DNA of 64,000 bases from Subsaximicrobium wynnwilliamsii. Its GTDB lineage: Bacteria; Bacteroidota; Bacteroidia; Flavobacteriales; Flavobacteriaceae. Under the pieces are notes generated by a model. That model saw nothing but the letters and a program-made list of their open reading frames with translations, was not told the origin of the DNA and did not search any database. This document shows, one piece after another, positions 1 to 64,000 of the stretch. The stretch spans positions 62,001 to 126,000 of the forward strand of contig NZ_VORM01000004.1 in NCBI RefSeq assembly GCF_007997225.1. Direction: 5' to 3'. Positions within the stretch are counted from its first letter, which is position 1. Each line of letters opens with the position of its first letter. Made by a program: the position numbers and the translations under genes.

Positions 1-455
1 ATCTTCCATAGACCTTCGTTGACAGCTTCGCGTTCATAAGTTTACTTAATATGACATGGAATTATATAGGTCTTTGTGGCGTAGCACAGCATTTTTACAT
101 TTTGAAAAATCGACAATTTACCAGAACCTCCAATCATGAAGTCTTCCAATTTTTTACATGCAGCGCTGCAATGAATATCAGGCTCGTGAGAAACCAGGAT
201 TGCATTCTCATGGTGTTGCTTTTTGTAAGTATTAGTATTACTTAGTCTGTATGGCGTTTTAAAAAAGGAACCGACTTTGATCAGAGCCACCCCATTTATT
301 GATATTAGCCTTATATTGTTGCTAAGTCTTATAAACTTCTCTAAACCTCAATACAATTGCACTATTGCTAGCCAATTATAAACTCAACAGCGTAGCAGTT
401 AGACAAAATTTGATATTTTAGACTTAAAGGCTCATAAAAAACAAGCGTCCATTAG
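1..455. other. Leading spacer without a supported gene
   Basis: No intact gene is recognisable here. A minus-strand open frame (positions 42-290) contains the string ILVSHEP, which resembles the second histidine motif of SixA-type histidine phosphatases, but the rest does not align by eye. It may be a decayed fragment. The right end of the stretch leads into the promoter of the FUSC gene. Confidence 0.4.
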
Positions 456-463
456 TATCTTTG
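456..463 (+). promoter_or_regulatory. -7 box TATCTTTG for the FUSC gene
   Basis: TATCTTTG matches the Bacteroidota -7 consensus TAnnTTTG and lies 36 bases before the ATG at 499. No convincing -33 element was seen at the expected distance, so the call rests on the -7 box and its position. Confidence 0.5.
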
Positions 464-498
464 TGCTTTACGATTAGCGCCTTAACCAACACCACAAA

Positions 499-2715
499 AT
501 GCTCAAAAACGCATTCAAAGAATTAGTGAATTTCTTTAAAAGCACGAACTTTTCTAAGGCCATCCTCATTGGCATAGCGATAAGCGTGCCCATTGTCTTA
601 GGCCTGAGTTTTGATCGTTTTGAGATTGGGCTTGCCGTTTGCTTTGGTGCGTTTTGGTGCTCTCCAAGTGATGTTCACGGTAGTTTGAAGCATAAAACCA
701 TTGGCATTTTATATTCTGCTGCCTTGGTAATGCTGGTTAGTTTTATTGCAGGCTATCTACACCTGCTCTCCTACTTTCTAATTGTAGTTTTAGGACTGCT
801 CACCTTTGGCATCGCCTATATCTCGGTGTATGGATTTAGGGCATCACTCATAAGTTTTTCAGGATTATTGGCCTTGGTTTTGAGTTTTGCGCATCAAGTC
901 CAAGAATTGGAAATTTATGAATACTCCTTACTCATAGGCCTTGGCGGACTCTGGTACTTACTCTTATCTGTAATTTGGTATCATTTGAACCCTAGAGCGC
1001 AAACCGAAGAGGTTTTAGCTGAAATATTTGAGCGCACAGCCAATTTTTTGGTGATTCGAGGAAAACTCATTGGCCCGCAAGAGAATAGGAAGGATTTACT
1101 AACCGAACTATTAACCCTGCAAAATGAGCTCATTGAAAAACATGCCACCATGCGCGATATTTTGATGGCCACAAGAATAAACTCAGGAAAATCAAATTAC
1201 GAAGGTAAACAACTGCTCATTTTTGTGCAATTGGTCGAGCTTCTGGAAACTGCGATTGCCAATCCCGTGAATTATGTCAAAATGGATGCCCTTTTAACCA
1301 AACATCCAGAGTACATTAAGAAATTTCAAAGTTTGATCTTTGAATTGGCCATACAACTTACCGAAATCTCACGGCATAAAAAAAACCCAAAAAAATTACC
1401 AGAACACACAAATATCGTTTCACTTTTCCTGGAAGCTGAAACTCAAATCAAGCATTATAAAAAAGAGCTCAACCCTTCAGATTATGATGGCTATCTCATG
1501 ATGCGCAATTTATTGGCCTATCAAGAACAACAGTTTGAGCGTATCAAGCGCATCAAATGGTTGCTTAGCGATCCCGATTTGAGCACTACCGAATTTATAA
1601 CCCGTGACAGTTTACGACGATTTATAGTGTCTCAAGATTACGATCCCAAGTTACTACTTAGAAATTTTAGCTTCAAGTCCACCATTTTCAAGCACTGCCT
1701 GCGATTGGCCGCCACCATGATGATTGGTTATGGCATAGGTAAGTATTTTGATTTCCAAAATCCCTATTGGATTTTATTGACCATCATCGTGATCATGCGG
1801 CCCAGTTACGGACTCACAAAAACGCGCTCCAAAGACCGCATATTAGGTACGCTTATTGGAGGCGCCATTGCCACAGGGCTGGTATTCGTAGTCCAAAACC
1901 CTTACGTTTATGGCGTTTTGGGAATTAGCTCCTTAGTGATCGCCTTCTCAATGCTGCAAAAAAATTACAAGGCATCAGCAACGTTTATCACGCTAAGTGT
2001 GATATTCATTTATGCCATTATAAGACCAGATGTATTAAATGTGATTCAGTATAGAATCATTGACACGCTTATTGGCGCTACCTTGTCCTTTTTGGCGATG
2101 TTATGGCTTTGGCCAGCTTGGGGATTTATGGACATTGGGGACAATATCAAAAACAGCCTCAAAGCCAATCGTGAATTTTTTAAGAACATCAGCGAATTTT
2201 ATAAGCAAAAAGGACAAATCCCGACCGCATTTAAAGTATCCCGCAAAGAAGCCTTTGTGCAAACCTCCAACTTGAGTGCTGCATTTCAACGTATGGCGCA
2301 GGAACCCGAATCTAAACAGAAATCCCTAAACCAATATTATGAATTGGTAGTGCTCAACCACAACTTCCTATCGTCTTTGGCATCCTTGAGCACCTATTTA
2401 CAACACCACAAAACCACCGAAGCCTCTGCAGAATTCTCTGAAGTTGCAGAAGTCATTTTAAATAATTTAGATACAATTCTTAAAAATTTAGACCTCAATA
2501 AAGAGCCAAGGGAATTATCTTCGGAAGTACCAGCTACTCCAACATTCGATTCATCCATCGAGATTGCTTCAGAACGGATCAAGAAAGAAGCTTTTGCCAA
2601 TTTACCACATTTGCAACAGCATCAAGAAGCCCATTTAATTTGGGAGCAGATGAATTGGTTGCTAACCATGAGTGATAAATTGCTAAGGCTTTCAGCAGGT
2701 TTGGATTTGGAATAA
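499..2715 (+). CDS. FUSC/YccS-family inner-membrane protein
   Basis: A 738-residue polytopic protein of the YccS/YhfK (FUSC) family. Residues about 20-165 form an N-terminal cluster of hydrophobic helices. A long charged cytosolic region follows (about 165-400), and a second membrane block (about 400-545) carries the FUSC-like run YWILLTIIVIMRPSYG and a nearby TRSKDRILGT stretch. The C-terminal 190 residues are soluble. Relatives include proteins linked to aromatic-acid efflux, but the substrate of this branch is not known and nothing nearby identifies it. The ATG at 499 follows a good -7 box, and the gene is monocistronic, convergent with the DUF3124 gene. Family call firm, function unknown. 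Confidence 0.85.
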   Translation: MLKNAFKELVNFFKSTNFSKAILIGIAISVPIVLGLSFDRFEIGLAVCFGAFWCSPSDVHGSLKHKTIGILYSAALVMLVSFIAGYLHLLSYFLIVVLGLLTFGIAYISVYGFRASLISFSGLLALVLSFAHQVQELEIYEYSLLIGLGGLWYLLLSVIWYHLNPRAQTEEVLAEIFERTANFLVIRGKLIGPQENRKDLLTELLTLQNELIEKHATMRDILMATRINSGKSNYEGKQLLIFVQLVELLETAIANPVNYVKMDALLTKHPEYIKKFQSLIFELAIQLTEISRHKKNPKKLPEHTNIVSLFLEAETQIKHYKKELNPSDYDGYLMMRNLLAYQEQQFERIKRIKWLLSDPDLSTTEFITRDSLRRFIVSQDYDPKLLLRNFSFKSTIFKHCLRLAATMMIGYGIGKYFDFQNPYWILLTIIVIMRPSYGLTKTRSKDRILGTLIGGAIATGLVFVVQNPYVYGVLGISSLVIAFSMLQKNYKASATFITLSVIFIYAIIRPDVLNVIQYRIIDTLIGATLSFLAMLWLWPAWGFMDIGDNIKNSLKANREFFKNISEFYKQKGQIPTAFKVSRKEAFVQTSNLSAAFQRMAQEPESKQKSLNQYYELVVLNHNFLSSLASLSTYLQHHKTTEASAEFSEVAEVILNNLDTILKNLDLNKEPRELSSEVPATPTFDSSIEIASERIKKEAFANLPHLQQHQEAHLIWEQMNWLLTMSDKLLRLSAGLDLE

Positions 2716-2735
2716 TTACGATCAATAAATTCAGT

Positions 2736-3245
2736 TCATTTCAACTCCTTACCTACCGTAACAAAGGAGATGCCTTGCTGCCCGTAAGTGGAGATCATGA
2801 TGGCTTCAAAAATAGGTGCATTTTGCTTTGGCAATTTTTGCCAGTCGAACACAAAATTAGCACCAGTACCGCCTGTATCATCCTTATCATCTATGATGAT
2901 TTGAACGGTTTCCATGGGTTTTATGCGGATGGTCTTCTCAAAATAGGTACGAATAGGGGCGCCCTTTGTGTCATAATACACCGCCGCATCAATGAATAAA
3001 TCTCCTATACGATTGGGATTGTGCAAACTCACGGTAGCCGTTAAAGTGGAAAACTCATTCTCATTGCGTACATGAATCTGTGAATAGATAGAGAGAAAAG
3101 TACTACCTGTTTCCAACGAATCTGGCAAGGCAGTCTTGACCATGCGCTTTTCCCAATTTACAGGATTTGTAGAGCTCAAGGCCCTCGGTTGCTCGCAAGA
3201 ACACATAATCGCAATCAACGCGCATAATAGAAGTACTTGTTTCAT
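2736..3245 (-). CDS. DUF3124 lipoprotein
   Basis: A 169-residue protein with a lipoprotein signal (LIAIMCSC, acylated cysteine near residue 17), so it should be anchored in the envelope. The body matches the DUF3124 pattern: a beta-rich domain with the strings SIYSQIHV, TATVSLHNPN, DAAVYYDTKGAP and GTGANFVFDW. The family has no established function. It is convergent with the FUSC gene, 20 bp away, and upstream of it lies a 320-base gap with no gene. Confidence 0.8.
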   Translation of the reverse strand: MKQVLLLCALIAIMCSCEQPRALSSTNPVNWEKRMVKTALPDSLETGSTFLSIYSQIHVRNENEFSTLTATVSLHNPNRIGDLFIDAAVYYDTKGAPIRTYFEKTIRIKPMETVQIIIDDKDDTGGTGANFVFDWQKLPKQNAPIFEAIMISTYGQQGISFVTVGKELK

Positions 3246-3565
3246 CCTGCAAATTTTTTAAGCTTAATGTAAATGTAAGCATTAGCTAAGATATAAACTT
3301 TAGTCCCCTTGGGATTTTCTGCGGAAGGCTTTGCGTTTATAGCTACTCTTGCGCTGAATGTATTGAGTTATCTCAAAATTCTTTACACTGTAAGTCATCG
3401 GAAGCATTAGTTTGAAAAACACAGCAGCAGTGGTCAAAAGGAAGACTCAAATTAACTGTAGATAATTTGAGGAAAAACGGATTAATAAATGCAGCCAATT
3501 ATCTACATTCACTTATTTAGTGATAGGTCAAACTAACGCCAACCACGTATTGCAACATGTCACAC
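3246..3565. other. Spacer, nothing recognised
   Basis: The stretch lies between the DUF3124 gene and the 3' end of dsbD, both on the minus strand. It must hold the DUF3124 promoter, but no clear -7 box, hairpin or open frame stands out. Confidence 0.5.
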
Positions 3566-5599
3566 TCATTCCTCAAACGCCTCTACCCCCTCTTGCATCC
3601 ATGTTAAATACTCCTCCACATCTGGCGTGTAGCCTACGGGTTTGTTAAGCACTTTACCATCGGTATCCAGCAAGGCATAATACGGCTGGGTGTTGGTCTT
3701 GAATTTGATGGCTTGGAACTCGCTCCATTTCTGACCAATGTATTTGAGTTGTTTGCCAGGTCTCAACTTAGACGCCACGACTTCATTTTCTGGCAGTTTA
3801 CGCTTATCATCCACATACAATGAAATTAAGATGACATCATTTTTCAAGACGTTGAGCACTTGGTCTTCGGGCCAAACATTCTGCTCCATTTTTCTGCAAT
3901 TCACACAGGCCCACCCAGTGAAATCCAACATTACTGGCTTATTCACTTTTTTCGCATAAGCCATACCTTTGTCGTAATCGTTAAAGGCCAAGATTTGATG
4001 CGGCGCCAAGAGATGTGCACCTTCCGGAAGTTCTTTGTTATCATTTGAAATAAAACTTCCTGAGGTTTTAGAATTACCAACACCATAAGGCGATTCAGCA
4101 TAATCCAATGGCGGTGGGAAGGCACTTATCAAATTTAGCGGTGCACCCCAAAGTCCGGGAATCATGTAAATGGTAAAACTCAAAACCAAGAGCCCTAAGC
4201 TCAATCGCCCTACCGAGATATGTGTGAGTGGCGAATCATGTGGCAATTTGATTTTTCCGAAGAGATAAAACGCGAGCGCTCCAAAAATCGCAATCCATAT
4301 CGCAATAAAAACTTCACGTTCTAAGAAATGCAGTTGCAGTACCAAATCGGCCTGGGAAAGGAATTTAAAGGCAAATGCCAATTCCAAGAACCCGAGCACC
4401 ACCTTAACGGTATTTAACCAACCTCCAGATTTTGGCAGTGAATTCAACCAACCTGGGAACGCCGCAAACAAACCAAATGGAAGTGCCAATGCTATTGAAA
4501 AGCCTAGCATCCCAATCATTGGTGCCAATCCGCCTTTGGTGGCCGAAAGCACGATGATATTGCCCACAAAAGGCCCCGTGCATGAGAACGACACAATGGC
4601 CAAGGCCAAAGCCATAAAAAAGATACCTGTGAAACCCCCTTTATCTGCCTTACTATCTATTTTATTGGCCCAGGAATTGGGCAACATGATCTCAAAAGCT
4701 CCTAAAAAGGAGACCGCAAAAATCACGAGAATGATAAAAAACAGCAGGTTAAACGTCACACTGGTGGAGAATTCATTGATGGCACTCGCCCCAAAGATGG
4801 CCACGACACCTGTACCGAGAATCACATAGATCACTATGATGCAAAGCCCATAAATGAATGCATTTTTTATACCCTGAGCCTTGTTTTTACTTTGTTTGGT
4901 AAAAAAACTAACCGTCATTGGAATCAATGGAAACACACATGGCGTAAACAGTGCAATCAACCCTGCACCAAGCCCTAAAATAAAAATAGTCCAAAGCCCT
5001 TCCTGAACTTCTCCTTCAGCTTTAGTTTCATTTGCAACTGTAGCCTTTTCAGATTGAGCGGCTGCTTCACTTTTTTCCGGATTTTGAAAATCGACAGCGC
5101 TGTTGCCTTCCGAAGCATTTTCTGAAGATGTAAGGTTGCTATTGCTGCCGTCCAAATTAAAATTCAAATCGATGTATGTTGGCGGAAGACAACGCGTGTC
5201 ATCACATACCATAAATTCAACTTCACCTTTTACGATAGACAATTCTTCGTTCAATACTTTGATGCGCTGTCTAAATTGTGCACTGTTCTCAAAAAACTTG
5301 ATTCGCATGTTGAAGACAGGATCGTTAATGGTGCGTCCTTCTTCTTCCACAACCTTACCTAGCAATTCAAAATCGGCATTGGTTTCAAAAGTGAAAGTTG
5401 TTGGGATGGGGCCACCCTCTGGCACATTTTGGGAATATAAATGCCAACCTGCATCAATTTTGGAAGTGGCGATAAGATCATACTCCGTTTCTGAAACTTT
5501 TTCAATAGAGGTGGTCCACTTAACAGGTTCTAAAATTTGAGCGGAAACATTCGTTATGCCTAGATAACAACCTATTAAAAGTAGTATTACATATTTCAT
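3566..5599 (-). CDS. dsbD: Thiol:disulfide interchange protein DsbD
   Basis: Carries electrons from cytoplasmic thioredoxin across the inner membrane to periplasmic thiol proteins. The three-part DsbD architecture is intact: a signal peptide, an N-terminal DsbD domain with the cysteine pair VCDDTRC, an eight-helix membrane domain with the cysteines in PCVFPLIP and SCTGPF, and a C-terminal thioredoxin fold with WACVNC (first Cys near residue 565). All six relay cysteines are present. I start at the ATG at 5599 because it begins directly with the signal peptide MKYVILLLIGCYLG; an ATG 21 bases upstream would add seven polar residues. It could supply reducing power to the TlpA-like protein encoded at 15.9 kb. 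Confidence 0.95.
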   Translation of the reverse strand: MKYVILLLIGCYLGITNVSAQILEPVKWTTSIEKVSETEYDLIATSKIDAGWHLYSQNVPEGGPIPTTFTFETNADFELLGKVVEEEGRTINDPVFNMRIKFFENSAQFRQRIKVLNEELSIVKGEVEFMVCDDTRCLPPTYIDLNFNLDGSNSNLTSSENASEGNSAVDFQNPEKSEAAAQSEKATVANETKAEGEVQEGLWTIFILGLGAGLIALFTPCVFPLIPMTVSFFTKQSKNKAQGIKNAFIYGLCIIVIYVILGTGVVAIFGASAINEFSTSVTFNLLFFIILVIFAVSFLGAFEIMLPNSWANKIDSKADKGGFTGIFFMALALAIVSFSCTGPFVGNIIVLSATKGGLAPMIGMLGFSIALALPFGLFAAFPGWLNSLPKSGGWLNTVKVVLGFLELAFAFKFLSQADLVLQLHFLEREVFIAIWIAIFGALAFYLFGKIKLPHDSPLTHISVGRLSLGLLVLSFTIYMIPGLWGAPLNLISAFPPPLDYAESPYGVGNSKTSGSFISNDNKELPEGAHLLAPHQILAFNDYDKGMAYAKKVNKPVMLDFTGWACVNCRKMEQNVWPEDQVLNVLKNDVILISLYVDDKRKLPENEVVASKLRPGKQLKYIGQKWSEFQAIKFKTNTQPYYALLDTDGKVLNKPVGYTPDVEEYLTWMQEGVEAFEE

Positions 5600-6487
5600 A
5601 AGGGTAGATAATTGGTGCATTTATTTACTTGGAAGCCGAAATTAATTCCTTTACCAAGCGGTTTTTGTTATAATTTATGCCTTGGCAACAGCCCATCATT
5701 CGGAAACTTTTGAACCACAGTTCAAACTTAAGGTTTTTTAAAATAATCCTTTAAGATGTGAGTAATTAAATCGCCTCAAAACGTCATGAGTATTCAAAGC
5801 TGATGCTATCAAATCACAAGCCTGGGTCGCCTCTTCTTAAGCTCACAAACCTGCAAATTTAAATAACAAATTTGTGCCAACTGCTAATACTTTGCCAATT
5901 GCGAACTTGAGATTGTTAATGTTGTTTAAAAGAATCGCAACCTCAACTTTAAAGCCTTCAACGTTTAAGCTTGGAAAAACCGGTATTAATTATTTTTGAC
6001 ATGGATGGTATCTAAACTGGATTTATATTAGTGTTGTCCGAAATAGAATCAAGACCGCCCCGATCTACAGGACTGTGAGCTCAAAGAACAATCCCTAAGC
6101 TTACGGGATGCTTGTAAACTAAATGACAAGCAGCTAAATTTGTAGTAAAAACGCCCTATCCCCTCGATAAAATTAGTTTAAAAAAAACAGGGTGTTCATT
6201 TGACTATCTTTTAAAGCCATGCCTCAAGAGGGTTAATCAACTTTTAATCACACTAATGAATTTATAGTTGAAGAACGCACAGATTTGTTTCAATATTCGC
6301 ACTTCAGACCGATTCGTGCTGCCGAAGCTTCAAGAGAGGCAACAATTTTTAGCTTCATATTAATTCTAGAAAAGCGAGATTATAAAAACACGTTCCCTGA
6401 ACCCTATTTGAGACCAACCACTATAATCATGGCTAAACCAGTTAATTTTCACACCTTGCAGCTTTTTCCATTATAAATTCTCATTTT
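5600..6487. other. Long spacer, at most the dsbD promoter
   Basis: Nearly 900 bases without a credible gene between divergent dsbD and the MFS gene. The strand facing dsbD has a TAAATTTG box (complement of 5854-5861) that could be a -7 element with a 250-base leader. Open frames inside are short and have no recognisable motifs. Confidence 0.4.
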
Positions 6488-7702
6488 TTGAAACAACTGT
6501 TCCATTTTCTGAAATCGAATGCCAGCGATGTAAGTTTTGGTTGGGTCTTGACTTTTCTATCCAGTTTCGGTCAAACCTTTCTCATTTCGCTCTATGTACC
6601 CAAAATCATTGAAAAATTCGCATTGACCGAAGGTTCTTTTGGAGGTGTTTATGCCATTGCCACAATTATTTCCTCGGTCATCCTACTTTCCGTAGGGCAC
6701 ACCATAGATCATAAATCGGTTAAAAAAGTAACGGCGTTTACGCTATTGGGACTCGCCTGCTCCACCTTTTTATTGGGTTTTTCACATTATCACATTGCAC
6801 TTCTCATTATTTCACTCATAGGGCTGCGTCTTTGCGGACAAGGCTTGCTAAGCCATATCAGTTTAACCGTCATGTCCCGTCACTATCAACGCGATCGCGG
6901 GAAAGCCTTGAGTATTGCTTCCTTGGGCTATGCCATGGGCGAGGCTATTTTCCCCATAGGCATAACTACCTTGATCGCGCTTTACGGTTATGAGATTGCA
7001 GCACGAGTAAGCTCTGTGGTAATTATTTTGTATTTGATTCGCTTGTATTTTATAGACACCAGCCATTTTGACAATAAAGCTTCAATAGCTCAAAAGCATT
7101 CCTTTAGGGTATTGTTCAGTAATCTCAAAGCCGTAATCAAGGATAAGCGATTCCTCATCATAATGCCTTCCAGTTTCACGCTCAGTTTTACCGCGACCGC
7201 TGTATTTTTCTACCAATACGTGTTTGTGCAAGACAAGGGCTGGTCTGCACCACTCTATGCCACTTTTTTTACGGCCTATGCGCTTACCCGTTTTGTGATG
7301 TCCATTTTTGGCGGACTCTGGGTCGATAAATTCAGTGCCCGAAAACTGTTTCGCTTTTATTTGATTCCCATGGCACTTGGCTTGCTTCCTTTTGCTTTTA
7401 TGGAAGGCATTATTGGCGCACTTTTGTTCTTATTATTCGCAGGAGTGACCACCGGTATTGCAGGCACAGTCAAAACTGCGGTGCTCGCCGAAGTGTACGG
7501 TGTGGAAAAACTGGGCACCATTAGAAGCCTATTCACAATGTTCATGGTATTGAGCACCGCCTTGGGACCACTTATTATTGGTATGCTCATTGACTACGGC
7601 GTGCCTTTTTACGGACTCATGCTGTTCCTGTTAGGCATGCTGGTTTTGGCAACCCTAAATGCACAACGCATCAAAAAGGTTGCTATGGTTGTGGAAGAAT
7701 GA
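6488..7702 (+). CDS. MFS transporter
   Basis: A 404-residue major facilitator superfamily permease with about twelve hydrophobic helices. The loop between helices 2 and 3 reads VGHTIDHKSVKK, a weak version of the MFS signature, and the central loop falls near residue 205. No neighbour hints at a substrate. The start is uncertain: TTG at 6488 gives the complete first helix, and the next in-frame Met is about 130 residues in, so TTG is the best choice. The ribosome site is not obvious. Confidence 0.8.
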   Translation: MKQLFHFLKSNASDVSFGWVLTFLSSFGQTFLISLYVPKIIEKFALTEGSFGGVYAIATIISSVILLSVGHTIDHKSVKKVTAFTLLGLACSTFLLGFSHYHIALLIISLIGLRLCGQGLLSHISLTVMSRHYQRDRGKALSIASLGYAMGEAIFPIGITTLIALYGYEIAARVSSVVIILYLIRLYFIDTSHFDNKASIAQKHSFRVLFSNLKAVIKDKRFLIIMPSSFTLSFTATAVFFYQYVFVQDKGWSAPLYATFFTAYALTRFVMSIFGGLWVDKFSARKLFRFYLIPMALGLLPFAFMEGIIGALLFLLFAGVTTGIAGTVKTAVLAEVYGVEKLGTIRSLFTMFMVLSTALGPLIIGMLIDYGVPFYGLMLFLLGMLVLATLNAQRIKKVAMVVEE

Positions 7703-7963
7703 AGTCAAAAAAGAACCAAGACCGCTAAGTTGAATTGGCAGTGCTTGTTACGCAAAGAGCCGTGAACCGAGATCCAAATCGCATCTTATCGCGTTGAATA
7801 CGTCTATTTCAAATATCCTGTTTCCAAGCTTACCAAGTTGCGGTAGCATTTTTAAACATTCAAAAAACAAGACCAGTATCAAACGAAACTTAGGAAACCC
7901 CTCTGAATGAAGCGTTTTTAAACTGACCCAGATATCAAGCTGGCAACAAGAATTGCTTAACTA

Positions 7964-7999
7964 AAAAACCGCATCAATTATAACATTGATGCGGTTTCT
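7964..7999 (-). terminator. Strong hairpin terminator of the rhodanese gene
   Basis: A perfect 13-bp stem (AAACCGCATCAAT at 7966-7978, its complement at 7985-7997) with a 6-base loop. On the minus strand it is followed by six T residues. The plus strand also has a short T-rich tail, so it may act in both directions. Confidence 0.85.
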
Positions 8000-8026
8000 T
8001 TATGTTTTAATAATTTGTGCTAAAAT

Positions 8027-8407
8027 TCAATCAAGATCTTTATTGGCCCAATTCATAAAGCCTCCCTCAAGATCGTAAATCGCTTCAAAACCCATAGCTT
8101 TTAGTTTCAGTGCCGCTTTTCCGCTTCGGTTGCCAGAACGACAATAAATAAAAACGGCTGTCTTTCTGTCAAGCTTTTCAAATTGGTTTTCAAAAGTCTC
8201 AGGTTGTAAAAAATCAATATTAACGGCATCATCTATGGCGCCTACTTTATATTCTTCAGCAGTGCGCACATCAACTAATTTTATATTTTTTTGCTGTATG
8301 GCTTTTTGAAAATCTGTCGCGTTTAACACTGTGATGGTCTCTGGATCTTGCGCATTTACAGAAGTGCAGCTCATTGCAAATGCTATAAATAGAAAAATAT
8401 GTTTCAT
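8027..8407 (-). CDS. Exported single-domain rhodanese
   Basis: A 126-residue protein with a signal peptide ending near VNAQ, followed by one rhodanese domain. The active-site loop is CRSGNRS, so the catalytic cysteine is present, and VDVRTAEEY is the usual CH2-type motif. It should move sulfane sulfur in the periplasm. It is clearly paralogous to the rhodanese at 19503-19856: much of the chain matches, including SGNRSG and the EKLD segment. Unlike that copy, its upstream region shows no GTAAC-N4-GTTAC operator. A strong terminator follows. Confidence 0.9.
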   Translation of the reverse strand: MKHIFLFIAFAMSCTSVNAQDPETITVLNATDFQKAIQQKNIKLVDVRTAEEYKVGAIDDAVNIDFLQPETFENQFEKLDRKTAVFIYCRSGNRSGKAALKLKAMGFEAIYDLEGGFMNWANKDLD

Positions 8408-8570
8408 GGGTAAATGATTTTGAACTATAAGTCACAAAGTTAATGAATTAAAAACAGTTTGGTTGTAAGTAAGTAAGGAAGCATTAGCTTGCAATAATGC
8501 TGCTAACCGCAAATGACCTTTGAGTAACGATCTTTGAGTAAATGCCAGTGCTTTACTGAACCATTGTCGC

Positions 8571-8690
8571 TAATTTCATATTGCCTATTCTAAAATCGCA
8601 TATCCGTTTCTTATCGTGGGATGTATTAAACAGGTCGCCAGAATGAAACAATGGGTAGCTTTTGGTAATTTAACTGACAATCAATTTTGA
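8571..8690 (+). pseudogene. 3' fragment of an unknown gene (peptide ends FGNLTDNQF)
   Basis: An open frame with no start codon runs from just after a stop at 8571-8573 to TGA at 8688-8690, ending IKQVARMKQWVAFGNLTDNQ plus F. A similar peptide is encoded at 16694-16771 (IKEVARISPYLTFGNATENQ). The match is better at the protein than the DNA level, which points to former coding sequence or a conserved short peptide. The parent gene is not recognised. Confidence 0.4.
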
Positions 8691-8717
8691 AAGCAGTAAT
8701 TTTATAAAAAAAAACAG

Positions 8718-10568
8718 ATGAGTGGGAGTTTTCTTTTACAGGCTATAGTATTTCTCGCAGGTGCGGTTATTTGTGTGCCTCTCGCCAAGAAATTAGGCTT
8801 AAGTTCAGTAATAGGCTATTTATTCGGCGGTATGCTTATAGGCCCTTATATTCTTGGTTTTGTAGGCCACGAAGGCGAGGACATCATGGAATTCGCGGAG
8901 TTTGGCGTCGTCATGATGCTCTTTTTGATTGGCTTGGAAATAGAACCGAGGAGCTTTTGGAAAATGCGAAAAACCATTTTAGGCTTAGGCATGTCGCAGG
9001 TATTTGGCACCATTCTACTCACGTATTTGGTGTGTTACGCTTTTGGGTTGGATTGGAACATCGCCCTTACCATAGCCATGGCGGTCGCCCTATCCTCCAC
9101 AGCTATTACCTTACAGACCAATAAGGAAAAAGGCTTGATGAACACCATCTACGGCGCTTCGTCTTTTTCCATTCTATTGTTTCAGGATATTATTGTGATT
9201 GTCATGTTGGGTGTGCTTCCCTTGCTATCCAATGTTTCGGCAACACTTCCCGAAGAAGGCACTGGTACAACCCACGTCAATTTACTTAACAATCTGCCTT
9301 TGCCCCTGCAAGCTGTGGGCATTTTCACTTCCATTGTGCTCATCGTTTTGGCAGGAAGGTATGTGATTGTACCTGTGTTGAGATTGGTCGCCCGCTCAGG
9401 GGTTAGAGAGCTTTTGGTGGCTTCAGCCTTATTGATTGTGGTCGCCATTTCCTATTTGATGGAATTGGTGGGCTTGAGTCCGGCGTTGGGCGCATTCCTT
9501 GGTGGCGTGGTTTTGGCCACCAGCGAATTTAAACACGAGCTCGAAAGCACACTTGACCCTATAAAGGGTTTGCTGCTGGGGCTTTTCTTCATGGCCGTGG
9601 GTGCCTCCATTAATTTTATCGTGATTGGAGAGCAACCGCTGTTAATCACGAGTTTGGTATTGGGTGTGATTGCGCTAAAAGCATTCGTCTTGTTTGTTGT
9701 TGGCTGGATTTTTAAACTGAAGATTGACCAACGCCTTTTATTGACAGTTGGATTGGCGCAAATTGGCGAATTTGCCTTTGTAGTGCTTTCTTTCGCGTTT
9801 CAGCTGAATATTTTCACACGCGAGCAACTGGATATTCTATTGGTGGTAACTGCACTCACCATGACGCTCACGCCCATTATATGGATTCTCAATGAGCGTC
9901 TTGTGTTACCAAGAGTAGGCACCAAGGAATCGGAAAAACGACCTATGGATCAAATAGAAAAACAACATAAGGTACTTTTATTGGGCTTTGGTCACTTTGG
10001 CAGCACCGTGGGACGGTTTCTGCGTGCACACGGCGTTCAAACCACCGTTATCGATTCTAATTCAAATCGGGTGGATTATTTAAGGAAAATGGGATTTGAA
10101 GTCTATTATGGAGATGTTTCAAGAATTGACCTGTTGGAATCTGCTGGTATTGCCGATGCTGATTTTCTAATTTCAGCCATAGACGATCCAGACGTCAACT
10201 TAAGTTTGATGAGAAAATTAAAAGAAAAGTACCCCAAATTAAAATTAATGGTAAGAGCCAAAAACCGTTATGACGCCTATGAATTCTTCAATATGGGTAT
10301 CGAAAATATTTATAGAGAATCATTTGAAACCTCTGTAAGATTGGCAAGTGACGTTCTCTATTTCATGGGCTTTGATCAAACAGCCACCGAGGAGCAAGCT
10401 CAAAAGTTCATTAGATTGGACAATGAGAGTTTTAGCAGGTTGGCAGCAAGCGCAAATAACAGGAAAGATTATATTTTTAAGGCTAGGCAGGAAATTGCCC
10501 TGCAAGAGCGGCTTTTGGATGAGGACCTCAATCTGGGCAGCAGCGATCTTGCTAAACACAAAAACTGA
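8718..10568 (+). CDS. KefB/KefC-type cation:proton antiporter (CPA2) with RCK domain
   Basis: A 616-residue monovalent cation:proton antiporter. Residues 1-390 form the Na+/H+ exchanger membrane domain with about twelve helices. Residues about 410-530 form a TrkA-N/RCK domain whose Rossmann motif is LLLGFGHFGSTVG, the ligand site that gates Kef channels. In the family such proteins release K+ in exchange for H+ to acidify the cytoplasm under electrophile stress, which fits the thiol-stress genes downstream. The ATG at 8718 follows an A-rich leader. Confidence 0.88.
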   Translation: MSGSFLLQAIVFLAGAVICVPLAKKLGLSSVIGYLFGGMLIGPYILGFVGHEGEDIMEFAEFGVVMMLFLIGLEIEPRSFWKMRKTILGLGMSQVFGTILLTYLVCYAFGLDWNIALTIAMAVALSSTAITLQTNKEKGLMNTIYGASSFSILLFQDIIVIVMLGVLPLLSNVSATLPEEGTGTTHVNLLNNLPLPLQAVGIFTSIVLIVLAGRYVIVPVLRLVARSGVRELLVASALLIVVAISYLMELVGLSPALGAFLGGVVLATSEFKHELESTLDPIKGLLLGLFFMAVGASINFIVIGEQPLLITSLVLGVIALKAFVLFVVGWIFKLKIDQRLLLTVGLAQIGEFAFVVLSFAFQLNIFTREQLDILLVVTALTMTLTPIIWILNERLVLPRVGTKESEKRPMDQIEKQHKVLLLGFGHFGSTVGRFLRAHGVQTTVIDSNSNRVDYLRKMGFEVYYGDVSRIDLLESAGIADADFLISAIDDPDVNLSLMRKLKEKYPKLKLMVRAKNRYDAYEFFNMGIENIYRESFETSVRLASDVLYFMGFDQTATEEQAQKFIRLDNESFSRLAASANNRKDYIFKARQEIALQERLLDEDLNLGSSDLAKHKN

Positions 10569-10582
10569 GTTTGGGCTGCACT

Positions 10583-10638
10583 GTTCAAAGTTCAATGTTC
10601 AATGTTCAAAGTTCAATGTTCAATGTTTAGAGTTCAGG
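10583..10638. repeat. Tandem 7-bp repeat GTTCAAW
   Basis: Eight consecutive 7-bp units starting at 10583: six are GTTCAAA or GTTCAAT and the last two are degenerate. The first six form a 21-bp higher-order unit repeated twice. It lies between the antiporter stop and the convergent M1 peptidase gene. Confidence 0.9.
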
Positions 10639-10669
10639 GACTGTCTATGCCTAGATAAGATTGGGAACC

Positions 10670-12604
10670 TTATGGTTTATTCCAGGAATCATTCAAAATA
10701 TTGATATCTGCCAACAGCTTGTTAGGATCCAAAACAACGCGCTGTATCGTTTTATCAGTTTTAAAAAGGTGACTCCAACTATTGCCACGTTGCCAAATTT
10801 CTACCGGAAGTGACACATTTTCCGTGGTAGCGTCGGTGTAAATAACCAACAGCTCCACAGGCATTGGGATTTGTCCGCTATTTTCAATGGTCAACAGATA
10901 ATTGTCTTGATACGCTTCCACAGAAGCAATGCCCAAATCAATATTACCGTTGCCATAAAACCAACCTTTCCAAAAGTAAGACAGATTCTCACCAGCAACA
11001 TTTTCCATGTGATTGAAAAAATCGTTGGGCTGTGGATGCTTGTACGCCCAATAATTGATATAACTTTTAAAGGCATTGTCAAAGCGCTCAGCACCAAGAA
11101 TGTATTCCCTTAGCATGTAAAGGCCGGCCGCTGGTTTATAATAAGCGGTGTAGCCCAAATTGCGTGCATTCGCCACATCAGGAGACGTGTCAATGCCTTC
11201 GCGTTGATCGTAAGTAAGATATCTAACCAGATTGCGTGGGCTACCAGTTGCGCTGGGGTATTCGCCATTGTTAAAGGCTTTGCTGCTGTAATGGTTTATA
11301 AAGGTGGTAAAGCCCTCGTCCATCCAGGGGTAGCGGCGTTCATTGCTGCCAACAATCATCGGGAACCAATTGTGACCAAACTCGTGATCGGTCACGCCCC
11401 AGAGGTCTGCGTTCGTGCTTTCAAAACTGCAAAAACTCACTCCGGGATATTCCATCCCACCAACGTTTGCCGCCACATTTATCGCGTTGTGATACGGATA
11501 AGGAAAAAAGGTCTCCGAGTAAAATTCCACCGATTCCTTGGTATACTCCGTTGAGCGTGACCAAGCGCTATTCCCGTCACTTTCTATAGGATATACAGAT
11601 TGCGCCAATCCTGTTTTTCCATTGCCAAGATCCATACGGGCGGCATCCCAAATAAAAGCGCTCGAGGCAGCCCAAGCCACATCACGCGTGTTTTCCATTT
11701 TAAAGTGCCAAGTTTGTGTGCCTCTGGTTTTGGCTTGTGAAATAGGCGTTCCAACCTCATCAGGTTTGATGATGTAAATGGTTGCATCGCTCTTTTCTGC
11801 TTCTGCAAAACGCTTTTGTTGGGTATTGGTCAATACTTCTTTTGGATTTTGCAAGACTCCGGAGCAAACTACGGTTTGATTTGCGGAAGCCGTGATTTTC
11901 ACATCAAAATTGCCATATTCACAATAAAACTCTCCTGCACCCAAATAGGGCTCCGTATTCCAACCCACAACATCATCAAAGACTGCCACGCGCGGATACC
12001 ATTGGGCAATGGCGTAGATTGTCCCCTCTTTCGTATCCAACCTTCCCATGCGATCCATCCCTTCAACAGGCACTTTGAAGTCAAAGTCCATTTTTAGGGT
12101 AACTTCCCCACCTTTCGCTTCTAAGGGCTGATCCAGGAAAATCTGCATGCGCGTATCTGTGATTAAATATTTGGAGGAAGTGCCCGTTTTTGTCTGAGCC
12201 GAAACATTTGCCAATTCAAAACCACCTTCCACATCACCATTGTAACGATTGCCTCGAATTGGTGTGGTCAATGTGCCACGAGAGTTTTGTGTAAATCGGT
12301 TCTGTTCCAAATAAAGCCAGATAAAGTCCAAAGTTTCAGGGCTGTTATTGGTGTATTTTATGGTTACCCTACCAGTGACACTATGCGTTTTATCGTCTAA
12401 TGTGACTTCCAGATCATAATCGGCCGCATTCTGCCAGTATTCTGGACCCGGTTTTCCGGAGGCAGTTCGGTAGACATTGCCCTTTCTATAACTAAAATCA
12501 TCAAAAAGATGTTGATTGTCTGGTTTGGCTTCTTGAGCAGAAATTGAAAAGGAACAAGCAACAGCCAATAGTCCTAGTAAAATGCTGTTTTTGAAATACG
12601 TCAT
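10670..12604 (-). CDS. Secreted M1-family metallopeptidase
   Basis: A 644-residue zinc aminopeptidase-like protein. After a signal peptide (ending ISAQ) comes the beta-sandwich N-domain of M1 peptidases, a GAMEN-like substrate loop reading VGGMEYPG, and the gluzincin motif HEFGH followed by the third zinc ligand in MDEGFTTF. All zinc ligands and the catalytic Glu are therefore present. The C-terminal part is a short beta domain, as in bacterial M1 proteins that lack the long helical domain. I start at the ATG at 12604, which begins the signal peptide, rather than a further 20 codons upstream. It is a single gene between convergent and divergent neighbours. Confidence 0.9.
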   Translation of the reverse strand: MTYFKNSILLGLLAVACSFSISAQEAKPDNQHLFDDFSYRKGNVYRTASGKPGPEYWQNAADYDLEVTLDDKTHSVTGRVTIKYTNNSPETLDFIWLYLEQNRFTQNSRGTLTTPIRGNRYNGDVEGGFELANVSAQTKTGTSSKYLITDTRMQIFLDQPLEAKGGEVTLKMDFDFKVPVEGMDRMGRLDTKEGTIYAIAQWYPRVAVFDDVVGWNTEPYLGAGEFYCEYGNFDVKITASANQTVVCSGVLQNPKEVLTNTQQKRFAEAEKSDATIYIIKPDEVGTPISQAKTRGTQTWHFKMENTRDVAWAASSAFIWDAARMDLGNGKTGLAQSVYPIESDGNSAWSRSTEYTKESVEFYSETFFPYPYHNAINVAANVGGMEYPGVSFCSFESTNADLWGVTDHEFGHNWFPMIVGSNERRYPWMDEGFTTFINHYSSKAFNNGEYPSATGSPRNLVRYLTYDQREGIDTSPDVANARNLGYTAYYKPAAGLYMLREYILGAERFDNAFKSYINYWAYKHPQPNDFFNHMENVAGENLSYFWKGWFYGNGNIDLGIASVEAYQDNYLLTIENSGQIPMPVELLVIYTDATTENVSLPVEIWQRGNSWSHLFKTDKTIQRVVLDPNKLLADINILNDSWNKP

Positions 12605-12873
12605 GATTAAATGTTTCAAATGAAAAACAGCTGCGAATATACTAAATTGAAAGGAAGAATTCATGTTACTAAATAGCCTTCAGAAAAGCCCGTTCAAACT
12701 GAACAATACATCGAAAGACCCGCCCTAGCAAAATTTCAAGTTTGAAACAATGATTGCCCATCAAGTTTAGTTGGTAATGCATTTATAACAGGGACTTGTA
12801 GTGCTTAATAGGCAATTACAATTTTTGCATAATGATTAAATGGCTTTTTTTATGTCATTTTTAACAGGGCTGG

Positions 12874-12917
12874 GTAACAAATGTTACACAAATAGAAAAC
12901 CATTTCCCTTATGTTTG
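12874..12917 (+). promoter_or_regulatory. CRP/FNR-type operator plus -7 box, sulfur operon
   Basis: GTAAC-AAAT-GTTAC at 12874-12887 is a perfect palindrome with a 4-base spacer. The box TATGTTTG at 12910-12917 begins 29.5 bp after its centre. The predicted transcript start is then about 41-42 bp from the centre, the class II activator position. The same spacing recurs at six other promoters in this window. Confidence 0.8.
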
Positions 12918-12924
12918 CAAACAC

Positions 12925-13287
12925 TTGAAAACAAAACCTTACATAGCGGCTCTGTTGGCATTCCTCTTTTTGGCAAAATTCATTGCCATAGATGCCAATG
13001 GGCTGAACGCCTTGTTCAGCGGGAGTGATATCACTTTCGTAAATCCGCATTGTAAAAAAGAAAAACTCGCAAATCTCTCAGAAAAAACAGCAAATCTCTC
13101 GCAAACAGATCAATTGGATTCTCGAGTGATTAACTTAGACGGTTTTTGCAGCGCTCAGTTTCAATTTGAATTGTTCACTTGGGAAACCGATTGCCCAAAA
13201 CCCAAAGCAGTTTTCAATGAACATTTCTCTTCAAGATTAAGTTTTCTGTACTTGGAAAACGCCTCTCCTCCTCCTCGTTTGGCTTAA
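12925..13287 (+). CDS. Small exported protein of unknown function, first gene of the sulfur operon
   Basis: A 120-residue protein opening with a hydrophobic export segment (IAALLAFLFLAKFIAI). The mature part has three cysteines (43, 75, 90) and ends SPPPRLA. The proline-rich C-terminus resembles that of the small protein upstream of the CusA-type pump (ends FQPPKLI). Similar small proteins sit next to metal or sulfur operons in flavobacteria, but no activity is known. The only in-frame start is TTG at 12925, just 7 bases past the predicted -7 box, so the message would be nearly leaderless or the promoter call is slightly off. Confidence 0.6.
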   Translation: MKTKPYIAALLAFLFLAKFIAIDANGLNALFSGSDITFVNPHCKKEKLANLSEKTANLSQTDQLDSRVINLDGFCSAQFQFELFTWETDCPKPKAVFNEHFSSRLSFLYLENASPPPRLA

Positions 13288-13378
13288 TACCCATGTAAAG
13301 TCGGTTTCGCAATGGTTCAAATGAACTATTGCTTATAGACACGGCAAAAAATCTAACATTCTATTTACAGCATTGACA

Positions 13379-13777
13379 ATGACGACAAAAATTTTAATTA
13401 GCCGTCGTTCCATACAATTATTACGCGTTTTTACCAGTGGTATCTTTCTCATTGCAGGGTTTAACCACCTACTCCATGTGGAAAAAACAGCCCAAAGAAT
13501 CGAACAAGCCAGTTTTAAAGGTATCGCCCATTTTTTTGGCGAACCACAATGGCTCATCATTTCATCGGGCATCGTAATGGTTGCGGCAGGATTTTTATTT
13601 CTTATAGGATATAAAACCAAATGGGCAGCAATAATTTTGATGGCAGTTTTAATCCCCATCACATTAACAGTTCAAGTAGGTCAAATAACTACCCTTGGAC
13701 CACTTTTTAAAAACATAGCAATTTTAGGCGGTCTTCTCTTTTTTATAGTGAACGACACCAATAATCCTTTAAAATAA
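13379..13777 (+). CDS. DoxX-family membrane protein
   Basis: A 132-residue protein with four hydrophobic helices in the DoxX arrangement: FTSGIFLIAGFNHLL in helix 1, then helices near residues 60-75, 80-95 and 105-125. In archaea DoxX is part of a thiosulfate:quinone oxidoreductase; in bacteria many DoxX proteins support redox or membrane-bound thiol functions. Its place ahead of DsrE-like, SoxB-like and TlpA genes makes a role in quinone-linked sulfur oxidation plausible, as inference. I prefer ATG at 13379 over the TTG two codons upstream. Confidence 0.8.
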   Translation: MTTKILISRRSIQLLRVFTSGIFLIAGFNHLLHVEKTAQRIEQASFKGIAHFFGEPQWLIISSGIVMVAAGFLFLIGYKTKWAAIILMAVLIPITLTVQVGQITTLGPLFKNIAILGGLLFFIVNDTNNPLK

Positions 13778-13783
13778 ACACAC

Positions 13784-14206
13784 ATGAAAACATATATTTT
13801 TAGTTCAATCTTTTTAATGCTTAGCCTCTTTAGCAACACGCATCTCGAGGCACAGCAACTAAACAGCAGCAAAAACAATTATGTGCTGCTCACTAAAAAA
13901 GTAGCCCAATTACAACCTATTATTCTAACTGCGGAAGCGCTTAAAGCAGAAGACGGCGAAAGCTTTGGAGATTTTCAGGTCATTATCTGCGGAAGAGAAA
14001 TAGGTGATATTACAGATTCCGAAAAAATGGATCCGTTTATTGAAAAGGCTGAAAAAGCAGGTGTCCAATTAATTGCCTGTGGGTTTTCGCTGAATAAATT
14101 CAAGATCGATAAAACAAAAGTCCCAAAGAAAATGAAGATTGTCGAAAACGGGATTCTTCATAATTTCCAGCTTCAGAAAAAAGGATATAAAAGCATAAGC
14201 CTATAA
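13784..14206 (+). CDS. Exported DsrE-family sulfur-carrier-like protein
   Basis: A 140-residue protein with a signal peptide (ending LEAQ) and a DsrE/DsrF-like alpha-beta fold. Its strands include NYVLLTKK, DFQVIICGREIGD and GVQLIACGFSL. Cysteines in VIICG and LIACG occupy positions that carry sulfur in DsrE relatives. It is likely a periplasmic persulfide carrier, given its position 6 bp after doxX and 2 bp before the SoxB-like gene. Family call good; activity inferred. Confidence 0.8.
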   Translation: MKTYIFSSIFLMLSLFSNTHLEAQQLNSSKNNYVLLTKKVAQLQPIILTAEALKAEDGESFGDFQVIICGREIGDITDSEKMDPFIEKAEKAGVQLIACGFSLNKFKIDKTKVPKKMKIVENGILHNFQLQKKGYKSISL

Positions 14207-14208
14207 CT

Positions 14209-15879
14209 ATGAGAACATTTATGAAATCATTTAAGCGCACATTTGCGGCAAGCTCAGTTTTCGCAGGAATACTAATGCTTTCGGTTTCCTGTAAAACGGA
14301 AACACCAAAATCAACGGCAAGCGCAACAAGTACAAAAGACACCTTGAGTATTACCATTTTGCAAACCGCCGATATTCACGGGCAGCTAGACACTCACCCC
14401 GAATTGTTCTGGGAAAATGAAAAAGTAGTCTTCAAGAATCGTGGTGGTCTTGCCAATATAAAGACCCTCTTTGAGCAAGAACGCAAAAAAAACCCCAATA
14501 GAACCATCATCGTAGATGGCGGAGATCTCATACAGGGGAGCGGCTATACAGCGCTTTCTGAAGGTAAAGTACTGCCGGAAATCATTAAAAATATGGGCTA
14601 TGACGTGATCATCCCGGGAAATTGGGAAGTTGTGTATGGCAAGGAGATCATGATGGATATTATGGCAGGCTATGAAACCGATGTCATCGTGCAGAACATG
14701 TATCATGACAAAACTAAAGCCCCGTTATTTCCGAGTTATTCAATTAAGGAAATTGAAGGCGTTCGCATTGGTTTTATAGGCCTTAACGATCCCGATGTGC
14801 CTGTTCGGCAAAACCCTGTTTTTAGTGAAGGCATAGGTTTTAGCGGCCTTGATGGTGAACTAAAGAAAATAGTGGATGACATCAAAGTGAACGAAAAAAT
14901 AGATGTGCTTTTCTTGGTCACACATATTGGTATTTTTAAGCAAATCGAACTTGCCAATAATCCCATTGCTGAAAATGCAGACTATATTTTGGGCAACGAC
15001 ACCCACGAGCGGGTAAGAGTTCCCATCCAAGGCACATATGCCAAGGTCACTGAGCCAGGCGCATTTGGCTCTTTTGTAGGAAAGTTGACGCTGCATTTTG
15101 TGGATGGAACATTGGTGGACGACGCTTATGAGCTCATCGATGTGGATCCAGAAGTATTTCCCGCAGACGAAACTATACAAGCACTTGTGGATAAGGCAAA
15201 AGCGCCGTACAAGGCACATTTAGAAACGGTGGTGGGTTACACAAATACGCCAATCTATAGGTATTTAACCGTTGAAAACCCAATGGACAATATGATTACC
15301 GATGCCGCTCGTTGGAAAACAGGTGCAGACATCTCCATCTCTAATGGTTTCCGTTTTGGAAATCCAATAGTGCCAAAAAACGGAAAACCTGAGCCTATTA
15401 CCCGAGCAAACTTATGGAATTTACTTCCAGTTAATGAACCCGTAAAAACTGGAAAAGCCACAGGTAAACAAATAAAGGACTGGTTGGAAAAGGAAATGCA
15501 CAATGCTTTTGCCCAAAACCCAACCGAGCGTTTCGGTGGTTGGCTGGTACGTTTCTCTGGCATGAAGGTCAATTTTAACAGTCAGAATGATAAGGGCAAC
15601 CGCATTTCTGCCATAGAAGTAAATGGGGAACCCATGGTGGATGAGCAATACTATACCGTTTCGGCTTGTGTGCGTCCCGGCGATCCGCTTGACAACCTGT
15701 GCCGCATTCCAAATGTCAAAGATGTTGAAGTGATGGATTATACCATACATGAGGCCGTTGAAGCGTATCTCAAAAAAAATTCGCCCATTTCACCCAGCTT
15801 GGAAGGGCGGGCGTATTGCGACTATCTTGGCAGGTATTCCTTTTCAACCGTACCAAATACAGATTATAAATTTCAATAA
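14209..15879 (+). CDS. SoxB-like / 5'-nucleotidase-superfamily lipoprotein
   Basis: A 556-residue envelope protein with a lipobox (LSVSC). The metallophosphoesterase half shows the dinuclear-metal motifs QTADIHGQ, DGGDLIQGS, GNWE, THIG and GNDTHER. The C-terminal half is the 5'-nucleotidase C domain with NGFRFG and ITRANLWNLLPVNEP. In ordinary 5'-nucleotidases the third motif is GNHE with a catalytic His; here it is GNWE, closer to SoxB thiosulfohydrolases, and GFRFG also recalls SoxB. With DoxX, DsrE and TlpA in the same operon, hydrolysis of a protein- or thiol-bound sulfonate is more likely than nucleotide cleavage. No other Sox genes are in the window. Confidence 0.7.
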   Translation: MRTFMKSFKRTFAASSVFAGILMLSVSCKTETPKSTASATSTKDTLSITILQTADIHGQLDTHPELFWENEKVVFKNRGGLANIKTLFEQERKKNPNRTIIVDGGDLIQGSGYTALSEGKVLPEIIKNMGYDVIIPGNWEVVYGKEIMMDIMAGYETDVIVQNMYHDKTKAPLFPSYSIKEIEGVRIGFIGLNDPDVPVRQNPVFSEGIGFSGLDGELKKIVDDIKVNEKIDVLFLVTHIGIFKQIELANNPIAENADYILGNDTHERVRVPIQGTYAKVTEPGAFGSFVGKLTLHFVDGTLVDDAYELIDVDPEVFPADETIQALVDKAKAPYKAHLETVVGYTNTPIYRYLTVENPMDNMITDAARWKTGADISISNGFRFGNPIVPKNGKPEPITRANLWNLLPVNEPVKTGKATGKQIKDWLEKEMHNAFAQNPTERFGGWLVRFSGMKVNFNSQNDKGNRISAIEVNGEPMVDEQYYTVSACVRPGDPLDNLCRIPNVKDVEVMDYTIHEAVEAYLKKNSPISPSLEGRAYCDYLGRYSFSTVPNTDYKFQ

Positions 15880-15891
15880 AAATTAAAAAAT

Positions 15892-16524
15892 ATGGACAAG
15901 AATAAAAAAAGCAAAGACACAAAGAAAACCTGGATTCAATATGGGGTTTTCGCCATACTAGCAGTCGTGTTATATGCAACAGGATTGCATACTGAAGTCA
16001 TTGGTTTTGCGCAACGCGGATTACTAGCAACCGGCTTGATGAATCCTGATGTGGCGGGAATTGCCCAAGCACAAAACAATGAAAACAGGAGTGAAACGGC
16101 TAATATAACGAAGCTCACTAAAGCCGATTTCAATTTTCAGATGATTGATCGGGATGGCAACACCAAGTCTTTGGAGGCACTGAAAGGCAAGGTCATCTTT
16201 ATGAACTTTTGGGCCACTTGGTGCCCTCCCTGTATTGCCGAAATGCCGAGTATCGATAAATTGCACGAAGAAATGGGCGATGATGTTGCTTTTGTGATAC
16301 TGTCATTTGACACCGATTTCGAAAAGGCTAAAGCATTTGACAAACGCAAAGGGTATGACCTGCCTATCTATGCGCCAGTAAGTGCGCTTCCCGCAATGTT
16401 TGAATCTAATGCCCTTCCCACCACCTATGTGATTGATGCCGCTGGCAACTTGGCATTGACCCATAAGGGAATGGCTGATTATGACAACCCTGAATTCAAA
16501 AAATTCTTGAATGGTCTAATGTAG
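15892..16524 (+). CDS. TlpA/ResA-type membrane-anchored thioredoxin
   Basis: A 210-residue protein with an N-terminal membrane anchor (FAILAVVLYATGLHTE), a linker, and a thioredoxin-like domain with active site WATWCPPC and the TlpA/AhpC-type cis-proline run LPTTYVID. It should reduce disulfides or persulfides in the periplasm. As last gene of the SoxB-like operon it resembles SoxW, which keeps SoxY or related carriers reduced. DsbD at 3.6 kb could supply its electrons. Confidence 0.87.
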   Translation: MDKNKKSKDTKKTWIQYGVFAILAVVLYATGLHTEVIGFAQRGLLATGLMNPDVAGIAQAQNNENRSETANITKLTKADFNFQMIDRDGNTKSLEALKGKVIFMNFWATWCPPCIAEMPSIDKLHEEMGDDVAFVILSFDTDFEKAKAFDKRKGYDLPIYAPVSALPAMFESNALPTTYVIDAAGNLALTHKGMADYDNPEFKKFLNGLM

Positions 16525-16540
16525 TTACAGCACTGTAAAC

Positions 16541-16585
16541 AAAAAAAATCCGCATCCAAGTTTCCATTGGTGCGGTTTTTTTTTT
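16541..16585 (+). terminator. Terminator of the sulfur operon
   Basis: Stem CCGCA + CCAA (16550-16559, one bulged T) pairs with TTGG + TGCGG (16567-16575), with a 7-base loop and a following run of T residues. It closes the operon 17-60 bases after the TlpA stop. Confidence 0.85.
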
Positions 16586-16693
16586 GAGATGACTCAAAAT
16601 TGTTGATCCTATTTTAATGGATGTTGGCAATTTCCTGCCTTCAGAATAAATCAAGATCTTTTTTCTCGACATTTAAACAAATCTTTAAATGCG

Positions 16694-16771
16694 ATGTTTT
16701 TGACAGGCATTAAAGAGGTCGCCAGAATAAGCCCCTATTTGACCTTTGGTAATGCTACGGAAAACCAATAA
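16694..16771 (+). pseudogene. 25-codon frame resembling the 8.6-kb fragment
   Basis: ATG at 16694 to TAA at 16769-16771 encodes a peptide with IKEVARISPYLTFGNATENQ at its end. It matches the frame ending at 8690 at 13 or so of 20 positions. It overlaps the 3' end of the minus-strand ICMT-like gene by 17 bases. It may be a remnant of a lost gene copy or a short conserved peptide. Confidence 0.35.
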
Positions 16772-17213
16772 ATCTTCGGGTGCGCTTTTTATAGTTTTGA
16801 TATTCTGAAAATTTCTTGCTAAGCAATCCTTCTTCATAACGCGACTTAAAGTAAAATAAAATCAGAAGCAACACTGCTATCAAAATCTTATAAACCGATG
16901 ATTGATACACAGCATATCCAAATCCCGAAAAGATCAAAGCGGTGTAAATGGGATGTCTCGATATGCGGAAAGCGCCATTGGTTATCAATTTACCTGCTGC
17001 CACTGGCGACGGGAAAGGCGAAAGTTTGTTGTTTAGTTGCAAGAGCGCCACAATACCAAAGAGAAGGCCAATCCACAAAATAAACAAACCCAAATGGCTT
17101 AGCCATTCGGGTAGTTCTATTGTGATCAACTGTATTGGTAAAAAGTACACTACAAAAATAAGCAGTTGCACCATTACAAAAACATAGTCTTTTATGGGCT
17201 TTTTTAGGTTCAA
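16755..17213 (-). CDS. ICMT-like integral-membrane methyltransferase (COG2020)
   Basis: A 152-residue membrane protein of the isoprenylcysteine carboxyl methyltransferase-like family. It has three or four hydrophobic helices and the family C-terminal signature: NGAFRISRHPIYTA (cofactor-binding RHPxY) followed by SRYEEGLLSKKFSEYQ. The substrate is unknown. Its TTG start overlaps the stop of the persulfide dioxygenase gene (TTGA at 17210-17213), so the two are translationally coupled and probably share the promoter at 18.6 kb. Confidence 0.8.
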   Translation of the reverse strand: MNLKKPIKDYVFVMVQLLIFVVYFLPIQLITIELPEWLSHLGLFILWIGLLFGIVALLQLNNKLSPFPSPVAAGKLITNGAFRISRHPIYTALIFSGFGYAVYQSSVYKILIAVLLLILFYFKSRYEEGLLSKKFSEYQNYKKRTRRFIGFP

Positions 17214-18541
17214 TTTTTAAATTGTTCAACATCATCACTTAAGTCATAAACCGTGACTCCATTCAATTTGTATTCTAAAATGCTACTTCCGGCTGCACTG
17301 CGATAACCACCGGCACAATGCACAACGATAGGTTTATTGGTTGGAATATCTTTGGCGGTATCCCGTAACTCATTCAAGGGATGCGCATGTGCGTTTTCAA
17401 AAAACAGGCCTTCGTCGATCTCACTTTGATTGCGAATGTCAACAATGGTATAGTTATCTGGATTTTTCTTGAAATCTGCCAAATCCAATTTTTCTGTTTT
17501 CACTAAATTTTCATCTTTGAGCGTGATGATTTTCTTGAGTAGCTTTTCGTACCCAATTTTAGCGACACGGTGCAGTATTGGGTCTTTATTCTCTTTAGCA
17601 TCCAAAACCAAGGTAAACGAATCTTTCGGTTTAATGATCGCGCCCAGCCAAGTTTCAAATTTTGCGGTTACAGAAGCGGCTTGTATGTTTATGCTTCCTT
17701 TTAAATGGCCTTTCTTAAAGGCTACTTCATTTCTTACATCCACAATCAAACCTTCAGCAGCCGTATGGGCTTCAAACGGCACTTTTGCAATGGCAGGCTC
17801 TAAATTGTCGGCACCGGTTTTATTCATATCCACATCAAAGCCAAAATAATGTGGGATAAAGGGCTGGCCATCGAGCAGCGTATCCATGAATTCTTTTTTG
17901 GATTGCTTTTTAAATGCCCAATTGTTCGCGCGCTCATCCCCTAAAGTACTGCTGGCAGCGTCACTCAAATTCTTTCCGCAGAGCGAACCTGCGCCGTGGG
18001 CTGGAAAAACCAATGCGTTATCTGGCAAATCATTGAATTTTGTGCTAATGCTGTCATACATCATCTCAGCCAAATCTTCGCGCTTCGCTTTCATATTGCC
18101 CGCTTTTTCCCGAAGATCTGGTCGGCCCACATCGCCTATAAATAAGGTGTCGCCTGTAAATAGCGCCGTTTCATCGCCTTGCTCGGCAACTATGGTTATG
18201 CTATCTGGCGAATGACCCGGCGTGTTGATGGCTTTTAAGCTAATTTGACCCAAGCTAATACCATCACCTTCGTCAAAAGATTGGTGCGGATAATCGGCTC
18301 CCAATTTTTTACTGTTGTATATGGTAGCGCCAGTTGTTTTGTGAATCTCCAAATGTGAGCTCACAAAATCGGCGTGCGGATGCGTTTCAATAACAGCAAC
18401 TATTTTTGCATTGTTCGCTTCAGCATAGGCATAATATTGTGCGGGATTTCTTTCTGGGTCTATAACTGCCATTTTGCCTTCGCTTACAATGGCATAGGAA
18501 TAATGTGCCAGTGGTGTGTATTCAAATTGTTTTATCTTCAT
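17210..18541 (-). CDS. CstB-like persulfide dioxygenase-rhodanese fusion
   Basis: A 443-residue three-domain protein. Residues 1 to about 215 are an ETHE1-type metallo-beta-lactamase fold with THPHADFVSSH and the iron-site motifs PGHSPDSI, FTGDTLFIGDVGRPDL and FPAHGAGS. A rhodanese-like domain without an active-site cysteine follows (VDVRNEVAFKKGH). The C-terminal rhodanese has the loop HCAGGYRS with its Cys. This is the order found in CstB, which oxidises glutathione or CoA persulfide and releases thiosulfate or sulfite. It carries the GTAAC-type operator upstream and is followed by an overlapping ICMT-like gene. Confidence 0.9.
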   Translation of the reverse strand: MKIKQFEYTPLAHYSYAIVSEGKMAVIDPERNPAQYYAYAEANNAKIVAVIETHPHADFVSSHLEIHKTTGATIYNSKKLGADYPHQSFDEGDGISLGQISLKAINTPGHSPDSITIVAEQGDETALFTGDTLFIGDVGRPDLREKAGNMKAKREDLAEMMYDSISTKFNDLPDNALVFPAHGAGSLCGKNLSDAASSTLGDERANNWAFKKQSKKEFMDTLLDGQPFIPHYFGFDVDMNKTGADNLEPAIAKVPFEAHTAAEGLIVDVRNEVAFKKGHLKGSINIQAASVTAKFETWLGAIIKPKDSFTLVLDAKENKDPILHRVAKIGYEKLLKKIITLKDENLVKTEKLDLADFKKNPDNYTIVDIRNQSEIDEGLFFENAHAHPLNELRDTAKDIPTNKPIVVHCAGGYRSAAGSSILEYKLNGVTVYDLSDDVEQFKN

Positions 18542-18564
18542 AGCAATATCGTTTCATTTTGACA

Positions 18565-18608
18565 TAAAAATAACAAAGATTATCCTAAAACACTGTAACC
18601 TTTGATAC
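18565..18608 (-). promoter_or_regulatory. CRP/FNR-type operator plus -7 box, persulfide dioxygenase
   Basis: GTAAC-CTTT-GATAC at 18595-18608 (one mismatch to the palindrome). On the minus strand TATTTTTA (complement of 18565-18572) begins 29.5 bp from its centre. This is the only imperfect member of the seven sites, but its spacing is exact. Confidence 0.7.
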
Positions 18609-18620
18609 ATAATCCCGGTT

Positions 18621-19229
18621 TTATTTGAGTTTCCTAAACCTACAGAACTGGAAGTTCTGTAGAGTACCAAACGGGGTTTCGTGGTTTGTGCTAAGGCATT
18701 CTATTTTTGTGAAGTGATTTTCAAATACTTTTGACAATTCTACTGCGTCATATTGAGAAATTTCCAAACCACTACATTTTGTGGGGCCTTCTTTTGAAAA
18801 CGTACCAATGATCAAACTATCACGAACACATTTAGAAGCAATTGCCTGGTAATGCTCAATTTCTTCTTTCGAAGTTAAAAAATGGAAGGCTGCCCTGTCG
18901 TGCCATAAATCATAGGTTTCCTCTGGTTCAAAGGTGCTAATATCGCTCACAATCCAGCGTACTTTGCTGGCCTTTTCGCCTAAACGCTTTTTTGCTTTTT
19001 CGAGTGCTTTGGCAGAAATATCCAATATCGTAATATGTTGATAGCCTGCTTCAAGTAAATAATCCACAAGTTTGCTGTCCCCGCCGCCTACATCTATGAT
19101 TTTAGCTGTTTTGGCCAATCCTGTAGCTTCAATCAATTGCAATGAGATTTCAGGTTTCTCTTGGGTCCAACTTACCTGATCTGGGGTTTTATTTCCATAA
19201 ACAGCGTCCCAATGTTGTTTTGTATTCAT
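18621..19229 (-). CDS. Class I SAM-dependent methyltransferase
   Basis: A 202-residue methyltransferase. It opens with KQHWDAVYGNKTPDQVSW, typical of the thiopurine/tellurite-type small methyltransferases, followed by motif I (IIDVGGGDSKLVD), motif II (ITILDISAKAL) and a WHDRAAFHFL segment. The substrate is unknown; relatives act on small sulfur, selenium or metalloid compounds, which would fit the neighbourhood. The ATG at 19229 is preferred over a TTG two codons earlier. Its upstream region has no GTAAC-type site. Confidence 0.8.
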   Translation of the reverse strand: MNTKQHWDAVYGNKTPDQVSWTQEKPEISLQLIEATGLAKTAKIIDVGGGDSKLVDYLLEAGYQHITILDISAKALEKAKKRLGEKASKVRWIVSDISTFEPEETYDLWHDRAAFHFLTSKEEIEHYQAIASKCVRDSLIIGTFSKEGPTKCSGLEISQYDAVELSKVFENHFTKIECLSTNHETPFGTLQNFQFCRFRKLK

Positions 19230-19247
19230 TCTCAATTTTTTTTGTGA

Positions 19248-19370
19248 TCATTTTTCAATGTCTTGCAACCCACCAATGGAGACCCGTATTCCTTGAGCAT
19301 CCATAAAGGCCAATATACTATTGAACTGCTTGAAAGCATGCAGCCCGGCAAAAGAATTCAATCCTTCTGC
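19248..19370 (-). pseudogene. Possible 3' remnant of an unidentified gene
   Basis: A minus-strand frame without a start codon ends at TGA (19248-19250) and reads as plausible protein, including HAFKQFNSILAFMDAQGIR and VSIGGLQDIEK. It begins just after an in-frame stop, so it cannot be an intact gene. No family was recognised; it may be debris from a deletion. Confidence 0.3.
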
Positions 19371-19502
19371 TTAAAAATAAACGATTTTAGCCACAGGCAC
19401 AATATACCTTTAGCTTCTGAATGTTTCTAAATGTCTTCGGAATGCCTGCCAAACCACCACAACTTCTTAAATGTTGAATGGTTATGGAAGTCTTCCGCAG
19501 CC

Positions 19503-19856
19503 TTATTTTTTATATGGCCAGCGGCTATACCCTCCTTTAAAATCATAGATTTCTTTGAAACCCATGGCGTCAAGCTTTCTTGAGGCCTGCCCACTTCTAT
19601 TGCCAGATTGGCAATACAGGTAAACGGGTTTGTCTTTATCTAATTTCTCAAATGCGGTGTTGAATTTATTCTGCTGAAAAAAATCGATGTTTTTGGCCTT
19701 TTCAATAGCGCCTTTTTTAAATTCTTGTGCCGTGCGAACGTCAACCAATTCGACTTTTTTATTTGAAATGGCCTCCTTGAATGCTGAAGCGGAAAGCACT
19801 TTAATCGTATCGGTCTGTGCTGATTTGGAACCGAAAATCATACTGAATAATGTCAT
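19503..19856 (-). CDS. Single-domain rhodanese (paralogue of the 8.0-kb gene)
   Basis: A 117-residue rhodanese with active loop CQSGNRS and VDVRTAQEF. The start gives a short hydrophobic N-terminus (MTLFSMIFG), which is less clearly a signal peptide than in the paralogue at 8.0 kb, so its location is uncertain. It probably handles sulfane sulfur from the persulfide dioxygenase upstream. It has its own GTAAC-N4-GTTAC promoter. Confidence 0.87.
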   Translation of the reverse strand: MTLFSMIFGSKSAQTDTIKVLSASAFKEAISNKKVELVDVRTAQEFKKGAIEKAKNIDFFQQNKFNTAFEKLDKDKPVYLYCQSGNRSGQASRKLDAMGFKEIYDFKGGYSRWPYKK

Positions 19857-19894
19857 AATTAAAATAATTTTGAGTTAAAATAGGTTTACGGCGG

Positions 19895-19938
19895 TGAAAT
19901 TATAAACTTAAAGATGGATGCTCGGTAACCTTTGTTAC
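19895..19938 (-). promoter_or_regulatory. CRP/FNR-type operator plus -7 box, rhodanese
   Basis: GTAAC-CTTT-GTTAC at 19925-19938. TAATTTCA on the minus strand (complement of 19895-19902) begins 29.5 bp from the centre. The start codon of the rhodanese lies 39 bases further on. Confidence 0.78.
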
Positions 19939-19947
19939 TTTAACCAG

Positions 19948-19975
19948 AAAAAGCGCCGACTGCTCGACGCTTTTC
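19948..19975 (-). terminator. Terminator of the peroxiredoxin gene
   Basis: Hairpin AAAAGCG ... CGCTTTT with an inner CGA/TCG pairing (19949-19974). On the minus strand the second arm ends in a T run. It separates the peroxiredoxin gene from the rhodanese promoter. Confidence 0.7.
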
Positions 19976-20012
19976 CATTAAAAAATCCTTATTTAGAGGT
20001 CAAATTTCGTGC

Positions 20013-20672
20013 TTACAATGACTTTTTAGCGAGGTAGAAATCTACTTTCTCACAAGTATCGTCATTGATACGGTCATTCATTTGATCCAGCGTTTTTGGT
20101 GGCGGAACAATCACTTTATCCCCTTTTTTCCAATCCAAAGGCATGGAGACACTATGCTCATCTGAAAGTTGCAAAGCCTCAAGCGCTCTCAAGATTTCGT
20201 CCATATTTCTACCTACGTTGAGCGGGTAGTACATGATCAATCTGATTTTCTTTTTTGGATCTATAAAAAACACAGCCCGCACAGCTGCCGTTTCACTCTC
20301 GTTGGGTTGCAACATGCCGTAAAGCTTGGCTACCTTCATATCTATATCGGCAATGATAGGGAAATCAAAATAGACGCCTGTCTTTTCGCGAACGTTATTG
20401 ACCCACGCTAAATGGGAGTGGATACTATCAATACTCAATCCCAGCAACTCTGTATTTAATGCTGTGAATTCATCTTTTCGTTGTGCAAATCCGCTCAATT
20501 CCGTAGTGCAAACCGGTGTGAAATCGGCTGGATGTGAAAACATCACGGTCCACTTGTCTTTGGCAAAGTCAGCCATTTGTATATCGCCCTTAGTGGTTTT
20601 CGCCTTAAAGTCGGGGGCTTGATCGCCAATTCTTGGCATGGCGTACCCGGTATTCAATTCTTCATTTTCCAT
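20013..20672 (-). CDS. 1-Cys peroxiredoxin (Prx6 subfamily)
   Basis: A 219-residue peroxidase reducing H2O2 and organic hydroperoxides in the cytoplasm. The peroxidatic site is HPADFTPVCTTE, the Prx6-type PVCTTE form, and the long C-terminal arm (PPPKTLDQMNDRI) supports that subfamily. It is close to the usual length of about 215-225 residues. The upstream GTAAC-N4-GTTAC operator places it in the same regulon as the sulfur genes, so it may also act on persulfides; that is inference. Confidence 0.92.
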   Translation of the reverse strand: MENEELNTGYAMPRIGDQAPDFKAKTTKGDIQMADFAKDKWTVMFSHPADFTPVCTTELSGFAQRKDEFTALNTELLGLSIDSIHSHLAWVNNVREKTGVYFDFPIIADIDMKVAKLYGMLQPNESETAAVRAVFFIDPKKKIRLIMYYPLNVGRNMDEILRALEALQLSDEHSVSMPLDWKKGDKVIVPPPKTLDQMNDRINDDTCEKVDFYLAKKSL

Positions 20673-20697
20673 AATACGTGTATTTAGTTTTGAACTC

Positions 20698-20741
20698 TAA
20701 AGTTACTCAAATTAATACTCAATAAGCGTAACTCAGGTTAC
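20698..20741 (-). promoter_or_regulatory. CRP/FNR-type operator plus -7 box, peroxiredoxin
   Basis: GTAAC-TCAG-GTTAC at 20728-20741. TAACTTTA on the minus strand (complement of 20698-20705) begins exactly 29.5 bp from the centre. On the plus strand the equivalent place holds only TATTGTAG, so activation of the truncated methyltransferase gene is less likely. Confidence 0.78.
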
Positions 20742-20785
20742 AGAGTCACTGAAAATTCTGTTATATTGTAGTTAAATTTTCTTAT

Positions 20786-21094
20786 ATGAATTACGAGCAG
20801 ACCTACAATTTATTGGGCAATGTGGATATTTATGTTATTGATCAAATATTGAAAGGCCGCTATCAACCTGGCCAATCCATTCTTGATGTGGGATGTGGCA
20901 ACGGAAGGAATTTGAAATGGTTTTATCAGAACGATTTTTTGATCGAAGGCATTGATGCCGATGTTCAGCGCGATGCAGGTTGGGTAGCCCTGCGCTTTAT
21001 GAAAGCGCCAGAATCGGGCACAAAATTTGCCCAAAACAATGCTTATTACCTTATGGCTGAAATGAAAAAAGGGGACGCAGCACATTCTCATTAA
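20786..21094 (+). pseudogene. Truncated class I methyltransferase
   Basis: A 102-residue frame whose first half is a normal methyltransferase N-terminus: MNYEQTYNLLGNVDIYV, then motif I LDVGCGNGRN and the acidic loop IEGIDADV. The rest (QRDAGWVALRFMKAP onward) no longer follows the family, and related proteins are about 200 residues long. A deletion or fusion has removed the substrate half, so catalytic function is unlikely. It lies 15 bp before the Fur gene and may only serve as its leader. Confidence 0.55.
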
Positions 21095-21109
21095 AATCAC
21101 ATTGAACAA

Positions 21110-21526
21110 ATGACCGAAATAGAAAAAACATTGGAAGCCCATCAAGTACGGCCAACGGCCATGCGAATCTTGATCTACAAATATATGGCTGAAAAAGAAG
21201 TAGCTGTGGCTTTGACCGATATTGAGAGCGCTTTTTCAAAATCAGACCGCAGCACGCTATATCGAACGCTTAAAACCTTTGAAGAAAATGGGATCGCGCA
21301 CCAAATAGACGATGGTACAGGGATTTCAAAATATGCGCTTTGCGAGTCTGGTTGCAATTGCGAGCTAGACCAAGACCTGCACTTGCATTTTCATTGCAGT
21401 AATTGTGACGAAACCGTTTGCTTAACAGCACACAAAATTCCTCATATCAATCTGCCCTATGGCTATTTGGCCGAAAATGCAAACCTTGTGGTAAAAGGCA
21501 TTTGCGAGAAGTGCAGCTCAGAATAA
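21110..21526 (+). CDS. Fur-family metal-responsive repressor
   Basis: A 138-residue Fur/Zur-type regulator. The N-terminal winged helix includes RPTAMRILIYKYM and SDRSTLYRTLKTFEENG. The C-terminal half carries the metal-binding residues: LHLHFHCSNCDETVCL with a CxxC, and a second pair in GICEKC. Two CxxC motifs match the structural zinc site of the family. As it sits directly before a Zn/Cd P-type ATPase, with a Fur-type box between them, it probably controls zinc export genes. Confidence 0.88.
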   Translation: MTEIEKTLEAHQVRPTAMRILIYKYMAEKEVAVALTDIESAFSKSDRSTLYRTLKTFEENGIAHQIDDGTGISKYALCESGCNCELDQDLHLHFHCSNCDETVCLTAHKIPHINLPYGYLAENANLVVKGICEKCSSE

Positions 21527-21544
21527 ATGCACTTCTGTTGCATT
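21526..21544 (+). promoter_or_regulatory. Fur/Zur-type box before the P-type ATPase
   Basis: AATGCA-N7-TGCATT forms a 19-bp interrupted palindrome, the usual length of a Fur-family site. It starts at the last base of the fur stop codon and lies 27 bp before the ATPase ATG. Confidence 0.6.
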
Positions 21545-21570
21545 AAAAATTTCAAGACCTTGCCATTATT

Positions 21571-23535
21571 ATGAAAAAGAAAAAAGTCAATCTTCGAGAC
21601 CTAGATAAAACGCAACATGCTGGCGAACATGGCAAAGACGATGGCCACAACCATAGTAGTGCAGAATCTGTGTCTAATTTTAAAACCTATATCCCTGCAA
21701 TCTTTAGTTTTGTAATGCTCATGGCAGGAATTGCAGTAGATTATTTTGAGGCATTCCCGTTTTTTGAAGGATCGCTGCGCGTAGTCTGGTATACGCTTGC
21801 CTACATTCCTGTGGGTCTCCCTGTTATCAAGGAAGGCTGGAAGAGCATCAAAAATGCTGCTTTCTTTACAGAATTTCTGCTCATGTCCATCGCCACTTTA
21901 GGTGCATTCGCGATAGGCGAGCATCCTGAAGGGGTTGCAGTGATGTTATTCTATGCCGTGGGCGAATTGTTCCAAAGTGCAGCGGTAAATAGAGCAAAGA
22001 GCAACATTCAGGCTTTGTTGGATGTACGTCCCAATGAAGCTTTGGTGTATCGGAATTCTGATTTTATTTCTGTTGCTCCTGAAACGGTCAACATAGGCGA
22101 AACGATTCAAGTGCGTGTGGGAGAAAAAGTGCCTTTAGATGGTGTTTTACTTTCAGAAAAAGGAGCATTCAATACAGCGGCTCTAACTGGGGAGAGTAAA
22201 CCGGACAGCATTCAAAAAGGCGCCGAGGTGTTTGCAGGAAGCATCAATCTGGACGGCGTAATTGAGATTGAAACCACCAAAGAATTTAAGGACAGTTCTA
22301 TTGCCCGCATTTTGGATATGGTGCAGAATGCCACAGCCCGTAAGTCAAAAACCGAGTTGTTCATTCGTAAGTTTGCGAGAATCTATACACCAATTGTGGT
22401 CTTTCTGGCAATTGGACTTACCCTTCTGCCCTACTTTTTTGTTGATGACTATGTGTTTAGGGATTGGCTGTATCGCGCCTTGATTTTCTTGGTGATTTCC
22501 TGTCCCTGTGCTTTGGTAATATCTATTCCGTTAGGCTATTTTGGAGGATTGGGTGCTGCGTCCCGTAATGGGATTCTGTTCAAAGGAGCTTCATTCTTAG
22601 ACGCAATGACCAAAGTAAATACTGTGGTAATGGATAAAACCGGAACAGTTACCAAAGGGGTATTCAAAATAAAAGATGTGAAATCCCTCGGTATGGATGT
22701 CGCAGAATTCATGAAGTACCTCATGGCAATGGAAGCACAATCCACACATCCCATAGCCAAAGCCATACTGGCATATAAGGCTGATGGAGCCGATTATCAA
22801 GCCACCAATGTTACCGAAATTGCAGGAAAAGGCTTGAAAGGCACGGTAAATGGAAAAATGCTGCTGGTTGGAAACAAAGCTTTAATGCTCTCCAACCAAA
22901 TACAAGTTCCTACTGAAACCGATACCATTGTTGAATCCATAGTTATGGTTGGGATCGATGGCAAATTTGCCGGCTTCGTAACCATTGCAGATGAGCTGAA
23001 GGATGACGCACACAAAGCCATCAAGGAAATTCGCGAATTGGGCATCTCGAAAATCATCATGCTGTCTGGCGACAAGGATTCCATCACACAGCAAGTTGCC
23101 AATGAATTGGGCATTGATTGGGCAAAAGGTGGGTTATTACCCGAAGACAAGCTCAACGAAGTAGAAAAACTGAAACAACAACCAGTCACAAAAGTGGCGT
23201 TTATTGGCGACGGAATCAATGATGCACCCGTATTAGCAACCAGCGATGTTGGTATTGCAATGGGAGGTTTGGGCAGTGATGTGGCCATTGAAACCGCAGA
23301 TGTAATCATCCAGACCGATCAACCCTCAAAAATTGCAAGAGCCATCAAGATTGGTCGATCTACGCGGCGTATTGTATGGCAAAATATCGGACTTGCATTT
23401 GGTGTGAAAATCGTAGTGCTCCTATTAGGTGCCGGTGGTTTAGCCACCATGTGGGAAGCTGTATTTGCAGATGTAGGCGTTGCCCTATTGGCGATCTTGA
23501 ATGCCGTTAGGTTGCAAAAGATGAAGTGGGAATAG
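21571..23535 (+). CDS. Zn2+/Cd2+/Pb2+-type P1B ATPase
   Basis: A 654-residue heavy-metal-exporting ATPase. A His-rich N-terminus (GEHGKDDGHNHSS) replaces the usual HMA domain. The rest is standard: TGESKPD in the actuator, metal-site helix with SCPCALVIS, phosphorylation motif MDKTGTVTKG, HP locus (AQSTHPIAKA) and hinge GDGINDAPVL. CPC plus the conserved Asp near the C-terminal helix (ADVGVALLAI) points to the ZntA group. A Fur-family gene and its putative box precede it. Confidence 0.92.
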   Translation: MKKKKVNLRDLDKTQHAGEHGKDDGHNHSSAESVSNFKTYIPAIFSFVMLMAGIAVDYFEAFPFFEGSLRVVWYTLAYIPVGLPVIKEGWKSIKNAAFFTEFLLMSIATLGAFAIGEHPEGVAVMLFYAVGELFQSAAVNRAKSNIQALLDVRPNEALVYRNSDFISVAPETVNIGETIQVRVGEKVPLDGVLLSEKGAFNTAALTGESKPDSIQKGAEVFAGSINLDGVIEIETTKEFKDSSIARILDMVQNATARKSKTELFIRKFARIYTPIVVFLAIGLTLLPYFFVDDYVFRDWLYRALIFLVISCPCALVISIPLGYFGGLGAASRNGILFKGASFLDAMTKVNTVVMDKTGTVTKGVFKIKDVKSLGMDVAEFMKYLMAMEAQSTHPIAKAILAYKADGADYQATNVTEIAGKGLKGTVNGKMLLVGNKALMLSNQIQVPTETDTIVESIVMVGIDGKFAGFVTIADELKDDAHKAIKEIRELGISKIIMLSGDKDSITQQVANELGIDWAKGGLLPEDKLNEVEKLKQQPVTKVAFIGDGINDAPVLATSDVGIAMGGLGSDVAIETADVIIQTDQPSKIARAIKIGRSTRRIVWQNIGLAFGVKIVVLLLGAGGLATMWEAVFADVGVALLAILNAVRLQKMKWE

Positions 23536-23689
23536 GAGCATGTGACTAAATCCTATCGCATTGGGCCATGAAACGACCATTCAAATTTTAATGTAACTCA
23601 GCACTTAATTTTTCTTGATATATTCAGCAGTACTTCACCATTTTTAAAAATCATTTTGGCCTGAGGCAGCGTTTGGATTTTAAGTAGCA

Positions 23690-24730
23690 TTAAATGGTTT
23701 TGAAATATTTTTTCCGCAGCCAAAATGAAACCCGAACCAATACAATCAAAGCAGGAACTTCCACCAAAGGCCCTATCACCCCAGCAAATGCTTGTCCAGA
23801 GTTGAGTCCGAAAACTGCAATCGCCACTGCAATGGCCAATTCAAAGTTATTTCCTGCGGCGGTAAAAGCCACAGCTGTAGTTTTATCGTAATCTGCGCCC
23901 GTGGCTTTGGTCAAGAAAAAGCCAATGATGAACATCAAACTGAAATAAATAAGTAGTGGCACTGCGATAATCAAAACATCCATTGGGATTTCAACCATCA
24001 ACTCGCCTTTTAATGAGAACATGACCACAATCGTAAACAAGAGGGCTATCAAAGTCAGCGGCGAAATGCTGGGGATGAATTTTTCAGTGTACCATGCTTC
24101 GCCTTTCAGTTTTACTAAAATCAATCGGCTTAATATGCCCATTACAAAAGGAATTCCCAAATAAATCGCGACACTTTCAGCAATTGTTTGTATCGAAATA
24201 TCTACAATGGCGCCTTCAAATCCAAAGTAAGGTGGTAGTACAGTTATAAAAATCCAAGCGTAAAAACTATAAGCAAAAACTTGGAAAATACTGTTCAATG
24301 CCACCAAGCCAGCGCCATATTCGCTACTGCCTTCCGCGAGATCATTCCAAACCAAAACCATGGCAATGCAACGCGCCAGCCCAATCAAAATAAGGCCGAC
24401 CATGTATTCTGGGTAATCACGTAAGAAGGTAATAGCCAAAACGAACATCAAAACAGGCCCAAGGATCCAATTCAAAACCAGAGAAATGGAGAGGATTCTT
24501 GTGTTTTTAAAAACTTTTGGCAACAATGCATAATTTACTTTTGCCAAAGGTGGGTACATCATTAAAATGAGTCCGATTGCAATGGGAATATTCGTTGTCC
24601 CGCTATTGAAAGTGTTTATAATGCTGGGAAAGCTTGGAATAAAATACCCAAGTCCCACGCCAATTGCCATAGCGACAAAAATCCAGAGTGTTAAATAACT
24701 ATCGAGAAAACTTAATCTTTTTGAGGCCAT
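23690..24730 (-). CDS. acr3: ACR3-family arsenite efflux permease
   Basis: A 346-residue membrane protein of the ACR3/ArsB-like family with about ten helices. Motifs typical of ACR3 are visible: [19 protein letters not shown], carrying the conserved Cys that binds arsenite, and [15 protein letters not shown]. It exports As(III). It is the second gene of a two-gene operon with the arsenate reductase, 3 bp downstream of it, on the same strand. Confidence 0.92.
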
Positions 24731-24733
24731 TAT

Positions 24734-25366
24734 TCAGGAATTGATTTGATTGAAAACATAAAATAACTCGGTTGCGATTTGCCGGCTTCTTTCACTGTAT
24801 TTTTCAGCTTTTTGGGGTGTATGGTCAAAGACCTTTGGGTCTTCATAGGTTATGGGAATTCGTGTTTCAGCACCTGCAATAAACGGACAGCCATCATCTG
24901 CTTGCGAGCAGGTCATAATTGCCGCAAATTCAGACTTTGGGTTAAAATCAGCATCCAACTTTTTCGAGAACCCAATGATAGGGTGTTCGTTTTCAGCATA
25001 TTTAATACTGTAAATTGGGTTGTTGCCTTCTGAAAGCGTTCTGATTTCAAAACCAGAACTCCTTAAAGTATCCACTACCGTTGGAAACAAAGCTGTAGCT
25101 TCTGTGCCCCCAGAATAGCAGAATACATTTTTGATCTTAAAATGAGTGGCGAAAGTTTGTGCCCAAACTTGTGAGAAATGACTTCTTCGCGAATTGTGTG
25201 TGCAAATGAAATTGATACGAATTTCCTGTTGGTTCGAAACTTTTGACTGGATAAAATCAATTAAGGGTTGAAGTTCCTTCTTGCGGGACTCACTAATTGT
25301 TTCGGGTTTTAAGCTTTGAATTGTAGTTGTTAATGCTGGGAAAACGCCGGATTGGGTTGAGGTCAT
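24734..25366 (-). CDS. arsC: Arsenate reductase of the LMW phosphatase type
   Basis: A 210-residue protein-tyrosine-phosphatase-like arsenate reductase. The P-loop is FICTHNSRRS (CX5R), and the downstream cysteine in MTCSQADDGCPFI can form the catalytic disulfide cascade. An N-terminal extension of about 45 residues precedes the P-loop. I start at ATG 25366, ten codons after an upstream in-frame start. Usually an ArsR repressor gene precedes such operons; none is visible here, and no obvious operator is seen in the gap upstream. Confidence 0.87.
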   Translation of the reverse strand: MTSTQSGVFPALTTTIQSLKPETISESRKKELQPLIDFIQSKVSNQQEIRINFICTHNSRRSHFSQVWAQTFATHFKIKNVFCYSGGTEATALFPTVVDTLRSSGFEIRTLSEGNNPIYSIKYAENEHPIIGFSKKLDADFNPKSEFAAIMTCSQADDGCPFIAGAETRIPITYEDPKVFDHTPQKAEKYSERSRQIATELFYVFNQINS

Positions 25367-26091
25367 GTTCTTGAGTTTTCTATCTTTTGGCAACAATCTA
25401 TTTTAATGATAATAGGGCTAACAAAGGGCAACACTGCACATTTAATTTTGAAACTTAGGAATTCCGCAGAGGTACTTTAACATTATATTGCAATATTACG
25501 ATTATTAATGAGCCAGCAAAACTAATATTCAGAATTTAATGGATTTGGTTGCTACAAACAGTTTGTCATCTGTGCACCCGATGCTTCTGAATGATTTTTT
25601 TTATACTGAAAAAATAAAGGCAAAAAAAATGAGCTTCTAATGAACTGGAAATGTATTTCATTTTTAAACACAATTAATTCGAATGATCTCGAATTTACCC
25701 GAAGCCAATTCGCATTTAATTTGCCGCCAAAGCGTTCTGCTTCATTATTCGGAACAAGCTTTCCACCAGTTGAACAATTTGTTCGAGCCTATCAAGTAAA
25801 GATAAAACCAAGCTCATGAAGACGCTGTTAGACTCATTCAATAAATTCCGAACTTCCCTCCCGAAGGCTTGCTGACTCAAAAAAAATGGATCTCGACTCG
25901 TTAAAATTAAGTTTGGAAGGGGGCCTAAAACTTCATTACAAAACAGCTGGGGTTTAGCTTTTTTATGGCTGCGTTTTTTTGAATACCAATAACTTCTGCT
26001 GAAACATGACAATTCCAGACGCTTGATTATTATGCCACCTGTTTTCAATACGAAGCGCTTTACGTCCTACCCCGGCAGCCTTTTGCCTTGA
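25367..26091. other. Spacer, no supported gene
   Basis: The stretch upstream of the arsenic operon is A/T-rich and shows no ArsR gene. A minus-strand frame (25716-26048, 110 codons) reads as a mixture of basic and hydrophobic runs ending LVESLFRIMKQNALAAN. It has no recognisable motif and could be a remnant of a transposase-like gene; I do not annotate it as a gene. Confidence 0.4.
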
Positions 26092-26135
26092 GTAACTTAT
26101 GTTACACCTATACTGGCTTAAATTTGATAAATTTG
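26092..26135 (+). promoter_or_regulatory. CRP/FNR-type operator plus -7 box, HMA/cytochrome operon
   Basis: GTAAC-TTAT-GTTAC at 26092-26105. TAAATTTG at 26128-26135 begins 29.5 bp from the centre. The first clear gene starts at 26393, so the message would have a leader of about 250 bases. Confidence 0.78.
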
Positions 26136-26392
26136 TGATAAGCCCATAAAAAAGAGCTGACTCTTAATGGTTTACAAGGCAGGTTCGCCATGCAACGGCT
26201 GTAGTTTAAATAACAGAAAAGCAGGGACGATCAACAAGAACTCAAAGCCATGGATAATGGTCATTCAAAGACCATTATCTAATTTTCAAAACAGAAACGG
26301 AAAGCTTGTTTTGAACTTAAAATACGTTAAGTCAAAAGCACAACCAAAAAACTAAAAACTCACAACTAAAAACTAAACTCGCTTTTAAAATC
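26136..26392 (+). other. Long leader of the HMA/cytochrome operon
   Basis: About 250 transcribed bases are predicted between the operator-linked promoter and the HMA gene. A 62-codon frame (26167-26355) lies inside, but its composition does not look like protein. Leader-mediated control or a second promoter is possible. No hairpin is obvious. Confidence 0.35.
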
Positions 26393-26677
26393 ATGAAAAC
26401 ATCAATTCCTGTACAAAACTTAAACTGTGGCGGTTGCGCCCATACGATTTCCAGTAACATCTCATCTATAGAACATAGATCCAATATTTATGTGGATGTG
26501 GAAACTAGTAGTGTTTCTTTTGAGCATAAGGATGATGTGAATGCGGTACTGGTAAAAGCACGATTAAAAAGTATAGGTTATCCATCTATCGAGAATGACA
26601 ACACATTGAGCTCCAAAGCAAAATCATTTGTAACCTGCGCCACGGGGAAATTTCACAGTAAAAATTCACAAACATGA
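26393..26677 (+). CDS. Small HMA-type metal-binding protein
   Basis: A 94-residue protein. The first 65 residues form a heavy-metal-associated fold with LNCGGCAHTISSN as metal loop (CGGC, a CxxC form), and the remainder is a short tail with a single Cys (VTCATGK). There is no signal peptide, so it should be a cytoplasmic copper or thiophilic-metal binder, or a carrier of persulfide. Its stop overlaps the start of the cytochrome gene by 4 bp (ATGA at 26674-26677). Confidence 0.78.
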   Translation: MKTSIPVQNLNCGGCAHTISSNISSIEHRSNIYVDVETSSVSFEHKDDVNAVLVKARLKSIGYPSIENDNTLSSKAKSFVTCATGKFHSKNSQT

Positions 26678-27684
26678 AAAAAACAATACTGCTTTCAATG
26701 CTACTGGTCTCGTTTTTGAGTTGTAAAAATTCTGAAAAAACAGAGTATGTTGCTGCCGAAGAGATCGAAGATGCACAACCGCATCCAGGTAAAAAACTTA
26801 TGGAAACCAATTGTTATGTCTGCCACAGTCCATCAGCAAGTCAAGCGGATAGAATTGGCCCGCCTATGATTGCTGTTAAAAAACATTATATCAACGAGAG
26901 CAGCACAAAAGCAGCATTCATTAGTGATCTACAAGCGTGGATTAAGAATCCAACCGCAGCGCATGCAAAAATGTACGGCGCGGTAAAGCGTTTTGGTGTG
27001 ATGCCAAAAACCGTTTATCCTGAAGAAACCATTGCTCTAATTGGAGATTACATGTTTGATAACGCCATTGAGCAGCCAGAGTGGTTTGAAGCGCATTTCA
27101 ACGGAGCAAAAGGAAAAGGAAAAGGTGCTAAGAATGGCATGGGTAAAGCAAAAAGTAAGCAGATGCAAAAGCAGCAGGCTGCCATAGATTTTGAAAACCT
27201 GAGTTATGCAGAACGCGGCTTAAAATACGCCATGACCACCAAAGCCGTATTGGGGAAAAACTTGATGCAAGCCATCCAAAATGAAGGCACTCTGGGAGCT
27301 TTGGCTTTTTGCAATGAAGAAGCCTACCCTTTAACAGATAGTATGGCGGTGGTACTTCATGCGAGCATCAAGCGCGTTTCCGATAAGCCAAGGAATCAAA
27401 ACAATCAAGCCAATGACGAAGAATTAGAGTATATTGAGACTTTCAAACAAGTAATTGCAAATCAAGAGGAGCCCAACCCAATTGTTAAAGAATTGGATGA
27501 TAAGGTGCAGGTATATTATCCAATCACAACCAATACCATGTGCCTGCAATGCCACGGGAAACCAAACAAGACCATGCAAGCCGCTACACTTCAAAAGATA
27601 AGCTTATTATATCCAAAAGATAACGCTATTGGTTACGATGTCAATGAAGTGAGAGGGATATGGCGCATTTCCTTTGATAACTAA
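26674..27684 (+). CDS. Exported di-haem protein: cytochrome c domain plus DUF3365
   Basis: A 336-residue lipoprotein-like protein (lipobox SFLSC). The first domain has a c-type haem motif CYVCH with a downstream Met in FGVMPKTVYP, resembling class I cytochrome c. A lysine/glycine-rich linker (GKGKGAKNGMGKAKSK) follows. The C-terminal domain, with ALAFCNEEA and a second haem motif CLQCH, is of the DUF3365/Tll0287 type, a haem-based redox sensor or electron carrier. Placed after an HMA protein and before thioredoxin, under the shared operator, it may pass electrons from sulfur oxidation; that is inference. Confidence 0.82.
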   Translation: MKKTILLSMLLVSFLSCKNSEKTEYVAAEEIEDAQPHPGKKLMETNCYVCHSPSASQADRIGPPMIAVKKHYINESSTKAAFISDLQAWIKNPTAAHAKMYGAVKRFGVMPKTVYPEETIALIGDYMFDNAIEQPEWFEAHFNGAKGKGKGAKNGMGKAKSKQMQKQQAAIDFENLSYAERGLKYAMTTKAVLGKNLMQAIQNEGTLGALAFCNEEAYPLTDSMAVVLHASIKRVSDKPRNQNNQANDEELEYIETFKQVIANQEEPNPIVKELDDKVQVYYPITTNTMCLQCHGKPNKTMQAATLQKISLLYPKDNAIGYDVNEVRGIWRISFDN

Positions 27685-27696
27685 AAACATAAAATT

Positions 27697-27993
27697 ATGA
27701 GTAAATTTTCAGAATTAATAAATCAAGATCAACCTGTTTTGGTTGATTTTTTTGCAGACTGGTGCGGACCCTGTAAAACCCTGGCACCAATATTAAAACA
27801 AGTCAAAGAAGACCTTGGAGATAAGGTCAAAATTGTTAAAATAGACGTGGATAAAAATCAGGCTTTAGCTGCCAAATACCAAGTGCGAGGTGTGCCAACA
27901 ATGCTATTGTTCAAAAACGGAAAACAAGTGTGGAGACAATCGGGTGTGCTTCAAAAAAATGATATCATCAACGTGATTAAGACCAATGGTTGA
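27697..27993 (+). CDS. Thioredoxin
   Basis: A 98-residue cytoplasmic thioredoxin with FFADWCGPCKTL and the cis-proline loop VRGVPTMLLF. It lies 12 bp after the cytochrome gene, so it is the third gene of the operon. It could reduce protein persulfides formed during sulfide stress. Confidence 0.93.
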   Translation: MSKFSELINQDQPVLVDFFADWCGPCKTLAPILKQVKEDLGDKVKIVKIDVDKNQALAAKYQVRGVPTMLLFKNGKQVWRQSGVLQKNDIINVIKTNG

Positions 27994-28233
27994 TGGCTTT
28001 TTGATGAGATTTTTTGGGACAATCGTTACAGTGGGACTTACGCAGGCTGGCATTCCATCTTGGTTTCCCCAGCTCTCAAAGCTTATATCGATCTATTGAC
28101 TGATTGAGATTTGATACTATTTAGAGGCAAGAATATTGATTTTAAGATTTTTTACTTAAGACAAGGTTCATATTTGCTCTTATCGCAGTAAAACTATTCA
28201 GATTTAACTCCTTTTTCCATTATCCCAAACTTT

Positions 28234-29607
28234 TTATATGACTAATGTTTCTACATCAGATAGTTTGGGAATAGTGACATTCCAATTATAAGTGTCCTTT
28301 ATTTTCACTCTAAAAGCGTCCAGAGCTGCCGGCTCGCCATGGATGAGATAGACCTTTTCTGGAATGTTCTTAATAGCGCTCATCCAATTGAGCAATCCGT
28401 TCTGGTCTGCATGGGCAGATAAACTTTCAATGTGTTTGACAGTGGCTTTTACCGGATAGTATTTTCCTGAAAATTTAATCTCATGGGCACCGTCAAACAA
28501 CTGCCTGCCACGAGTGCCTTCAGCCTGATACCCTACCAACAAAACGGTTGTTGAGGGTTCATCGATGAGCTGCTGTAAATACGTGAGCACCCTTCCTCCG
28601 GTAACCATTCCGCTACCAGCAATGACGATTTTGGAGCGTTTATCATCAATGGTTTCCCAGGTTTCTTTATACGATTGCACACTATTGACGTGATTGCACA
28701 TGGCATTATATTCAGCCATAGGCAGTTTATGCCACTTCGGAAAGCGACTAAAAACGTCCAGCACATTGCTTCCCATTGGACTGTCTACAAAAATGGGAAT
28801 GTTCGGAATTTTATTTTTCTGATATAACTTCCACAGAATATACATCAAGGTTTGTAAACGTTCAACGGCAAAACTCGGAATAATCAGATTCCCTTTTTTA
28901 TGAATGGTCTCCAGGATGATGTCTGTAAGAATCTGCTCCACATCTTCCTCCGAATGCAGTTTATTGCCATAGGTACTTTCCACAAAGAGAAAATCTGCCC
29001 ATTCGGGACGTTTAGGATCCTCCAATAAATAATCATTGGATCTGCCAATATCTCCAGAAAACACGAGGCGTTTGGAATTGATATCCAACTCTATAAAGGT
29101 TGCGCCAATGATATGACCATTATATTGGAAACGATAGGATATATGTTCAGACAGATGTATCCATTTGTCTTCCATTTCAACTTCAAACAATTGAATTGTT
29201 GTTTCAGCATCCTTAACCGTATAAAATGGCAAGGCCGGATGATGCTTGGTGTATTTTTCTTTATTGGCTCTTTCAGCCTCTTCCTCATGTATTTTTGCAC
29301 TGTCCCTTAATATGATTTCGGCAATCGCCAAGGTAGGTGCTGTGCCAACGATTTTTCCTTGGAAGCCTTGCTTCAATAAGCGTGGCAAATACCCTACATG
29401 GTCTAAATGGCCATGGGTTAGCAACACCAAATCGATTGCATTGACATCAATAGGAAGGTCACACCAATTAAGTTCCCGCAATTCTTTAAGTCCTTGAAAC
29501 ATCCCACAATCAATCAAAATAGTCTTTTCGGAGGTTTCAATGAGAAATTTTGAGCCCGTAACAACACCGGCTGCGCCCAAAAAATTAATTTTCACATGAT
29601 GATCCAT
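28234..29607 (-). CDS. MBL-fold beta-CASP RNA nuclease
   Basis: A 457-residue metallo-beta-lactamase with the beta-CASP insertion. Zinc motifs are LTHGHLDHVGYL, VFSGDIGR and HADQNGLL; the beta-CASP part has DSPMGSNV and the RNA-binding GSGMVTGGR. Relatives of this CPSF-like size are RNA endo- or exonucleases in bacteria. It is the last gene of an operon with the ATP-cone endonuclease (4 bp upstream) and the universal stress protein. No signal peptide. Confidence 0.88.
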   Translation of the reverse strand: MDHHVKINFLGAAGVVTGSKFLIETSEKTILIDCGMFQGLKELRELNWCDLPIDVNAIDLVLLTHGHLDHVGYLPRLLKQGFQGKIVGTAPTLAIAEIILRDSAKIHEEEAERANKEKYTKHHPALPFYTVKDAETTIQLFEVEMEDKWIHLSEHISYRFQYNGHIIGATFIELDINSKRLVFSGDIGRSNDYLLEDPKRPEWADFLFVESTYGNKLHSEEDVEQILTDIILETIHKKGNLIIPSFAVERLQTLMYILWKLYQKNKIPNIPIFVDSPMGSNVLDVFSRFPKWHKLPMAEYNAMCNHVNSVQSYKETWETIDDKRSKIVIAGSGMVTGGRVLTYLQQLIDEPSTTVLLVGYQAEGTRGRQLFDGAHEIKFSGKYYPVKATVKHIESLSAHADQNGLLNWMSAIKNIPEKVYLIHGEPAALDAFRVKIKDTYNWNVTIPKLSDVETLVI

Positions 29608-29611
29608 AGTT

Positions 29612-30454
29612 TCAGTTTTTACAAAGCATTTTAATTTCGTTTATGATCTTTGACTTACGAGTTTCCGAAATTCCAAGATGGTCCAAGAAAAAAACGTCGT
29701 CTTTTAAATCTCTACAGAGTACCACGTCCCTACTCAACAAAAATTGTTTCTCGCGATTGGTCAATAGCGTTGAAGCCGTTATGGGGTATAAACTGAGTCG
29801 GTCTATTCTATCTCTCAACCCATCATTTTTTGGATAATCCCAACTCAATAGATACAAGCCAATGCATTTGCCAAATTGCCGTGCATCTTCGGTAAAACGT
29901 GTGTTCGTGACCACCCATCCTGCCTCTAGTTTTGTGTCATGAGCTTTTGAATCCCAGTGGCTTTTGACATCTTTGAAACGCGATGCGATATATAATGGCA
30001 CTTTGACATTGCAATTTCGTCCTTCTTCACTGTGAAATTTACACTCTATCACAGTTGTATGGCCATTTTTATGGGCTATGACATCTATTTCATGAGTCAC
30101 ACAATGCCCTTGCATTATTTCGCTCACGCGTGTCTCGTAACCCGAATATTTTAAAATCGCACTTACAAAGCGCTCAAAGGGATAACCCGTTGGCCCCAAC
30201 TCATAAATTGCTTTTTTGAGTTTGTATTTTGATGCGAGGTAGCTGTCTTTCTTTTTGAGTAATGCAAATGCCCTGTTATAGATTTCCTTTGTTGAGATGC
30301 CATCGTATAACTCCCCTTGCACTTTGTCCACAATTTGGGTGATTGTTTGACCATCTGCTCCAGATTTTCTCAATGAGGCACGTAATCGATCCAATGAAAA
30401 CTTCACTTTTTCTCCAGAGGATTTTATGACGTTAAAATTGGTGTCCATTTTCAT
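29612..30454 (-). CDS. ATP-cone plus restriction-endonuclease-like protein
   Basis: A 280-residue fusion. Residues about 5-95 are an ATP-cone domain (VIKSSGEKVKFSLDRLRASL), a nucleotide-sensing module normally found in ribonucleotide reductase and NrdR. Residues about 95-200 are a PD-(D/E)XK fold of the Mrr type, with HEIDVIAHKNG, TVIECKFH and a following basic region. The last 80 residues have no recognised fold. The pairing suggests a nuclease activated or inhibited by nucleotide level. The gene is embedded between a universal stress protein and an RNA nuclease. Confidence 0.82.
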   Translation of the reverse strand: MKMDTNFNVIKSSGEKVKFSLDRLRASLRKSGADGQTITQIVDKVQGELYDGISTKEIYNRAFALLKKKDSYLASKYKLKKAIYELGPTGYPFERFVSAILKYSGYETRVSEIMQGHCVTHEIDVIAHKNGHTTVIECKFHSEEGRNCNVKVPLYIASRFKDVKSHWDSKAHDTKLEAGWVVTNTRFTEDARQFGKCIGLYLLSWDYPKNDGLRDRIDRLSLYPITASTLLTNREKQFLLSRDVVLCRDLKDDVFFLDHLGISETRKSKIINEIKMLCKN

Positions 30455-30465
30455 TTTTTGAAGTT

Positions 30466-31320
30466 TTAATTTCGTAGATCGTGCATCACTAACATGGGCA
30501 CTTTAGAATCATAGGCAATCCCTTTTACCAAGGGTTGTGAAAGAATACTTGAAAAAAAAGTGTGTTTTTTATTGATGAATGCGACCATGTCACTTTCTCG
30601 GCTTTCCACAAAACAATTAATGGCCTTGGGAACAGACATATTGCTTAAATAATGGAAGGAGTGATTTACATCTTTGAAAATGTCTTCCAAGAGCTTTTTG
30701 CTCTTTAATTGTTTTTCGGTTAAGTGGTCTTCATTTGAAATATGCAAAACCTTAATTGATGCATCGCACTTTTTGGCAATATCAATAAGATAGCTCAATT
30801 CACGGTTTTTAAAGTGGGTTTTGTAGCTGGTTGGAAAAACAATTTCTTTAGGGAGGCCCATTTTTGCCGATTGAGGCACTACTATAACGGGGCAATTCCT
30901 GATTTTTTCCATAACATCCAAAGCCGTATTTCCATAAACGATACTTCTGGAATTGGTTTCACCTCGATTACCCATAACAATAAGTTCAATATCCTTTTCT
31001 TCAACCACTGTTTTAATGGCTTCCACGATATTGTTAAACACTGTGACGGTCTCAAAACTATGATTTGGGTTTCCGTTTTCTTTAGGGTCTAAATGATCCA
31101 AGAGTTTGTTAAGTCCACTTTCAGAATTAGCTTTTGAGGCTTCATACATGGGGCTTCCTTTATCCATGTTTATTATGCTTTCAATATCTTTTGATTTGAT
31201 ATAAAATACATTGAGAAGATAAAAAACACAAGGTACGTCTTTATAAAGCTCCGTTGCATAATTGATGGCCTGTGAGGAATTATCTGAAAAATCTGTTGGC
31301 AATAATATCTTTCGTTTCAT
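30466..31320 (-). CDS. Tandem universal stress protein
   Basis: A 284-residue protein with two UspA folds. The first opens MKRKILLPTDFSDNS and has the nucleotide loop VMGNRGETNSRSIVYGN; the second is degenerate (IVFPTSYKTH ... VAFINKKHT). I start at ATG 31320 because it begins directly with the Usp strand; the in-frame extension upstream looks non-coding. It is the first gene of the three-gene operon ending in the beta-CASP nuclease. Confidence 0.85.
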   Translation of the reverse strand: MKRKILLPTDFSDNSSQAINYATELYKDVPCVFYLLNVFYIKSKDIESIINMDKGSPMYEASKANSESGLNKLLDHLDPKENGNPNHSFETVTVFNNIVEAIKTVVEEKDIELIVMGNRGETNSRSIVYGNTALDVMEKIRNCPVIVVPQSAKMGLPKEIVFPTSYKTHFKNRELSYLIDIAKKCDASIKVLHISNEDHLTEKQLKSKKLLEDIFKDVNHSFHYLSNMSVPKAINCFVESRESDMVAFINKKHTFFSSILSQPLVKGIAYDSKVPMLVMHDLRN

Positions 31321-31794
31321 AAGTTCTGTTTTTTGATTACCGAGTAAATGTAGTTGGATCTTCCTGTTTTGACAATGATAAATATCAGCTATACAGATAT
31401 GGCTGAAACAGGTAGGGCTTAGTGAAACCTTAGTTGATTTATCACTGCGCATTCATGATATATGGAAAGACAAGGTTTCTAATTAACCATGGTAGCATGA
31501 TTATTTCAAGATCTTCGATACATCTGCTAATATCTTTTTGAATTACTGAATCAAAACTGAACAATAGCAGCTTTGATCTTTCATAGGTCTTTGAAAATGG
31601 ACAAACCCCTGTGGCACTTCGCGTAGGCACCTATAACAGTGCTGTTGGAACTAGCATCGCGGATAAGATAGACGTTTTTTGCTTAAATGAACGCGTAAAA
31701 AAACTTCAGGATGAAGCACGCTTAACACTACACTTAAAAACTGTTGAGCATGCGTTTAAACTAATCCAGTTAGCACCCGTTTCATAATATGTTG
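31321..31794. other. Spacer with a decayed coding fragment
   Basis: No intact gene. On the plus strand a frame without a usable start runs from after a stop near 31588 to TAA near 31787, reading plausible protein such as LNERVKKLQDEARLTLHLK and HAFKLIQLAPVS. It is probably gene debris; the parent family was not recognised. The right end contains the TetR promoter. Confidence 0.4.
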
Positions 31795-31830
31795 TATCTT
31801 TGTTAACCAAATGGTTAAACTATACAGTTA
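31795..31830 (+). promoter_or_regulatory. -7 box and palindromic operator of the TetR operon
   Basis: TATCTTTG (31795-31802) is a consensus -7 box. Overlapping it, GTTAACC-AAAT-GGTTAA (31802-31818) is an inverted repeat, with a further GTTAAC at 31827-31832 touching the ATG. A site there would block transcription start, as expected for TetR autoregulation. Confidence 0.7.
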
Positions 31831-31833
31831 ACA

Positions 31834-32448
31834 ATGGCGAAAACGAAGGACGAAAATACAGAAGAACAAATATTGGTTGCAGCAAAAACCGTATTTCAAA
31901 CCAAAGGTATGGATGGCGCCCGCATGCAGCATATAGCCGATGAAGCGGGAATCAATAAAGCCATGCTTCACTATTATTTCAGAAGCAAACAACTGCTGTT
32001 TGAAGCCGTGTTCAATCAGGCTTTTTCGTTGTTGGCGCCTCAATTGAATATCATTTTGAATGATGAATCTTCCATTGAAGATAAGGTCAAAAACTTTACG
32101 GTTAACTATACCACTTTTATGATGAAGCATCCGTATTTACCAAATTTTATTATTCAAGAGCTAAACAGAAACGAAGATTTCATTGTGAAACTAAAAGAGA
32201 ATACGGGTTTCCCCAATCTCGATAAATTCAAAGCACAAGTGGATGCTGAAATCAACGACGGACTTCTAAACCCCATTGATGCCGATCAATTGTTCGTCAA
32301 TATCATAGCACTCAACATTTTTCCTTTTTTAGGGAAACCATTGATCAAAGCGTTTACCAATAAAGATGAACAGGATTATGAAACATTCGTAGAAAGCCGA
32401 AAAACAGAAGTCGCCAATTTTATCATTAATTCCATAAAACCGCACTAA
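31834..32448 (+). CDS. TetR-family repressor
   Basis: A 204-residue regulator. The N-terminal TetR helix-turn-helix reads ILVAAKTVFQTKGMDGARMQ and INKAMLHYYFRSK; the ligand-binding C-terminal domain is variable. It heads an operon of TolC, HlyD, OsmC and ABC-export genes, and a palindrome sits on its promoter, so it probably represses the whole operon until an inducer is bound. The inducer is unknown. Confidence 0.9.
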   Translation: MAKTKDENTEEQILVAAKTVFQTKGMDGARMQHIADEAGINKAMLHYYFRSKQLLFEAVFNQAFSLLAPQLNIILNDESSIEDKVKNFTVNYTTFMMKHPYLPNFIIQELNRNEDFIVKLKENTGFPNLDKFKAQVDAEINDGLLNPIDADQLFVNIIALNIFPFLGKPLIKAFTNKDEQDYETFVESRKTEVANFIINSIKPH

Positions 32449-32449
32449 G

Positions 32450-33700
32450 ATGAAACGATTTACCTTCATTTTAATAGTATTTGCTAGCGTTCCAATGTTA
32501 GGACAGCAGAATATAAGCTTGGAGGAATGCTATGAACTGGCCACCACTAATTACCCATTAGCAAAACAATCGCAACTTTTTGAAGCACAGAGCAAGTTAG
32601 ATAAAGCCATTATTTCAAATTCTAAATTGCCACAGTTCAGTGTGGATGCACAAGCCACTTATCAGTCTGATGTGATTGAAATTCCTATTCCCAACACCAA
32701 CATAGAAGCTTTAAACAATGACCAATATCGCGCAACACTATCTGTCAATCAACTTATTTATAATGCTGGGGCGACGGATGCATCAATAATGGTAAGAGCT
32801 GCCCAATTGAAAACACAGCAAAAACAGGTAGAGGTCAATCTCTATCAGTTAAAACAAAACATCAACCAACTCTATTTTTCAATTTTATTATCGCAGGAAA
32901 CACAACTATTATTAGCGGCGAAAAAGGAGCTACTACAAGTAAAATTAAGTGAAGTACAATCAGGTATCAAATATGGTGTGCTTTTACCAACATCGGATAA
33001 GGTTTTAGAAGCTGAATTGTTGAAACTCCATCAGCAATTTAGCGAAGTTGAGAGCAATAAGGCTTCCTTGATAGAAACGCTTTCGAGCATCATCGGAAAA
33101 TCTTTGGCCGATTACACGAGCTTTGAAAATCCGTTGTTAGAAAATGAGTTAAACACCAACTTAAACCGACCCGAACTCCAATTATTTCAACTTAAAAAAA
33201 ACGAAATTGAAAGCAATGAAGCCTTGATAGCCAAACAAAACGCACCCAAATTATTGGGATTTGCGACCGGTGGCTATGGCAATCCAGGCTTGAATATGTT
33301 GGATAATTCCTTTCAACCCTTTTATACAGTCGGCATCAAATTGAATTGGAATGTTTTCGACTGGAATTCCAACAAAAAACAACGTGAATCTTTGTCAATT
33401 ACTAAAGATATCGTCGATACAGAAACCGAATTATTCAAACTGAATACTGGTATTGAGCTGAATCAGCAACAACAGGAAATCGCTAAAATTGAAAGCTTTA
33501 TTACTTCTGATTTGGAGATTATTGACTTGCGAAAAGAAGTCCTAAAATCAGCTGATTCCCAATTGAAAAACGGCGTCATCACCGCATCGGCCTACATTAC
33601 GGAACTCACAAATTTATATGAGGATGAAAATACCTTGGTCACACATAAAATACAGCTACAGCTGGCAAAAGCAAATTATAATGTCATTAAAGGACAATAA
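32450..33700 (+). CDS. TolC-family outer-membrane channel
   Basis: A 416-residue protein with signal peptide (ending MLGQQ) and two helical hairpin repeats of the OEP type, rich in Gln and Asn coiled coil. It starts 1 base after the TetR stop. With the downstream HlyD adaptor and ABC pump it should form a tripartite exporter spanning the envelope. Confidence 0.88.
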   Translation: MKRFTFILIVFASVPMLGQQNISLEECYELATTNYPLAKQSQLFEAQSKLDKAIISNSKLPQFSVDAQATYQSDVIEIPIPNTNIEALNNDQYRATLSVNQLIYNAGATDASIMVRAAQLKTQQKQVEVNLYQLKQNINQLYFSILLSQETQLLLAAKKELLQVKLSEVQSGIKYGVLLPTSDKVLEAELLKLHQQFSEVESNKASLIETLSSIIGKSLADYTSFENPLLENELNTNLNRPELQLFQLKKNEIESNEALIAKQNAPKLLGFATGGYGNPGLNMLDNSFQPFYTVGIKLNWNVFDWNSNKKQRESLSITKDIVDTETELFKLNTGIELNQQQQEIAKIESFITSDLEIIDLRKEVLKSADSQLKNGVITASAYITELTNLYEDENTLVTHKIQLQLAKANYNVIKGQ

Positions 33701-33704
33701 AAAG

Positions 33705-33875
33705 TTTCCCGCACATGACGCAGATAGACGTATATAAATGCAGAATGAATTAAAAATAGTCTGCGAGAATCTGCAAGATCTGCGGGACACAAAAATAGAA
33801 TTTCCCGCGGCTTACGCAGATCGACGCAGAAATAATTCAAAATAGAATCCGCGAAAATCTGCGAGATCTGAGGGA
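33705..33875. repeat. Family A palindromic repeat, two copies
   Basis: Two copies (33705-33787 and 33801-33875) of an imperfect long palindrome. The left arm runs TTTCCCGCAnATnnCGCAGAT and the right arm ATCTGCG..ATCTGCGGGA. They lie between tolC and hlyD. Further copies occur at 37.5, 38.0-38.3 and 52.3 kb. Confidence 0.85.
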
Positions 33876-33895
33876 CAAAAACAAGAAAGATAATC

Positions 33896-34810
33896 ATGAA
33901 AAACCACAACTATATATTAGGAATAAGCATTCTAGCTTTGAGCTTGTTATCCTGCGGGAACGGCAACGATAAAGCAGATGGCTACGGAAATTTTGAAGCT
34001 ACAGAAGTAACCGTTTCTGCCGAGAATAACGGAAAATTGCTCCAATTTGATGTTAATGAGGGCGATCAATTAGAAAAAAATCAAATCATAGGGTATATCG
34101 ACACCATTCCCTTAGGGCTAAAGCGTGAGCAATTAGAAGTTTCAAAGTCAGTCATCAGTTCTAAATCCAAAGGTGTATTGTCTCAAATTAATGTGCTAGA
34201 CGCCAAATTAAAAACAGCAAACACCAATAAAACCCGGACTGAAAACCTCATCAAAGACAACGCAGGTACGCAACAGCAATTAGACAATGTACAAGGGGAA
34301 ATTAATGTGATCAAAACCCAAATTAAAAGTGTAGAAATCCAGAATGCGCCTGTCGTTAACGAATTGAAGAGCATTGACGTTCAGTTAAAACAAATCGATG
34401 ATCAAATCCAAAAAAGCAAAATCATAAATCCAGTAACCGGAACTGTTTTGACTAAATATTCAGAACCTAACGAAATCACTGCCTTTGGAAAACCACTTTA
34501 TAAAATTGCCAATCTCAATACCATGCAATTGCGGGTTTACATCAGTGAAACACAATTGGCCAACATTAAAATAGGTCAAGAAGTAAGCGTCAAAATTGAT
34601 GATGCCGATGCTATGAAATCGTACAAAGGCACAATTAGTTGGATCGCTTCGGAAGCCGAATTCACACCAAAAATAATTCAGACCAAAGAAGAACGGGTCG
34701 CGCTGGTTTATGCCGTAAAAGTGGACGTCACTAACGACGGAAGCCTAAAAATTGGCATGCCGGCAGAATTATGGATAACCAATTCAAATAATAATAATAA
34801 TAATAACTAA
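33896..34810 (+). CDS. HlyD-family periplasmic adaptor
   Basis: A 304-residue membrane-fusion protein with a lipobox (LLSCGNG), the N-terminal biotinyl/lipoyl-like strand SAENNGKLLQFDVNEGDQL, a central coiled coil and the return strand TGTVLTKYSEPNE. It connects the ABC permeases to TolC. The C-terminus is an asparagine run encoded by an AAT microsatellite. Confidence 0.88.
   Translation: MKNHNYILGISILALSLLSCGNGNDKADGYGNFEATEVTVSAENNGKLLQFDVNEGDQLEKNQIIGYIDTIPLGLKREQLEVSKSVISSKSKGVLSQINVLDAKLKTANTNKTRTENLIKDNAGTQQQLDNVQGEINVIKTQIKSVEIQNAPVVNELKSIDVQLKQIDDQIQKSKIINPVTGTVLTKYSEPNEITAFGKPLYKIANLNTMQLRVYISETQLANIKIGQEVSVKIDDADAMKSYKGTISWIASEAEFTPKIIQTKEERVALVYAVKVDVTNDGSLKIGMPAELWITNSNNNNNNN
34787..34804. 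repeat. AAT microsatellite at the end of hlyD
   Basis: Six uninterrupted AAT units encode six of the seven final asparagines. Length changes keep the frame and only alter the C-terminal tail. Confidence 0.9.
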
Positions 34811-34821
34811 AATCAGAAACA

Positions 34822-35325
34822 ATGAAACATGTAATTATCACACTGGGCCTATTGGCTTTAGTAGGCTGCAAAGACGGCAAAAATGAAGAAACAAACACAA
34901 AAACAGAAGCCGCCAAACCATCTGCAGAAGCTACAAATGAACAGAACAACGATCATAGCGACAAAGTTTCCAACGTGTATCAAAATGCTTGGACGAACGA
35001 AATCGTAATGAACAACGGTAACAAATGGCAAGCCGATGCACCAACAAATGAAGGTGTGCAAAAAATGCAAAACACCATGAAAACTCAAACAACGAGCACC
35101 TTGGATGCCTATCACAAATTAGCAGAACAGCTAAATGATGACAAGAATAATGTGGTAAAAAACTGCACGATGCAAGGTGCTTCACATGATAATTTGCACA
35201 TCTGGCTCTTGCCTTTAATGGATAAAATTGAAGCGCTATCTGAAACAAAAACGGTTGAAGATGCTGCAAAAATCAAACAAAGTATCGAAGAAAACATCAA
35301 TGGGTACAACACCTATTTCAAATAA
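34822..35325 (+). CDS. Lipoprotein of unknown function
   Basis: A 167-residue protein with lipobox (ALVGCKDG), a 40-residue polar linker rich in Asn, Glu and Thr, and a helical C-terminal part that includes a single Cys (VKNCTMQGASHDNLH). No family was recognised. It lies between the adaptor and OsmC genes with short gaps, so it belongs to the TetR operon. Confidence 0.75.
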   Translation: MKHVIITLGLLALVGCKDGKNEETNTKTEAAKPSAEATNEQNNDHSDKVSNVYQNAWTNEIVMNNGNKWQADAPTNEGVQKMQNTMKTQTTSTLDAYHKLAEQLNDDKNNVVKNCTMQGASHDNLHIWLLPLMDKIEALSETKTVEDAAKIKQSIEENINGYNTYFK

Positions 35326-35343
35326 CATTTAAAACAAAACACC

Positions 35344-35802
35344 ATGGATAAACATAGTTATAACGTCGATATCAGTTGGACCGAAGCCCGAAAAGGGATG
35401 ATGTGCTCCCCAGAATTAGAACATAAAGACACCCAGGAGACCAACTGCATAGAAGTGGCAACACCGCCAGAATTTCCAGGAGGAATGCCACATATTTGGT
35501 CTCCAGAACATTTATTTACGGCTGCAGTTGCCAGTTGTTTAATGACCACGTTTTTGGCAATTGCCGAAAATTCAAAAATCGAATTCGTTAGTTTCAAATG
35601 CGGTTCTAAAGGTATTTTGGAGAACGTAGATGGCAAGTTCGTCATCAGTGAAGTGCTCTTGTTTCCTGAAGTCGTCATCACAGACGAATCACAACGGGAA
35701 CGTGTGGAACGCGTCATAGAAAAGTCAGAAAAGGCCTGCCTGATTTCAAACTCCATTACTTCAAAAATCACTATGGACATAAAAGTGAGTGTTCAAAATT
35801 AA
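35344..35802 (+). CDS. OsmC-family peroxidase
   Basis: A 152-residue OsmC/Ohr-like protein. Both active-site cysteines are visible: VASCLMTTFLAIAE and SEKACLISNSI. It should reduce organic hydroperoxides in the cytoplasm. Its presence in an export operon suggests that the substrate or inducer is lipophilic and oxidising. Confidence 0.9.
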   Translation: MDKHSYNVDISWTEARKGMMCSPELEHKDTQETNCIEVATPPEFPGGMPHIWSPEHLFTAAVASCLMTTFLAIAENSKIEFVSFKCGSKGILENVDGKFVISEVLLFPEVVITDESQRERVERVIEKSEKACLISNSITSKITMDIKVSVQN

Positions 35803-35808
35803 CACCAC

Positions 35809-36711
35809 ATGAGCATCTCCATCAGCCATATCAGTAAATCCTATAAAAAAGTAAGCGCTTTAAAGGATATTTCCTTTGAAGTAGAGGCAGGAGAACTCTT
35901 TGGACTTATTGGTCCTGATGGTGCAGGCAAAACAACGCTTTTCAGGATTTTGACCACTTTATTGATTGCCAATGAAGGCGCTGCAACGGTGGCTGGTTTT
36001 GATGTGGTTGCCGATTATAAAAACATCAGAAAAAGTGTGGGTTATATGCCTGGGAAATTTTCATTGTATCAGGATTTAACAGTGGCCGAAAATTTGAATT
36101 TTTTCGCCACTATTTTTGGAACCACGGTTGAAGAAAACTACGACTTGATCAAGGACATCTATGTTCAAATTGAACCTTTTAAAGACCGAAGAGCTGGTAA
36201 ACTTTCTGGCGGAATGAAGCAAAAACTAGCGCTATGCTGTGCTTTGATCCATAAACCAAAGGTGTTGTTTTTAGATGAACCAACCACTGGTGTTGATCCA
36301 GTTTCGAGAAAGGAATTCTGGGAAATGCTAAAACGTTTGCAACTAAAAGGCATTACCATTTTGGTGTCCACACCTTATATGGATGAAGCTGCTTTGTGTG
36401 ATCGGATCGCATTGATTCAAGATGGAAAAATATTGGAAATCGATACCCCTGAAGCTATTGTAAGGCATTATCCAAAGGCAATTTACAACGTTAAGGCCAA
36501 CAATATGTATCAGCTCATTAAAAGTTTAAATGACTATGAACATAACCACAGCGTGTATCCTTTTGGAGAATATGTGCATTACACTGACAGTAGAACAGAT
36601 TTCAACCCAAAAGAACTGTTTCAGTATTTAGAATCGAACAATCTTTCGGCCATTGAAATTGAACCAACGGTGGCTACTATTGAAGACACCTTTATGGAAT
36701 TGGCAAAATAA
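35809..36711 (+). CDS. ABC transporter ATPase, first of a pair
   Basis: A 300-residue nucleotide-binding protein. Walker A GPDGAGKTT, signature LSGGMKQ and Walker B VLFLDEP are intact. The H-loop, normally a His, reads VSTPYMDEA and lacks it. The last 60 residues are extra. With the next gene it resembles a split version of YbhF, which carries two ATPase halves in one chain. See the second ATPase for the complementary defect. Confidence 0.9.
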   Translation: MSISISHISKSYKKVSALKDISFEVEAGELFGLIGPDGAGKTTLFRILTTLLIANEGAATVAGFDVVADYKNIRKSVGYMPGKFSLYQDLTVAENLNFFATIFGTTVEENYDLIKDIYVQIEPFKDRRAGKLSGGMKQKLALCCALIHKPKVLFLDEPTTGVDPVSRKEFWEMLKRLQLKGITILVSTPYMDEAALCDRIALIQDGKILEIDTPEAIVRHYPKAIYNVKANNMYQLIKSLNDYEHNHSVYPFGEYVHYTDSRTDFNPKELFQYLESNNLSAIEIEPTVATIEDTFMELAK

Positions 36712-36739
36712 CCTGCAAGGTTTTAAAAACCGTGTAGGT
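36711..36739. repeat. Family B palindrome (ACCTGCAAGGTTTT)
   Basis: ACCTGCAAGGTTTTAAAAAC followed by CGTGTAGGT forms an imperfect hairpin that starts on the last base of the ATPase stop codon. Two closer-matched copies lie at 52.3-52.4 kb. Confidence 0.8.
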
Positions 36740-36749
36740 TTAACTAAAG

Positions 36750-37478
36750 ATGATAAACAACAACGTCATACACGTAGAAGGATTAACCAAGATGTTTGGG
36801 GATTTCACAGCCGTAGATGCCATCACTTTTGATGTTAAAAAAGGCGAAATCTTTGGGTTTCTAGGAGCTAACGGCGCAGGAAAAACCACAGCGATGAAAA
36901 TGTTGATTGGCATTTCCAAACCAACGTCTGGAAAGGCCAATGTTGCAGGCTTTGATGTGTTTACACATGCAGAAGACATCAAAAAAAACATTGGGTACAT
37001 GAGTCAGAAGTTTGCCTTGTACGATGACTTAACCGTTAAAGAGAACATCACTTTTTTTGGTGGCATTTACGGATTGACAAGAACACGCATCAAAGAAAAA
37101 TCGGAGGCGCTGATTGAAGAATTAGGTTTGGAGAATGTCGCAACTAAACTGGTGGGCTCCTTACCTCTGGGCTGGAAACAAAAACTATCCTTTTCGGTGG
37201 CGCTGTTGCATGATCCAAAAATCGTGTTTTTGGATGAGCCTACAGGTGGTGTGGATCCAATTACCAGGCGGCAATTTTGGGAAATGATTTACAAAGCATC
37301 GCATCAGGGCACTACCGTTTTTGTAACCACACATTATATGGATGAAGCCGAATATTGTGATCGGGTTTCCATTATGGTCAACGGGAAAATTGAAGCATTG
37401 GATACGCCTAAAAAATTAAAAGAGCAATTTAAAGCTACAAATATGAATGATGTGTTTTTGAAATTGGCGAGAGGATGA
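36750..37478 (+). CDS. ABC transporter ATPase, second of a pair
   Basis: A 242-residue nucleotide-binding protein. Walker A GANGAGKTT, Walker B IVFLDEP and the H-loop His (VTTHYMDEA) are present, but the signature motif is LPLGWKQ instead of LSGG, as in the second half of YbhF. Paired with the first ATPase this gives one canonical site (its own Walker/H-loop with the partner's LSGG) and one degenerate site. Confidence 0.9.
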   Translation: MINNNVIHVEGLTKMFGDFTAVDAITFDVKKGEIFGFLGANGAGKTTAMKMLIGISKPTSGKANVAGFDVFTHAEDIKKNIGYMSQKFALYDDLTVKENITFFGGIYGLTRTRIKEKSEALIEELGLENVATKLVGSLPLGWKQKLSFSVALLHDPKIVFLDEPTGGVDPITRRQFWEMIYKASHQGTTVFVTTHYMDEAEYCDRVSIMVNGKIEALDTPKKLKEQFKATNMNDVFLKLARG

Positions 37479-37483
37479 AAAGG

Positions 37484-37581
37484 TTTCCCGCAGATGGCGC
37501 AGATTTACGCGGAAGAACACCCAATAAAATCTGCGGTTATCCGCGAGATCTGCGGGAAAAAAAGCGAGATCTGCGGGAAAA
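37484..37581. repeat. Family A palindromic repeat upstream of the GxxExxY gene
   Basis: A full copy (37484-37558) with arms TTTCCCGCAGAT and ATCTGCGGGAAA, then an extra right half-copy (GCGAGATCTGCGGGAAA at 37565-37581). It ends 17 bases before the GxxExxY start. Confidence 0.85.
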
Positions 37582-37598
37582 AATTAAAATCTAAAATT

Positions 37599-37985
37599 AT
37601 GGAACAAAAAACAGAAAACGATATTTCATATTTAATTAGAGGTGCGATTTTTAAGATTTACAACGAATTGGGTCCAGGTTTACTGGAATCAGTTTATGAA
37701 ACGGTCTTGAGTTTCGAATTACGAAAACAAGGATTGGAGGCAAAAAACCAAGTGCCATTGCCTGTATTTTATGAAGGCAATAAATTAGGTTTAGGATTTA
37801 GATTGGATTTACTAGTAAATGAAAAAGTAGTTGTTGAGATAAAATCGGTTGAAAATTTAGCGGAAGTGCATCACAAACAAGTTTTGACATATTTAAAACT
37901 ATCTAATTTGAAATTAGGAATTCTCGTGAATTTCAATGTAGATAATATCGAAAAAGGCATTTTCAGGAAAGTGAATGGATTGTAG
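37599..37985 (+). CDS. GxxExxY-family protein (PD-(D/E)XK-like)
   Basis: A 128-residue member of the GxxExxY family. The name motif is visible as GPGLLESVYE, and the nuclease-type core includes FRLDLLVNEKVVVEIKS (D and ExK) and the TYLKLSNLKLGILVNF strand. Members resemble PD-(D/E)XK nucleases but have no established role. I start at ATG 37599; an in-frame extension upstream would be translated repeat sequence. The gene interrupts the ABC exporter operon and is bracketed on both sides by CTGCGGG palindromes. Confidence 0.85.
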   Translation: MEQKTENDISYLIRGAIFKIYNELGPGLLESVYETVLSFELRKQGLEAKNQVPLPVFYEGNKLGLGFRLDLLVNEKVVVEIKSVENLAEVHHKQVLTYLKLSNLKLGILVNFNVDNIEKGIFRKVNGL

Positions 37986-38293
37986 TGTCCCGCAGATGGC
38001 GCAGATTATCGCAGAAAACAAACAAAACAAAATCTGCGAAAATCCGCGAGTTCTGCGGGAAAGAAAAAAAATGTCCCGCAGATTTCGCAGATGCACGCAG
38101 AGAAAGGAATACAAAAATCAACGTTAATCATCGGGAAAAAATCTGCGCCAATCTGCGAGATCCGCGGGAAATGAAAAAAGTGTCCCGCAGATACACGCAG
38201 AAAAAAGATTACAAAAATCAACGTTAATCATCGGAAAAAAATCTGCGAAAATCCGCGTGATCTGCGGGAAAGAAATCGAGATCTGCAGGAAAC
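37986..38293. repeat. Family A palindromic repeats, three copies and a half
   Basis: Three consecutive copies (37986-38062, 38072-38171, 38181-38271) and a partial right arm (38272-38293), starting at the first base after the GxxExxY stop codon. Copies two and three share an identical internal insertion with ACAAAAATCAACGTTAATCA, a sign of recent duplication. Confidence 0.85.
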
Positions 38294-38320
38294 AGAAAAT
38301 TTTAACAATTAAAAACAGAG

Positions 38321-38340
38321 ATCCCTGCCTTCGCAGGGAC
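38321..38340. repeat. Short palindrome ATCCCTGCCTTCGCAGGGAC
   Basis: A 20-base hairpin with arms TCCCTGC and GCAGGGA, 5 bases before the permease start codon region. It belongs to the group of C/G-rich mini-palindromes seen also at 47.8 and 49.0 kb. Confidence 0.7.
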
Positions 38341-38345
38341 TTAGG

Positions 38346-39452
38346 ATGAAAAGATTCATAGGTTTTATAAAAAAAGAATTCTACCACATTTTTAGGGATA
38401 AACGCTCCTTGTTTATTCTCTTCGGAATGCCCATTGCCCAAATTTTACTGTTCGGTTTTGCCATTACCAATGAAATCAATAATGTGGACATCGCCATTTT
38501 AGACCATTCAAAAGATGCTACCACCAAAGAAATCATCAATAAAATAGCAGCTTCAAAATATTTCAGCATCAAGCAAATGATCGAACGCGAAGCAGACATC
38601 GCTTCGGTGTTTCAAAAAGGGCATGTGAAAGCAGTTTTGAATTTTGAAAGGGATTTCAGTAAAAACCTTATCAAAGACCGCAAAGCAACCATTCAAATAA
38701 TCACAGATGCCACAGACCCAAATACGGCAAACACCATCAGCAATTATGTCAACGCCATCCTTCAGCAGTACCAAAAACAACTGAATAAGGACATCACAAT
38801 TGCTTATCAAATCGTGCCGCAAACACGCATGGTATATAATCCGGAATTAAAAAGCGTGTATATGTTTGTTCCAGGGGTCATGACCATTATTTTGATGCTG
38901 GTTTCTGCAATGATGACCTCCATTTCCATCACAAGAGAAAAAGAATTGGGCACCATGGAAATTTTATTGGTATCGCCTTTAAAACCGTTTCAGGTCATTA
39001 TAGGAAAAGTGTTTCCCTATATTTTTCTGTCCATTATCAATGCTGTAGTGATTGTACTGTTAAGCATTTTCATATTCAAAATGCCAGTTCAAGGCAGCTT
39101 GTTTTTATTGGCTTTAGAAAGCATTCTGTTCATCATAAGCGCTTTGGCATTGGGCATATTGATCTCAACCATTTCAGCAACGCAACAAACCGCCATGATG
39201 ATTTCCTTAATGGGGCTCATGCTACCCGTTATATTATTGTCTGGATTTATTTTCCCGATTTCGAGCATGCCAATGCCACTTCAAATTATTAGCCATATCA
39301 TTCCGGCAAAATGGTTTATCATCATCATCAAAGGAATAATGCTCAAAGGTGTTGGTTTAGAATATCTATGGAAAGAAACAGTGATATTATTGGGAATGAC
39401 GGTGTTCTTCATTGCATTGAGTGTGAAGAAATATAAAATTAGGCTCGAGTGA
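38346..39452 (+). CDS. ABC-2 type permease, first of a pair
   Basis: A 368-residue permease of the YbhS/YbhR group: one N-terminal helix, a large extracytoplasmic domain (about residues 45-175) and five C-terminal helices with MTSISITREKELGTMEILL. With the second permease it should form the membrane part of the exporter driven by the ATPase pair. Confidence 0.88.
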   Translation: MKRFIGFIKKEFYHIFRDKRSLFILFGMPIAQILLFGFAITNEINNVDIAILDHSKDATTKEIINKIAASKYFSIKQMIEREADIASVFQKGHVKAVLNFERDFSKNLIKDRKATIQIITDATDPNTANTISNYVNAILQQYQKQLNKDITIAYQIVPQTRMVYNPELKSVYMFVPGVMTIILMLVSAMMTSISITREKELGTMEILLVSPLKPFQVIIGKVFPYIFLSIINAVVIVLLSIFIFKMPVQGSLFLLALESILFIISALALGILISTISATQQTAMMISLMGLMLPVILLSGFIFPISSMPMPLQIISHIIPAKWFIIIIKGIMLKGVGLEYLWKETVILLGMTVFFIALSVKKYKIRLE

Positions 39453-39466
39453 AATAGTTGGCAGTC

Positions 39467-39501
39467 GGTAGTGGGTAGTGGGTAGTGGGTAGTGGGTAGT
39501 G
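39467..39501. repeat. Perfect 5 x 7-bp tandem repeat GGTAGTG
   Basis: Five identical units between the two permease genes. Unit number may vary between strains; an effect on the permease downstream is possible only through the leader. Confidence 0.95.
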
Positions 39502-39611
39502 AAATAAAAATAGTCGAGTACCTGCTTGTCGGCAGACAGATTCGTGGCAAAAAAACGAGTAAAAATTAAAAAGAGATTCCCATTGGAGTTTATCTTAAGC
39601 GGAGTCTAAAG

Positions 39612-40745
39612 ATGGGAAATATTATGAAAATAATCGGCTATATCATCCAAAAAGAGTTCAAGCAAATCTTTAGAAATAAAGGCATGCTTCCCATCATTTT
39701 TGTGCTGCCACTACTCCAACTTATTATTTTATCAAACGCAGCCACTTTCGAAGTTAAGAATATCAAATTTGCCTATATTGATCATGATCATACCTCGACA
39801 TCTAGAGCATTGGTTGAAAAATTCAGTGCCTCCACTTATTTTGATGTGCTTACCCATTTTCCTTCGGAAGGCTTGGCAAGTTCAGCAATGCTGAGGGGCG
39901 AAGTTGATGTGGTTTTGGAGATTCCACGGTACTTTGAGCGCGATTTACAAAATGAGAAACACCACACTTTAGGGGTGACCATCAATGCGATTGATGGCGC
40001 AGCAGCAGGAGTGGAAAATGTTTACGTTAATCAGATTATTCAGGGTTTTAACCAACATTTGAAGGTTGATTTGTTACAGCCTTCCGATCAGGTTATTCAG
40101 CCCCTAAGTATTGACACGATTCCCCTATTCTGGTACAACGAAACCTTAAATTATAAAACCTTTATGGTGCCCGGGATTTTGGTGTTGCTGGTTACAATGA
40201 TCACGCTGTTTCTTTCAGGAATGAATATTGTACGTGAGAAAGAAATTGGCACCCTCGAGCAAATCAATGTGACACCCATTAAAAAAAGCCAGTTCATCAT
40301 TGGAAAGCTCTTTCCTTTTTGGGTCATTGGGATGGCGCTATTGACTATCGGTTTAATCATCGCCAAACTCATTTTCAACGTCCCCATGATTGGCAGCTTA
40401 CCGCTCATGTATTTCTACACCTCCATATATATTTTAGTGGTTTTGGGGATTGGTTTGTTCATCTCAAATTTTACGGACACACAACAACAGGCCATGTTTA
40501 TCGCTTGGTTTTTTACGGTTATTTTCATTTTAATGAGTGGCTTATTCACGCCTATTGAGAGTATGCCGCAATGGGCGCAAATTGTCACTGAGTTCAATCC
40601 CATCAAATACTTTGTAGAAGTCATGCGCATGGTCATGCTCAAAGGCTCCGGATTTATGGATATTCTTCCGCAGGTCTTAAAAACATTGCTTTATGCATTG
40701 GTCATGAATGGTTTAGCGGTTTGGAGTTATAAAAAAACAACCTAA
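39612..40745 (+). CDS. ABC-2 type permease, second of a pair
   Basis: A 377-residue permease with the same topology as the preceding one (IGYIIQKEFKQIFRNKGML, a large loop, then MNIVREKEIGTLEQINVT and the C-terminal helices). It ends the TetR-controlled operon. ATG 39612 and an ATG four codons later are both possible starts. Confidence 0.88.
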   Translation: MGNIMKIIGYIIQKEFKQIFRNKGMLPIIFVLPLLQLIILSNAATFEVKNIKFAYIDHDHTSTSRALVEKFSASTYFDVLTHFPSEGLASSAMLRGEVDVVLEIPRYFERDLQNEKHHTLGVTINAIDGAAAGVENVYVNQIIQGFNQHLKVDLLQPSDQVIQPLSIDTIPLFWYNETLNYKTFMVPGILVLLVTMITLFLSGMNIVREKEIGTLEQINVTPIKKSQFIIGKLFPFWVIGMALLTIGLIIAKLIFNVPMIGSLPLMYFYTSIYILVVLGIGLFISNFTDTQQQAMFIAWFFTVIFILMSGLFTPIESMPQWAQIVTEFNPIKYFVEVMRMVMLKGSGFMDILPQVLKTLLYALVMNGLAVWSYKKTT

Positions 40746-40752
40746 ATCTTAT

Positions 40753-40796
40753 GTAACTAATGTTACGCTGCTTTTTGAAAAAGGAACCTATCTTCA
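40753..40796 (+). promoter_or_regulatory. CRP/FNR-type operator plus -7 box, SQR-like gene
   Basis: GTAAC-TAAT-GTTAC at 40753-40766. TATCTTCA at 40789-40796 begins 29.5 bp from the centre, 16 bases before the ATG of the SQR-like gene. Confidence 0.78.
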
Positions 40797-40811
40797 ATAA
40801 AAATTAAGGTC

Positions 40812-42269
40812 ATGGCTAAAATAGTTGTCTTAGGCGCAGGAATATCAGGTCACGCAGCAGCATCTCACTTACGCAGAAAGCTGCCTAAAGAACATGAAGT
40901 TGTAGTAGTGTCGCCTAATAGTAATTACCAATGGATTCCATCGAATATCTGGGTTGGCATTGGCAGAATGAAATCTGAAAAAATTCTATTCCCATTAGCG
41001 CCATTATACAAAAAGAAACATATTGGTTATAAACAGGCTAAAGCGGTTTCGTTCTATCCTGAAGGCGATCAAAAGGAACAAAAACCTTATGTTCTGGCGG
41101 AATATGTCTTTGGCGAACAGAAAGGCCAACAAGAAAAAATTACCTACGACTACTTAATCAACGCCACAGGACCGAAACTTAATTTTGAAGCTACTGAAGG
41201 CTTAATTCCTGGAAAAAACAAGGCCTATTCTGTGTGCACCTATACCCATGCAGATCATGCTTGGGAGGGTTTAAAGAAATTGATTGAGCAGATGAAACAG
41301 GGCAAGAAAGCGAAAATTTTAATTGGTACAGGCCATGCAAAATCCACCTGTCAAGGTGCCGCTTTTGAGTACATTTTAAATGTGGAAGAAGAACTGCGCA
41401 AACATAAGGTGCGTGACATGGCTGAAGTGACTTGGATTTCCAACGAATACCAATTAGGCGATTTCGGAATGGATGGCATGTTGCTGAGTTATGGCAGCAT
41501 GACCATGAAATCCCACGAAATGATTGAAATGATTTTTGAAGATCGCGATATCAAATGGATCTTGGGTGCTGGTGTCAACAAAATTGAAGATGGTGTGGCG
41601 CATTACGAAAATTTGGAAGGCGAACAGAAATCAGAAATCTATGATTTTGCAATGCTTATCCCCTCGTTTTCTGGTCATGGTTTTAAAGCCTTTGATAAAA
41701 ACGAAAACGACATTACAGAAAAACTCTTCAAAGGATTTATGATTGTCGATGCCAATTATACACCAAAACCATACGAAGAATGGTCTGTGCAAGATTGGCC
41801 AGAAACCTATCAAAATCCGACTTACAAAAACATTTTCGCACCCGGAATAGCATTCGCGCCACCCCACAGCATTTCAAAACCTAGAAAGAGCAAAAACGGA
41901 ACAGAGATTTTCCCTGCACCACCACGCACGGGAATGCCTTCTGGAATTACGGCTAAAATAGTGGCAGACAATATTATAGATACTATCAAGAACGGAAAAG
42001 AATCCTTGACCCATAAAGGATCTATGGGAAATATGGGTGCAGCATGTATTGCTTCTGCAGGCTTCGGCATGACCACAGGAAGTGGCGTAAGCATCACCAC
42101 CTATCCCATTGTACCAGACTATGAAAAATACCCAAAAACACAAGGCCGACAATTAAGCAAAACCTTTGGGGAAATTGGTTTGGCAGGGCATTGGCTCAAA
42201 CTAAGCTTACACTATGCCTTTATTTATAAAGCCAAAATGCGACCATTTTGGTGGTTGATTCCTGAATAG
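40812..42269 (+). CDS. Sulfide:quinone oxidoreductase-like flavoprotein
   Basis: A 485-residue FAD-dependent oxidoreductase. The dinucleotide motif is VVLGAGISGHAAA, and a second one is seen at ILIGTGHAKS. Exactly three cysteines (142, 180 and 412) fall in the positions expected for SQR, whose Cys triad carries polysulfide during sulfide oxidation. The C-terminus has the amphipathic run typical of membrane attachment. It would oxidise sulfide and reduce quinone, feeding persulfide to the CstB-like enzyme. The family also includes flavocytochrome c subunits, so the exact electron acceptor is inferred. Confidence 0.8.
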   Translation: MAKIVVLGAGISGHAAASHLRRKLPKEHEVVVVSPNSNYQWIPSNIWVGIGRMKSEKILFPLAPLYKKKHIGYKQAKAVSFYPEGDQKEQKPYVLAEYVFGEQKGQQEKITYDYLINATGPKLNFEATEGLIPGKNKAYSVCTYTHADHAWEGLKKLIEQMKQGKKAKILIGTGHAKSTCQGAAFEYILNVEEELRKHKVRDMAEVTWISNEYQLGDFGMDGMLLSYGSMTMKSHEMIEMIFEDRDIKWILGAGVNKIEDGVAHYENLEGEQKSEIYDFAMLIPSFSGHGFKAFDKNENDITEKLFKGFMIVDANYTPKPYEEWSVQDWPETYQNPTYKNIFAPGIAFAPPHSISKPRKSKNGTEIFPAPPRTGMPSGITAKIVADNIIDTIKNGKESLTHKGSMGNMGAACIASAGFGMTTGSGVSITTYPIVPDYEKYPKTQGRQLSKTFGEIGLAGHWLKLSLHYAFIYKAKMRPFWWLIPE

Positions 42270-42342
42270 GGATCAAATCAATAAAGGTTGATTCCTGAAT
42301 AAAAACAGGTTCACAATAGATTGATTCCTTAAAAAACATAAG

Positions 42343-42483
42343 ATGATGACACAGCGTATTTCAAAATATCAAAGATTTAAAATGATGAATCCCATCATCC
42401 AGTTTTTCAAATACATTTACTTAAGCATAAAAATCATGCTTATTGTAGCTGGAGGTCATGGTAGCACTCGAAAAGTAAACTGA
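42343..42483 (+). CDS. 46-residue protein downstream of the SQR-like gene
   Basis: A short gene with the hydrophobic helix NPIIQFFKYIYLSIKIMLIV and a conserved-looking tail AGGHGSTRKVN. It follows the SQR-like gene by 73 bases and precedes a strong terminator, so it is the last gene of the transcript. Small membrane proteins of this kind follow SQR-like genes in other flavobacteria as I recall them; no function is known. Confidence 0.6.
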   Translation: MMTQRISKYQRFKMMNPIIQFFKYIYLSIKIMLIVAGGHGSTRKVN

Positions 42484-42518
42484 TTTGGTTGTCAGTGATT
42501 ATTGGTTGATTGTTGAAA

Positions 42519-42550
42519 AGCGCTCATTTATACAATGGGCGCTTTTTTTT
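42519..42550 (+). terminator. Terminator of the SQR-like operon
   Basis: A 10-bp stem (AGCGCTCATT pairing with AATGGGCGCT, one G-T pair) followed by eight T residues. Confidence 0.85.
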
Positions 42551-42578
42551 GATCCTTGACCTGCGTTGAAAATTCGTC

Positions 42579-43184
42579 CTAGATGCCTTCCGAAGTAATC
42601 ATTTGTATGCCCAGATTGACCATCTTTTCTTTAATGTCCTTGAAGGCTTCAGGATCTAATGCTTGAGAGGCATCTTCTATAAAGAAACAGGCGAAGCCTT
42701 CTTTAAAGGCGTCATAAATGGAATAATACACACAAATATCTGCGGCGAGACCACATAGAAAAAGTTGCGAGACTCCCTTTTCCTTTAAATAACCCGCCAA
42801 GCCGGTGGACTTTAAATGTTGGTTATCATAAAAAGCACTATAACTATCCATGTATTTATCTGTTCCTTTTCTAAAAATAGCTTCACATTTTTGAGTTTTT
42901 AAATCAGGATGAAACTGTGCGCCTTCCGTGTCTTGCACACAGTGATCTGGCCATAAGGTTTGTGGCTTGCCCTGAAGTTCAATCTCATCAAAGGCAGATT
43001 TCCCTTCGTGGTTGGAAGCAAAACTCACGTGGTCTTTGGGATGCCAATCTTGGGTGGCAACCACCAAATCAAATTTATGCTGAATGCCATTGATTATTGG
43101 GACAATCTTATCGCCACCGGCAACGGAAAGCGAACCACCTGGCATAAAATCATTCTGTACATCAATTATAAGAAGCGTTTTCAT
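42579..43184 (-). CDS. pncA: Nicotinamidase
   Basis: A 201-residue isochorismatase-fold amidase. The catalytic Asp is in DVQNDFMPGG, and the nucleophilic Cys in LFLCGLAADICV; metal-binding residues are in ATQDWHPKDH. It turns nicotinamide into nicotinate, the substrate of the upstream pncB. The two genes are 64 bp apart on the same strand, forming an NAD salvage pair. Confidence 0.92.
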   Translation of the reverse strand: MKTLLIIDVQNDFMPGGSLSVAGGDKIVPIINGIQHKFDLVVATQDWHPKDHVSFASNHEGKSAFDEIELQGKPQTLWPDHCVQDTEGAQFHPDLKTQKCEAIFRKGTDKYMDSYSAFYDNQHLKSTGLAGYLKEKGVSQLFLCGLAADICVYYSIYDAFKEGFACFFIEDASQALDPEAFKDIKEKMVNLGIQMITSEGI

Positions 43185-43248
43185 AATATTATTTTTTTAG
43201 TAAGAGCTTTTTCCGTGACGTTAGGCTTTGAGGACTTGACATTTCAGT

Positions 43249-44646
43249 TTAAAATTTATGTTTTTGAACTAAGGTATCGCGTTCTTGTTTGAGCGCAGTG
43301 CTAAGCCCTATTTTGTAGATGTGCGGATTTTGAAAACGCTTGTATTCATCGGGAAGCTGAGCGAGACGCGATTTTGAATAGTCGGCTATTTCAGAGACCG
43401 ATCGAGATGGCGTTGTTCTTTTACCATCTTCCATGACCTTTTCAAGCAAAGGCTCTTGTTTAAAAGAACTAAGGTTCAAGCTTTTTGTAGCATCGAAGGG
43501 ATGCTCCATTTGGGCAACCTCAGCTTCATTGAACAGCGCCACGGCATCTGCCCCGTAAAACATCCCAGTGCTGTCCAACATTCTATATACTTGTTTTTTG
43601 GAAGGCAGCGAGACTTTGATGATATTTTCAGAAAGTTTGATGCGAGGGTCTCCATTATATTCCGATAATTTATAAACGCCATCCAGCGCTGCATCTGGTT
43701 TTCCAGTGACCAGATTTGTACCAACGCCAAAAATATCTATAGGCGCTCCTTGATCCTTGAGACTTTTTATCACATATTCATCCAATTGGTTGGAAACTAC
43801 AATTTTCACATAATCCAAATTGGCATCATCCAGGAGTTTTCGGGTTTTTTTAGACAAATAGGCCAAATCGCCACTGTCTAAACGCACGCCCATCAATTGC
43901 GTTCCGTTGCTTTCCATTTCCTTGGCTACCGTTATCGCATTTGGCAAGCCGCTTCTAAGGGTATTGTAAGTATCTATCAAGAGCACACAATTTACCGGTC
44001 GCATCTTTGCAAAATCCCGAAACGCCTGTAATTCATCCTCATAACTTTGTATAAACGAGTGCGCCATGGTGCCTGAGGATGGGATGTTATAATCTTCCGC
44101 TGCTTTCACATTGCTGGTACTGTCAAAACCGCCAATGGCTGCTGCTCTTGACGCGTAGTAGCCACCAGTGGCGTGCGCGCGACGTAAGCCCATATCCAGT
44201 AAAATGCCATCTTTCGCGCTGCGTCTTATTCTGCTGGCTTTTGTGGCGATCAAGGTTTGGAAGTTGAGCATATTCAGCAAAAGCGTTTCTACAATCTGCG
44301 CTTCTATAATATTCGCTTCCACCTGTAAAATAGGACGGTTAGGAAAAACAACATCGCCTTCCTTGCTTGAAAAAATACTTCCGCGGAAGCGAAAATCCTT
44401 TAAATACTCTAAAAAATCGTTTTCAAAGCCGTGTTGCTTCAAATATGAAATATCGGAAGCTGTAAACTCGAGTGTTTCAAGAATATTCAGCACATCTTCA
44501 AGTCCGGCAAAAATTGAATAGCCACTGTTAAATGGGTTGCTTCTGAAATAATAATCAAAAACCGCTCGCCCATTGGGCTTGGTGCCAAAATAGACTTGCG
44601 CCATCGTGAGTTGATAGTAATCGGTATATGCTGCTGTTATGTTCAT
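43249..44646 (-). CDS. pncB: Nicotinate phosphoribosyltransferase
   Basis: A 465-residue enzyme joining nicotinate and PRPP. Typical motifs are TDYYQLTMAQVYF near the N-terminus, RRAHATGGYYASRAAAIGGF, and GVRLDSGDLAYL. Full length for the family. First gene of the pncB-pncA pair. Confidence 0.93.
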   Translation of the reverse strand: MNITAAYTDYYQLTMAQVYFGTKPNGRAVFDYYFRSNPFNSGYSIFAGLEDVLNILETLEFTASDISYLKQHGFENDFLEYLKDFRFRGSIFSSKEGDVVFPNRPILQVEANIIEAQIVETLLLNMLNFQTLIATKASRIRRSAKDGILLDMGLRRAHATGGYYASRAAAIGGFDSTSNVKAAEDYNIPSSGTMAHSFIQSYEDELQAFRDFAKMRPVNCVLLIDTYNTLRSGLPNAITVAKEMESNGTQLMGVRLDSGDLAYLSKKTRKLLDDANLDYVKIVVSNQLDEYVIKSLKDQGAPIDIFGVGTNLVTGKPDAALDGVYKLSEYNGDPRIKLSENIIKVSLPSKKQVYRMLDSTGMFYGADAVALFNEAEVAQMEHPFDATKSLNLSSFKQEPLLEKVMEDGKRTTPSRSVSEIADYSKSRLAQLPDEYKRFQNPHIYKIGLSTALKQERDTLVQKHKF

Positions 44647-44823
44647 GAGATTGTGAGTTTAAACCGTCAAGATATCCATAAATTGACAAATTACTTGTTA
44701 AGGCTATCTAAAAAAATAAAGGGAACAAGTTTGAATAACTTTGGTTGGCAAACATTATGACTAACAGCCCTCACGGATACAATTTGTTAGATTTATTTAA
44801 CATACAAATTTGACATAAATTAT

Positions 44824-44831
44824 TATATTTG
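44824..44831 (+). promoter_or_regulatory. -7 box TATATTTG for the HicBA-like pair
   Basis: A consensus TAnnTTTG box 14 bases before the ATG of the antitoxin-like gene. No inverted repeat that would suggest an HicB operator was found beside it. Confidence 0.5.
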
Positions 44832-44844
44832 TTTGCCTTATAAT

Positions 44845-45210
44845 ATGAAAAAAGAAACTATCAACATCGACCATAGAAAAAAAATCTTTAAAGCCCAATT
44901 AAATGGAGTTGGTTTTAAAGAAGGTGATGCTCATATCATTTATCTTCCAAGTCTTCAAATATCTTCTTACGGAGAATGTATAGAGGAAGCTAATGAAATG
45001 ATGAAAATTTCTCTAAATGAATTTTCAGAAAATTTACTTCAATTGGATGAATTGAAAATTAATTCAATTTTAAAACAGTTAGGTTGGGAAAAAGCTAAAT
45101 TCTTTGATAAGAGATTAGTCCATTTGAGTGAAACTACTTTTGAAGATATTAAAAAAGAATTTAATCTTCCAGACGACACTCAAGTTCAAAAAATCCCAAT
45201 AGCTGTTTAG
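44845..45210 (+). CDS. HicB-like antitoxin
   Basis: A 121-residue protein. The central region YLPSLQISSYGECIEEANEMMKI has the HicB pattern of a strand pair followed by a helix that starts with the small-Glu-Ala motif. The C-terminal part is predicted helical. I prefer ATG 44845 over the TTG four codons earlier. It is followed 2 bp later by an HicA-like gene, so the pair is probably a type II toxin-antitoxin module in the HicB-first order. Confidence 0.7.
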   Translation: MKKETINIDHRKKIFKAQLNGVGFKEGDAHIIYLPSLQISSYGECIEEANEMMKISLNEFSENLLQLDELKINSILKQLGWEKAKFFDKRLVHLSETTFEDIKKEFNLPDDTQVQKIPIAV

Positions 45211-45212
45211 CA

Positions 45213-45452
45213 ATGGGTGAATACAATAAACCTGTGCCAACTAAATGCTGGGAAGCCTACCTTACTTTTTGTGGTTGTGTTTTTGACCGGCAACAAGGAA
45301 CTCATCATCACTGGAAATGCCCGAATTGTTGGAGAACTGTAACTTTTTGGGGACATAAAAAAGATGTTCCCAGATTTCACATTGGAACATGTTTAAAATC
45401 TATGGGGAAAACCAATTCTGAATTCAACAAATGGGCAAAGAAGAATTGTTGA
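45213..45452 (+). CDS. HicA-like toxin with zinc-ribbon-type cysteines
   Basis: A 79-residue protein. The HicA core is visible: GTHHHWK corresponds to the catalytic GSHH loop, followed by TVTFWGHKK and FHIGTCLKSMG. It also has C20-G-C22 and C36-P-N-C39 flanking the active-site loop, which ordinary HicA proteins lack. In the family HicA cleaves mRNA; whether this version is active or binds zinc is inference. Confidence 0.7.
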   Translation: MGEYNKPVPTKCWEAYLTFCGCVFDRQQGTHHHWKCPNCWRTVTFWGHKKDVPRFHIGTCLKSMGKTNSEFNKWAKKNC

Positions 45453-45673
45453 TAAAAATAATCATTTGCCAACATTGCGTATCATTAATTGCTCCTTATC
45501 CTGTAAATCCTATCGGGTTTTCAAGTTCGTTTTTATTTGCTAAATTTACTGCTTGAGACACGCAACTAATCGTACTCAAGAGTGTCCCCTTCTTAAAATA
45601 AATGGCTTCTATTTTCTAATGCTTCTATTTGTTAAATTAGGACTAGTTAGCCGATTCCTATTCCAATTCTGGA

Positions 45674-46123
45674 TTAAACCTCCTCCAAAACTCGTTTCGA
45701 CTTTCTATAAATATAGTTAGGATAAATATTCCGTTTTGCAAAACGGTTGAGCTTATCGCTATTGATCATTTTAATATAGACTGGTTTGGTAACCCCAAAA
45801 TATTCGTAAGTAGATCCATCCAAAAACGTGATTTCCAATAATAAGCCTTTATGCACGTAATCTGCAATCCCAGAATTTGTGATGGTTTCGGTATAGTTTG
45901 GCAAATTGGCTTCAATGGTTTCTGGTGCGATGCTTACCAAAAAGTGATACCCATCAATAATCTTTCGGCTTTGTATTTCCGCTTCTTCCTGTAAGGCGTC
46001 TCCATTCTGAAACTTGTCTGGATGCCACGCTTTCACTAAGTCGCGGTAACTCTTCTTCAAGGTCTTTAATTCAACTTGATTTTCGACTCCAAAGAGTTTC
46101 TTGTATTCGTTTATGCGCTTCAT
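45674..46123 (-). CDS. J-domain plus KTSC-domain protein
   Basis: A 149-residue protein. Residues 1-65 are a J-domain with the HPD motif (VKAWHPDKFQNGD), which stimulates Hsp70. Residues about 85-145 are a KTSC domain (LEITFLDGSTYEYFGV), often linked to lysyl-tRNA or nucleic-acid proteins. Function is unknown; the pairing is common in this phylum. Confidence 0.8.
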   Translation of the reverse strand: MKRINEYKKLFGVENQVELKTLKKSYRDLVKAWHPDKFQNGDALQEEAEIQSRKIIDGYHFLVSIAPETIEANLPNYTETITNSGIADYVHKGLLLEITFLDGSTYEYFGVTKPVYIKMINSDKLNRFAKRNIYPNYIYRKSKRVLEEV

Positions 46124-46397
46124 ATCAATTTTTTATTTGAGGGCGCAAAAGTACGCTATAATATCACATGAAATACTATAATACGCTTTATTGCTGTGTT
46201 AAATATTTATTAGCGCCTTGCTGTTCTTTCTGCTGAAAACCAATAATTTATAAATCCAATTGCAAAGACCTCTTTTCGAGCATTGAGAAACCGTCGGAAT
46301 CCTCGATGCATACCACGAAACTCGCAAAATAATCGAACTTCAGAATCACTGATTATGGCTGAAACTGAAAAGCCTCCTCAAGGCTGCTGCTTTGTAT
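46124..46397. other. Spacer between divergent genes
   Basis: No gene was found. The left part should hold the J/KTSC promoter, and the right part the operator at 46398. No other motif was seen. Confidence 0.5.
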
Positions 46398-46441
46398 GTA
46401 ACATTGGTTACTGAGCAAAACGATCTTCCAACCTATTTTTG
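46398..46441 (+). promoter_or_regulatory. CRP/FNR-type operator plus -7 box, RND operon
   Basis: GTAAC-ATTG-GTTAC at 46398-46411. TATTTTTG at 46434-46441 begins 29.5 bp from the centre, 20 bases before the tolC ATG. Confidence 0.8.
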
Positions 46442-46460
46442 CAGTATAAATGATTAGAAC

Positions 46461-47768
46461 ATGAAAAACAACGTATTAGCTATTACGCTTTGTTTTTTGG
46501 GCTTGACCGCATCGCTGCAAGCGCAAGAAATTATCCCTCTTACCAAAACGGAAGTTTTGAACAGGGTTAACCAAGATAATACCTCACTAAAAATATCTGA
46601 GCAAGAGTTTATTGAAGCCCGAGCAGATTACAGACAAACCAATGCGGTTTTTTTACCAAATATCACAGCGAGTCATACAGGCATTGCCACTACAAATCCC
46701 TTAATGGCCTTTGGTTCTAAACTGAATCAAGGCATATTAACCCAGAATGATTTTAATCCAGTGCTATTGAACAACCCATCGCAGATTGAGAATTACGCTA
46801 CAAAATTTGAAATTCAGCAACCCTTAATCAATGTAGATGGCATATTTCAACGTAAAGCAGCCAAGTCAAAAATGGATGCTATGGCGTTAAAGACCGAAAG
46901 AACAGCCGACTATCTAGTCTTTGAAGTCGAAAAAGCATACATGCAATTGCAATTGGCTTACAAAGGCGTGGACGTATTAGACCAAGCATTGAAAGCAGCC
47001 AACTCTAATAAAAAATTAGCAGATAACAGTTTTAAGCAAGGTTATTTGCAACGCGCCGATGTGCTTAATGTGGAAGTGCGCGTGACCGAAGTGCAAAATC
47101 AATTGCAAATGGCAAAAAGCAATGTGCAGAATGCATCCAACTACCTGTCTTTCTTAATGAGTGATGACACTTATGTGGCTTACATGCCAACAGATAGTTT
47201 AACAGTGTCCTCTTTCGAAATGGAGAAAACGTCTATTTCAGAAAACCGGTCGGACATCAAAGCCATGCAATTGGCCACCAACGCTTATGAAGCGATGAAC
47301 AAAGCCGATAAAATGGCGTTTTTACCAAGATTGAATGCGTTTGGCAGTTATGAATTATATGACGATCAAATTTTTCAAGGCGGTTCAAACGGGTATTTAT
47401 TTGGAGCGCAATTGACCTGGGATCTTTTTCAAGGTTCCAAAAGGTTCGGGAAAGCGCAAAAAAGTAAAGCTGAATTTGAAAAATCCAAACTGCAATACAA
47501 GCAATATGTATCACAAAGCAATTTGGATTTAAATAAAGCAAAGCGCGCTTTAATTGATGCGGAAAATAAGCTAAGCTTAACCTCATTAGCATTGGAACAG
47601 TCTGAAGAATCCTTGAGAATTAGAACCAACCGATTTAAAGAAGGTTTAGAAAAAACTTCCGATTTATTAGTCTCTGAAACACAATTCGCCCAAAAGCAAT
47701 TGGAATATTACCAAACTATTTTTGAATACAATTACGCAAAAGCTTACGTACAGTTTTTAGCCCCCTAA
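46461..47768 (+). CDS. TolC-family outer-membrane channel
   Basis: A 435-residue OEP-type protein with a signal peptide (ending LQAQ) and two long helical repeats. It opens the operon of TolC, adaptor, RND pump, PII-like and DUF2892 genes, controlled by the GTAAC-type operator. It should form the exit duct of the pump encoded downstream. Confidence 0.9.
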   Translation: MKNNVLAITLCFLGLTASLQAQEIIPLTKTEVLNRVNQDNTSLKISEQEFIEARADYRQTNAVFLPNITASHTGIATTNPLMAFGSKLNQGILTQNDFNPVLLNNPSQIENYATKFEIQQPLINVDGIFQRKAAKSKMDAMALKTERTADYLVFEVEKAYMQLQLAYKGVDVLDQALKAANSNKKLADNSFKQGYLQRADVLNVEVRVTEVQNQLQMAKSNVQNASNYLSFLMSDDTYVAYMPTDSLTVSSFEMEKTSISENRSDIKAMQLATNAYEAMNKADKMAFLPRLNAFGSYELYDDQIFQGGSNGYLFGAQLTWDLFQGSKRFGKAQKSKAEFEKSKLQYKQYVSQSNLDLNKAKRALIDAENKLSLTSLALEQSEESLRIRTNRFKEGLEKTSDLLVSETQFAQKQLEYYQTIFEYNYAKAYVQFLAP

Positions 47769-47781
47769 CCCGCGAAGGGGG
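47761..47781. repeat. C/G-rich mini-palindrome CCCCCT ... AGGGGG
   Basis: CCCCCTAACCCGCGAAGGGG followed by G, overlapping the tolC stop codon (TAA at 47766-47768). It is one of three similar elements in this operon. Confidence 0.7.
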
Positions 47782-47888
47782 AATTAGCAAGTCTGCGGAT
47801 AAATAAATCAAACGAGAAACAAGAATAAAGAACCAAGAGTCAAGAGTCAAGACAAACATTCATGGCAATTAAAACTAAAGCAATTAAA

Positions 47889-49019
47889 ATGAAAAAATAT
47901 ACTTACTTATTAATAGTCATAACAGCTTCACTTTTTATGGCAAGTTGTGGCAGTGAAGAAAACAACGTGGCTGCTGATAAGAGGCCTGCCGTTAAAGTTC
48001 AGGTCAGTGAAGTCTCTGGATCCAACACCAATCCGTTTTTATCGGTTAGCGGTAAAATACAATCGGTCAACAATGCCGATTTAAGCACCAGAATGATGGG
48101 TTTCGTAAAAAAAGCCCCATTCAACGTTGGCGACAAAGTGAGCAAAGGTCAATTATTGGTATCTATCAATAATGCCGAGTTGCAAGCCAAAAGCGCGCAA
48201 GTCAATGCGGGTATTACTGAAGCAACTGTCGCTTTTAATAATGCCCAAAAAGATTATAAGCGCTTCAAAAATTTATTCGAAGACAACAGCGCATCACAAA
48301 AGGAACTGGATGATATGACAGCACGTTATGAAATGGCAAAAGCCCGTTTGGAATCAGCTAAACAAATGAAAAATGAGGTCAATGCTCAATATGCTTATAC
48401 CAATATCACAGCCCCTTTTAGTGGAGTTGTGACCGCCAAATCAGTGGAGGAAGGCGATATGGCCAATCCAGGACAAGCTTTAATATCCATAGAATCGCCA
48501 GGTAATTTTGAAGTCATGGCTATGGTTCCTGAAACTGAAATTTCTCAAATTAAACAAGGTGCTGAAGTAGATGTTTTGGTAAAATCAATTAATAAAACCT
48601 TAAAAGGAAACGTATCTGAAATTAGCACGTCGTCCAAAAATACAGGCGGACAATATTTAGTGAAGATCGCATTGGATAAAACAGATGTCAACATCTTATC
48701 GGGAATGTTTGCGTCGGTTCAATTTCCGGTAGAGAAAAAAGCGGCTACCGAGATGGTCTTGATTCCAACAGCGGCGATTATTAACAATGGTCAATTATCT
48801 GGGGTTTATACGGTAAGTGAGAGCAATACAGCCCTATTGCGTTGGTTGCGTTTAGGCAGAACCTTTGACAATCAAGTAGAAGTGTTATCTGGTTTATCTG
48901 CGGACGAAACGTATATCGTTTCTGCTGATGGAAAGCTTTATAATGGAGTGAAAATAATCCCATCCCCAGCCCTTCCCGAAGGGAAGGGAGTCAACTCGGA
49001 AACAAACTATAATAATTAA
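47889..49019 (+). CDS. RND periplasmic adaptor
   Basis: A 376-residue membrane-fusion lipoprotein (lipobox MASCGSE) with lipoyl strands (KAPFNVGDKVSKGQLL and TAPFSGVVTAKSVEEGD), a coiled coil, and a beta-barrel domain. I start at ATG 47889, where the export signal begins; an in-frame ATG nine codons upstream is possible. The last 17 or so residues (SPALPEGKGVNSETNYNN) are encoded by a palindromic repeat that has extended the frame. Confidence 0.9.
   Translation: MKKYTYLLIVITASLFMASCGSEENNVAADKRPAVKVQVSEVSGSNTNPFLSVSGKIQSVNNADLSTRMMGFVKKAPFNVGDKVSKGQLLVSINNAELQAKSAQVNAGITEATVAFNNAQKDYKRFKNLFEDNSASQKELDDMTARYEMAKARLESAKQMKNEVNAQYAYTNITAPFSGVVTAKSVEEGDMANPGQALISIESPGNFEVMAMVPETEISQIKQGAEVDVLVKSINKTLKGNVSEISTSSKNTGGQYLVKIALDKTDVNILSGMFASVQFPVEKKAATEMVLIPTAAIINNGQLSGVYTVSESNTALLRWLRLGRTFDNQVEVLSGLSADETYIVSADGKLYNGVKIIPSPALPEGKGVNSETNYNN
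48970..48988. repeat. Mini-palindrome inside the adaptor gene
   Basis: CCCTTCCCGAAGGGAAGGG forms a hairpin within the last codons of the adaptor. It appears as PALPEGKG in the protein. Confidence 0.75.
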
Positions 49020-49045
49020 GAACTAAAAAACAACCCGTAATCGTT

Positions 49046-49060
49046 CTCCCCTTCGGGGAG
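49046..49060. repeat. Mini-palindrome before the RND pump
   Basis: CTCCCCTTCGGGGAG, a perfect hairpin with no following T run, 18 bases before the pump start. It may influence translation or mRNA stability. Confidence 0.7.
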
Positions 49061-49077
49061 TTAGAGGGGATTTTATT

Positions 49078-52000
49078 ATGAAAGAAGGTATCGCAGGAAA
49101 AATCGCAAAAATCTTTATACAATCAAAGCTCACTGTGCTTTTAATGATTGTGTTTATGGTTGTTGGTGTGTACAGCTCGTTTTTAATTCCACGTGAGGAA
49201 GAACCACAAATTGATGTACCAATGGCAGATATTTTTGTGGGTTATCCTGGCGCAAGTCCAACCGAAGTGGAATCTCGAGTCGTGAAGCCTTTGGAGCAAT
49301 TGATTTCAAATATCAAAGGTGTGGAATACGTGTATTCCACCTCAATGAAGGAACAAGGCATGGTCATCGTGCAGTTTTATGTGGACGAAGATATTGAGCG
49401 TTCGTTTGTGAAACTCTACAACGAAATCAGCAAACACATGGGCCAAATGCCGGAAGGTGTCACTTTTCCACTGGTAAAGACACGAGCCATTGATGATGTA
49501 CCCATGTTGGGACTGACTTTGTGGAGCGAAAACTACGACGATTACCAATTAAGCCAAATGGCGCAAGAGCTGGAAGCCGAAATCAAAAAGATAAACGATG
49601 TCGCGACAACGCATAAAATTGGTGGTCGTAACCGCCAATTACGTGTGGTTTTAGACAAAGACAAATTAGCTGCCAGCGGATTGGATTTCTTGAGCGTTTC
49701 TGAAATGATTAAAGGGAATAATGCCCAGTTAAGTTCAGGCAGTTTTGATAAGAATGACACCGAGTTTTTAGTAACCACAGGAACGTTTCTAGAATCGGCT
49801 ACAGATGTTGAAAATTTAGTGGTTGGGGTGCAACAAAACCGACCGATTTATTTGAAACAAGTGGCGACGATTATCGATGGCCCTGAAGTACCGAAAAATT
49901 ATGTGAGCCTGGGATTTGGAAAAGGTAGCGAAAAAGCATCCGAATTCAAATCTGAATATCCTGCAGTAACCATTTCAGTTGCCAAGCGAAAAGGTGCTGA
50001 TGCGATGAAAATTTCGGAGGTCATTATTGATAAAGTGGAGCATTTACGCAGCACGTTGATTCCTGATGATGTGCACGTTGAAATCACCAGGAACTATGGA
50101 GAAACCGCTTCTGATAAAGTTTCAGAACTCTTGTGGCATCTTATTGGATCCATCTTTGCCGTAACACTAGTCGTGATGCTGGCAATGGGCTGGCGTGGCG
50201 GATTGGTCGTGTTTTTATCGGTCCCAATTACCTTTGCCTTGACCTTGTTGAGTTATTATATGATGGATTATACCCTCAACCGAATCACGCTTTTCGCGTT
50301 GGTATTTGTAACGGGCATTGTAGTGGATGATTCCATTATCATTGCCGAAAATATGCACAGGCATTTCAAAATGAAACGCCTGCCCTTTAAACAAGCGGCT
50401 TTGTATGCCATCAATGAAGTTGGAAACCCAACCATTTTGGCAACGTTTACAGTCATTGCATCGGTTTTACCCATGGCGTTTGTCTCCGGATTAATGGGGC
50501 CTTATATGGCACCAATGCCAATTGGAGCCTCTATTGCGATGATTTTGTCCTTGTTTGTCGCATTGACCATTACACCGTATTTGGGTTATATTTTCTTAAG
50601 GGAAAAAGAGAAGAAAGGTCAGCCTGAAAAAGTTGAAAAACCATTAGAAGATACTTTCATATATAAAATTTACAACAAATTAGAACGTCCTTTATTGGAA
50701 AGCAGCGCAAAACGCTGGTTGTTTTTGGGAGGCACGTTTGCAATCTTATTGGCAACAATGGTATTGTTTTTTACAAAATCGGTTGCCGTAAAGATGCTAC
50801 CCTTTGATAATAAAAATGAATTTCAGATCGTCATTGATATGCCAGAAGGTACAACCCTGGAACGTACAGGCGTTGTGACCCAAGAGATTTCACAATACTT
50901 ATCGACACGTCCAGAAGTCGTGAATTACCAAAACTATGTGGGTACGTCTGCCCCAATAACCTTTAATGGTTTGGTGCGTCATTACGATTTACGTGGTGGC
51001 AGCTATATGGCCGATATTCAAGTGAATTTGATTGCTAAAGGTAAACGCAGTGCGCAAAGTCATGACATTGTAAAATTATTACGACCAGACATTCAAAAAA
51101 TTGCTTCAAAATACAATGCCAATGTCAAGTTGGTTGAGGTACCACCAGGACCTCCTGTATTGTCTACCATTGTAGCCGAAGTCTATGGTCCTGATTACAA
51201 AGAGCAAATTAAGATCGCCAACAGCATTCAAACGATTTTAAAAAATACAGATGATGTTGTGGATATTGACTGGATGGTTGAAGACGACCAAACCGAGTAT
51301 CAATTTGATATCAACAAGGAAAAAGCGATGTTATATGGTGTGGCACCACAACAGATTGCCCACACCATGAATATGGCCTTGTCCAACAGACCAATCACTA
51401 CCTTGTATGACGAAGACGCCTCAAACCAAGTTGGGCTGGTATTGACTTTAGATGAAAAAGAAAAATCGACCATTACCGATATTTCCCAACTTAAAGTAAG
51501 CTCGACCCAAGGGACTATGGTGCCAATTGCAGATTTAGTGGACATCAAAGAAACAATAGCTGCCAAAAGCATTTACCACAAGAACCAAAAGCGTGTGGTC
51601 TATGTTCTGGCAGATATGGCCGGCGATTTGGAAAGCCCTGCCTATGCTATTTTAGGAATGGAAGAAAAACTAAAAGAAATTCCATTACCACAAGGCTATA
51701 CCCTAAACGAAATGTATTTAGGTCAACCAGAATATGAGGATGATTACACCGTGAAATGGGATGGCGAATGGCAAATCACATTGGAAGTATTTAGGGATTT
51801 AGGCATTGCCTTTTTAGGAGCGATTATCTTGATTTACATCTTGATTGTAGGTTGGTTCCAAAACTTTAAAGCACCAATAGTCATGATGGTGGCCATACCC
51901 TTATCCTTAATCGGGATTATTTTGGGGCACTGGATCATGGACGCCTTTTTTACAGCAACCTCATTTATTGGGATGATCGCTTTGGCAGGAATCATGGTAC

Positions 52001-52272
52001 GAAACTCGGTCTTGCTGATTGATTTTATCAACCTTCGATTAGATGAAGGCATACCAATCAAACAAGCAGTTGTGGAAGCCGGAGCCGTAAGAACCACACC
52101 AATTCTCTTAACCGCAGGAACCGTTGTAATTGGAGCTTTCGTAATACTATTTGACCCTATTTTCCAAGGCTTGGCCATCTCATTAATGGGAGGAACTATT
52201 GTTTCGACTGTGTTGACATTGTTGGTGGTGCCATTGGTGTATTACATGATAGAGAAGAAGAATTATAAATAA
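49078..52272 (+). CDS. RND efflux pump, inner-membrane subunit
   Basis: A 1064-residue RND protein with twelve membrane helices and two large periplasmic domains. The N-terminal region (IPREEEPQIDVPMADIFVGY) and TGIVVDDSIIIAENMHRH (helix 4 with the proton-relay Asp pair) are typical. It has no CzcA-type metal motif; the group is close to hydrophobe or organic-compound exporters, but its regulon suggests sulfur or thiol-related substrates. Confidence 0.9.
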   Translation: MKEGIAGKIAKIFIQSKLTVLLMIVFMVVGVYSSFLIPREEEPQIDVPMADIFVGYPGASPTEVESRVVKPLEQLISNIKGVEYVYSTSMKEQGMVIVQFYVDEDIERSFVKLYNEISKHMGQMPEGVTFPLVKTRAIDDVPMLGLTLWSENYDDYQLSQMAQELEAEIKKINDVATTHKIGGRNRQLRVVLDKDKLAASGLDFLSVSEMIKGNNAQLSSGSFDKNDTEFLVTTGTFLESATDVENLVVGVQQNRPIYLKQVATIIDGPEVPKNYVSLGFGKGSEKASEFKSEYPAVTISVAKRKGADAMKISEVIIDKVEHLRSTLIPDDVHVEITRNYGETASDKVSELLWHLIGSIFAVTLVVMLAMGWRGGLVVFLSVPITFALTLLSYYMMDYTLNRITLFALVFVTGIVVDDSIIIAENMHRHFKMKRLPFKQAALYAINEVGNPTILATFTVIASVLPMAFVSGLMGPYMAPMPIGASIAMILSLFVALTITPYLGYIFLREKEKKGQPEKVEKPLEDTFIYKIYNKLERPLLESSAKRWLFLGGTFAILLATMVLFFTKSVAVKMLPFDNKNEFQIVIDMPEGTTLERTGVVTQEISQYLSTRPEVVNYQNYVGTSAPITFNGLVRHYDLRGGSYMADIQVNLIAKGKRSAQSHDIVKLLRPDIQKIASKYNANVKLVEVPPGPPVLSTIVAEVYGPDYKEQIKIANSIQTILKNTDDVVDIDWMVEDDQTEYQFDINKEKAMLYGVAPQQIAHTMNMALSNRPITTLYDEDASNQVGLVLTLDEKEKSTITDISQLKVSSTQGTMVPIADLVDIKETIAAKSIYHKNQKRVVYVLADMAGDLESPAYAILGMEEKLKEIPLPQGYTLNEMYLGQPEYEDDYTVKWDGEWQITLEVFRDLGIAFLGAIILIYILIVGWFQNFKAPIVMMVAIPLSLIGIILGHWIMDAFFTATSFIGMIALAGIMVRNSVLLIDFINLRLDEGIPIKQAVVEAGAVRTTPILLTAGTVVIGAFVILFDPIFQGLAISLMGGTIVSTVLTLLVVPLVYYMIEKKNYK

Positions 52273-52275
52273 TAA

Positions 52276-52308
52276 TTGTCCCGCAGATAGCGCAGATTCA
52301 CGCAGGAT
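52276..52308. repeat. Family A left half-repeat
   Basis: TGTCCCGCAGATAGCGCAGA followed by TTCACGCAGGA, only the left arm of the CTGCGGG palindrome. It lies right after the RND pump stop. Confidence 0.75.
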
Positions 52309-52335
52309 AAAGTAATCAATCTGGAAATGTTGAGT

Positions 52336-52362
52336 CCTGCAAGGTTTTCAAAACCTTGTAGG
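52336..52362. repeat. Family B palindrome, copy two
   Basis: CCTGCAAGGTTTTCAAAACC followed by TTGTAGG, an imperfect hairpin. Confidence 0.85.
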
Positions 52363-52384
52363 TATAAAATAAAGTTGACAATCA

Positions 52385-52415
52385 AACCTGCAAGGTTTTA
52401 GAAACCTTGCAGGTT
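52385..52415. repeat. Family B palindrome, copy three
   Basis: AACCTGCAAGGTTTT then a two-base centre and the complementary arm; the best conserved of the three copies. It ends 17 bases before the next gene. Confidence 0.85.
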
Positions 52416-52431
52416 GTAAAATAAAAACAAA

Positions 52432-52737
52432 ATGAAATTAGTAATCGTAACCGCAGTCGAAGAATTTCAGAAAGACGTATTGAAACTCTTCAAAAAGGCC
52501 AATATTGAAAGCTTCAGCAGTTCAGATATTGATGGTCATAAAAATGGATCTTCAATATTGATGGCATCGAGTTGGTTTTCTGGCGAAAAAGCAGGCAATG
52601 AATCGCGTCTGTTTTTTTCGTTTACTGAAGATCAATACATTGATGATTTATTCCAATTGATAGAAGTATTTAATTCTAATCTAGAAACGAGCAACCCCAT
52701 AAAAGCAGTGGTGGTTCCTATTGAAAAATTCATATAA
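52432..52737 (+). CDS. Small PII-like protein of unknown function
   Basis: A 101-residue soluble protein whose pattern of strand, helix, strand (MKLVIVTAVEEF ... LFFSFTEDQYIDDLFQLIEVF ... IKAVVVPIEKFI) fits a ferredoxin-like fold of the PII type. Similar small proteins follow RND pumps in other bacteria (for example DUF3240 beside cus genes). It is in the RND operon, so a sensory role for pump activity is possible. No binding residues can be named. Confidence 0.6.
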   Translation: MKLVIVTAVEEFQKDVLKLFKKANIESFSSSDIDGHKNGSSILMASSWFSGEKAGNESRLFFSFTEDQYIDDLFQLIEVFNSNLETSNPIKAVVVPIEKFI

Positions 52738-52755
52738 ACTTAAAAATCAAAACAA

Positions 52756-52965
52756 ATGTTAAACACCTATTTTAGAGTTATTGTAGGCACAATGGTATTA
52801 TTGAGTGTTGTCCTAACCGTTTATGTCAACCCAAACTGGATATGGCTTACAGTATTTATTGGCGTTAATTTAATCCAATCGGCATTTACCAAATGGTGTT
52901 TGCTTGAAAGCATTCTATTGAAATTAGGCATTAAAAAAGGCGGAAATAGTTGCTCGATTAACTAA
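52756..52965 (+). CDS. DUF2892 small membrane protein
   Basis: A 69-residue protein with two helices (VIVGTMVLLSVVLTVYV and IWLTVFIGVNLIQSAF) and a C-terminal cysteine (GGNSCSIN). DUF2892 is often fused to or next to rhodanese domains (YgaP type). Its presence at the end of the RND operon supports a link to sulfur handling. Confidence 0.85.
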   Translation: MLNTYFRVIVGTMVLLSVVLTVYVNPNWIWLTVFIGVNLIQSAFTKWCLLESILLKLGIKKGGNSCSIN

Positions 52966-53090
52966 TAGGGTTTTATCCTGTTCCTTTGAAACCGCATTTT
53001 AATTCAAGCCAAAAATAATTTCAATAGATACTCAATCATGCACAACAATCGCTACGAAAATAGTTTTATGTTTTTAGTATCTTCGCATGG

Positions 53091-53483
53091 ATGATGAGTA
53101 AATGGGTTGCCATATCGTATTCTTTATTGATTCTTGCACAAAGTGTCAACATCAACTTTGAAGACATTTCAAAATTCAAAGTCTTATTGAAACACGCCAA
53201 TTATCATGCAGAAGCCTATGGCCACTCATTTGTTGATTTTATGGCCGCACATTATGGTGAGGCTAGATATCAACATGCCAATACGCATGAAGATCACAAA
53301 GACTTACCGTTTAAAGACAATCAGCAGCTTCTAACGCAATTCAACACTTCTTTCACTTTAAATACAATTGATTACGTTATTCATCAGTCGTACTTTGTGA
53401 AAATTCCATTTAACTTCTTTTATAAGGATACCCATTCCCTATTTGAAAAACCTTCTGTTTTTCAACCACCTAAGCTCATCTAA
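53091..53483 (+). CDS. Histidine-rich small exported protein before the CusA-type pump
   Basis: A 130-residue protein with a hydrophobic start (WVAISYSLLILAQSVN) and nine histidines, most in KHANYHAEAYGHSF to NTHEDHKD, consistent with metal binding. It ends VFQPPKLI, much like the protein at 12925-13287 (SPPPRLA). A -7-like box TATCTTCG (53078-53085) lies only 5 bases before the ATG, so the message would be almost leaderless. No function is known. Confidence 0.6.
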   Translation: MMSKWVAISYSLLILAQSVNINFEDISKFKVLLKHANYHAEAYGHSFVDFMAAHYGEARYQHANTHEDHKDLPFKDNQQLLTQFNTSFTLNTIDYVIHQSYFVKIPFNFFYKDTHSLFEKPSVFQPPKLI

Positions 53484-53553
53484 TTCATTACTGATTATAA
53501 TCATTTTTTCATAAGCTGTTTCTTGCTAGCTTATCACGTTTTATATATGAATT

Positions 53554-56500
53554 ATGTTGAGAAAAATCATACAATTCAGTTTAAAGAATAAACTCATTAT
53601 TCTTCTGCTTATCGCATTTGTTGTTGGCTTCGGAATATATTCTTTAACCAGAATATCCATTGGTGCCGTTCCTGATATCACCAACAATCAAGTGCAGGTT
53701 ATCACGACATCCAGAAATTTGTCAACCCAAGATGTAGAGCAATTTATCACCTACCCTGTGGAATTGGAAATGGCAAACTTACCTGGTGTTAAAGAAATTC
53801 GTTCGGTTTCAAAATTCGGCCTTTCTGTTGTTACTATAGTTTTCGATGAAGATTTAGGCACCTATTTGCCGAGACAATTGATCGCTGAAAAAATAAAATC
53901 AGCTTCAGAGAAAATCCCAGAAGGTTTTGGCAGCCCCGAAATGGGGCCAATAACAACTGGTTTAGGTGAGATTTACCAATACATTTTAGATGTAAGACCA
54001 GGATTTGAAGACCGCTATACTGTTACAGAATTGCGCACTATCCAAGACTGGGTTGTAAAACGCCAACTCTCTGGTATTCCAGGAGTGGTTGAGGTAAATA
54101 CTTGGGGCGGATTTCTAAAACAATATGAAGTTGCCATCAATCCGCAGAAATTGAAAGCAATGAACATTGCTATTTTGGATATTTATACCGCGTTGCAGAA
54201 AAACAACAGCGTTGCTGGCGGTGGCTATATCGAAAAAACAAATAAAGCCTTTTTTATTCGAGGGGAAGGATTGATCTCGTCTCTTGAAGACATTGAAAAC
54301 ATCGTGGTTAAAAATGAAGGCTTACCAATTTACATAAAAGACATTGCAAACGTAGGCTTTGGCAGCGCAACACGTTTTGGGGCTATCACAGGAAATGGGC
54401 AAGGCGAAAAAGTCCTCGGCCAAGTGATGATGCTTAAAGATGCGAATTCAAAGGAAGTTATTGACGCTGTTAAGGAGCGTGTCGCCACCATTCAAAGCGC
54501 TTTGCCAGAAGGTGTTTATATCAACGCGTTTTTGGAGCGAAGTGAGCTTATTGGTAAAACCACGTTCACAGTTGCCGAAAACTTGATATTAGGTTCGCTC
54601 ATCGTGATTTTTGTGGTGGTGGTGTTATTGGGAAATCTGCGTTCGGGCCTGGTCGTGGCATCGGTAATCCCGTTGAGTTTATTGTTTGCCATTTCAATGA
54701 TGAATATCTTCGAAATTGATGCCAACTTGATGAGTATGGGTGCTATCGATTTTGGAATCATTATAGATGGAGCTGTGATTATTGTCGAATTCATTGCCTT
54801 TCAGATTACCGCACAAGTGACAAAAATAAAATCCCTATCCAAGGAAGACAGGCAAGAAAAGGTCGACGCCATTACCCTTAACAGTGCGTCCACAATGATG
54901 AACTCTGCCATTTTCGGGCAATTGATCATCCTCATTGTTTTTATACCCATTTTATCATTGAGTGGCGTTGAAGGAAAGATGTTCAGACCCATGGCGCTAA
55001 CCTTCAGTTTTGCACTTATTGGTGCTATGTTATTTTGTTTGACCTATGTTCCTGTTATTTCTTCTCTGGTTTTAAAACCCAGCAAACAAGGGGATAAGAA
55101 CATTTCAGTACGCTTAATGAAATTCTTGAATAAGGGCTACAAACCAATCATAAACTGGGCGTTGGGCAATAAAAAAACAGTGATTTCACTATCCATACTT
55201 TTATTGGCAACAAGCTTCTGGATTTTTAGTAGAATGGGCGGCGAATTCGTGCCTACCTTAGATGAAGGTGTTTTTGTAATTCAACCCATTTTAAAAACAG
55301 GAACGTCATTGAGCAAAACCATTGAAATTACTACAAAAATTGAACGAGTCCTTTTGGATAAGTTTCCAGAAGTGGATCAAGTGGTAAGTAGAATTGGTGC
55401 AGCAGAAGTGCCAACAGATCCAATGTCTATGGAAGAAAGTGATGTCATTATCAAATTAAAACCAAAAAAAGAATGGACTTCTGCCGAGAGCAAAAATGAG
55501 CTGGCCGCTAAATTTAAAGAGGCATTAACGGTTATTCCCGGTATGGAAGTCGAGTTCACACAGCCCATTGAAATGCGTTTCAACGAATTAATTACTGGTG
55601 TTAGAGCTGATGTTGCCATCAAAATATTTGGTCAAGATCTATCCGTTTTGGCGTCCAAGGCAGACGAAATAAAGAATTTGATTGAACATGTGGAAGGCGC
55701 GGCAGATATTAGTGTTGAAAAAGTAGAAGGCTTGCCTCAAATGAGTGTGACCTACAACCGAAGTAAAATTGCCCGCTACGGTTTAAACATTGCCGATTTG
55801 AACCAAGTCATTTCAATGGGGTTTGCAGGCGGCACTGTTGGAAGCATTTTTGAAGGCGAAAAACGCTTTGATTTGGTTATCCGGTTGGATGAAGCACATC
55901 GCAAAAACCTTGAAAGTCTTCAAAATTTATACATCGACACCCCTAATGGAACTAAAATACCCATGAGTGAATTGGCTGAAATCAAATACACCACAGCACC
56001 TGCCAAGATTTCAAGAGATGACACTAAAAGGCGTATTGTAGTTGGTATAAATGTGCGTAACAGGGATTTGCAATCGGTTGTTGATGATGTGCAAGCCATT
56101 ATTGAAAGTAAGGTCAAATTACCTACAGGATATACTATTTCCTATGGCGGGCAGTTTGAAAATCTTCAAAGTGCAAAAGCCCGTTTATTGGTTGCAGTGC
56201 CCGTTGCATTGGTGCTTATTTTTATCTTACTCTATTTTGCTTTCGGATCTGTTAAAGAAGCACTTATGGTTTACTCCGCAATACCTTTGTCTGCGGTTGG
56301 AGGCATCTTATTGTTATGGTTGAGGGATTTACCATTTAGCATTTCAGCAGGTGTTGGTTTTATTGCGCTTTTTGGCATTGCCGTGTTAAATGGCATCGTT
56401 TTGATTGAACATTTTAAAGAACTCAAAGAACGAGGTTTTGCCAATATTGAAGAACGTATCAAAAAAGGAACTTCAGAGCGTTTGCGCCCGGTAATACTAA

Positions 56501-57867
56501 CGGCGGCGGCGGCGGCTCTGGGCTTTTTGCCTATGGCCATTTCCACCAGCGCAGGAGCTGAGGTGCAACGCCCATTGGCAACAGTGGTTATAGGCGGCTT
56601 GGTAACTGCGACGATTCTCACTTTGGTTGTGTTACCAGTGTTATATGCCTGGTTTGAAGAAAAAGCAGCATTGAAAATGAACAAAAAAGGAATGGTCTCA
56701 ATAGCACTCATCCTGCTTTCATTTACAATGAGCGCGCAAGGCAAAGCTTTAACGGTTGATGAAGCCTTACAATTAGCAATAAAGAACAACGCCGGTTTAA
56801 AAGCGTCGTCTTTAAAAATTGATGAATCAAATGCCTTGATAGGAAGCGCCTTCAGTTTTGATAAAACGGCCGTGTATTATAGTTATGATGAAAACAACCT
56901 AGCTATCAACGGAGAACCTTTAAATGTCTTTGGCATTTCACAAGACTTTAAATTTCCAACGGTTTATTTTGCTGAAAAAAATGTAAACAAGGCCCAAACC
57001 AAGATGCAGCAATCCAATTACGATATAGGATTGCAGACTTTAAAACGAGATGTATTTTTAGCGTATTACGATTTAAGCTATGCCAAAAACAAGGCAAGAA
57101 GTTTTCAATATCTAGATAGCCTCTATCAAAATTTTGCGAAAGCGGCAGAACGACGCTTTGAATTGGGCGAAACCAATTATTTGGAAATGATTACCGCCAA
57201 ATCAAAGCAAAAACAGTTACACACACTTTACAAACAGGCAGAGCAGGAGATTATCCTGATTAGAGAACAATTGAAAAAAGTAGTGCAAATTGATCGTGTG
57301 GCAGTCATTGAGGAGCCTCTTAAAAAATTGGAATTAGAAGCTATTTCAACCGAAGCAAACGTCGGGCTATTATACTTTGAAGATTCTAAAAATTACTATG
57401 AGACCTTGTATCGCAAAGAGAGACAAAACCTCCTTCCAGATTTAAGTGTGGAATATTTTCAAGGTTCGAATAGTGATTTAAACGCCACGATCAAAGGCTA
57501 TCTATTTGGTTTGAAAATCCCTTTGTTCTTTAGTGGCAATACCTCAAAAATAAAAGCTTCAAAAATTGCTCAAGACATCGTTGAAGAGCAACAGCAAGAT
57601 TACAAAGTCCAATTAAATGCTAAGTACAACACATTACTGGCAAAACTTCAGCAGTATAACGAAGCTATTAGTTATTATGAAATCCAGGGGAAAGCGCTTT
57701 CCGAAGAAATCATAAAAACTGCCGAACGTAGTTACAAAGAAGGAGAAATCGACTTTTTTCAATACATCCAAAGTATGGAAACCGCAACCGATATTGAATT
57801 AACATATCTCGAAAACCTCAACAAGTACAATCAAACCGTGATCGCAATCAATTACCTAACCCTATAA
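53554..57867 (+). CDS. CzcA/CusA-type RND pump fused to a TolC domain
   Basis: A 1437-residue protein. Residues 1 to about 1035 are a heavy-metal RND pump with helix 4 sequence AIDFGIIIDGAVIIVE. From Met1042 a second unit begins: MNKKGMVSIALILLSFTMSAQ reads as a signal peptide, and the following 370 residues form a TolC-type outer-membrane channel (LTVDEALQLAIKNN). So inner-membrane pump and outer-membrane channel share one frame. Either the signal peptide is processed or an internal start at 56677 produces free TolC. The CusB-type adaptor gene follows. Confidence 0.88.
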   Translation: MLRKIIQFSLKNKLIILLLIAFVVGFGIYSLTRISIGAVPDITNNQVQVITTSRNLSTQDVEQFITYPVELEMANLPGVKEIRSVSKFGLSVVTIVFDEDLGTYLPRQLIAEKIKSASEKIPEGFGSPEMGPITTGLGEIYQYILDVRPGFEDRYTVTELRTIQDWVVKRQLSGIPGVVEVNTWGGFLKQYEVAINPQKLKAMNIAILDIYTALQKNNSVAGGGYIEKTNKAFFIRGEGLISSLEDIENIVVKNEGLPIYIKDIANVGFGSATRFGAITGNGQGEKVLGQVMMLKDANSKEVIDAVKERVATIQSALPEGVYINAFLERSELIGKTTFTVAENLILGSLIVIFVVVVLLGNLRSGLVVASVIPLSLLFAISMMNIFEIDANLMSMGAIDFGIIIDGAVIIVEFIAFQITAQVTKIKSLSKEDRQEKVDAITLNSASTMMNSAIFGQLIILIVFIPILSLSGVEGKMFRPMALTFSFALIGAMLFCLTYVPVISSLVLKPSKQGDKNISVRLMKFLNKGYKPIINWALGNKKTVISLSILLLATSFWIFSRMGGEFVPTLDEGVFVIQPILKTGTSLSKTIEITTKIERVLLDKFPEVDQVVSRIGAAEVPTDPMSMEESDVIIKLKPKKEWTSAESKNELAAKFKEALTVIPGMEVEFTQPIEMRFNELITGVRADVAIKIFGQDLSVLASKADEIKNLIEHVEGAADISVEKVEGLPQMSVTYNRSKIARYGLNIADLNQVISMGFAGGTVGSIFEGEKRFDLVIRLDEAHRKNLESLQNLYIDTPNGTKIPMSELAEIKYTTAPAKISRDDTKRRIVVGINVRNRDLQSVVDDVQAIIESKVKLPTGYTISYGGQFENLQSAKARLLVAVPVALVLIFILLYFAFGSVKEALMVYSAIPLSAVGGILLLWLRDLPFSISAGVGFIALFGIAVLNGIVLIEHFKELKERGFANIEERIKKGTSERLRPVILTAAAAALGFLPMAISTSAGAEVQRPLATVVIGGLVTATILTLVVLPVLYAWFEEKAALKMNKKGMVSIALILLSFTMSAQGKALTVDEALQLAIKNNAGLKASSLKIDESNALIGSAFSFDKTAVYYSYDENNLAINGEPLNVFGISQDFKFPTVYFAEKNVNKAQTKMQQSNYDIGLQTLKRDVFLAYYDLSYAKNKARSFQYLDSLYQNFAKAAERRFELGETNYLEMITAKSKQKQLHTLYKQAEQEIILIREQLKKVVQIDRVAVIEEPLKKLELEAISTEANVGLLYFEDSKNYYETLYRKERQNLLPDLSVEYFQGSNSDLNATIKGYLFGLKIPLFFSGNTSKIKASKIAQDIVEEQQQDYKVQLNAKYNTLLAKLQQYNEAISYYEIQGKALSEEIIKTAERSYKEGEIDFFQYIQSMETATDIELTYLENLNKYNQTVIAINYLTL

Positions 57868-57878
57868 ACGCAACAACA

Positions 57879-59003
57879 ATGAAACCTATATATACCATAC
57901 TATTTTCGCTTATTTTAGTGGCTTGCGAAAATTCAGAAAAAAAAAGCGATACACCAGAGGCAGTAGAACTTGACAGCAACGAAATTGCGGTAAGCACATC
58001 ACAATTTGAGGGCGAGCAAATGCAATTGGGAAAATTGACGCCACATGCATTCAATCAACTAGTAAGGGCCAACGGTATGATTGATGTGCCACCGCAAAAT
58101 AAAGCAATCATTAGTACTTTTATGGGTGGGTATATTACCAAAACCCCCTTGTTGGTAGGTGATAAAGTGAATAAAGGTCAACTGTTGGTAACGCTCGAAA
58201 ATACTGAGTTTGTTGAAATACAACAACAGTATCTGGAAGTGGCAGAGCAATTGAATTACCTAAAATCTGAATACGAAAGGCAACAGACACTTTTTGATGA
58301 AAACATAACATCGCAAAAAAACTTTTTGAAGGCAGAAAGCTCTTACAAAAGTAGCTTGGCTCAATACAATGGCTTGCAAAAAAAGTTGAATATGATGAAT
58401 ATCAATCCGTCGTCTGTGGAGCAAGGTCAAATTACCTCAAAAATTAGTTTGTATGCCACAATTGAAGGTTTTATAACTAAAGTGAATGTGAATAATGGCA
58501 CCTATGTATCTCCTGCCGATGTTATTTTAGAAATTGTTGATACAGCGCATATCCATTTAGAATTATCTGTTTTTGAGAAAGACATTCTGAATATTAAAAA
58601 GGAACAAAAAATAACATTTAAAATCCCTGAAGCCTCCAACAAAACCTTTGATGCCAAAGTCCATTTGGTTGGCACTACCGTAGATGGAACCAATAGAACC
58701 GTAAAAGTACACGGTCATATTGAAGACGAAAAACGAGCCAATTTTATTGTAGGTATGTTTATTGAAGCAGAAATCATCACAGATTCAAAAAGCAGTTTGG
58801 CCTTACCTAAAGATGCCGTAGTAGAAGTTGACGGCAATCATTTTGTCTTGGTATTGAACCAAAAAACAGAAAATTATCTTTTTGATAAAGTGAAATTGGA
58901 GCTAGGACAACAAACTGAAGACTTTGTTGAAGTCCTAAATACTTCAGATATAAAAGATAAAGACGTTTTAGTTAAAGGTGCATTTATGGCAATGGCTGAA
59001 TAA
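57879..59003 (+). CDS. CusB/CzcB-type periplasmic adaptor
   Basis: A 374-residue membrane-fusion lipoprotein (LILVACENS). It has lipoyl strands (LLVGDKVNKGQLLVTLEN), a coiled coil and the return strand ATIEGFITKVNVNNG. It is 11 bp after the fused pump gene and should complete a heavy-metal efflux system. No metal-binding N-terminal histidines stand out. Confidence 0.9.
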   Translation: MKPIYTILFSLILVACENSEKKSDTPEAVELDSNEIAVSTSQFEGEQMQLGKLTPHAFNQLVRANGMIDVPPQNKAIISTFMGGYITKTPLLVGDKVNKGQLLVTLENTEFVEIQQQYLEVAEQLNYLKSEYERQQTLFDENITSQKNFLKAESSYKSSLAQYNGLQKKLNMMNINPSSVEQGQITSKISLYATIEGFITKVNVNNGTYVSPADVILEIVDTAHIHLELSVFEKDILNIKKEQKITFKIPEASNKTFDAKVHLVGTTVDGTNRTVKVHGHIEDEKRANFIVGMFIEAEIITDSKSSLALPKDAVVEVDGNHFVLVLNQKTENYLFDKVKLELGQQTEDFVEVLNTSDIKDKDVLVKGAFMAMAE

Positions 59004-59178
59004 AATCTAGTTGGTCCTTTTTTTAGGCTATCCCAAAAAAAATCTACACTACCAGTATAACCAGCGGGGAACCTTTGACTTGAACATCTATTAGGACCAG
59101 TAATGCCAATGAAAGTGGGCACTAAAGTTTCAAGCAGGCCACCATTTGTTTTAGTAGCTTTAGGGGTTGCCTGTGACT

Positions 59179-60057
59179 TTATTCAAAAAGGTCTGACGAC
59201 AAATAGCGATCCCCACGATCACAAATGATACTTACTATAACCCCGCTCTCTAGTTCGTTCGCCAGTTTTAAAGCTGCTGTGGTGGCTCCTCCACTACTCA
59301 TTCCTGCAAAGATGCCTTCTTCCTTCGCCAATCTTTTGGTCATTGCCACGGCTTCGTCTTCGCTTACTTCGATGGTTCTATCTACTTTGCTGGCATTAAA
59401 TATTTTCGGCAAATATGCTTCTGCCCATTTTCTTATCCCAGGTATGCTAGACCCATCAGTAGGCTGCACACCTACAATTTGAATGTTTTTATTCTGCTCC
59501 TTTAAAAAACTAGAGGTGCCCATAATGGTTCCCGTGGTGCCCATAGAGGAAACAAAGTGTGTCACCTCTCCATTGGTATCTCGCCAAACTTCTGGACCTG
59601 TGGTTTTATAATGCGCTTTCCAGTTGTTCTCATTTGCAAATTGATCAAACGTGTAGTATCCTTCATTTTCAACTTTTTCGATGACGTAATCCCGAGCACC
59701 TTCTATGCCGTCGGGATGCAAAGTCACTTTCGCGCCGTAGGCCTTCATGGTTTGCACACGCTCTTTTGTGGCATTGACGGGCATGACCAGCTCTATCTCC
59801 AATTTAAATATCCCAGCGATCATTGCCAGTGCGATACCAGTGTTTCCGCTAGTAGCCTCTATGAGTTTGGATGTTTTATCAATTTGCCCAGTATCCAGTG
59901 CCGTTTTAATCATATTATATGCCGCCCTGTCTTTCACACTTCCTCCCGGATTGTTTCCCTCGAGTTTAAAATACAAGCTCACATTTGGGTTTGTATTCAA
60001 TACCATCGATTTTACCAAAGGCGTATTTCCTATTAGATCAATTATCGTTTTGTTCAT
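59179..60057 (-). CDS. cysM: Cysteine synthase B
   Basis: A 292-residue PLP enzyme making cysteine from O-acetylserine. The PLP lysine is in NNPGGSVKDRAAYN, the phosphate loop is ATSGNTGIA, and the active-site GMSSGGATT is present. Its start overlaps the cysE stop by 20 bases. Confidence 0.92.
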   Translation of the reverse strand: MNKTIIDLIGNTPLVKSMVLNTNPNVSLYFKLEGNNPGGSVKDRAAYNMIKTALDTGQIDKTSKLIEATSGNTGIALAMIAGIFKLEIELVMPVNATKERVQTMKAYGAKVTLHPDGIEGARDYVIEKVENEGYYTFDQFANENNWKAHYKTTGPEVWRDTNGEVTHFVSSMGTTGTIMGTSSFLKEQNKNIQIVGVQPTDGSSIPGIRKWAEAYLPKIFNASKVDRTIEVSEDEAVAMTKRLAKEEGIFAGMSSGGATTAALKLANELESGVIVSIICDRGDRYLSSDLFE

Positions 60058-60850
60058 CGGACTTGTGCGATTTTGTAATGATTTGAGTATCTTGAGTGTG
60101 CAAGACTATGGAGTTTTTTGCAACAGATTCGGTCAACCAAGTGTTCCCTCCTATCACGCTGTATGCTCCTATAATGGTATCTCCGCCTAAAATAGAGGCA
60201 TTTGCATAAATGACCACATTTTTTTGTATGGTGGGGTGTCTTTTTATATTCTGAAGTTGCTTTTTGACCTTTAAGGCGCCTAAAGTAACCCCTTGATAGA
60301 TTTTGACATTGTCATGTATTTCTGCTGTTTCGCCAATAACCACACCTGTTCCATGATCAATAAAAAAAGAACTCCCAATTTGGGCTCCCGGATGAATATC
60401 GATGCCGGTGAGCTGGTGTGCATATTCTGTCATTAATCGCGGGATGAGCGGTAATCCCAAGACAAAAAACTCTCTTGCCATTCTGTAGATGGCAATGGCA
60501 AAAAACCCCGGATAGGCCAAATAAACTTCCTCAATAGATCGGGCTGCAGGGTCATTGTTGTAAATGGCCATGGCATCCTTTTTCAAACTGCCAAATAAAT
60601 CTGGGATGATTTGAGTAAAGTCTTCCCACCTTTTGCAAGGAGCGCCCTTAATTTCTGGACAGGCCAGGTCTCTAATCTTAAGAAACAAAGCCTCAAGTTC
60701 AACAAGTGCTTTCTCAGCGTCTGTGCCTCGGTCAAATAATACATTAAATAGCAAGGTCGTAAACCGCTGAGATTCTTGCTTTAAGGTGACAGACACATTA
60801 ATTTCTTGTTTTTGCTGGGTTATAGCCTGTATCAATGTTGATTGATCCAT
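60038..60850 (-). CDS. cysE: Serine O-acetyltransferase (EpsC type)
   Basis: A 270-residue acetyltransferase with a helical N-terminal domain and a left-handed beta-helix (IDIHPGAQIGSSFFIDHGTG, VVIGETAEIHDNVKIYQGVT). It supplies O-acetylserine for cysM. I start at ATG 60850 rather than the TTG five codons upstream. A -7-like box TAAGTTTTG (complement of 60883-60891) lies upstream. Confidence 0.9.
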   Translation of the reverse strand: MDQSTLIQAITQQKQEINVSVTLKQESQRFTTLLFNVLFDRGTDAEKALVELEALFLKIRDLACPEIKGAPCKRWEDFTQIIPDLFGSLKKDAMAIYNNDPAARSIEEVYLAYPGFFAIAIYRMAREFFVLGLPLIPRLMTEYAHQLTGIDIHPGAQIGSSFFIDHGTGVVIGETAEIHDNVKIYQGVTLGALKVKKQLQNIKRHPTIQKNVVIYANASILGGDTIIGAYSVIGGNTWLTESVAKNSIVLHTQDTQIITKSHKSDEQNDN

Positions 60851-60891
60851 AAGTTGTTTTTTCAAAGAGACGTATTTTTTAGCAAAACTTA

Positions 60892-61376
60892 ATAAAAAAG
60901 TCTGTGAAAACGTATTTATTTTGGTTCTTTTTAAATTGATCTCCTGGATGAGGGTTTTATGTGTGTTTCATGTTTCAGGTATTTTACTTTAGGGAAATTA
61001 AAGTGCTCATCGTTTTTGTGAGATTCGTATGGTTTCATTGAAGTCTTGCATACCATAGCGGCATCACGATTAACCTTTGCTGTTGCTTATGTCTTTTCAA
61101 GTTTTGAATTGCTGCGCACTTATAAAAAGCGAAACGCAAGGTATTATATAAGCTTTCAACTTCTGGATTTTGGTGTTTTGCTTTCAGAATAAAAAATGGT
61201 AGTCAATGGCGAGGAAGCCAAAGGAATAAGTCAAATTTTCGCTTATTTACGATAATAGGGCAACAGAAAACCATGTTTATTAACCGGTATGGACTTCAAT
61301 TGTTATGGTATCAATCATCGCGATATAGGCAATAGAATACGGTTAGGCAAGGCTTTTTCGATGCAGCTGTGGTTAA
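60892..61376. other. Spacer, nothing recognised
   Basis: Between cysE (minus) and the 3' end of the LysR gene (minus). Only short frames are present and none has a recognisable motif. No terminator was seen for the LysR gene. Confidence 0.45.
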
Positions 61377-62300
61377 TTAAATGGTATCAACCCAGGCAAA
61401 TTTCTCGTCAATCACTCTTTCCTTTTCCTTATTTAGATATTCAAGATAAGCCACTGCCGGTGGGGATAGTTTTTTTGATTTTAGCCAAATCAAATTCCAA
61501 GCCGTAACAATAGGAAGTCCCTTAACCGTCAAAATTTGCAATTCTTTATTTCTCAACTCATTTCTAATGCCAATGAGTGGCATGATTGAGCATCCCAAAC
61601 CAGAAAGCACCGCTTGCTTTACAGCTTCATTGGAGGTTAATTCAATTGTTTTTCGCACCGAGAAATTGTTGTTCGCAATAAATGTTTCCATTGCATTTCG
61701 CGTCGCAGAGCCCTGCTCACGATAAATTAGAGGCAGTTCTTCAAAAATCTTTTTTCTAGACATACCCTTTCTGATTTCCAAGTTGTTACTGGCAATAAAG
61801 TAGAGTTTATTCTGCATCAGGGTAATTTTATTCACTTTTAATTTTTTTGGCAAGACCGACACCAATGCAAAATCGACGGTATTCAATTCCAAACTTTCCA
61901 CAACCCGTGTTTTATTGGTCACGTCCATAATCAAATCAACCCCTTCATTTTGCTTCATAAAACCAGATAAAAAATAAGGCATGACGTATTTTCCAGTGGA
62001 AACGGTGGAGATTTTTAGCCTCCCCGAAAGTTGCCCTTTATAGGCAAGCGTTTTATAATTAATGGCATGTACTTCATTCAGGATTTTTTCTGCAGCAGTG
62101 GCGATTTCCAATCCGAAGTCTGTTACATACAGTTGTCTTCCCACCACCTCCGTAAGTGGAATAGGGAACTGATCCTGAAAATTTTTGAGCTGTATAGAAA
62201 CGGCTGGCTGAGTTAAATGCAAGGTTTCCGCAGCCTTTGTAATACTCTTTAGTTCAGCTATTTTCAGGAATATATGAAGTTGATGAAGCGTGTAGTTCAT
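61377..62300 (-). CDS. LysR-family regulator next to the DAB operon
   Basis: A 307-residue LysR-type regulator. The N-terminal helix-turn-helix reads LHIFLKIAELKSITKAAETL and LTQPAVSIQLKNFQ. The C-terminal part is the periplasmic-binding-like effector domain. It is divergent from the DabB-type operon, as are the LysR (CbbR-like) genes beside DAB systems, so it probably controls carbon transport. Confidence 0.87.
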   Translation of the reverse strand: MNYTLHQLHIFLKIAELKSITKAAETLHLTQPAVSIQLKNFQDQFPIPLTEVVGRQLYVTDFGLEIATAAEKILNEVHAINYKTLAYKGQLSGRLKISTVSTGKYVMPYFLSGFMKQNEGVDLIMDVTNKTRVVESLELNTVDFALVSVLPKKLKVNKITLMQNKLYFIASNNLEIRKGMSRKKIFEELPLIYREQGSATRNAMETFIANNNFSVRKTIELTSNEAVKQAVLSGLGCSIMPLIGIRNELRNKELQILTVKGLPIVTAWNLIWLKSKKLSPPAVAYLEYLNKEKERVIDEKFAWVDTI

Positions 62301-62415
62301 AAATATTTTTTATACATGACATTACAAATATAAATAAAAATAAATGAATTATATATATAATCTTTGTGCCGGTGAATACATACAATATCTAATAATTTTA
62401 AAAAATTCAATTAAA

Positions 62416-62721
62416 ATGAAAACAAAGGAATTAGCACAAACCGAAAAAGTAAGTCAAAAAATTCAACTGGTAAAAGGCGAATTTACGCCCTCTGAAGCTT
62501 CAGATATTATTATCAATCTGATCAACGAGAAAATCAATTTTCACAAGTTACAAAGACTTCAAATGTGGGAAGGCAACCACACCTGTAAGACTGACGAACT
62601 TGATGGACGTATCGGGGAGCTTGAAAAAGAAAAAGCGACTGCTCGCGAGTTTATCAATAGCAAAAGGGGCTCTGGTCAAAATTTAAAAATAAATGGTATT
62701 CTCGAAATAACCGTTGCCTAA
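62416..62721 (+). CDS. Hypothetical small protein of the DAB operon
   Basis: A 101-residue soluble protein. A coiled-coil-like helix (DELDGRIGELEKEKATAREF) follows KGEFTPSEASDIIINLINE. No family was recognised. I start at ATG 62416, which removes an A/T-rich extension. Its TAA shares a base with the ATG of the next gene (TAATG). An imperfect -7 box (AATCTTTG) lies at 62359-62366. Confidence 0.65.
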   Translation: MKTKELAQTEKVSQKIQLVKGEFTPSEASDIIINLINEKINFHKLQRLQMWEGNHTCKTDELDGRIGELEKEKATAREFINSKRGSGQNLKINGILEITVA

Positions 62722-62963
62722 TGATAACTAAAAGAAAATCCAAACCACAGATGTCATTCTCAAAATCAAAAATTCTACCAATCGTTGGCTTAGGGATCTT
62801 GCTGTTTTTTATTGGCATATCTTATTTTAACAACCATGTTTTTTTAGATAAGCTCATTATTTGCAGTCTCATACTCAGCATGGTTTATTTTGCAAGGACG
62901 CTAGGCAAAAGCAATGAAAACGAACCAAATTCAGATAGAAAAAATTACACAGACCCAACTTAA
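62721..62963 (+). CDS. Small two-helix membrane protein
   Basis: An 80-residue protein with two hydrophobic helices (ILPIVGLGILLFFIGISYF and KLIICSLILSMVYFA) and a charged C-terminus. It is translationally coupled to the preceding gene. No family recognised; a partner in the DAB complex is possible from position only. Confidence 0.6.
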   Translation: MITKRKSKPQMSFSKSKILPIVGLGILLFFIGISYFNNHVFLDKLIICSLILSMVYFARTLGKSNENEPNSDRKNYTDPT

Positions 62964-63061
62964 AGAACGGCCTTGTATCGCTTTAGATATTTGAAAAACC
63001 AATCGAACAACTGCATCATCTTAAGCCGCTAATGCGAACTAAATTCACTAAATACTTCATA

Positions 63062-64000
63062 ATGACACTCGAAAATCATTTAGATTCAATGCACCCACAA
63101 AGCACCAAAAGTGACCCAATTGACACGCGTAAGCCCATGGTTTCCAGATTTGTGACCTTGCTGTTATGGCTTCTGTTTCTTGGAAACCTCGCATTTCTAA
63201 CACTCAACTTCTTCAACATGCCAGAATGGAGCTGGAAAAGCTTGTTCAGGATCAATGGCTTTACAATTCTAATCTGGACCACCGTCACATTTTTTAGTGC
63301 CATCATAGGCAGTTATGCCGGGAACTACCTATCAGGATTTAAATTCCATTCCCGATTTATGATGCTTTGCTTGGGCTTTACCTTATCGGTAATGCTCTTG
63401 GTCATGTCCAACCATGTTGTACTCTTAATTTTTAGCTGGTTAATCATGGGGATTTTTATGTCTCAGTTGATAGGTATCGATAAAACATGGGGCGAAGCCA
63501 GAGAGGCCTCAAAATTTACCCAAAAGTACTTTTTGATCGGTACGCTTTTCTTAACCATAGGTTTATTGCTATTGGCTTTTTATAGCAAAACCTTTACAAT
63601 TAGCGGTTTGTCTACCGTTGTGAGCGAATTACCACTTTACATACTTATACCATCGGCGTTGTGCATTATCTCGGCAGCGGTTGTACAATCGGCAATGTAT
63701 CCATTTCACCGCTGGTTACTTTCTGCCATGACTGCACCAACGCCAGCTTCAGCGTTGATGCATGCAGGTTTCGTTAATGGTGCAGGGATTTTATTGGCTT
63801 TATTTGCAACGCTTTTATTTGCGTCCAATACCTTGACCATTCTATTTATCATCGGCGGGCTTACCGCCATAATTGCCCAATTCACAAAACTGCTACAGGT
63901 CAATGTCAAGCAAAAATTGGCCTGCTCCACTATTGCCCAAATGGGTTTTATGATTATGCAATGTGGTTTAGGCTTTTTCAATGCGGCAGTGGCACATTTA
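63062..64000 (+). CDS. dabB: DabB-type NuoL-like proton-conducting subunit (partial)
   Basis: The first 313 codons of a polytopic protein, cut by the window end; no stop occurs in frame. The NuoL/MrpA-type core is clear in AMTAPTPASALMHAGFVNGA and in QFTKLLQVNVKQKLACSTIA, near helices 7-9 of the proton-channel domain. NuoL-like proteins beside a LysR gene and not in a nuo operon are usually DabB, the partner of DabA (DUF2309), forming an inorganic-carbon accumulator. DabA itself would be downstream, outside the window, so this is a probable call. Confidence 0.7.
   Translation, partial: MTLENHLDSMHPQSTKSDPIDTRKPMVSRFVTLLLWLLFLGNLAFLTLNFFNMPEWSWKSLFRINGFTILIWTTVTFFSAIIGSYAGNYLSGFKFHSRFMMLCLGFTLSVMLLVMSNHVVLLIFSWLIMGIFMSQLIGIDKTWGEAREASKFTQKYFLIGTLFLTIGLLLLAFYSKTFTISGLSTVVSELPLYILIPSALCIISAAVVQSAMYPFHRWLLSAMTAPTPASALMHAGFVNGAGILLALFATLLFASNTLTILFIIGGLTAIIAQFTKLLQVNVKQKLACSTIAQMGFMIMQCGLGFFNAAVAHL

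Follow-up and report, generated by a model that had tools for sequence, protein, structure and literature searches.

The window, a 64,000-nucleotide stretch of a Subsaximicrobium wynnwilliamsii contig, contains seven promoters that the original prediction described as sharing the palindrome GTAAC-N4-GTTAC. A motif scan recovered the palindrome at all seven, with six exact copies and one single-mismatch copy (18595, mismatched half GTATC), as claimed. Each operator is accompanied by a TAnnTT box that starts 29.5 bp from the operator centre, with a spacer of 22 bp, in 7/7 cases, which reproduces the predicted fixed distance. Coordinates below are window positions, and C-numbers (C56, C43, C88, C10, C78, C54) denote contigs of the same genome.

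12874..12887, +, operator GTAACAAATGTTAC
12910..12917, +, -7 box TATGTTTG, spacer 22
12925..16524, +, target operon of 12874: unknown gene (no Pfam), DoxX, DsrE-like, SoxB-related, redoxin/TlpA-like
18595..18608, -, operator GTATCAAAGGTTAC, 1 mismatch
18565..18572, -, -7 box TATTTTTA, spacer 22
16755..18541, -, target of 18595: metallo-beta-lactamase-fold protein with rhodanese domains, then DUF1295/PEMT-family gene
19925..19938, -, operator GTAACAAAGGTTAC
19895..19902, -, -7 box TAATTTCA, spacer 22
18621..19856, -, target of 19925: rhodanese (19503-19856)
20728..20741, -, operator GTAACCTGAGTTAC
20698..20705, -, -7 box TAACTTTA, spacer 22
20013..20672, -, target of 20728: peroxiredoxin with 1-Cys C-terminal domain
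26092..26105, +, operator GTAACTTATGTTAC
26128..26135, +, -7 box TAAATTTG, spacer 22
26393..27993, +, target operon of 26092: HMA domain, cytochrome c/Tll0287-like, thioredoxin
40753..40766, +, operator GTAACTAATGTTAC
40789..40796, +, -7 box TATCTTCA, spacer 22
40812..42269, +, target of 40753: SQR-like flavoprotein
46398..46411, +, operator GTAACATTGGTTAC
46434..46441, +, -7 box TATTTTTG, spacer 22
46461..52965, +, target operon of 46398: TolC, MFP, RND pump, unknown gene, YgaP-like TM protein

The gene kinds named in the original prediction agree with these targets, but the order of its list does not follow the site coordinates; its DUF2892 protein is the YgaP-like one. Within the 12925 operon, the DsrE-like gene scores slightly below the cut-off and the SoxB-related gene belongs to the 5'-nucleotidase family; gene orders resembling this operon stand behind sites in loci L053 and L216 of relatives. 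TolC/MFP genes, as in the 46398 operon, also occur again behind relatives' sites. We infer that the lactamase-fold/rhodanese protein is a PDO-rhodanese, and the methyltransferase-domain gene at 18621-19235 may be co-transcribed after the rhodanese 19503-19856. The top NCBIfam model for the SQR-like protein is an SQR, at 55.2 bits against a cut-off of 525. The leader of the 26092 operon spans about 250 nt, and a 62-aa ORF within it (26140) gave, by tblastn across the retrieved loci, only matches of E>=1.2 outside its own locus. The 20728 site sits between the peroxiredoxin gene and a Fur-family/P-type ATPase pair, and at its box position the + strand offers only TATTGTAG. The Fur-family gene (21110-21526) was provisionally set aside as a candidate regulator, with nothing tying it to the sites.

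The spacing was also found to be conserved in relatives; the original prediction had named a lack of such conservation as a refutation. With the spacer left free between 10 and 34 bp across 120 genomes, 117 of 150 matches among those listed showed 22 bp, the others being 21 bp (12), 23 bp (6) and 22 other lengths (15). Among 30 composite loci retrieved with no more than TANNTT required of the box, letter 7 of the box was T in 24 and letter 8 was G in 18. Placing the transcript start from the box would put the operator centre at about -41.5; the distance to the -7 box suits a class II geometry at 7/7 sites, and the comparative data are in keeping with this part of the prediction as well.

The window holds 8 matches with up to one mismatch against 1.07 expected, and 0 of 100 shuffles reach 8. 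A one-mismatch match at 6728 was excluded from the set because it lacks a TAnnTT box at spacer 21-23. Across the 4.9 Mb genome, exact copies number 8 (reversed control, 37), six of them within the 33.5 kb of the window that hold the seven sites. The exact motif is not equally frequent at random places, which goes against a refuting outcome named in the original prediction. At up to one mismatch, the genome contains 84 matches compared to 572 for the control, so that the 14-mer by itself shows no enrichment across the genome; the enrichment resides in the local cluster and in the composite of operator and box. The exact copies on C43 and C88 were rejected because the genome's six composites are the six exact window sites, and 144 kb of the contig (up to two mismatches, spacer 21-23) yielded only the seven sites and two 2-mismatch matches. 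Of 299 genomes sampled from the family, 227 contained the composite, with 718 matches versus 40 for the reversed control; composite and spacer counts were tallied by hand from listings and then summed.

Consistent with the expectation of a regulator gene elsewhere, the likely regulator of the sites, judged from sequence, is P0001 (C56:290318-290953), a Crp/Fnr protein encoded outside the window on another contig. It has the Crp fold, with a cNMP-binding domain (PF00027, 37.9 bits, cut-off 27.5) and a Crp-type HTH (PF13545, 36.2 bits, cut-off 27), and its recognition helix is SRVVVSR, with Val at CRP position 181. The original prediction had called for Crp/Fnr genes with a fitting recognition helix, and P0001 alone among the genome's 13 cNMP-domain proteins carries Arg at position 180; of the other 12, 11 could be aligned at that position, L276 only poorly, the exception being L270. 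P0001 lacks the N-terminal Fe-S cysteines of FNR proper and misses the NtcA equivalog cut-off (NCBIfam, 42.6 vs 244.95). Its neighbours are a Sulf_transp gene, a DUF6691 gene and the beginning of a TauE-like gene; the latter also contains the closest 14-mer (C56:288955, one mismatch). Against the proposal, C56 is not the window's contig and carries no exact site out of the genome's 8.

In raw genome counts, with kinship left uncorrected, sites occurred in 222 of the 255 genomes that have a P0001 homologue at E<=1e-20 and in 5 of the 44 that lack one, and four of these five are at most 87% complete. For an FNR-like control the corresponding counts were 201/240 and 26/59, a comparison blurred because other Crp paralogues pass the E<=1e-20 threshold too; among discordant genomes, sites were found in 24/28 P0001-only versus 3/13 FNR-only genomes. 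Furthermore, 23 of 117 sites in 35 genomes lay within 1 kb of a homologue (0.11 expected) and 33 within 5 kb (0.43 expected), whereas for the FNR-like control 0/78 sites lay within 1 kb and 1/78 within 5 kb (26 genomes, best match only). These 35 genomes comprise 34 of the 55 with sites listed plus the genome itself, 21 having been dropped because the regulator's place was not listed; against the proposal, 17 of the 35 have no site within 5 kb of a homologue. One set of homologue genomes was hand-picked, mostly for carrying two homologues. P0001 falls in subclade A, and 17 of 18 regulators from the adjacency stretches fall in subclade B, the 20 stretches having been selected for site-regulator closeness rather than sampled at random. 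Also against the proposal, among 46 genomes with a homologue of at least 56% identity (taken as A-type), 13 lack the composite, including G045 of the same genus. Close P0001 homologues had a composite (spacer 21-23) at 7/80 loci, whose flanks were mostly about 10 kb each way and sometimes less; this speaks against tight site-regulator linkage in subclade A.

In 22 of 30 unselected loci from relatives (L030-L059), the site precedes a gene matching reference proteins by blastp, one of them (L054) at 28% only. Since the reference set combined the window targets, genes beside P0001 and loci chosen for site-regulator adjacency, this tally is partly circular, with L041 and L048 even hitting proteins of their own genomes in that set, from which three intended entries had dropped out; no reference match was obtained for L030, L031, L037, L038, L039, L042, L050 and L056. 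The matched kinds were PDO-rhodanese, SQR-like, rhodanese, TauE, YeeE, SulP, peroxiredoxin, cytochrome, TolC and kin, and DsrE/SoxB-related and sulfite-oxidase-like genes also stand behind relatives' sites. The operators precede SQR, PDO and sulfur-transport genes, as in persulfide-responsive regulons (assigned by site, with labels from Pfam and similarity), and the comparative data, including these gene kinds, uphold the earlier idea of a single sulfide or persulfide regulon.

We consider it probable that the seven sites are operators of P0001 acting as a class II activator of a persulfide regulon; the sequence basis for this proposal is the sites, their spacing, their recurrence before putative sulfide/persulfide genes and their association with P0001 homologues. 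Bacteroidota promoters are of the -33/-7 type. A P0001 dimer would bind GTAAC-N4-GTTAC with its centre some 41.5 bp upstream of the transcript start, replacing the -33 element, and would recruit the housekeeping polymerase to the TAnnTTTG box, with the operator G read by Arg180. Within the regulon, sulfide would be oxidised by the SQR-like protein, persulfide sulfur would be oxidised and transferred by the PDO-like protein, rhodaneses and the DsrE-like protein, and peroxiredoxin and thioredoxin would guard thiols while products are exported. The site could in principle also serve as a repressor site.

The only cysteines of P0001 (78, 84 and 85) are placed in the effector (cyclic-nucleotide) pocket, and their modification by persulfide or polysulfide may switch on DNA binding; both activation and persulfide sensing by P0001 are inferred. 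C78 and C84 were present in 128/128 homologue loci and C85 in 127/128 (three groups, some genomes counted twice). In G087, the site-adjacent homologue L255 lacks C84 and C85; another homologue, L171, lacks C85, and L246, from a site-bearing genome, retains all three but has Glu at 181. These three proteins count against the cysteine-sensor idea. We hold it to be only slightly better than an even chance that P0001 represents a class of Crp/Fnr-fold persulfide sensors, with pocket cysteines in place of the cyclic nucleotide, which as class II activators with an HcpR2-shared operator run the sulfide/persulfide economy of the flavobacterial family and some other Bacteroidia.

It is rather unlikely, though worth serious consideration, that P0001 binds the sites but senses another signal, such as thiol oxidation in general, NO, a metal (copper or other) or a small pocket ligand. 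The HMA, peroxiredoxin, thioredoxin and TolC/RND genes among the targets, of which HMA and TolC/RND would also fit a metal signal, the general ability of cysteine clusters to bind metals, and the position of the 20728 site beside the Fur-family/P-type ATPase pair point in that direction; the PDO-like, SQR-like, rhodanese, TauE, YeeE, SulP, DsrE/SoxB-related and sulfite-oxidase-like genes behind relatives' sites argue against it. Binding by a different regulator, for instance the FNR-like protein (C10), one of the REC-Crp fusions (C78, C54) or a member of another family, seems improbable. In its favour, P0001 is unlinked to the window and a REC-Crp gene lies on the window's contig, but the FNR-like and REC-Crp helices have Thr-Glu rather than Arg at 180-181, and the FNR-like control was weaker in both the association and proximity tests.

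We attach similarly little weight to ownership of the sites by a true HcpR2-type regulator of NO/nitrosative stress, to whose control the sulfur genes would have been recruited. In its favour, G525 and G517, of the same class and without a P0001 homologue at E<=1e-15, have the composite before genes that we take, by eye, to be hcp and YecH-like. Moreover, GTAACnnnnGTTAC is the HcpR2 consensus, letter for letter, in the available part of PMC1274295. Nevertheless, hcp is absent from the seven targets, HcpR2 is described there with Pro181 whereas P0001 has Val, and Arg180-Pro181 was seen in none of the genome's aligned cNMP proteins. Around the G525 and G517 sites, inspection by eye of 16 and 12 kb showed no Crp-type gene. 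Chance palindromes beside promoters might be suggested by the lack of genome-wide enrichment of the one-mismatch 14-mer, but the sites' clustering in the window, their exact spacing and their recurrence across 227/299 genomes make this explanation vanishingly improbable.

If P0001 does control the sites, a widespread Crp/Fnr-type system would be a sulfide switch for flavobacteria and kin, and several little-characterised genes (the one at 12925, YgaP-like, DUF6691 and a DUF4386-like protein) would be tied to sulfur handling. The recognition helix of cyanobacterial NtcA (R-V-x-V-x-R) aligns with that of P0001; NtcA recognises GTA-N8-TAC and senses 2-oxoglutarate, for nitrogen. Among solved structures, the closest match in both sequence and fold is 3dv8, a Crp/Fnr protein of Eubacterium rectale, which has cysteines at 2 of the 3 P0001 places but, unlike P0001, the helix HREVITR; we know of no regulon for it. 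Our literature search found no account of a P0001-type protein using the HcpR2 consensus operator for sulfur genes. The available portions of PMC9774590 and PMC7315123 describe CsoR-, ArsR- and sigma-54-type proteins as persulfide regulators. The FisR and BigR/SqrR regulons have target kinds as here (SQR, PDO, TauE; yeeE-yedE-pdo2), but FisR is a sigma-54 activator and BigR/SqrR is of ArsR type, whereas here the protein is Crp/Fnr and, unlike in those systems, the -7 boxes are of Bacteroidota type (PMC7315123, PMC9774590, in part). HcpR2, compared by its description in the available part of Rodionov et al. 2005 (PMC1274295), is also of Crp/Fnr type, is known from Bacteroides among others, and shares the operator consensus GTAACnnnnGTTAC with the window sites; it differs in having Pro at 181, where P0001 has Val together with Cys-x5-Cys-Cys in the pocket, and in its predicted target, which in most Bacteroides is hcp alone rather than a sulfur regulon. 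A single operator would then serve two Crp subfamilies with different outputs.

The seven palindromes GTAAC-N4-GTTAC were confirmed at 12874, 18595, 19925, 20728, 26092, 40753 and 46398, six of them exact and the one at 18595 carrying a single mismatch. On extraction of both strands, the 14-mer is in all seven followed after 22 bp by a TANNTT −7 box, which lies 29.5 bp from the palindrome centre, as originally predicted. Genome-wide, the exact 14-mer occurs 8 times and its reversed-letter control 37 times; that six of the eight copies fall within one 33.5 kb stretch of the window has a probability of ~4e-10 by a rough binomial estimate that takes the number of stretches into account. With up to one mismatch, 84 copies were found versus 572 of the reversed control, and the looser motif without the box is thus uninformative. 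The composite of site, 22 bp and TANNTT occurs six times in the genome, accounted for by the six exact window sites. The seven-site finding is real. The target set named in the original prediction is likewise correct, although the genes follow the sites in a different order from the one listed there.

Targets of the seven sites, by site position
12874: unknown gene, DoxX, DsrE-like, SoxB-related 5'-nucleotidase-family protein, redoxin/TlpA-like
18595: metallo-beta-lactamase-fold protein with rhodanese domains, then DUF1295/PEMT gene
19925: rhodanese
20728: peroxiredoxin
26092: HMA, cytochrome/Tll0287-like, thioredoxin
40753: SQR-like flavoprotein (SQR, sulfide:quinone reductase)
46398: TolC, MFP, RND, unknown gene, YgaP-like TM protein

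The lactamase-fold protein at 18595 would be a persulfide dioxygenase (PDO)-rhodanese, and the SoxB-related protein at 12874 scores 253.6 bits against the SoxB model (cut-off 550). A leader of ~250 nt (26136-26392) separates the 26092 promoter from the HMA gene; its 62-aa ORF had no good match among the comparison loci. Also within the window, an ATP-cone and Mrr_cat protein (29612-30454) adjoins a beta-CASP protein and a universal stress protein, a PDDEXK_3 gene (37494-37985) lies amid an ABC-2 efflux gene run (31834-40745), and a single 1437-aa ORF (53554-57867) comprises, by eye, an RND pump and a TolC-like C-terminal part. A LysR-like gene (61377-62300) precedes what we take to be DabB/DabA inorganic carbon transporter genes, extending over the window end to +66.9 kb. 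Farther out, at C78:145686-150118 (window +83.7 to +88.1 kb), a REC-cNMP-HTH fusion regulator adjoins a large sensor kinase; the fusion lies beyond presumptive phosphotransacetylase and acetate kinase genes, at a distance of 12-15 kb.

Across the family, 227 of 299 genomes contained at least one composite (718 matches in total), and the reversed pattern gave 40 matches in 36 genomes. The spacing is kept in relatives: when the spacer was left free from 10 to 34 bp in 120 genomes, with TANNTTTG as the box, 22 bp accounted for 117 of the 150 matches listed, 21 bp for 12, 23 bp for 6 and the remaining 22 lengths for 15. Box letters 7 and 8, left free in the TANNTT survey, were T in 24/30 and G in 18/30 loci. 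Alignment of 60 sites, half of which had been found with TTTG fixed, revealed AT-rich middle letters in the palindrome and no strong additional element in the 22 bp spacer. At the phylum level, the TANNTTTG box yielded matches in 26/296 genomes (own family, 16/30; other same-order, 1/6; other same-class, 9/37) and in none of the 223 genomes outside the class.

Among 30 loci drawn from the family survey, one per genome, 22 had a downstream protein similar to a reference set (TolC/MFP, PDO-rhodanese, SQR-like, cytochrome, rhodanese, peroxiredoxin, TlpA, DoxX-DsrE, SulP, YeeE, TauE and molybdopterin sulfite-oxidase-like proteins) that is partly circular, being built from window targets, neighbours of the Crp/Fnr-family protein P0001 and adjacency-chosen loci. 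Three of the eight loci without such similarity (L038, L039 and L056, from three genomes) apparently share one membrane protein behind the composite, which in L038 weakly resembles DUF4386.

P0001 is encoded outside the window (C56:290318-290953), in a genome with five Crp-type HTH loci (PF13545) and thirteen cNMP domains (PF00027). Aligned on E. coli CRP, it alone of the thirteen showed Arg at position 180, in a comparison where L270 yielded no helix and L276 aligned poorly; the available portion of one report ties this residue to an operator G (PMC1274295). Its recognition helix reads SRVVVSR. Downstream of its gene come a YeeE-like Sulf_transp gene, a second one of the DUF6691/Sulf_transp type and the beginning of a gene similar to TauE. 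Homologues (E<=1e-20) were present in 255/299 family genomes. Without correction for kinship, sites occurred in 222/255 genomes with a homologue versus 5/44 without (Fisher 1.5e-23), in 201/240 with and 26/59 without the FNR-like control protein, and in 24/28 genomes having only the P0001 homologue versus 3/13 having only the FNR-like protein. Of the 117 sites in 35 genomes where both sites and P0001 homologues were mapped, 23 lay within 1 kb of a homologue versus 0.11 expected, and in 18 of these genomes at least one site was no more than 5 kb away; the corresponding counts for the FNR-like protein were 0/78 within 1 kb and 1/78 within 5 kb. In the same-genus genome G267, the homologue sits within a cluster of sites preceding TauE-like, PDO-rhodanese, cytochrome and SQR-like genes; second homologue copies can also adjoin sites (G101, G087 and G012). 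On this good but comparative evidence, we propose P0001 as the regulator of the seven sites. Collectively, the results support the original reading of one sulfide or persulfide regulon.

In a tree of 71 selected rows, P0001 grouped with proteins from Gelidibacter, Winogradskyella and Tamlana in one subclade, A (27 rows, support 100/99), and 17 of 18 regulators from the adjacency stretches, chosen for site-regulator closeness, fell in subclade B (27 rows, 96/91), the other in A. The helix SRVV[IV]SR is common to both. Of 46 genomes in which a homologue reaches 56% identity or more, assumed to be A-type, 13 lacked composites. In S. wynnwilliamsii, the A-type P0001 is likely to control the entire set, since no other Crp-type candidate observed in that genome fits.

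The predicted structure of L093, 73% identical to P0001, adopts a Crp fold (mean pLDDT 86.2, pTM 0.62) whose best structural matches are 3dv8, a CAP from Thermus and further structures of CRP and NtcA proteins. Its least certain block, residues 81-90 (pLDDT 60), contains two cysteines. Cys84-Cys85 lie inside a short helix aligned with the CRP phosphate-binding cassette, and Cys78 precedes that helix; P0001 has no cysteines other than these three, which do not vary across the 47 rows of homologue alignment A1. Among 27 hand-picked homologue loci, mostly from genomes with two homologues, Cys78 was present in 27, Cys84 in 18 and Cys85 in 21. The link between cysteines and operator is not strict, since L255 adjoins sites and lacks Cys84 and Cys85, and L246 has all three yet carries Glu at 181. 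Persulfide or polysulfide acting on Cys78, Cys84 and Cys85 may switch on DNA binding, and the regulator bound at −41.5 would then activate transcription.

The persulfide regulators named in the accessible parts of two papers are CstR, SqrR/BigR and FisR (PMC9774590, PMC7315123). In searches of an open-access collection, we recognised no description of a Crp/Fnr persulfide regulon of Bacteroidota, which is weak evidence, as subscription papers lie mostly outside that collection. The operator is identical to the 2005 consensus of the Crp/Fnr-type regulator HcpR2, as given in the available text of PMC1274295. In two same-class genomes without a P0001 homologue (E<=1e-15), it precedes hcp and a YecH-like gene, both labelled by eye. 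Given this identity and these loci, a single operator seems to be shared by two Crp subfamilies.
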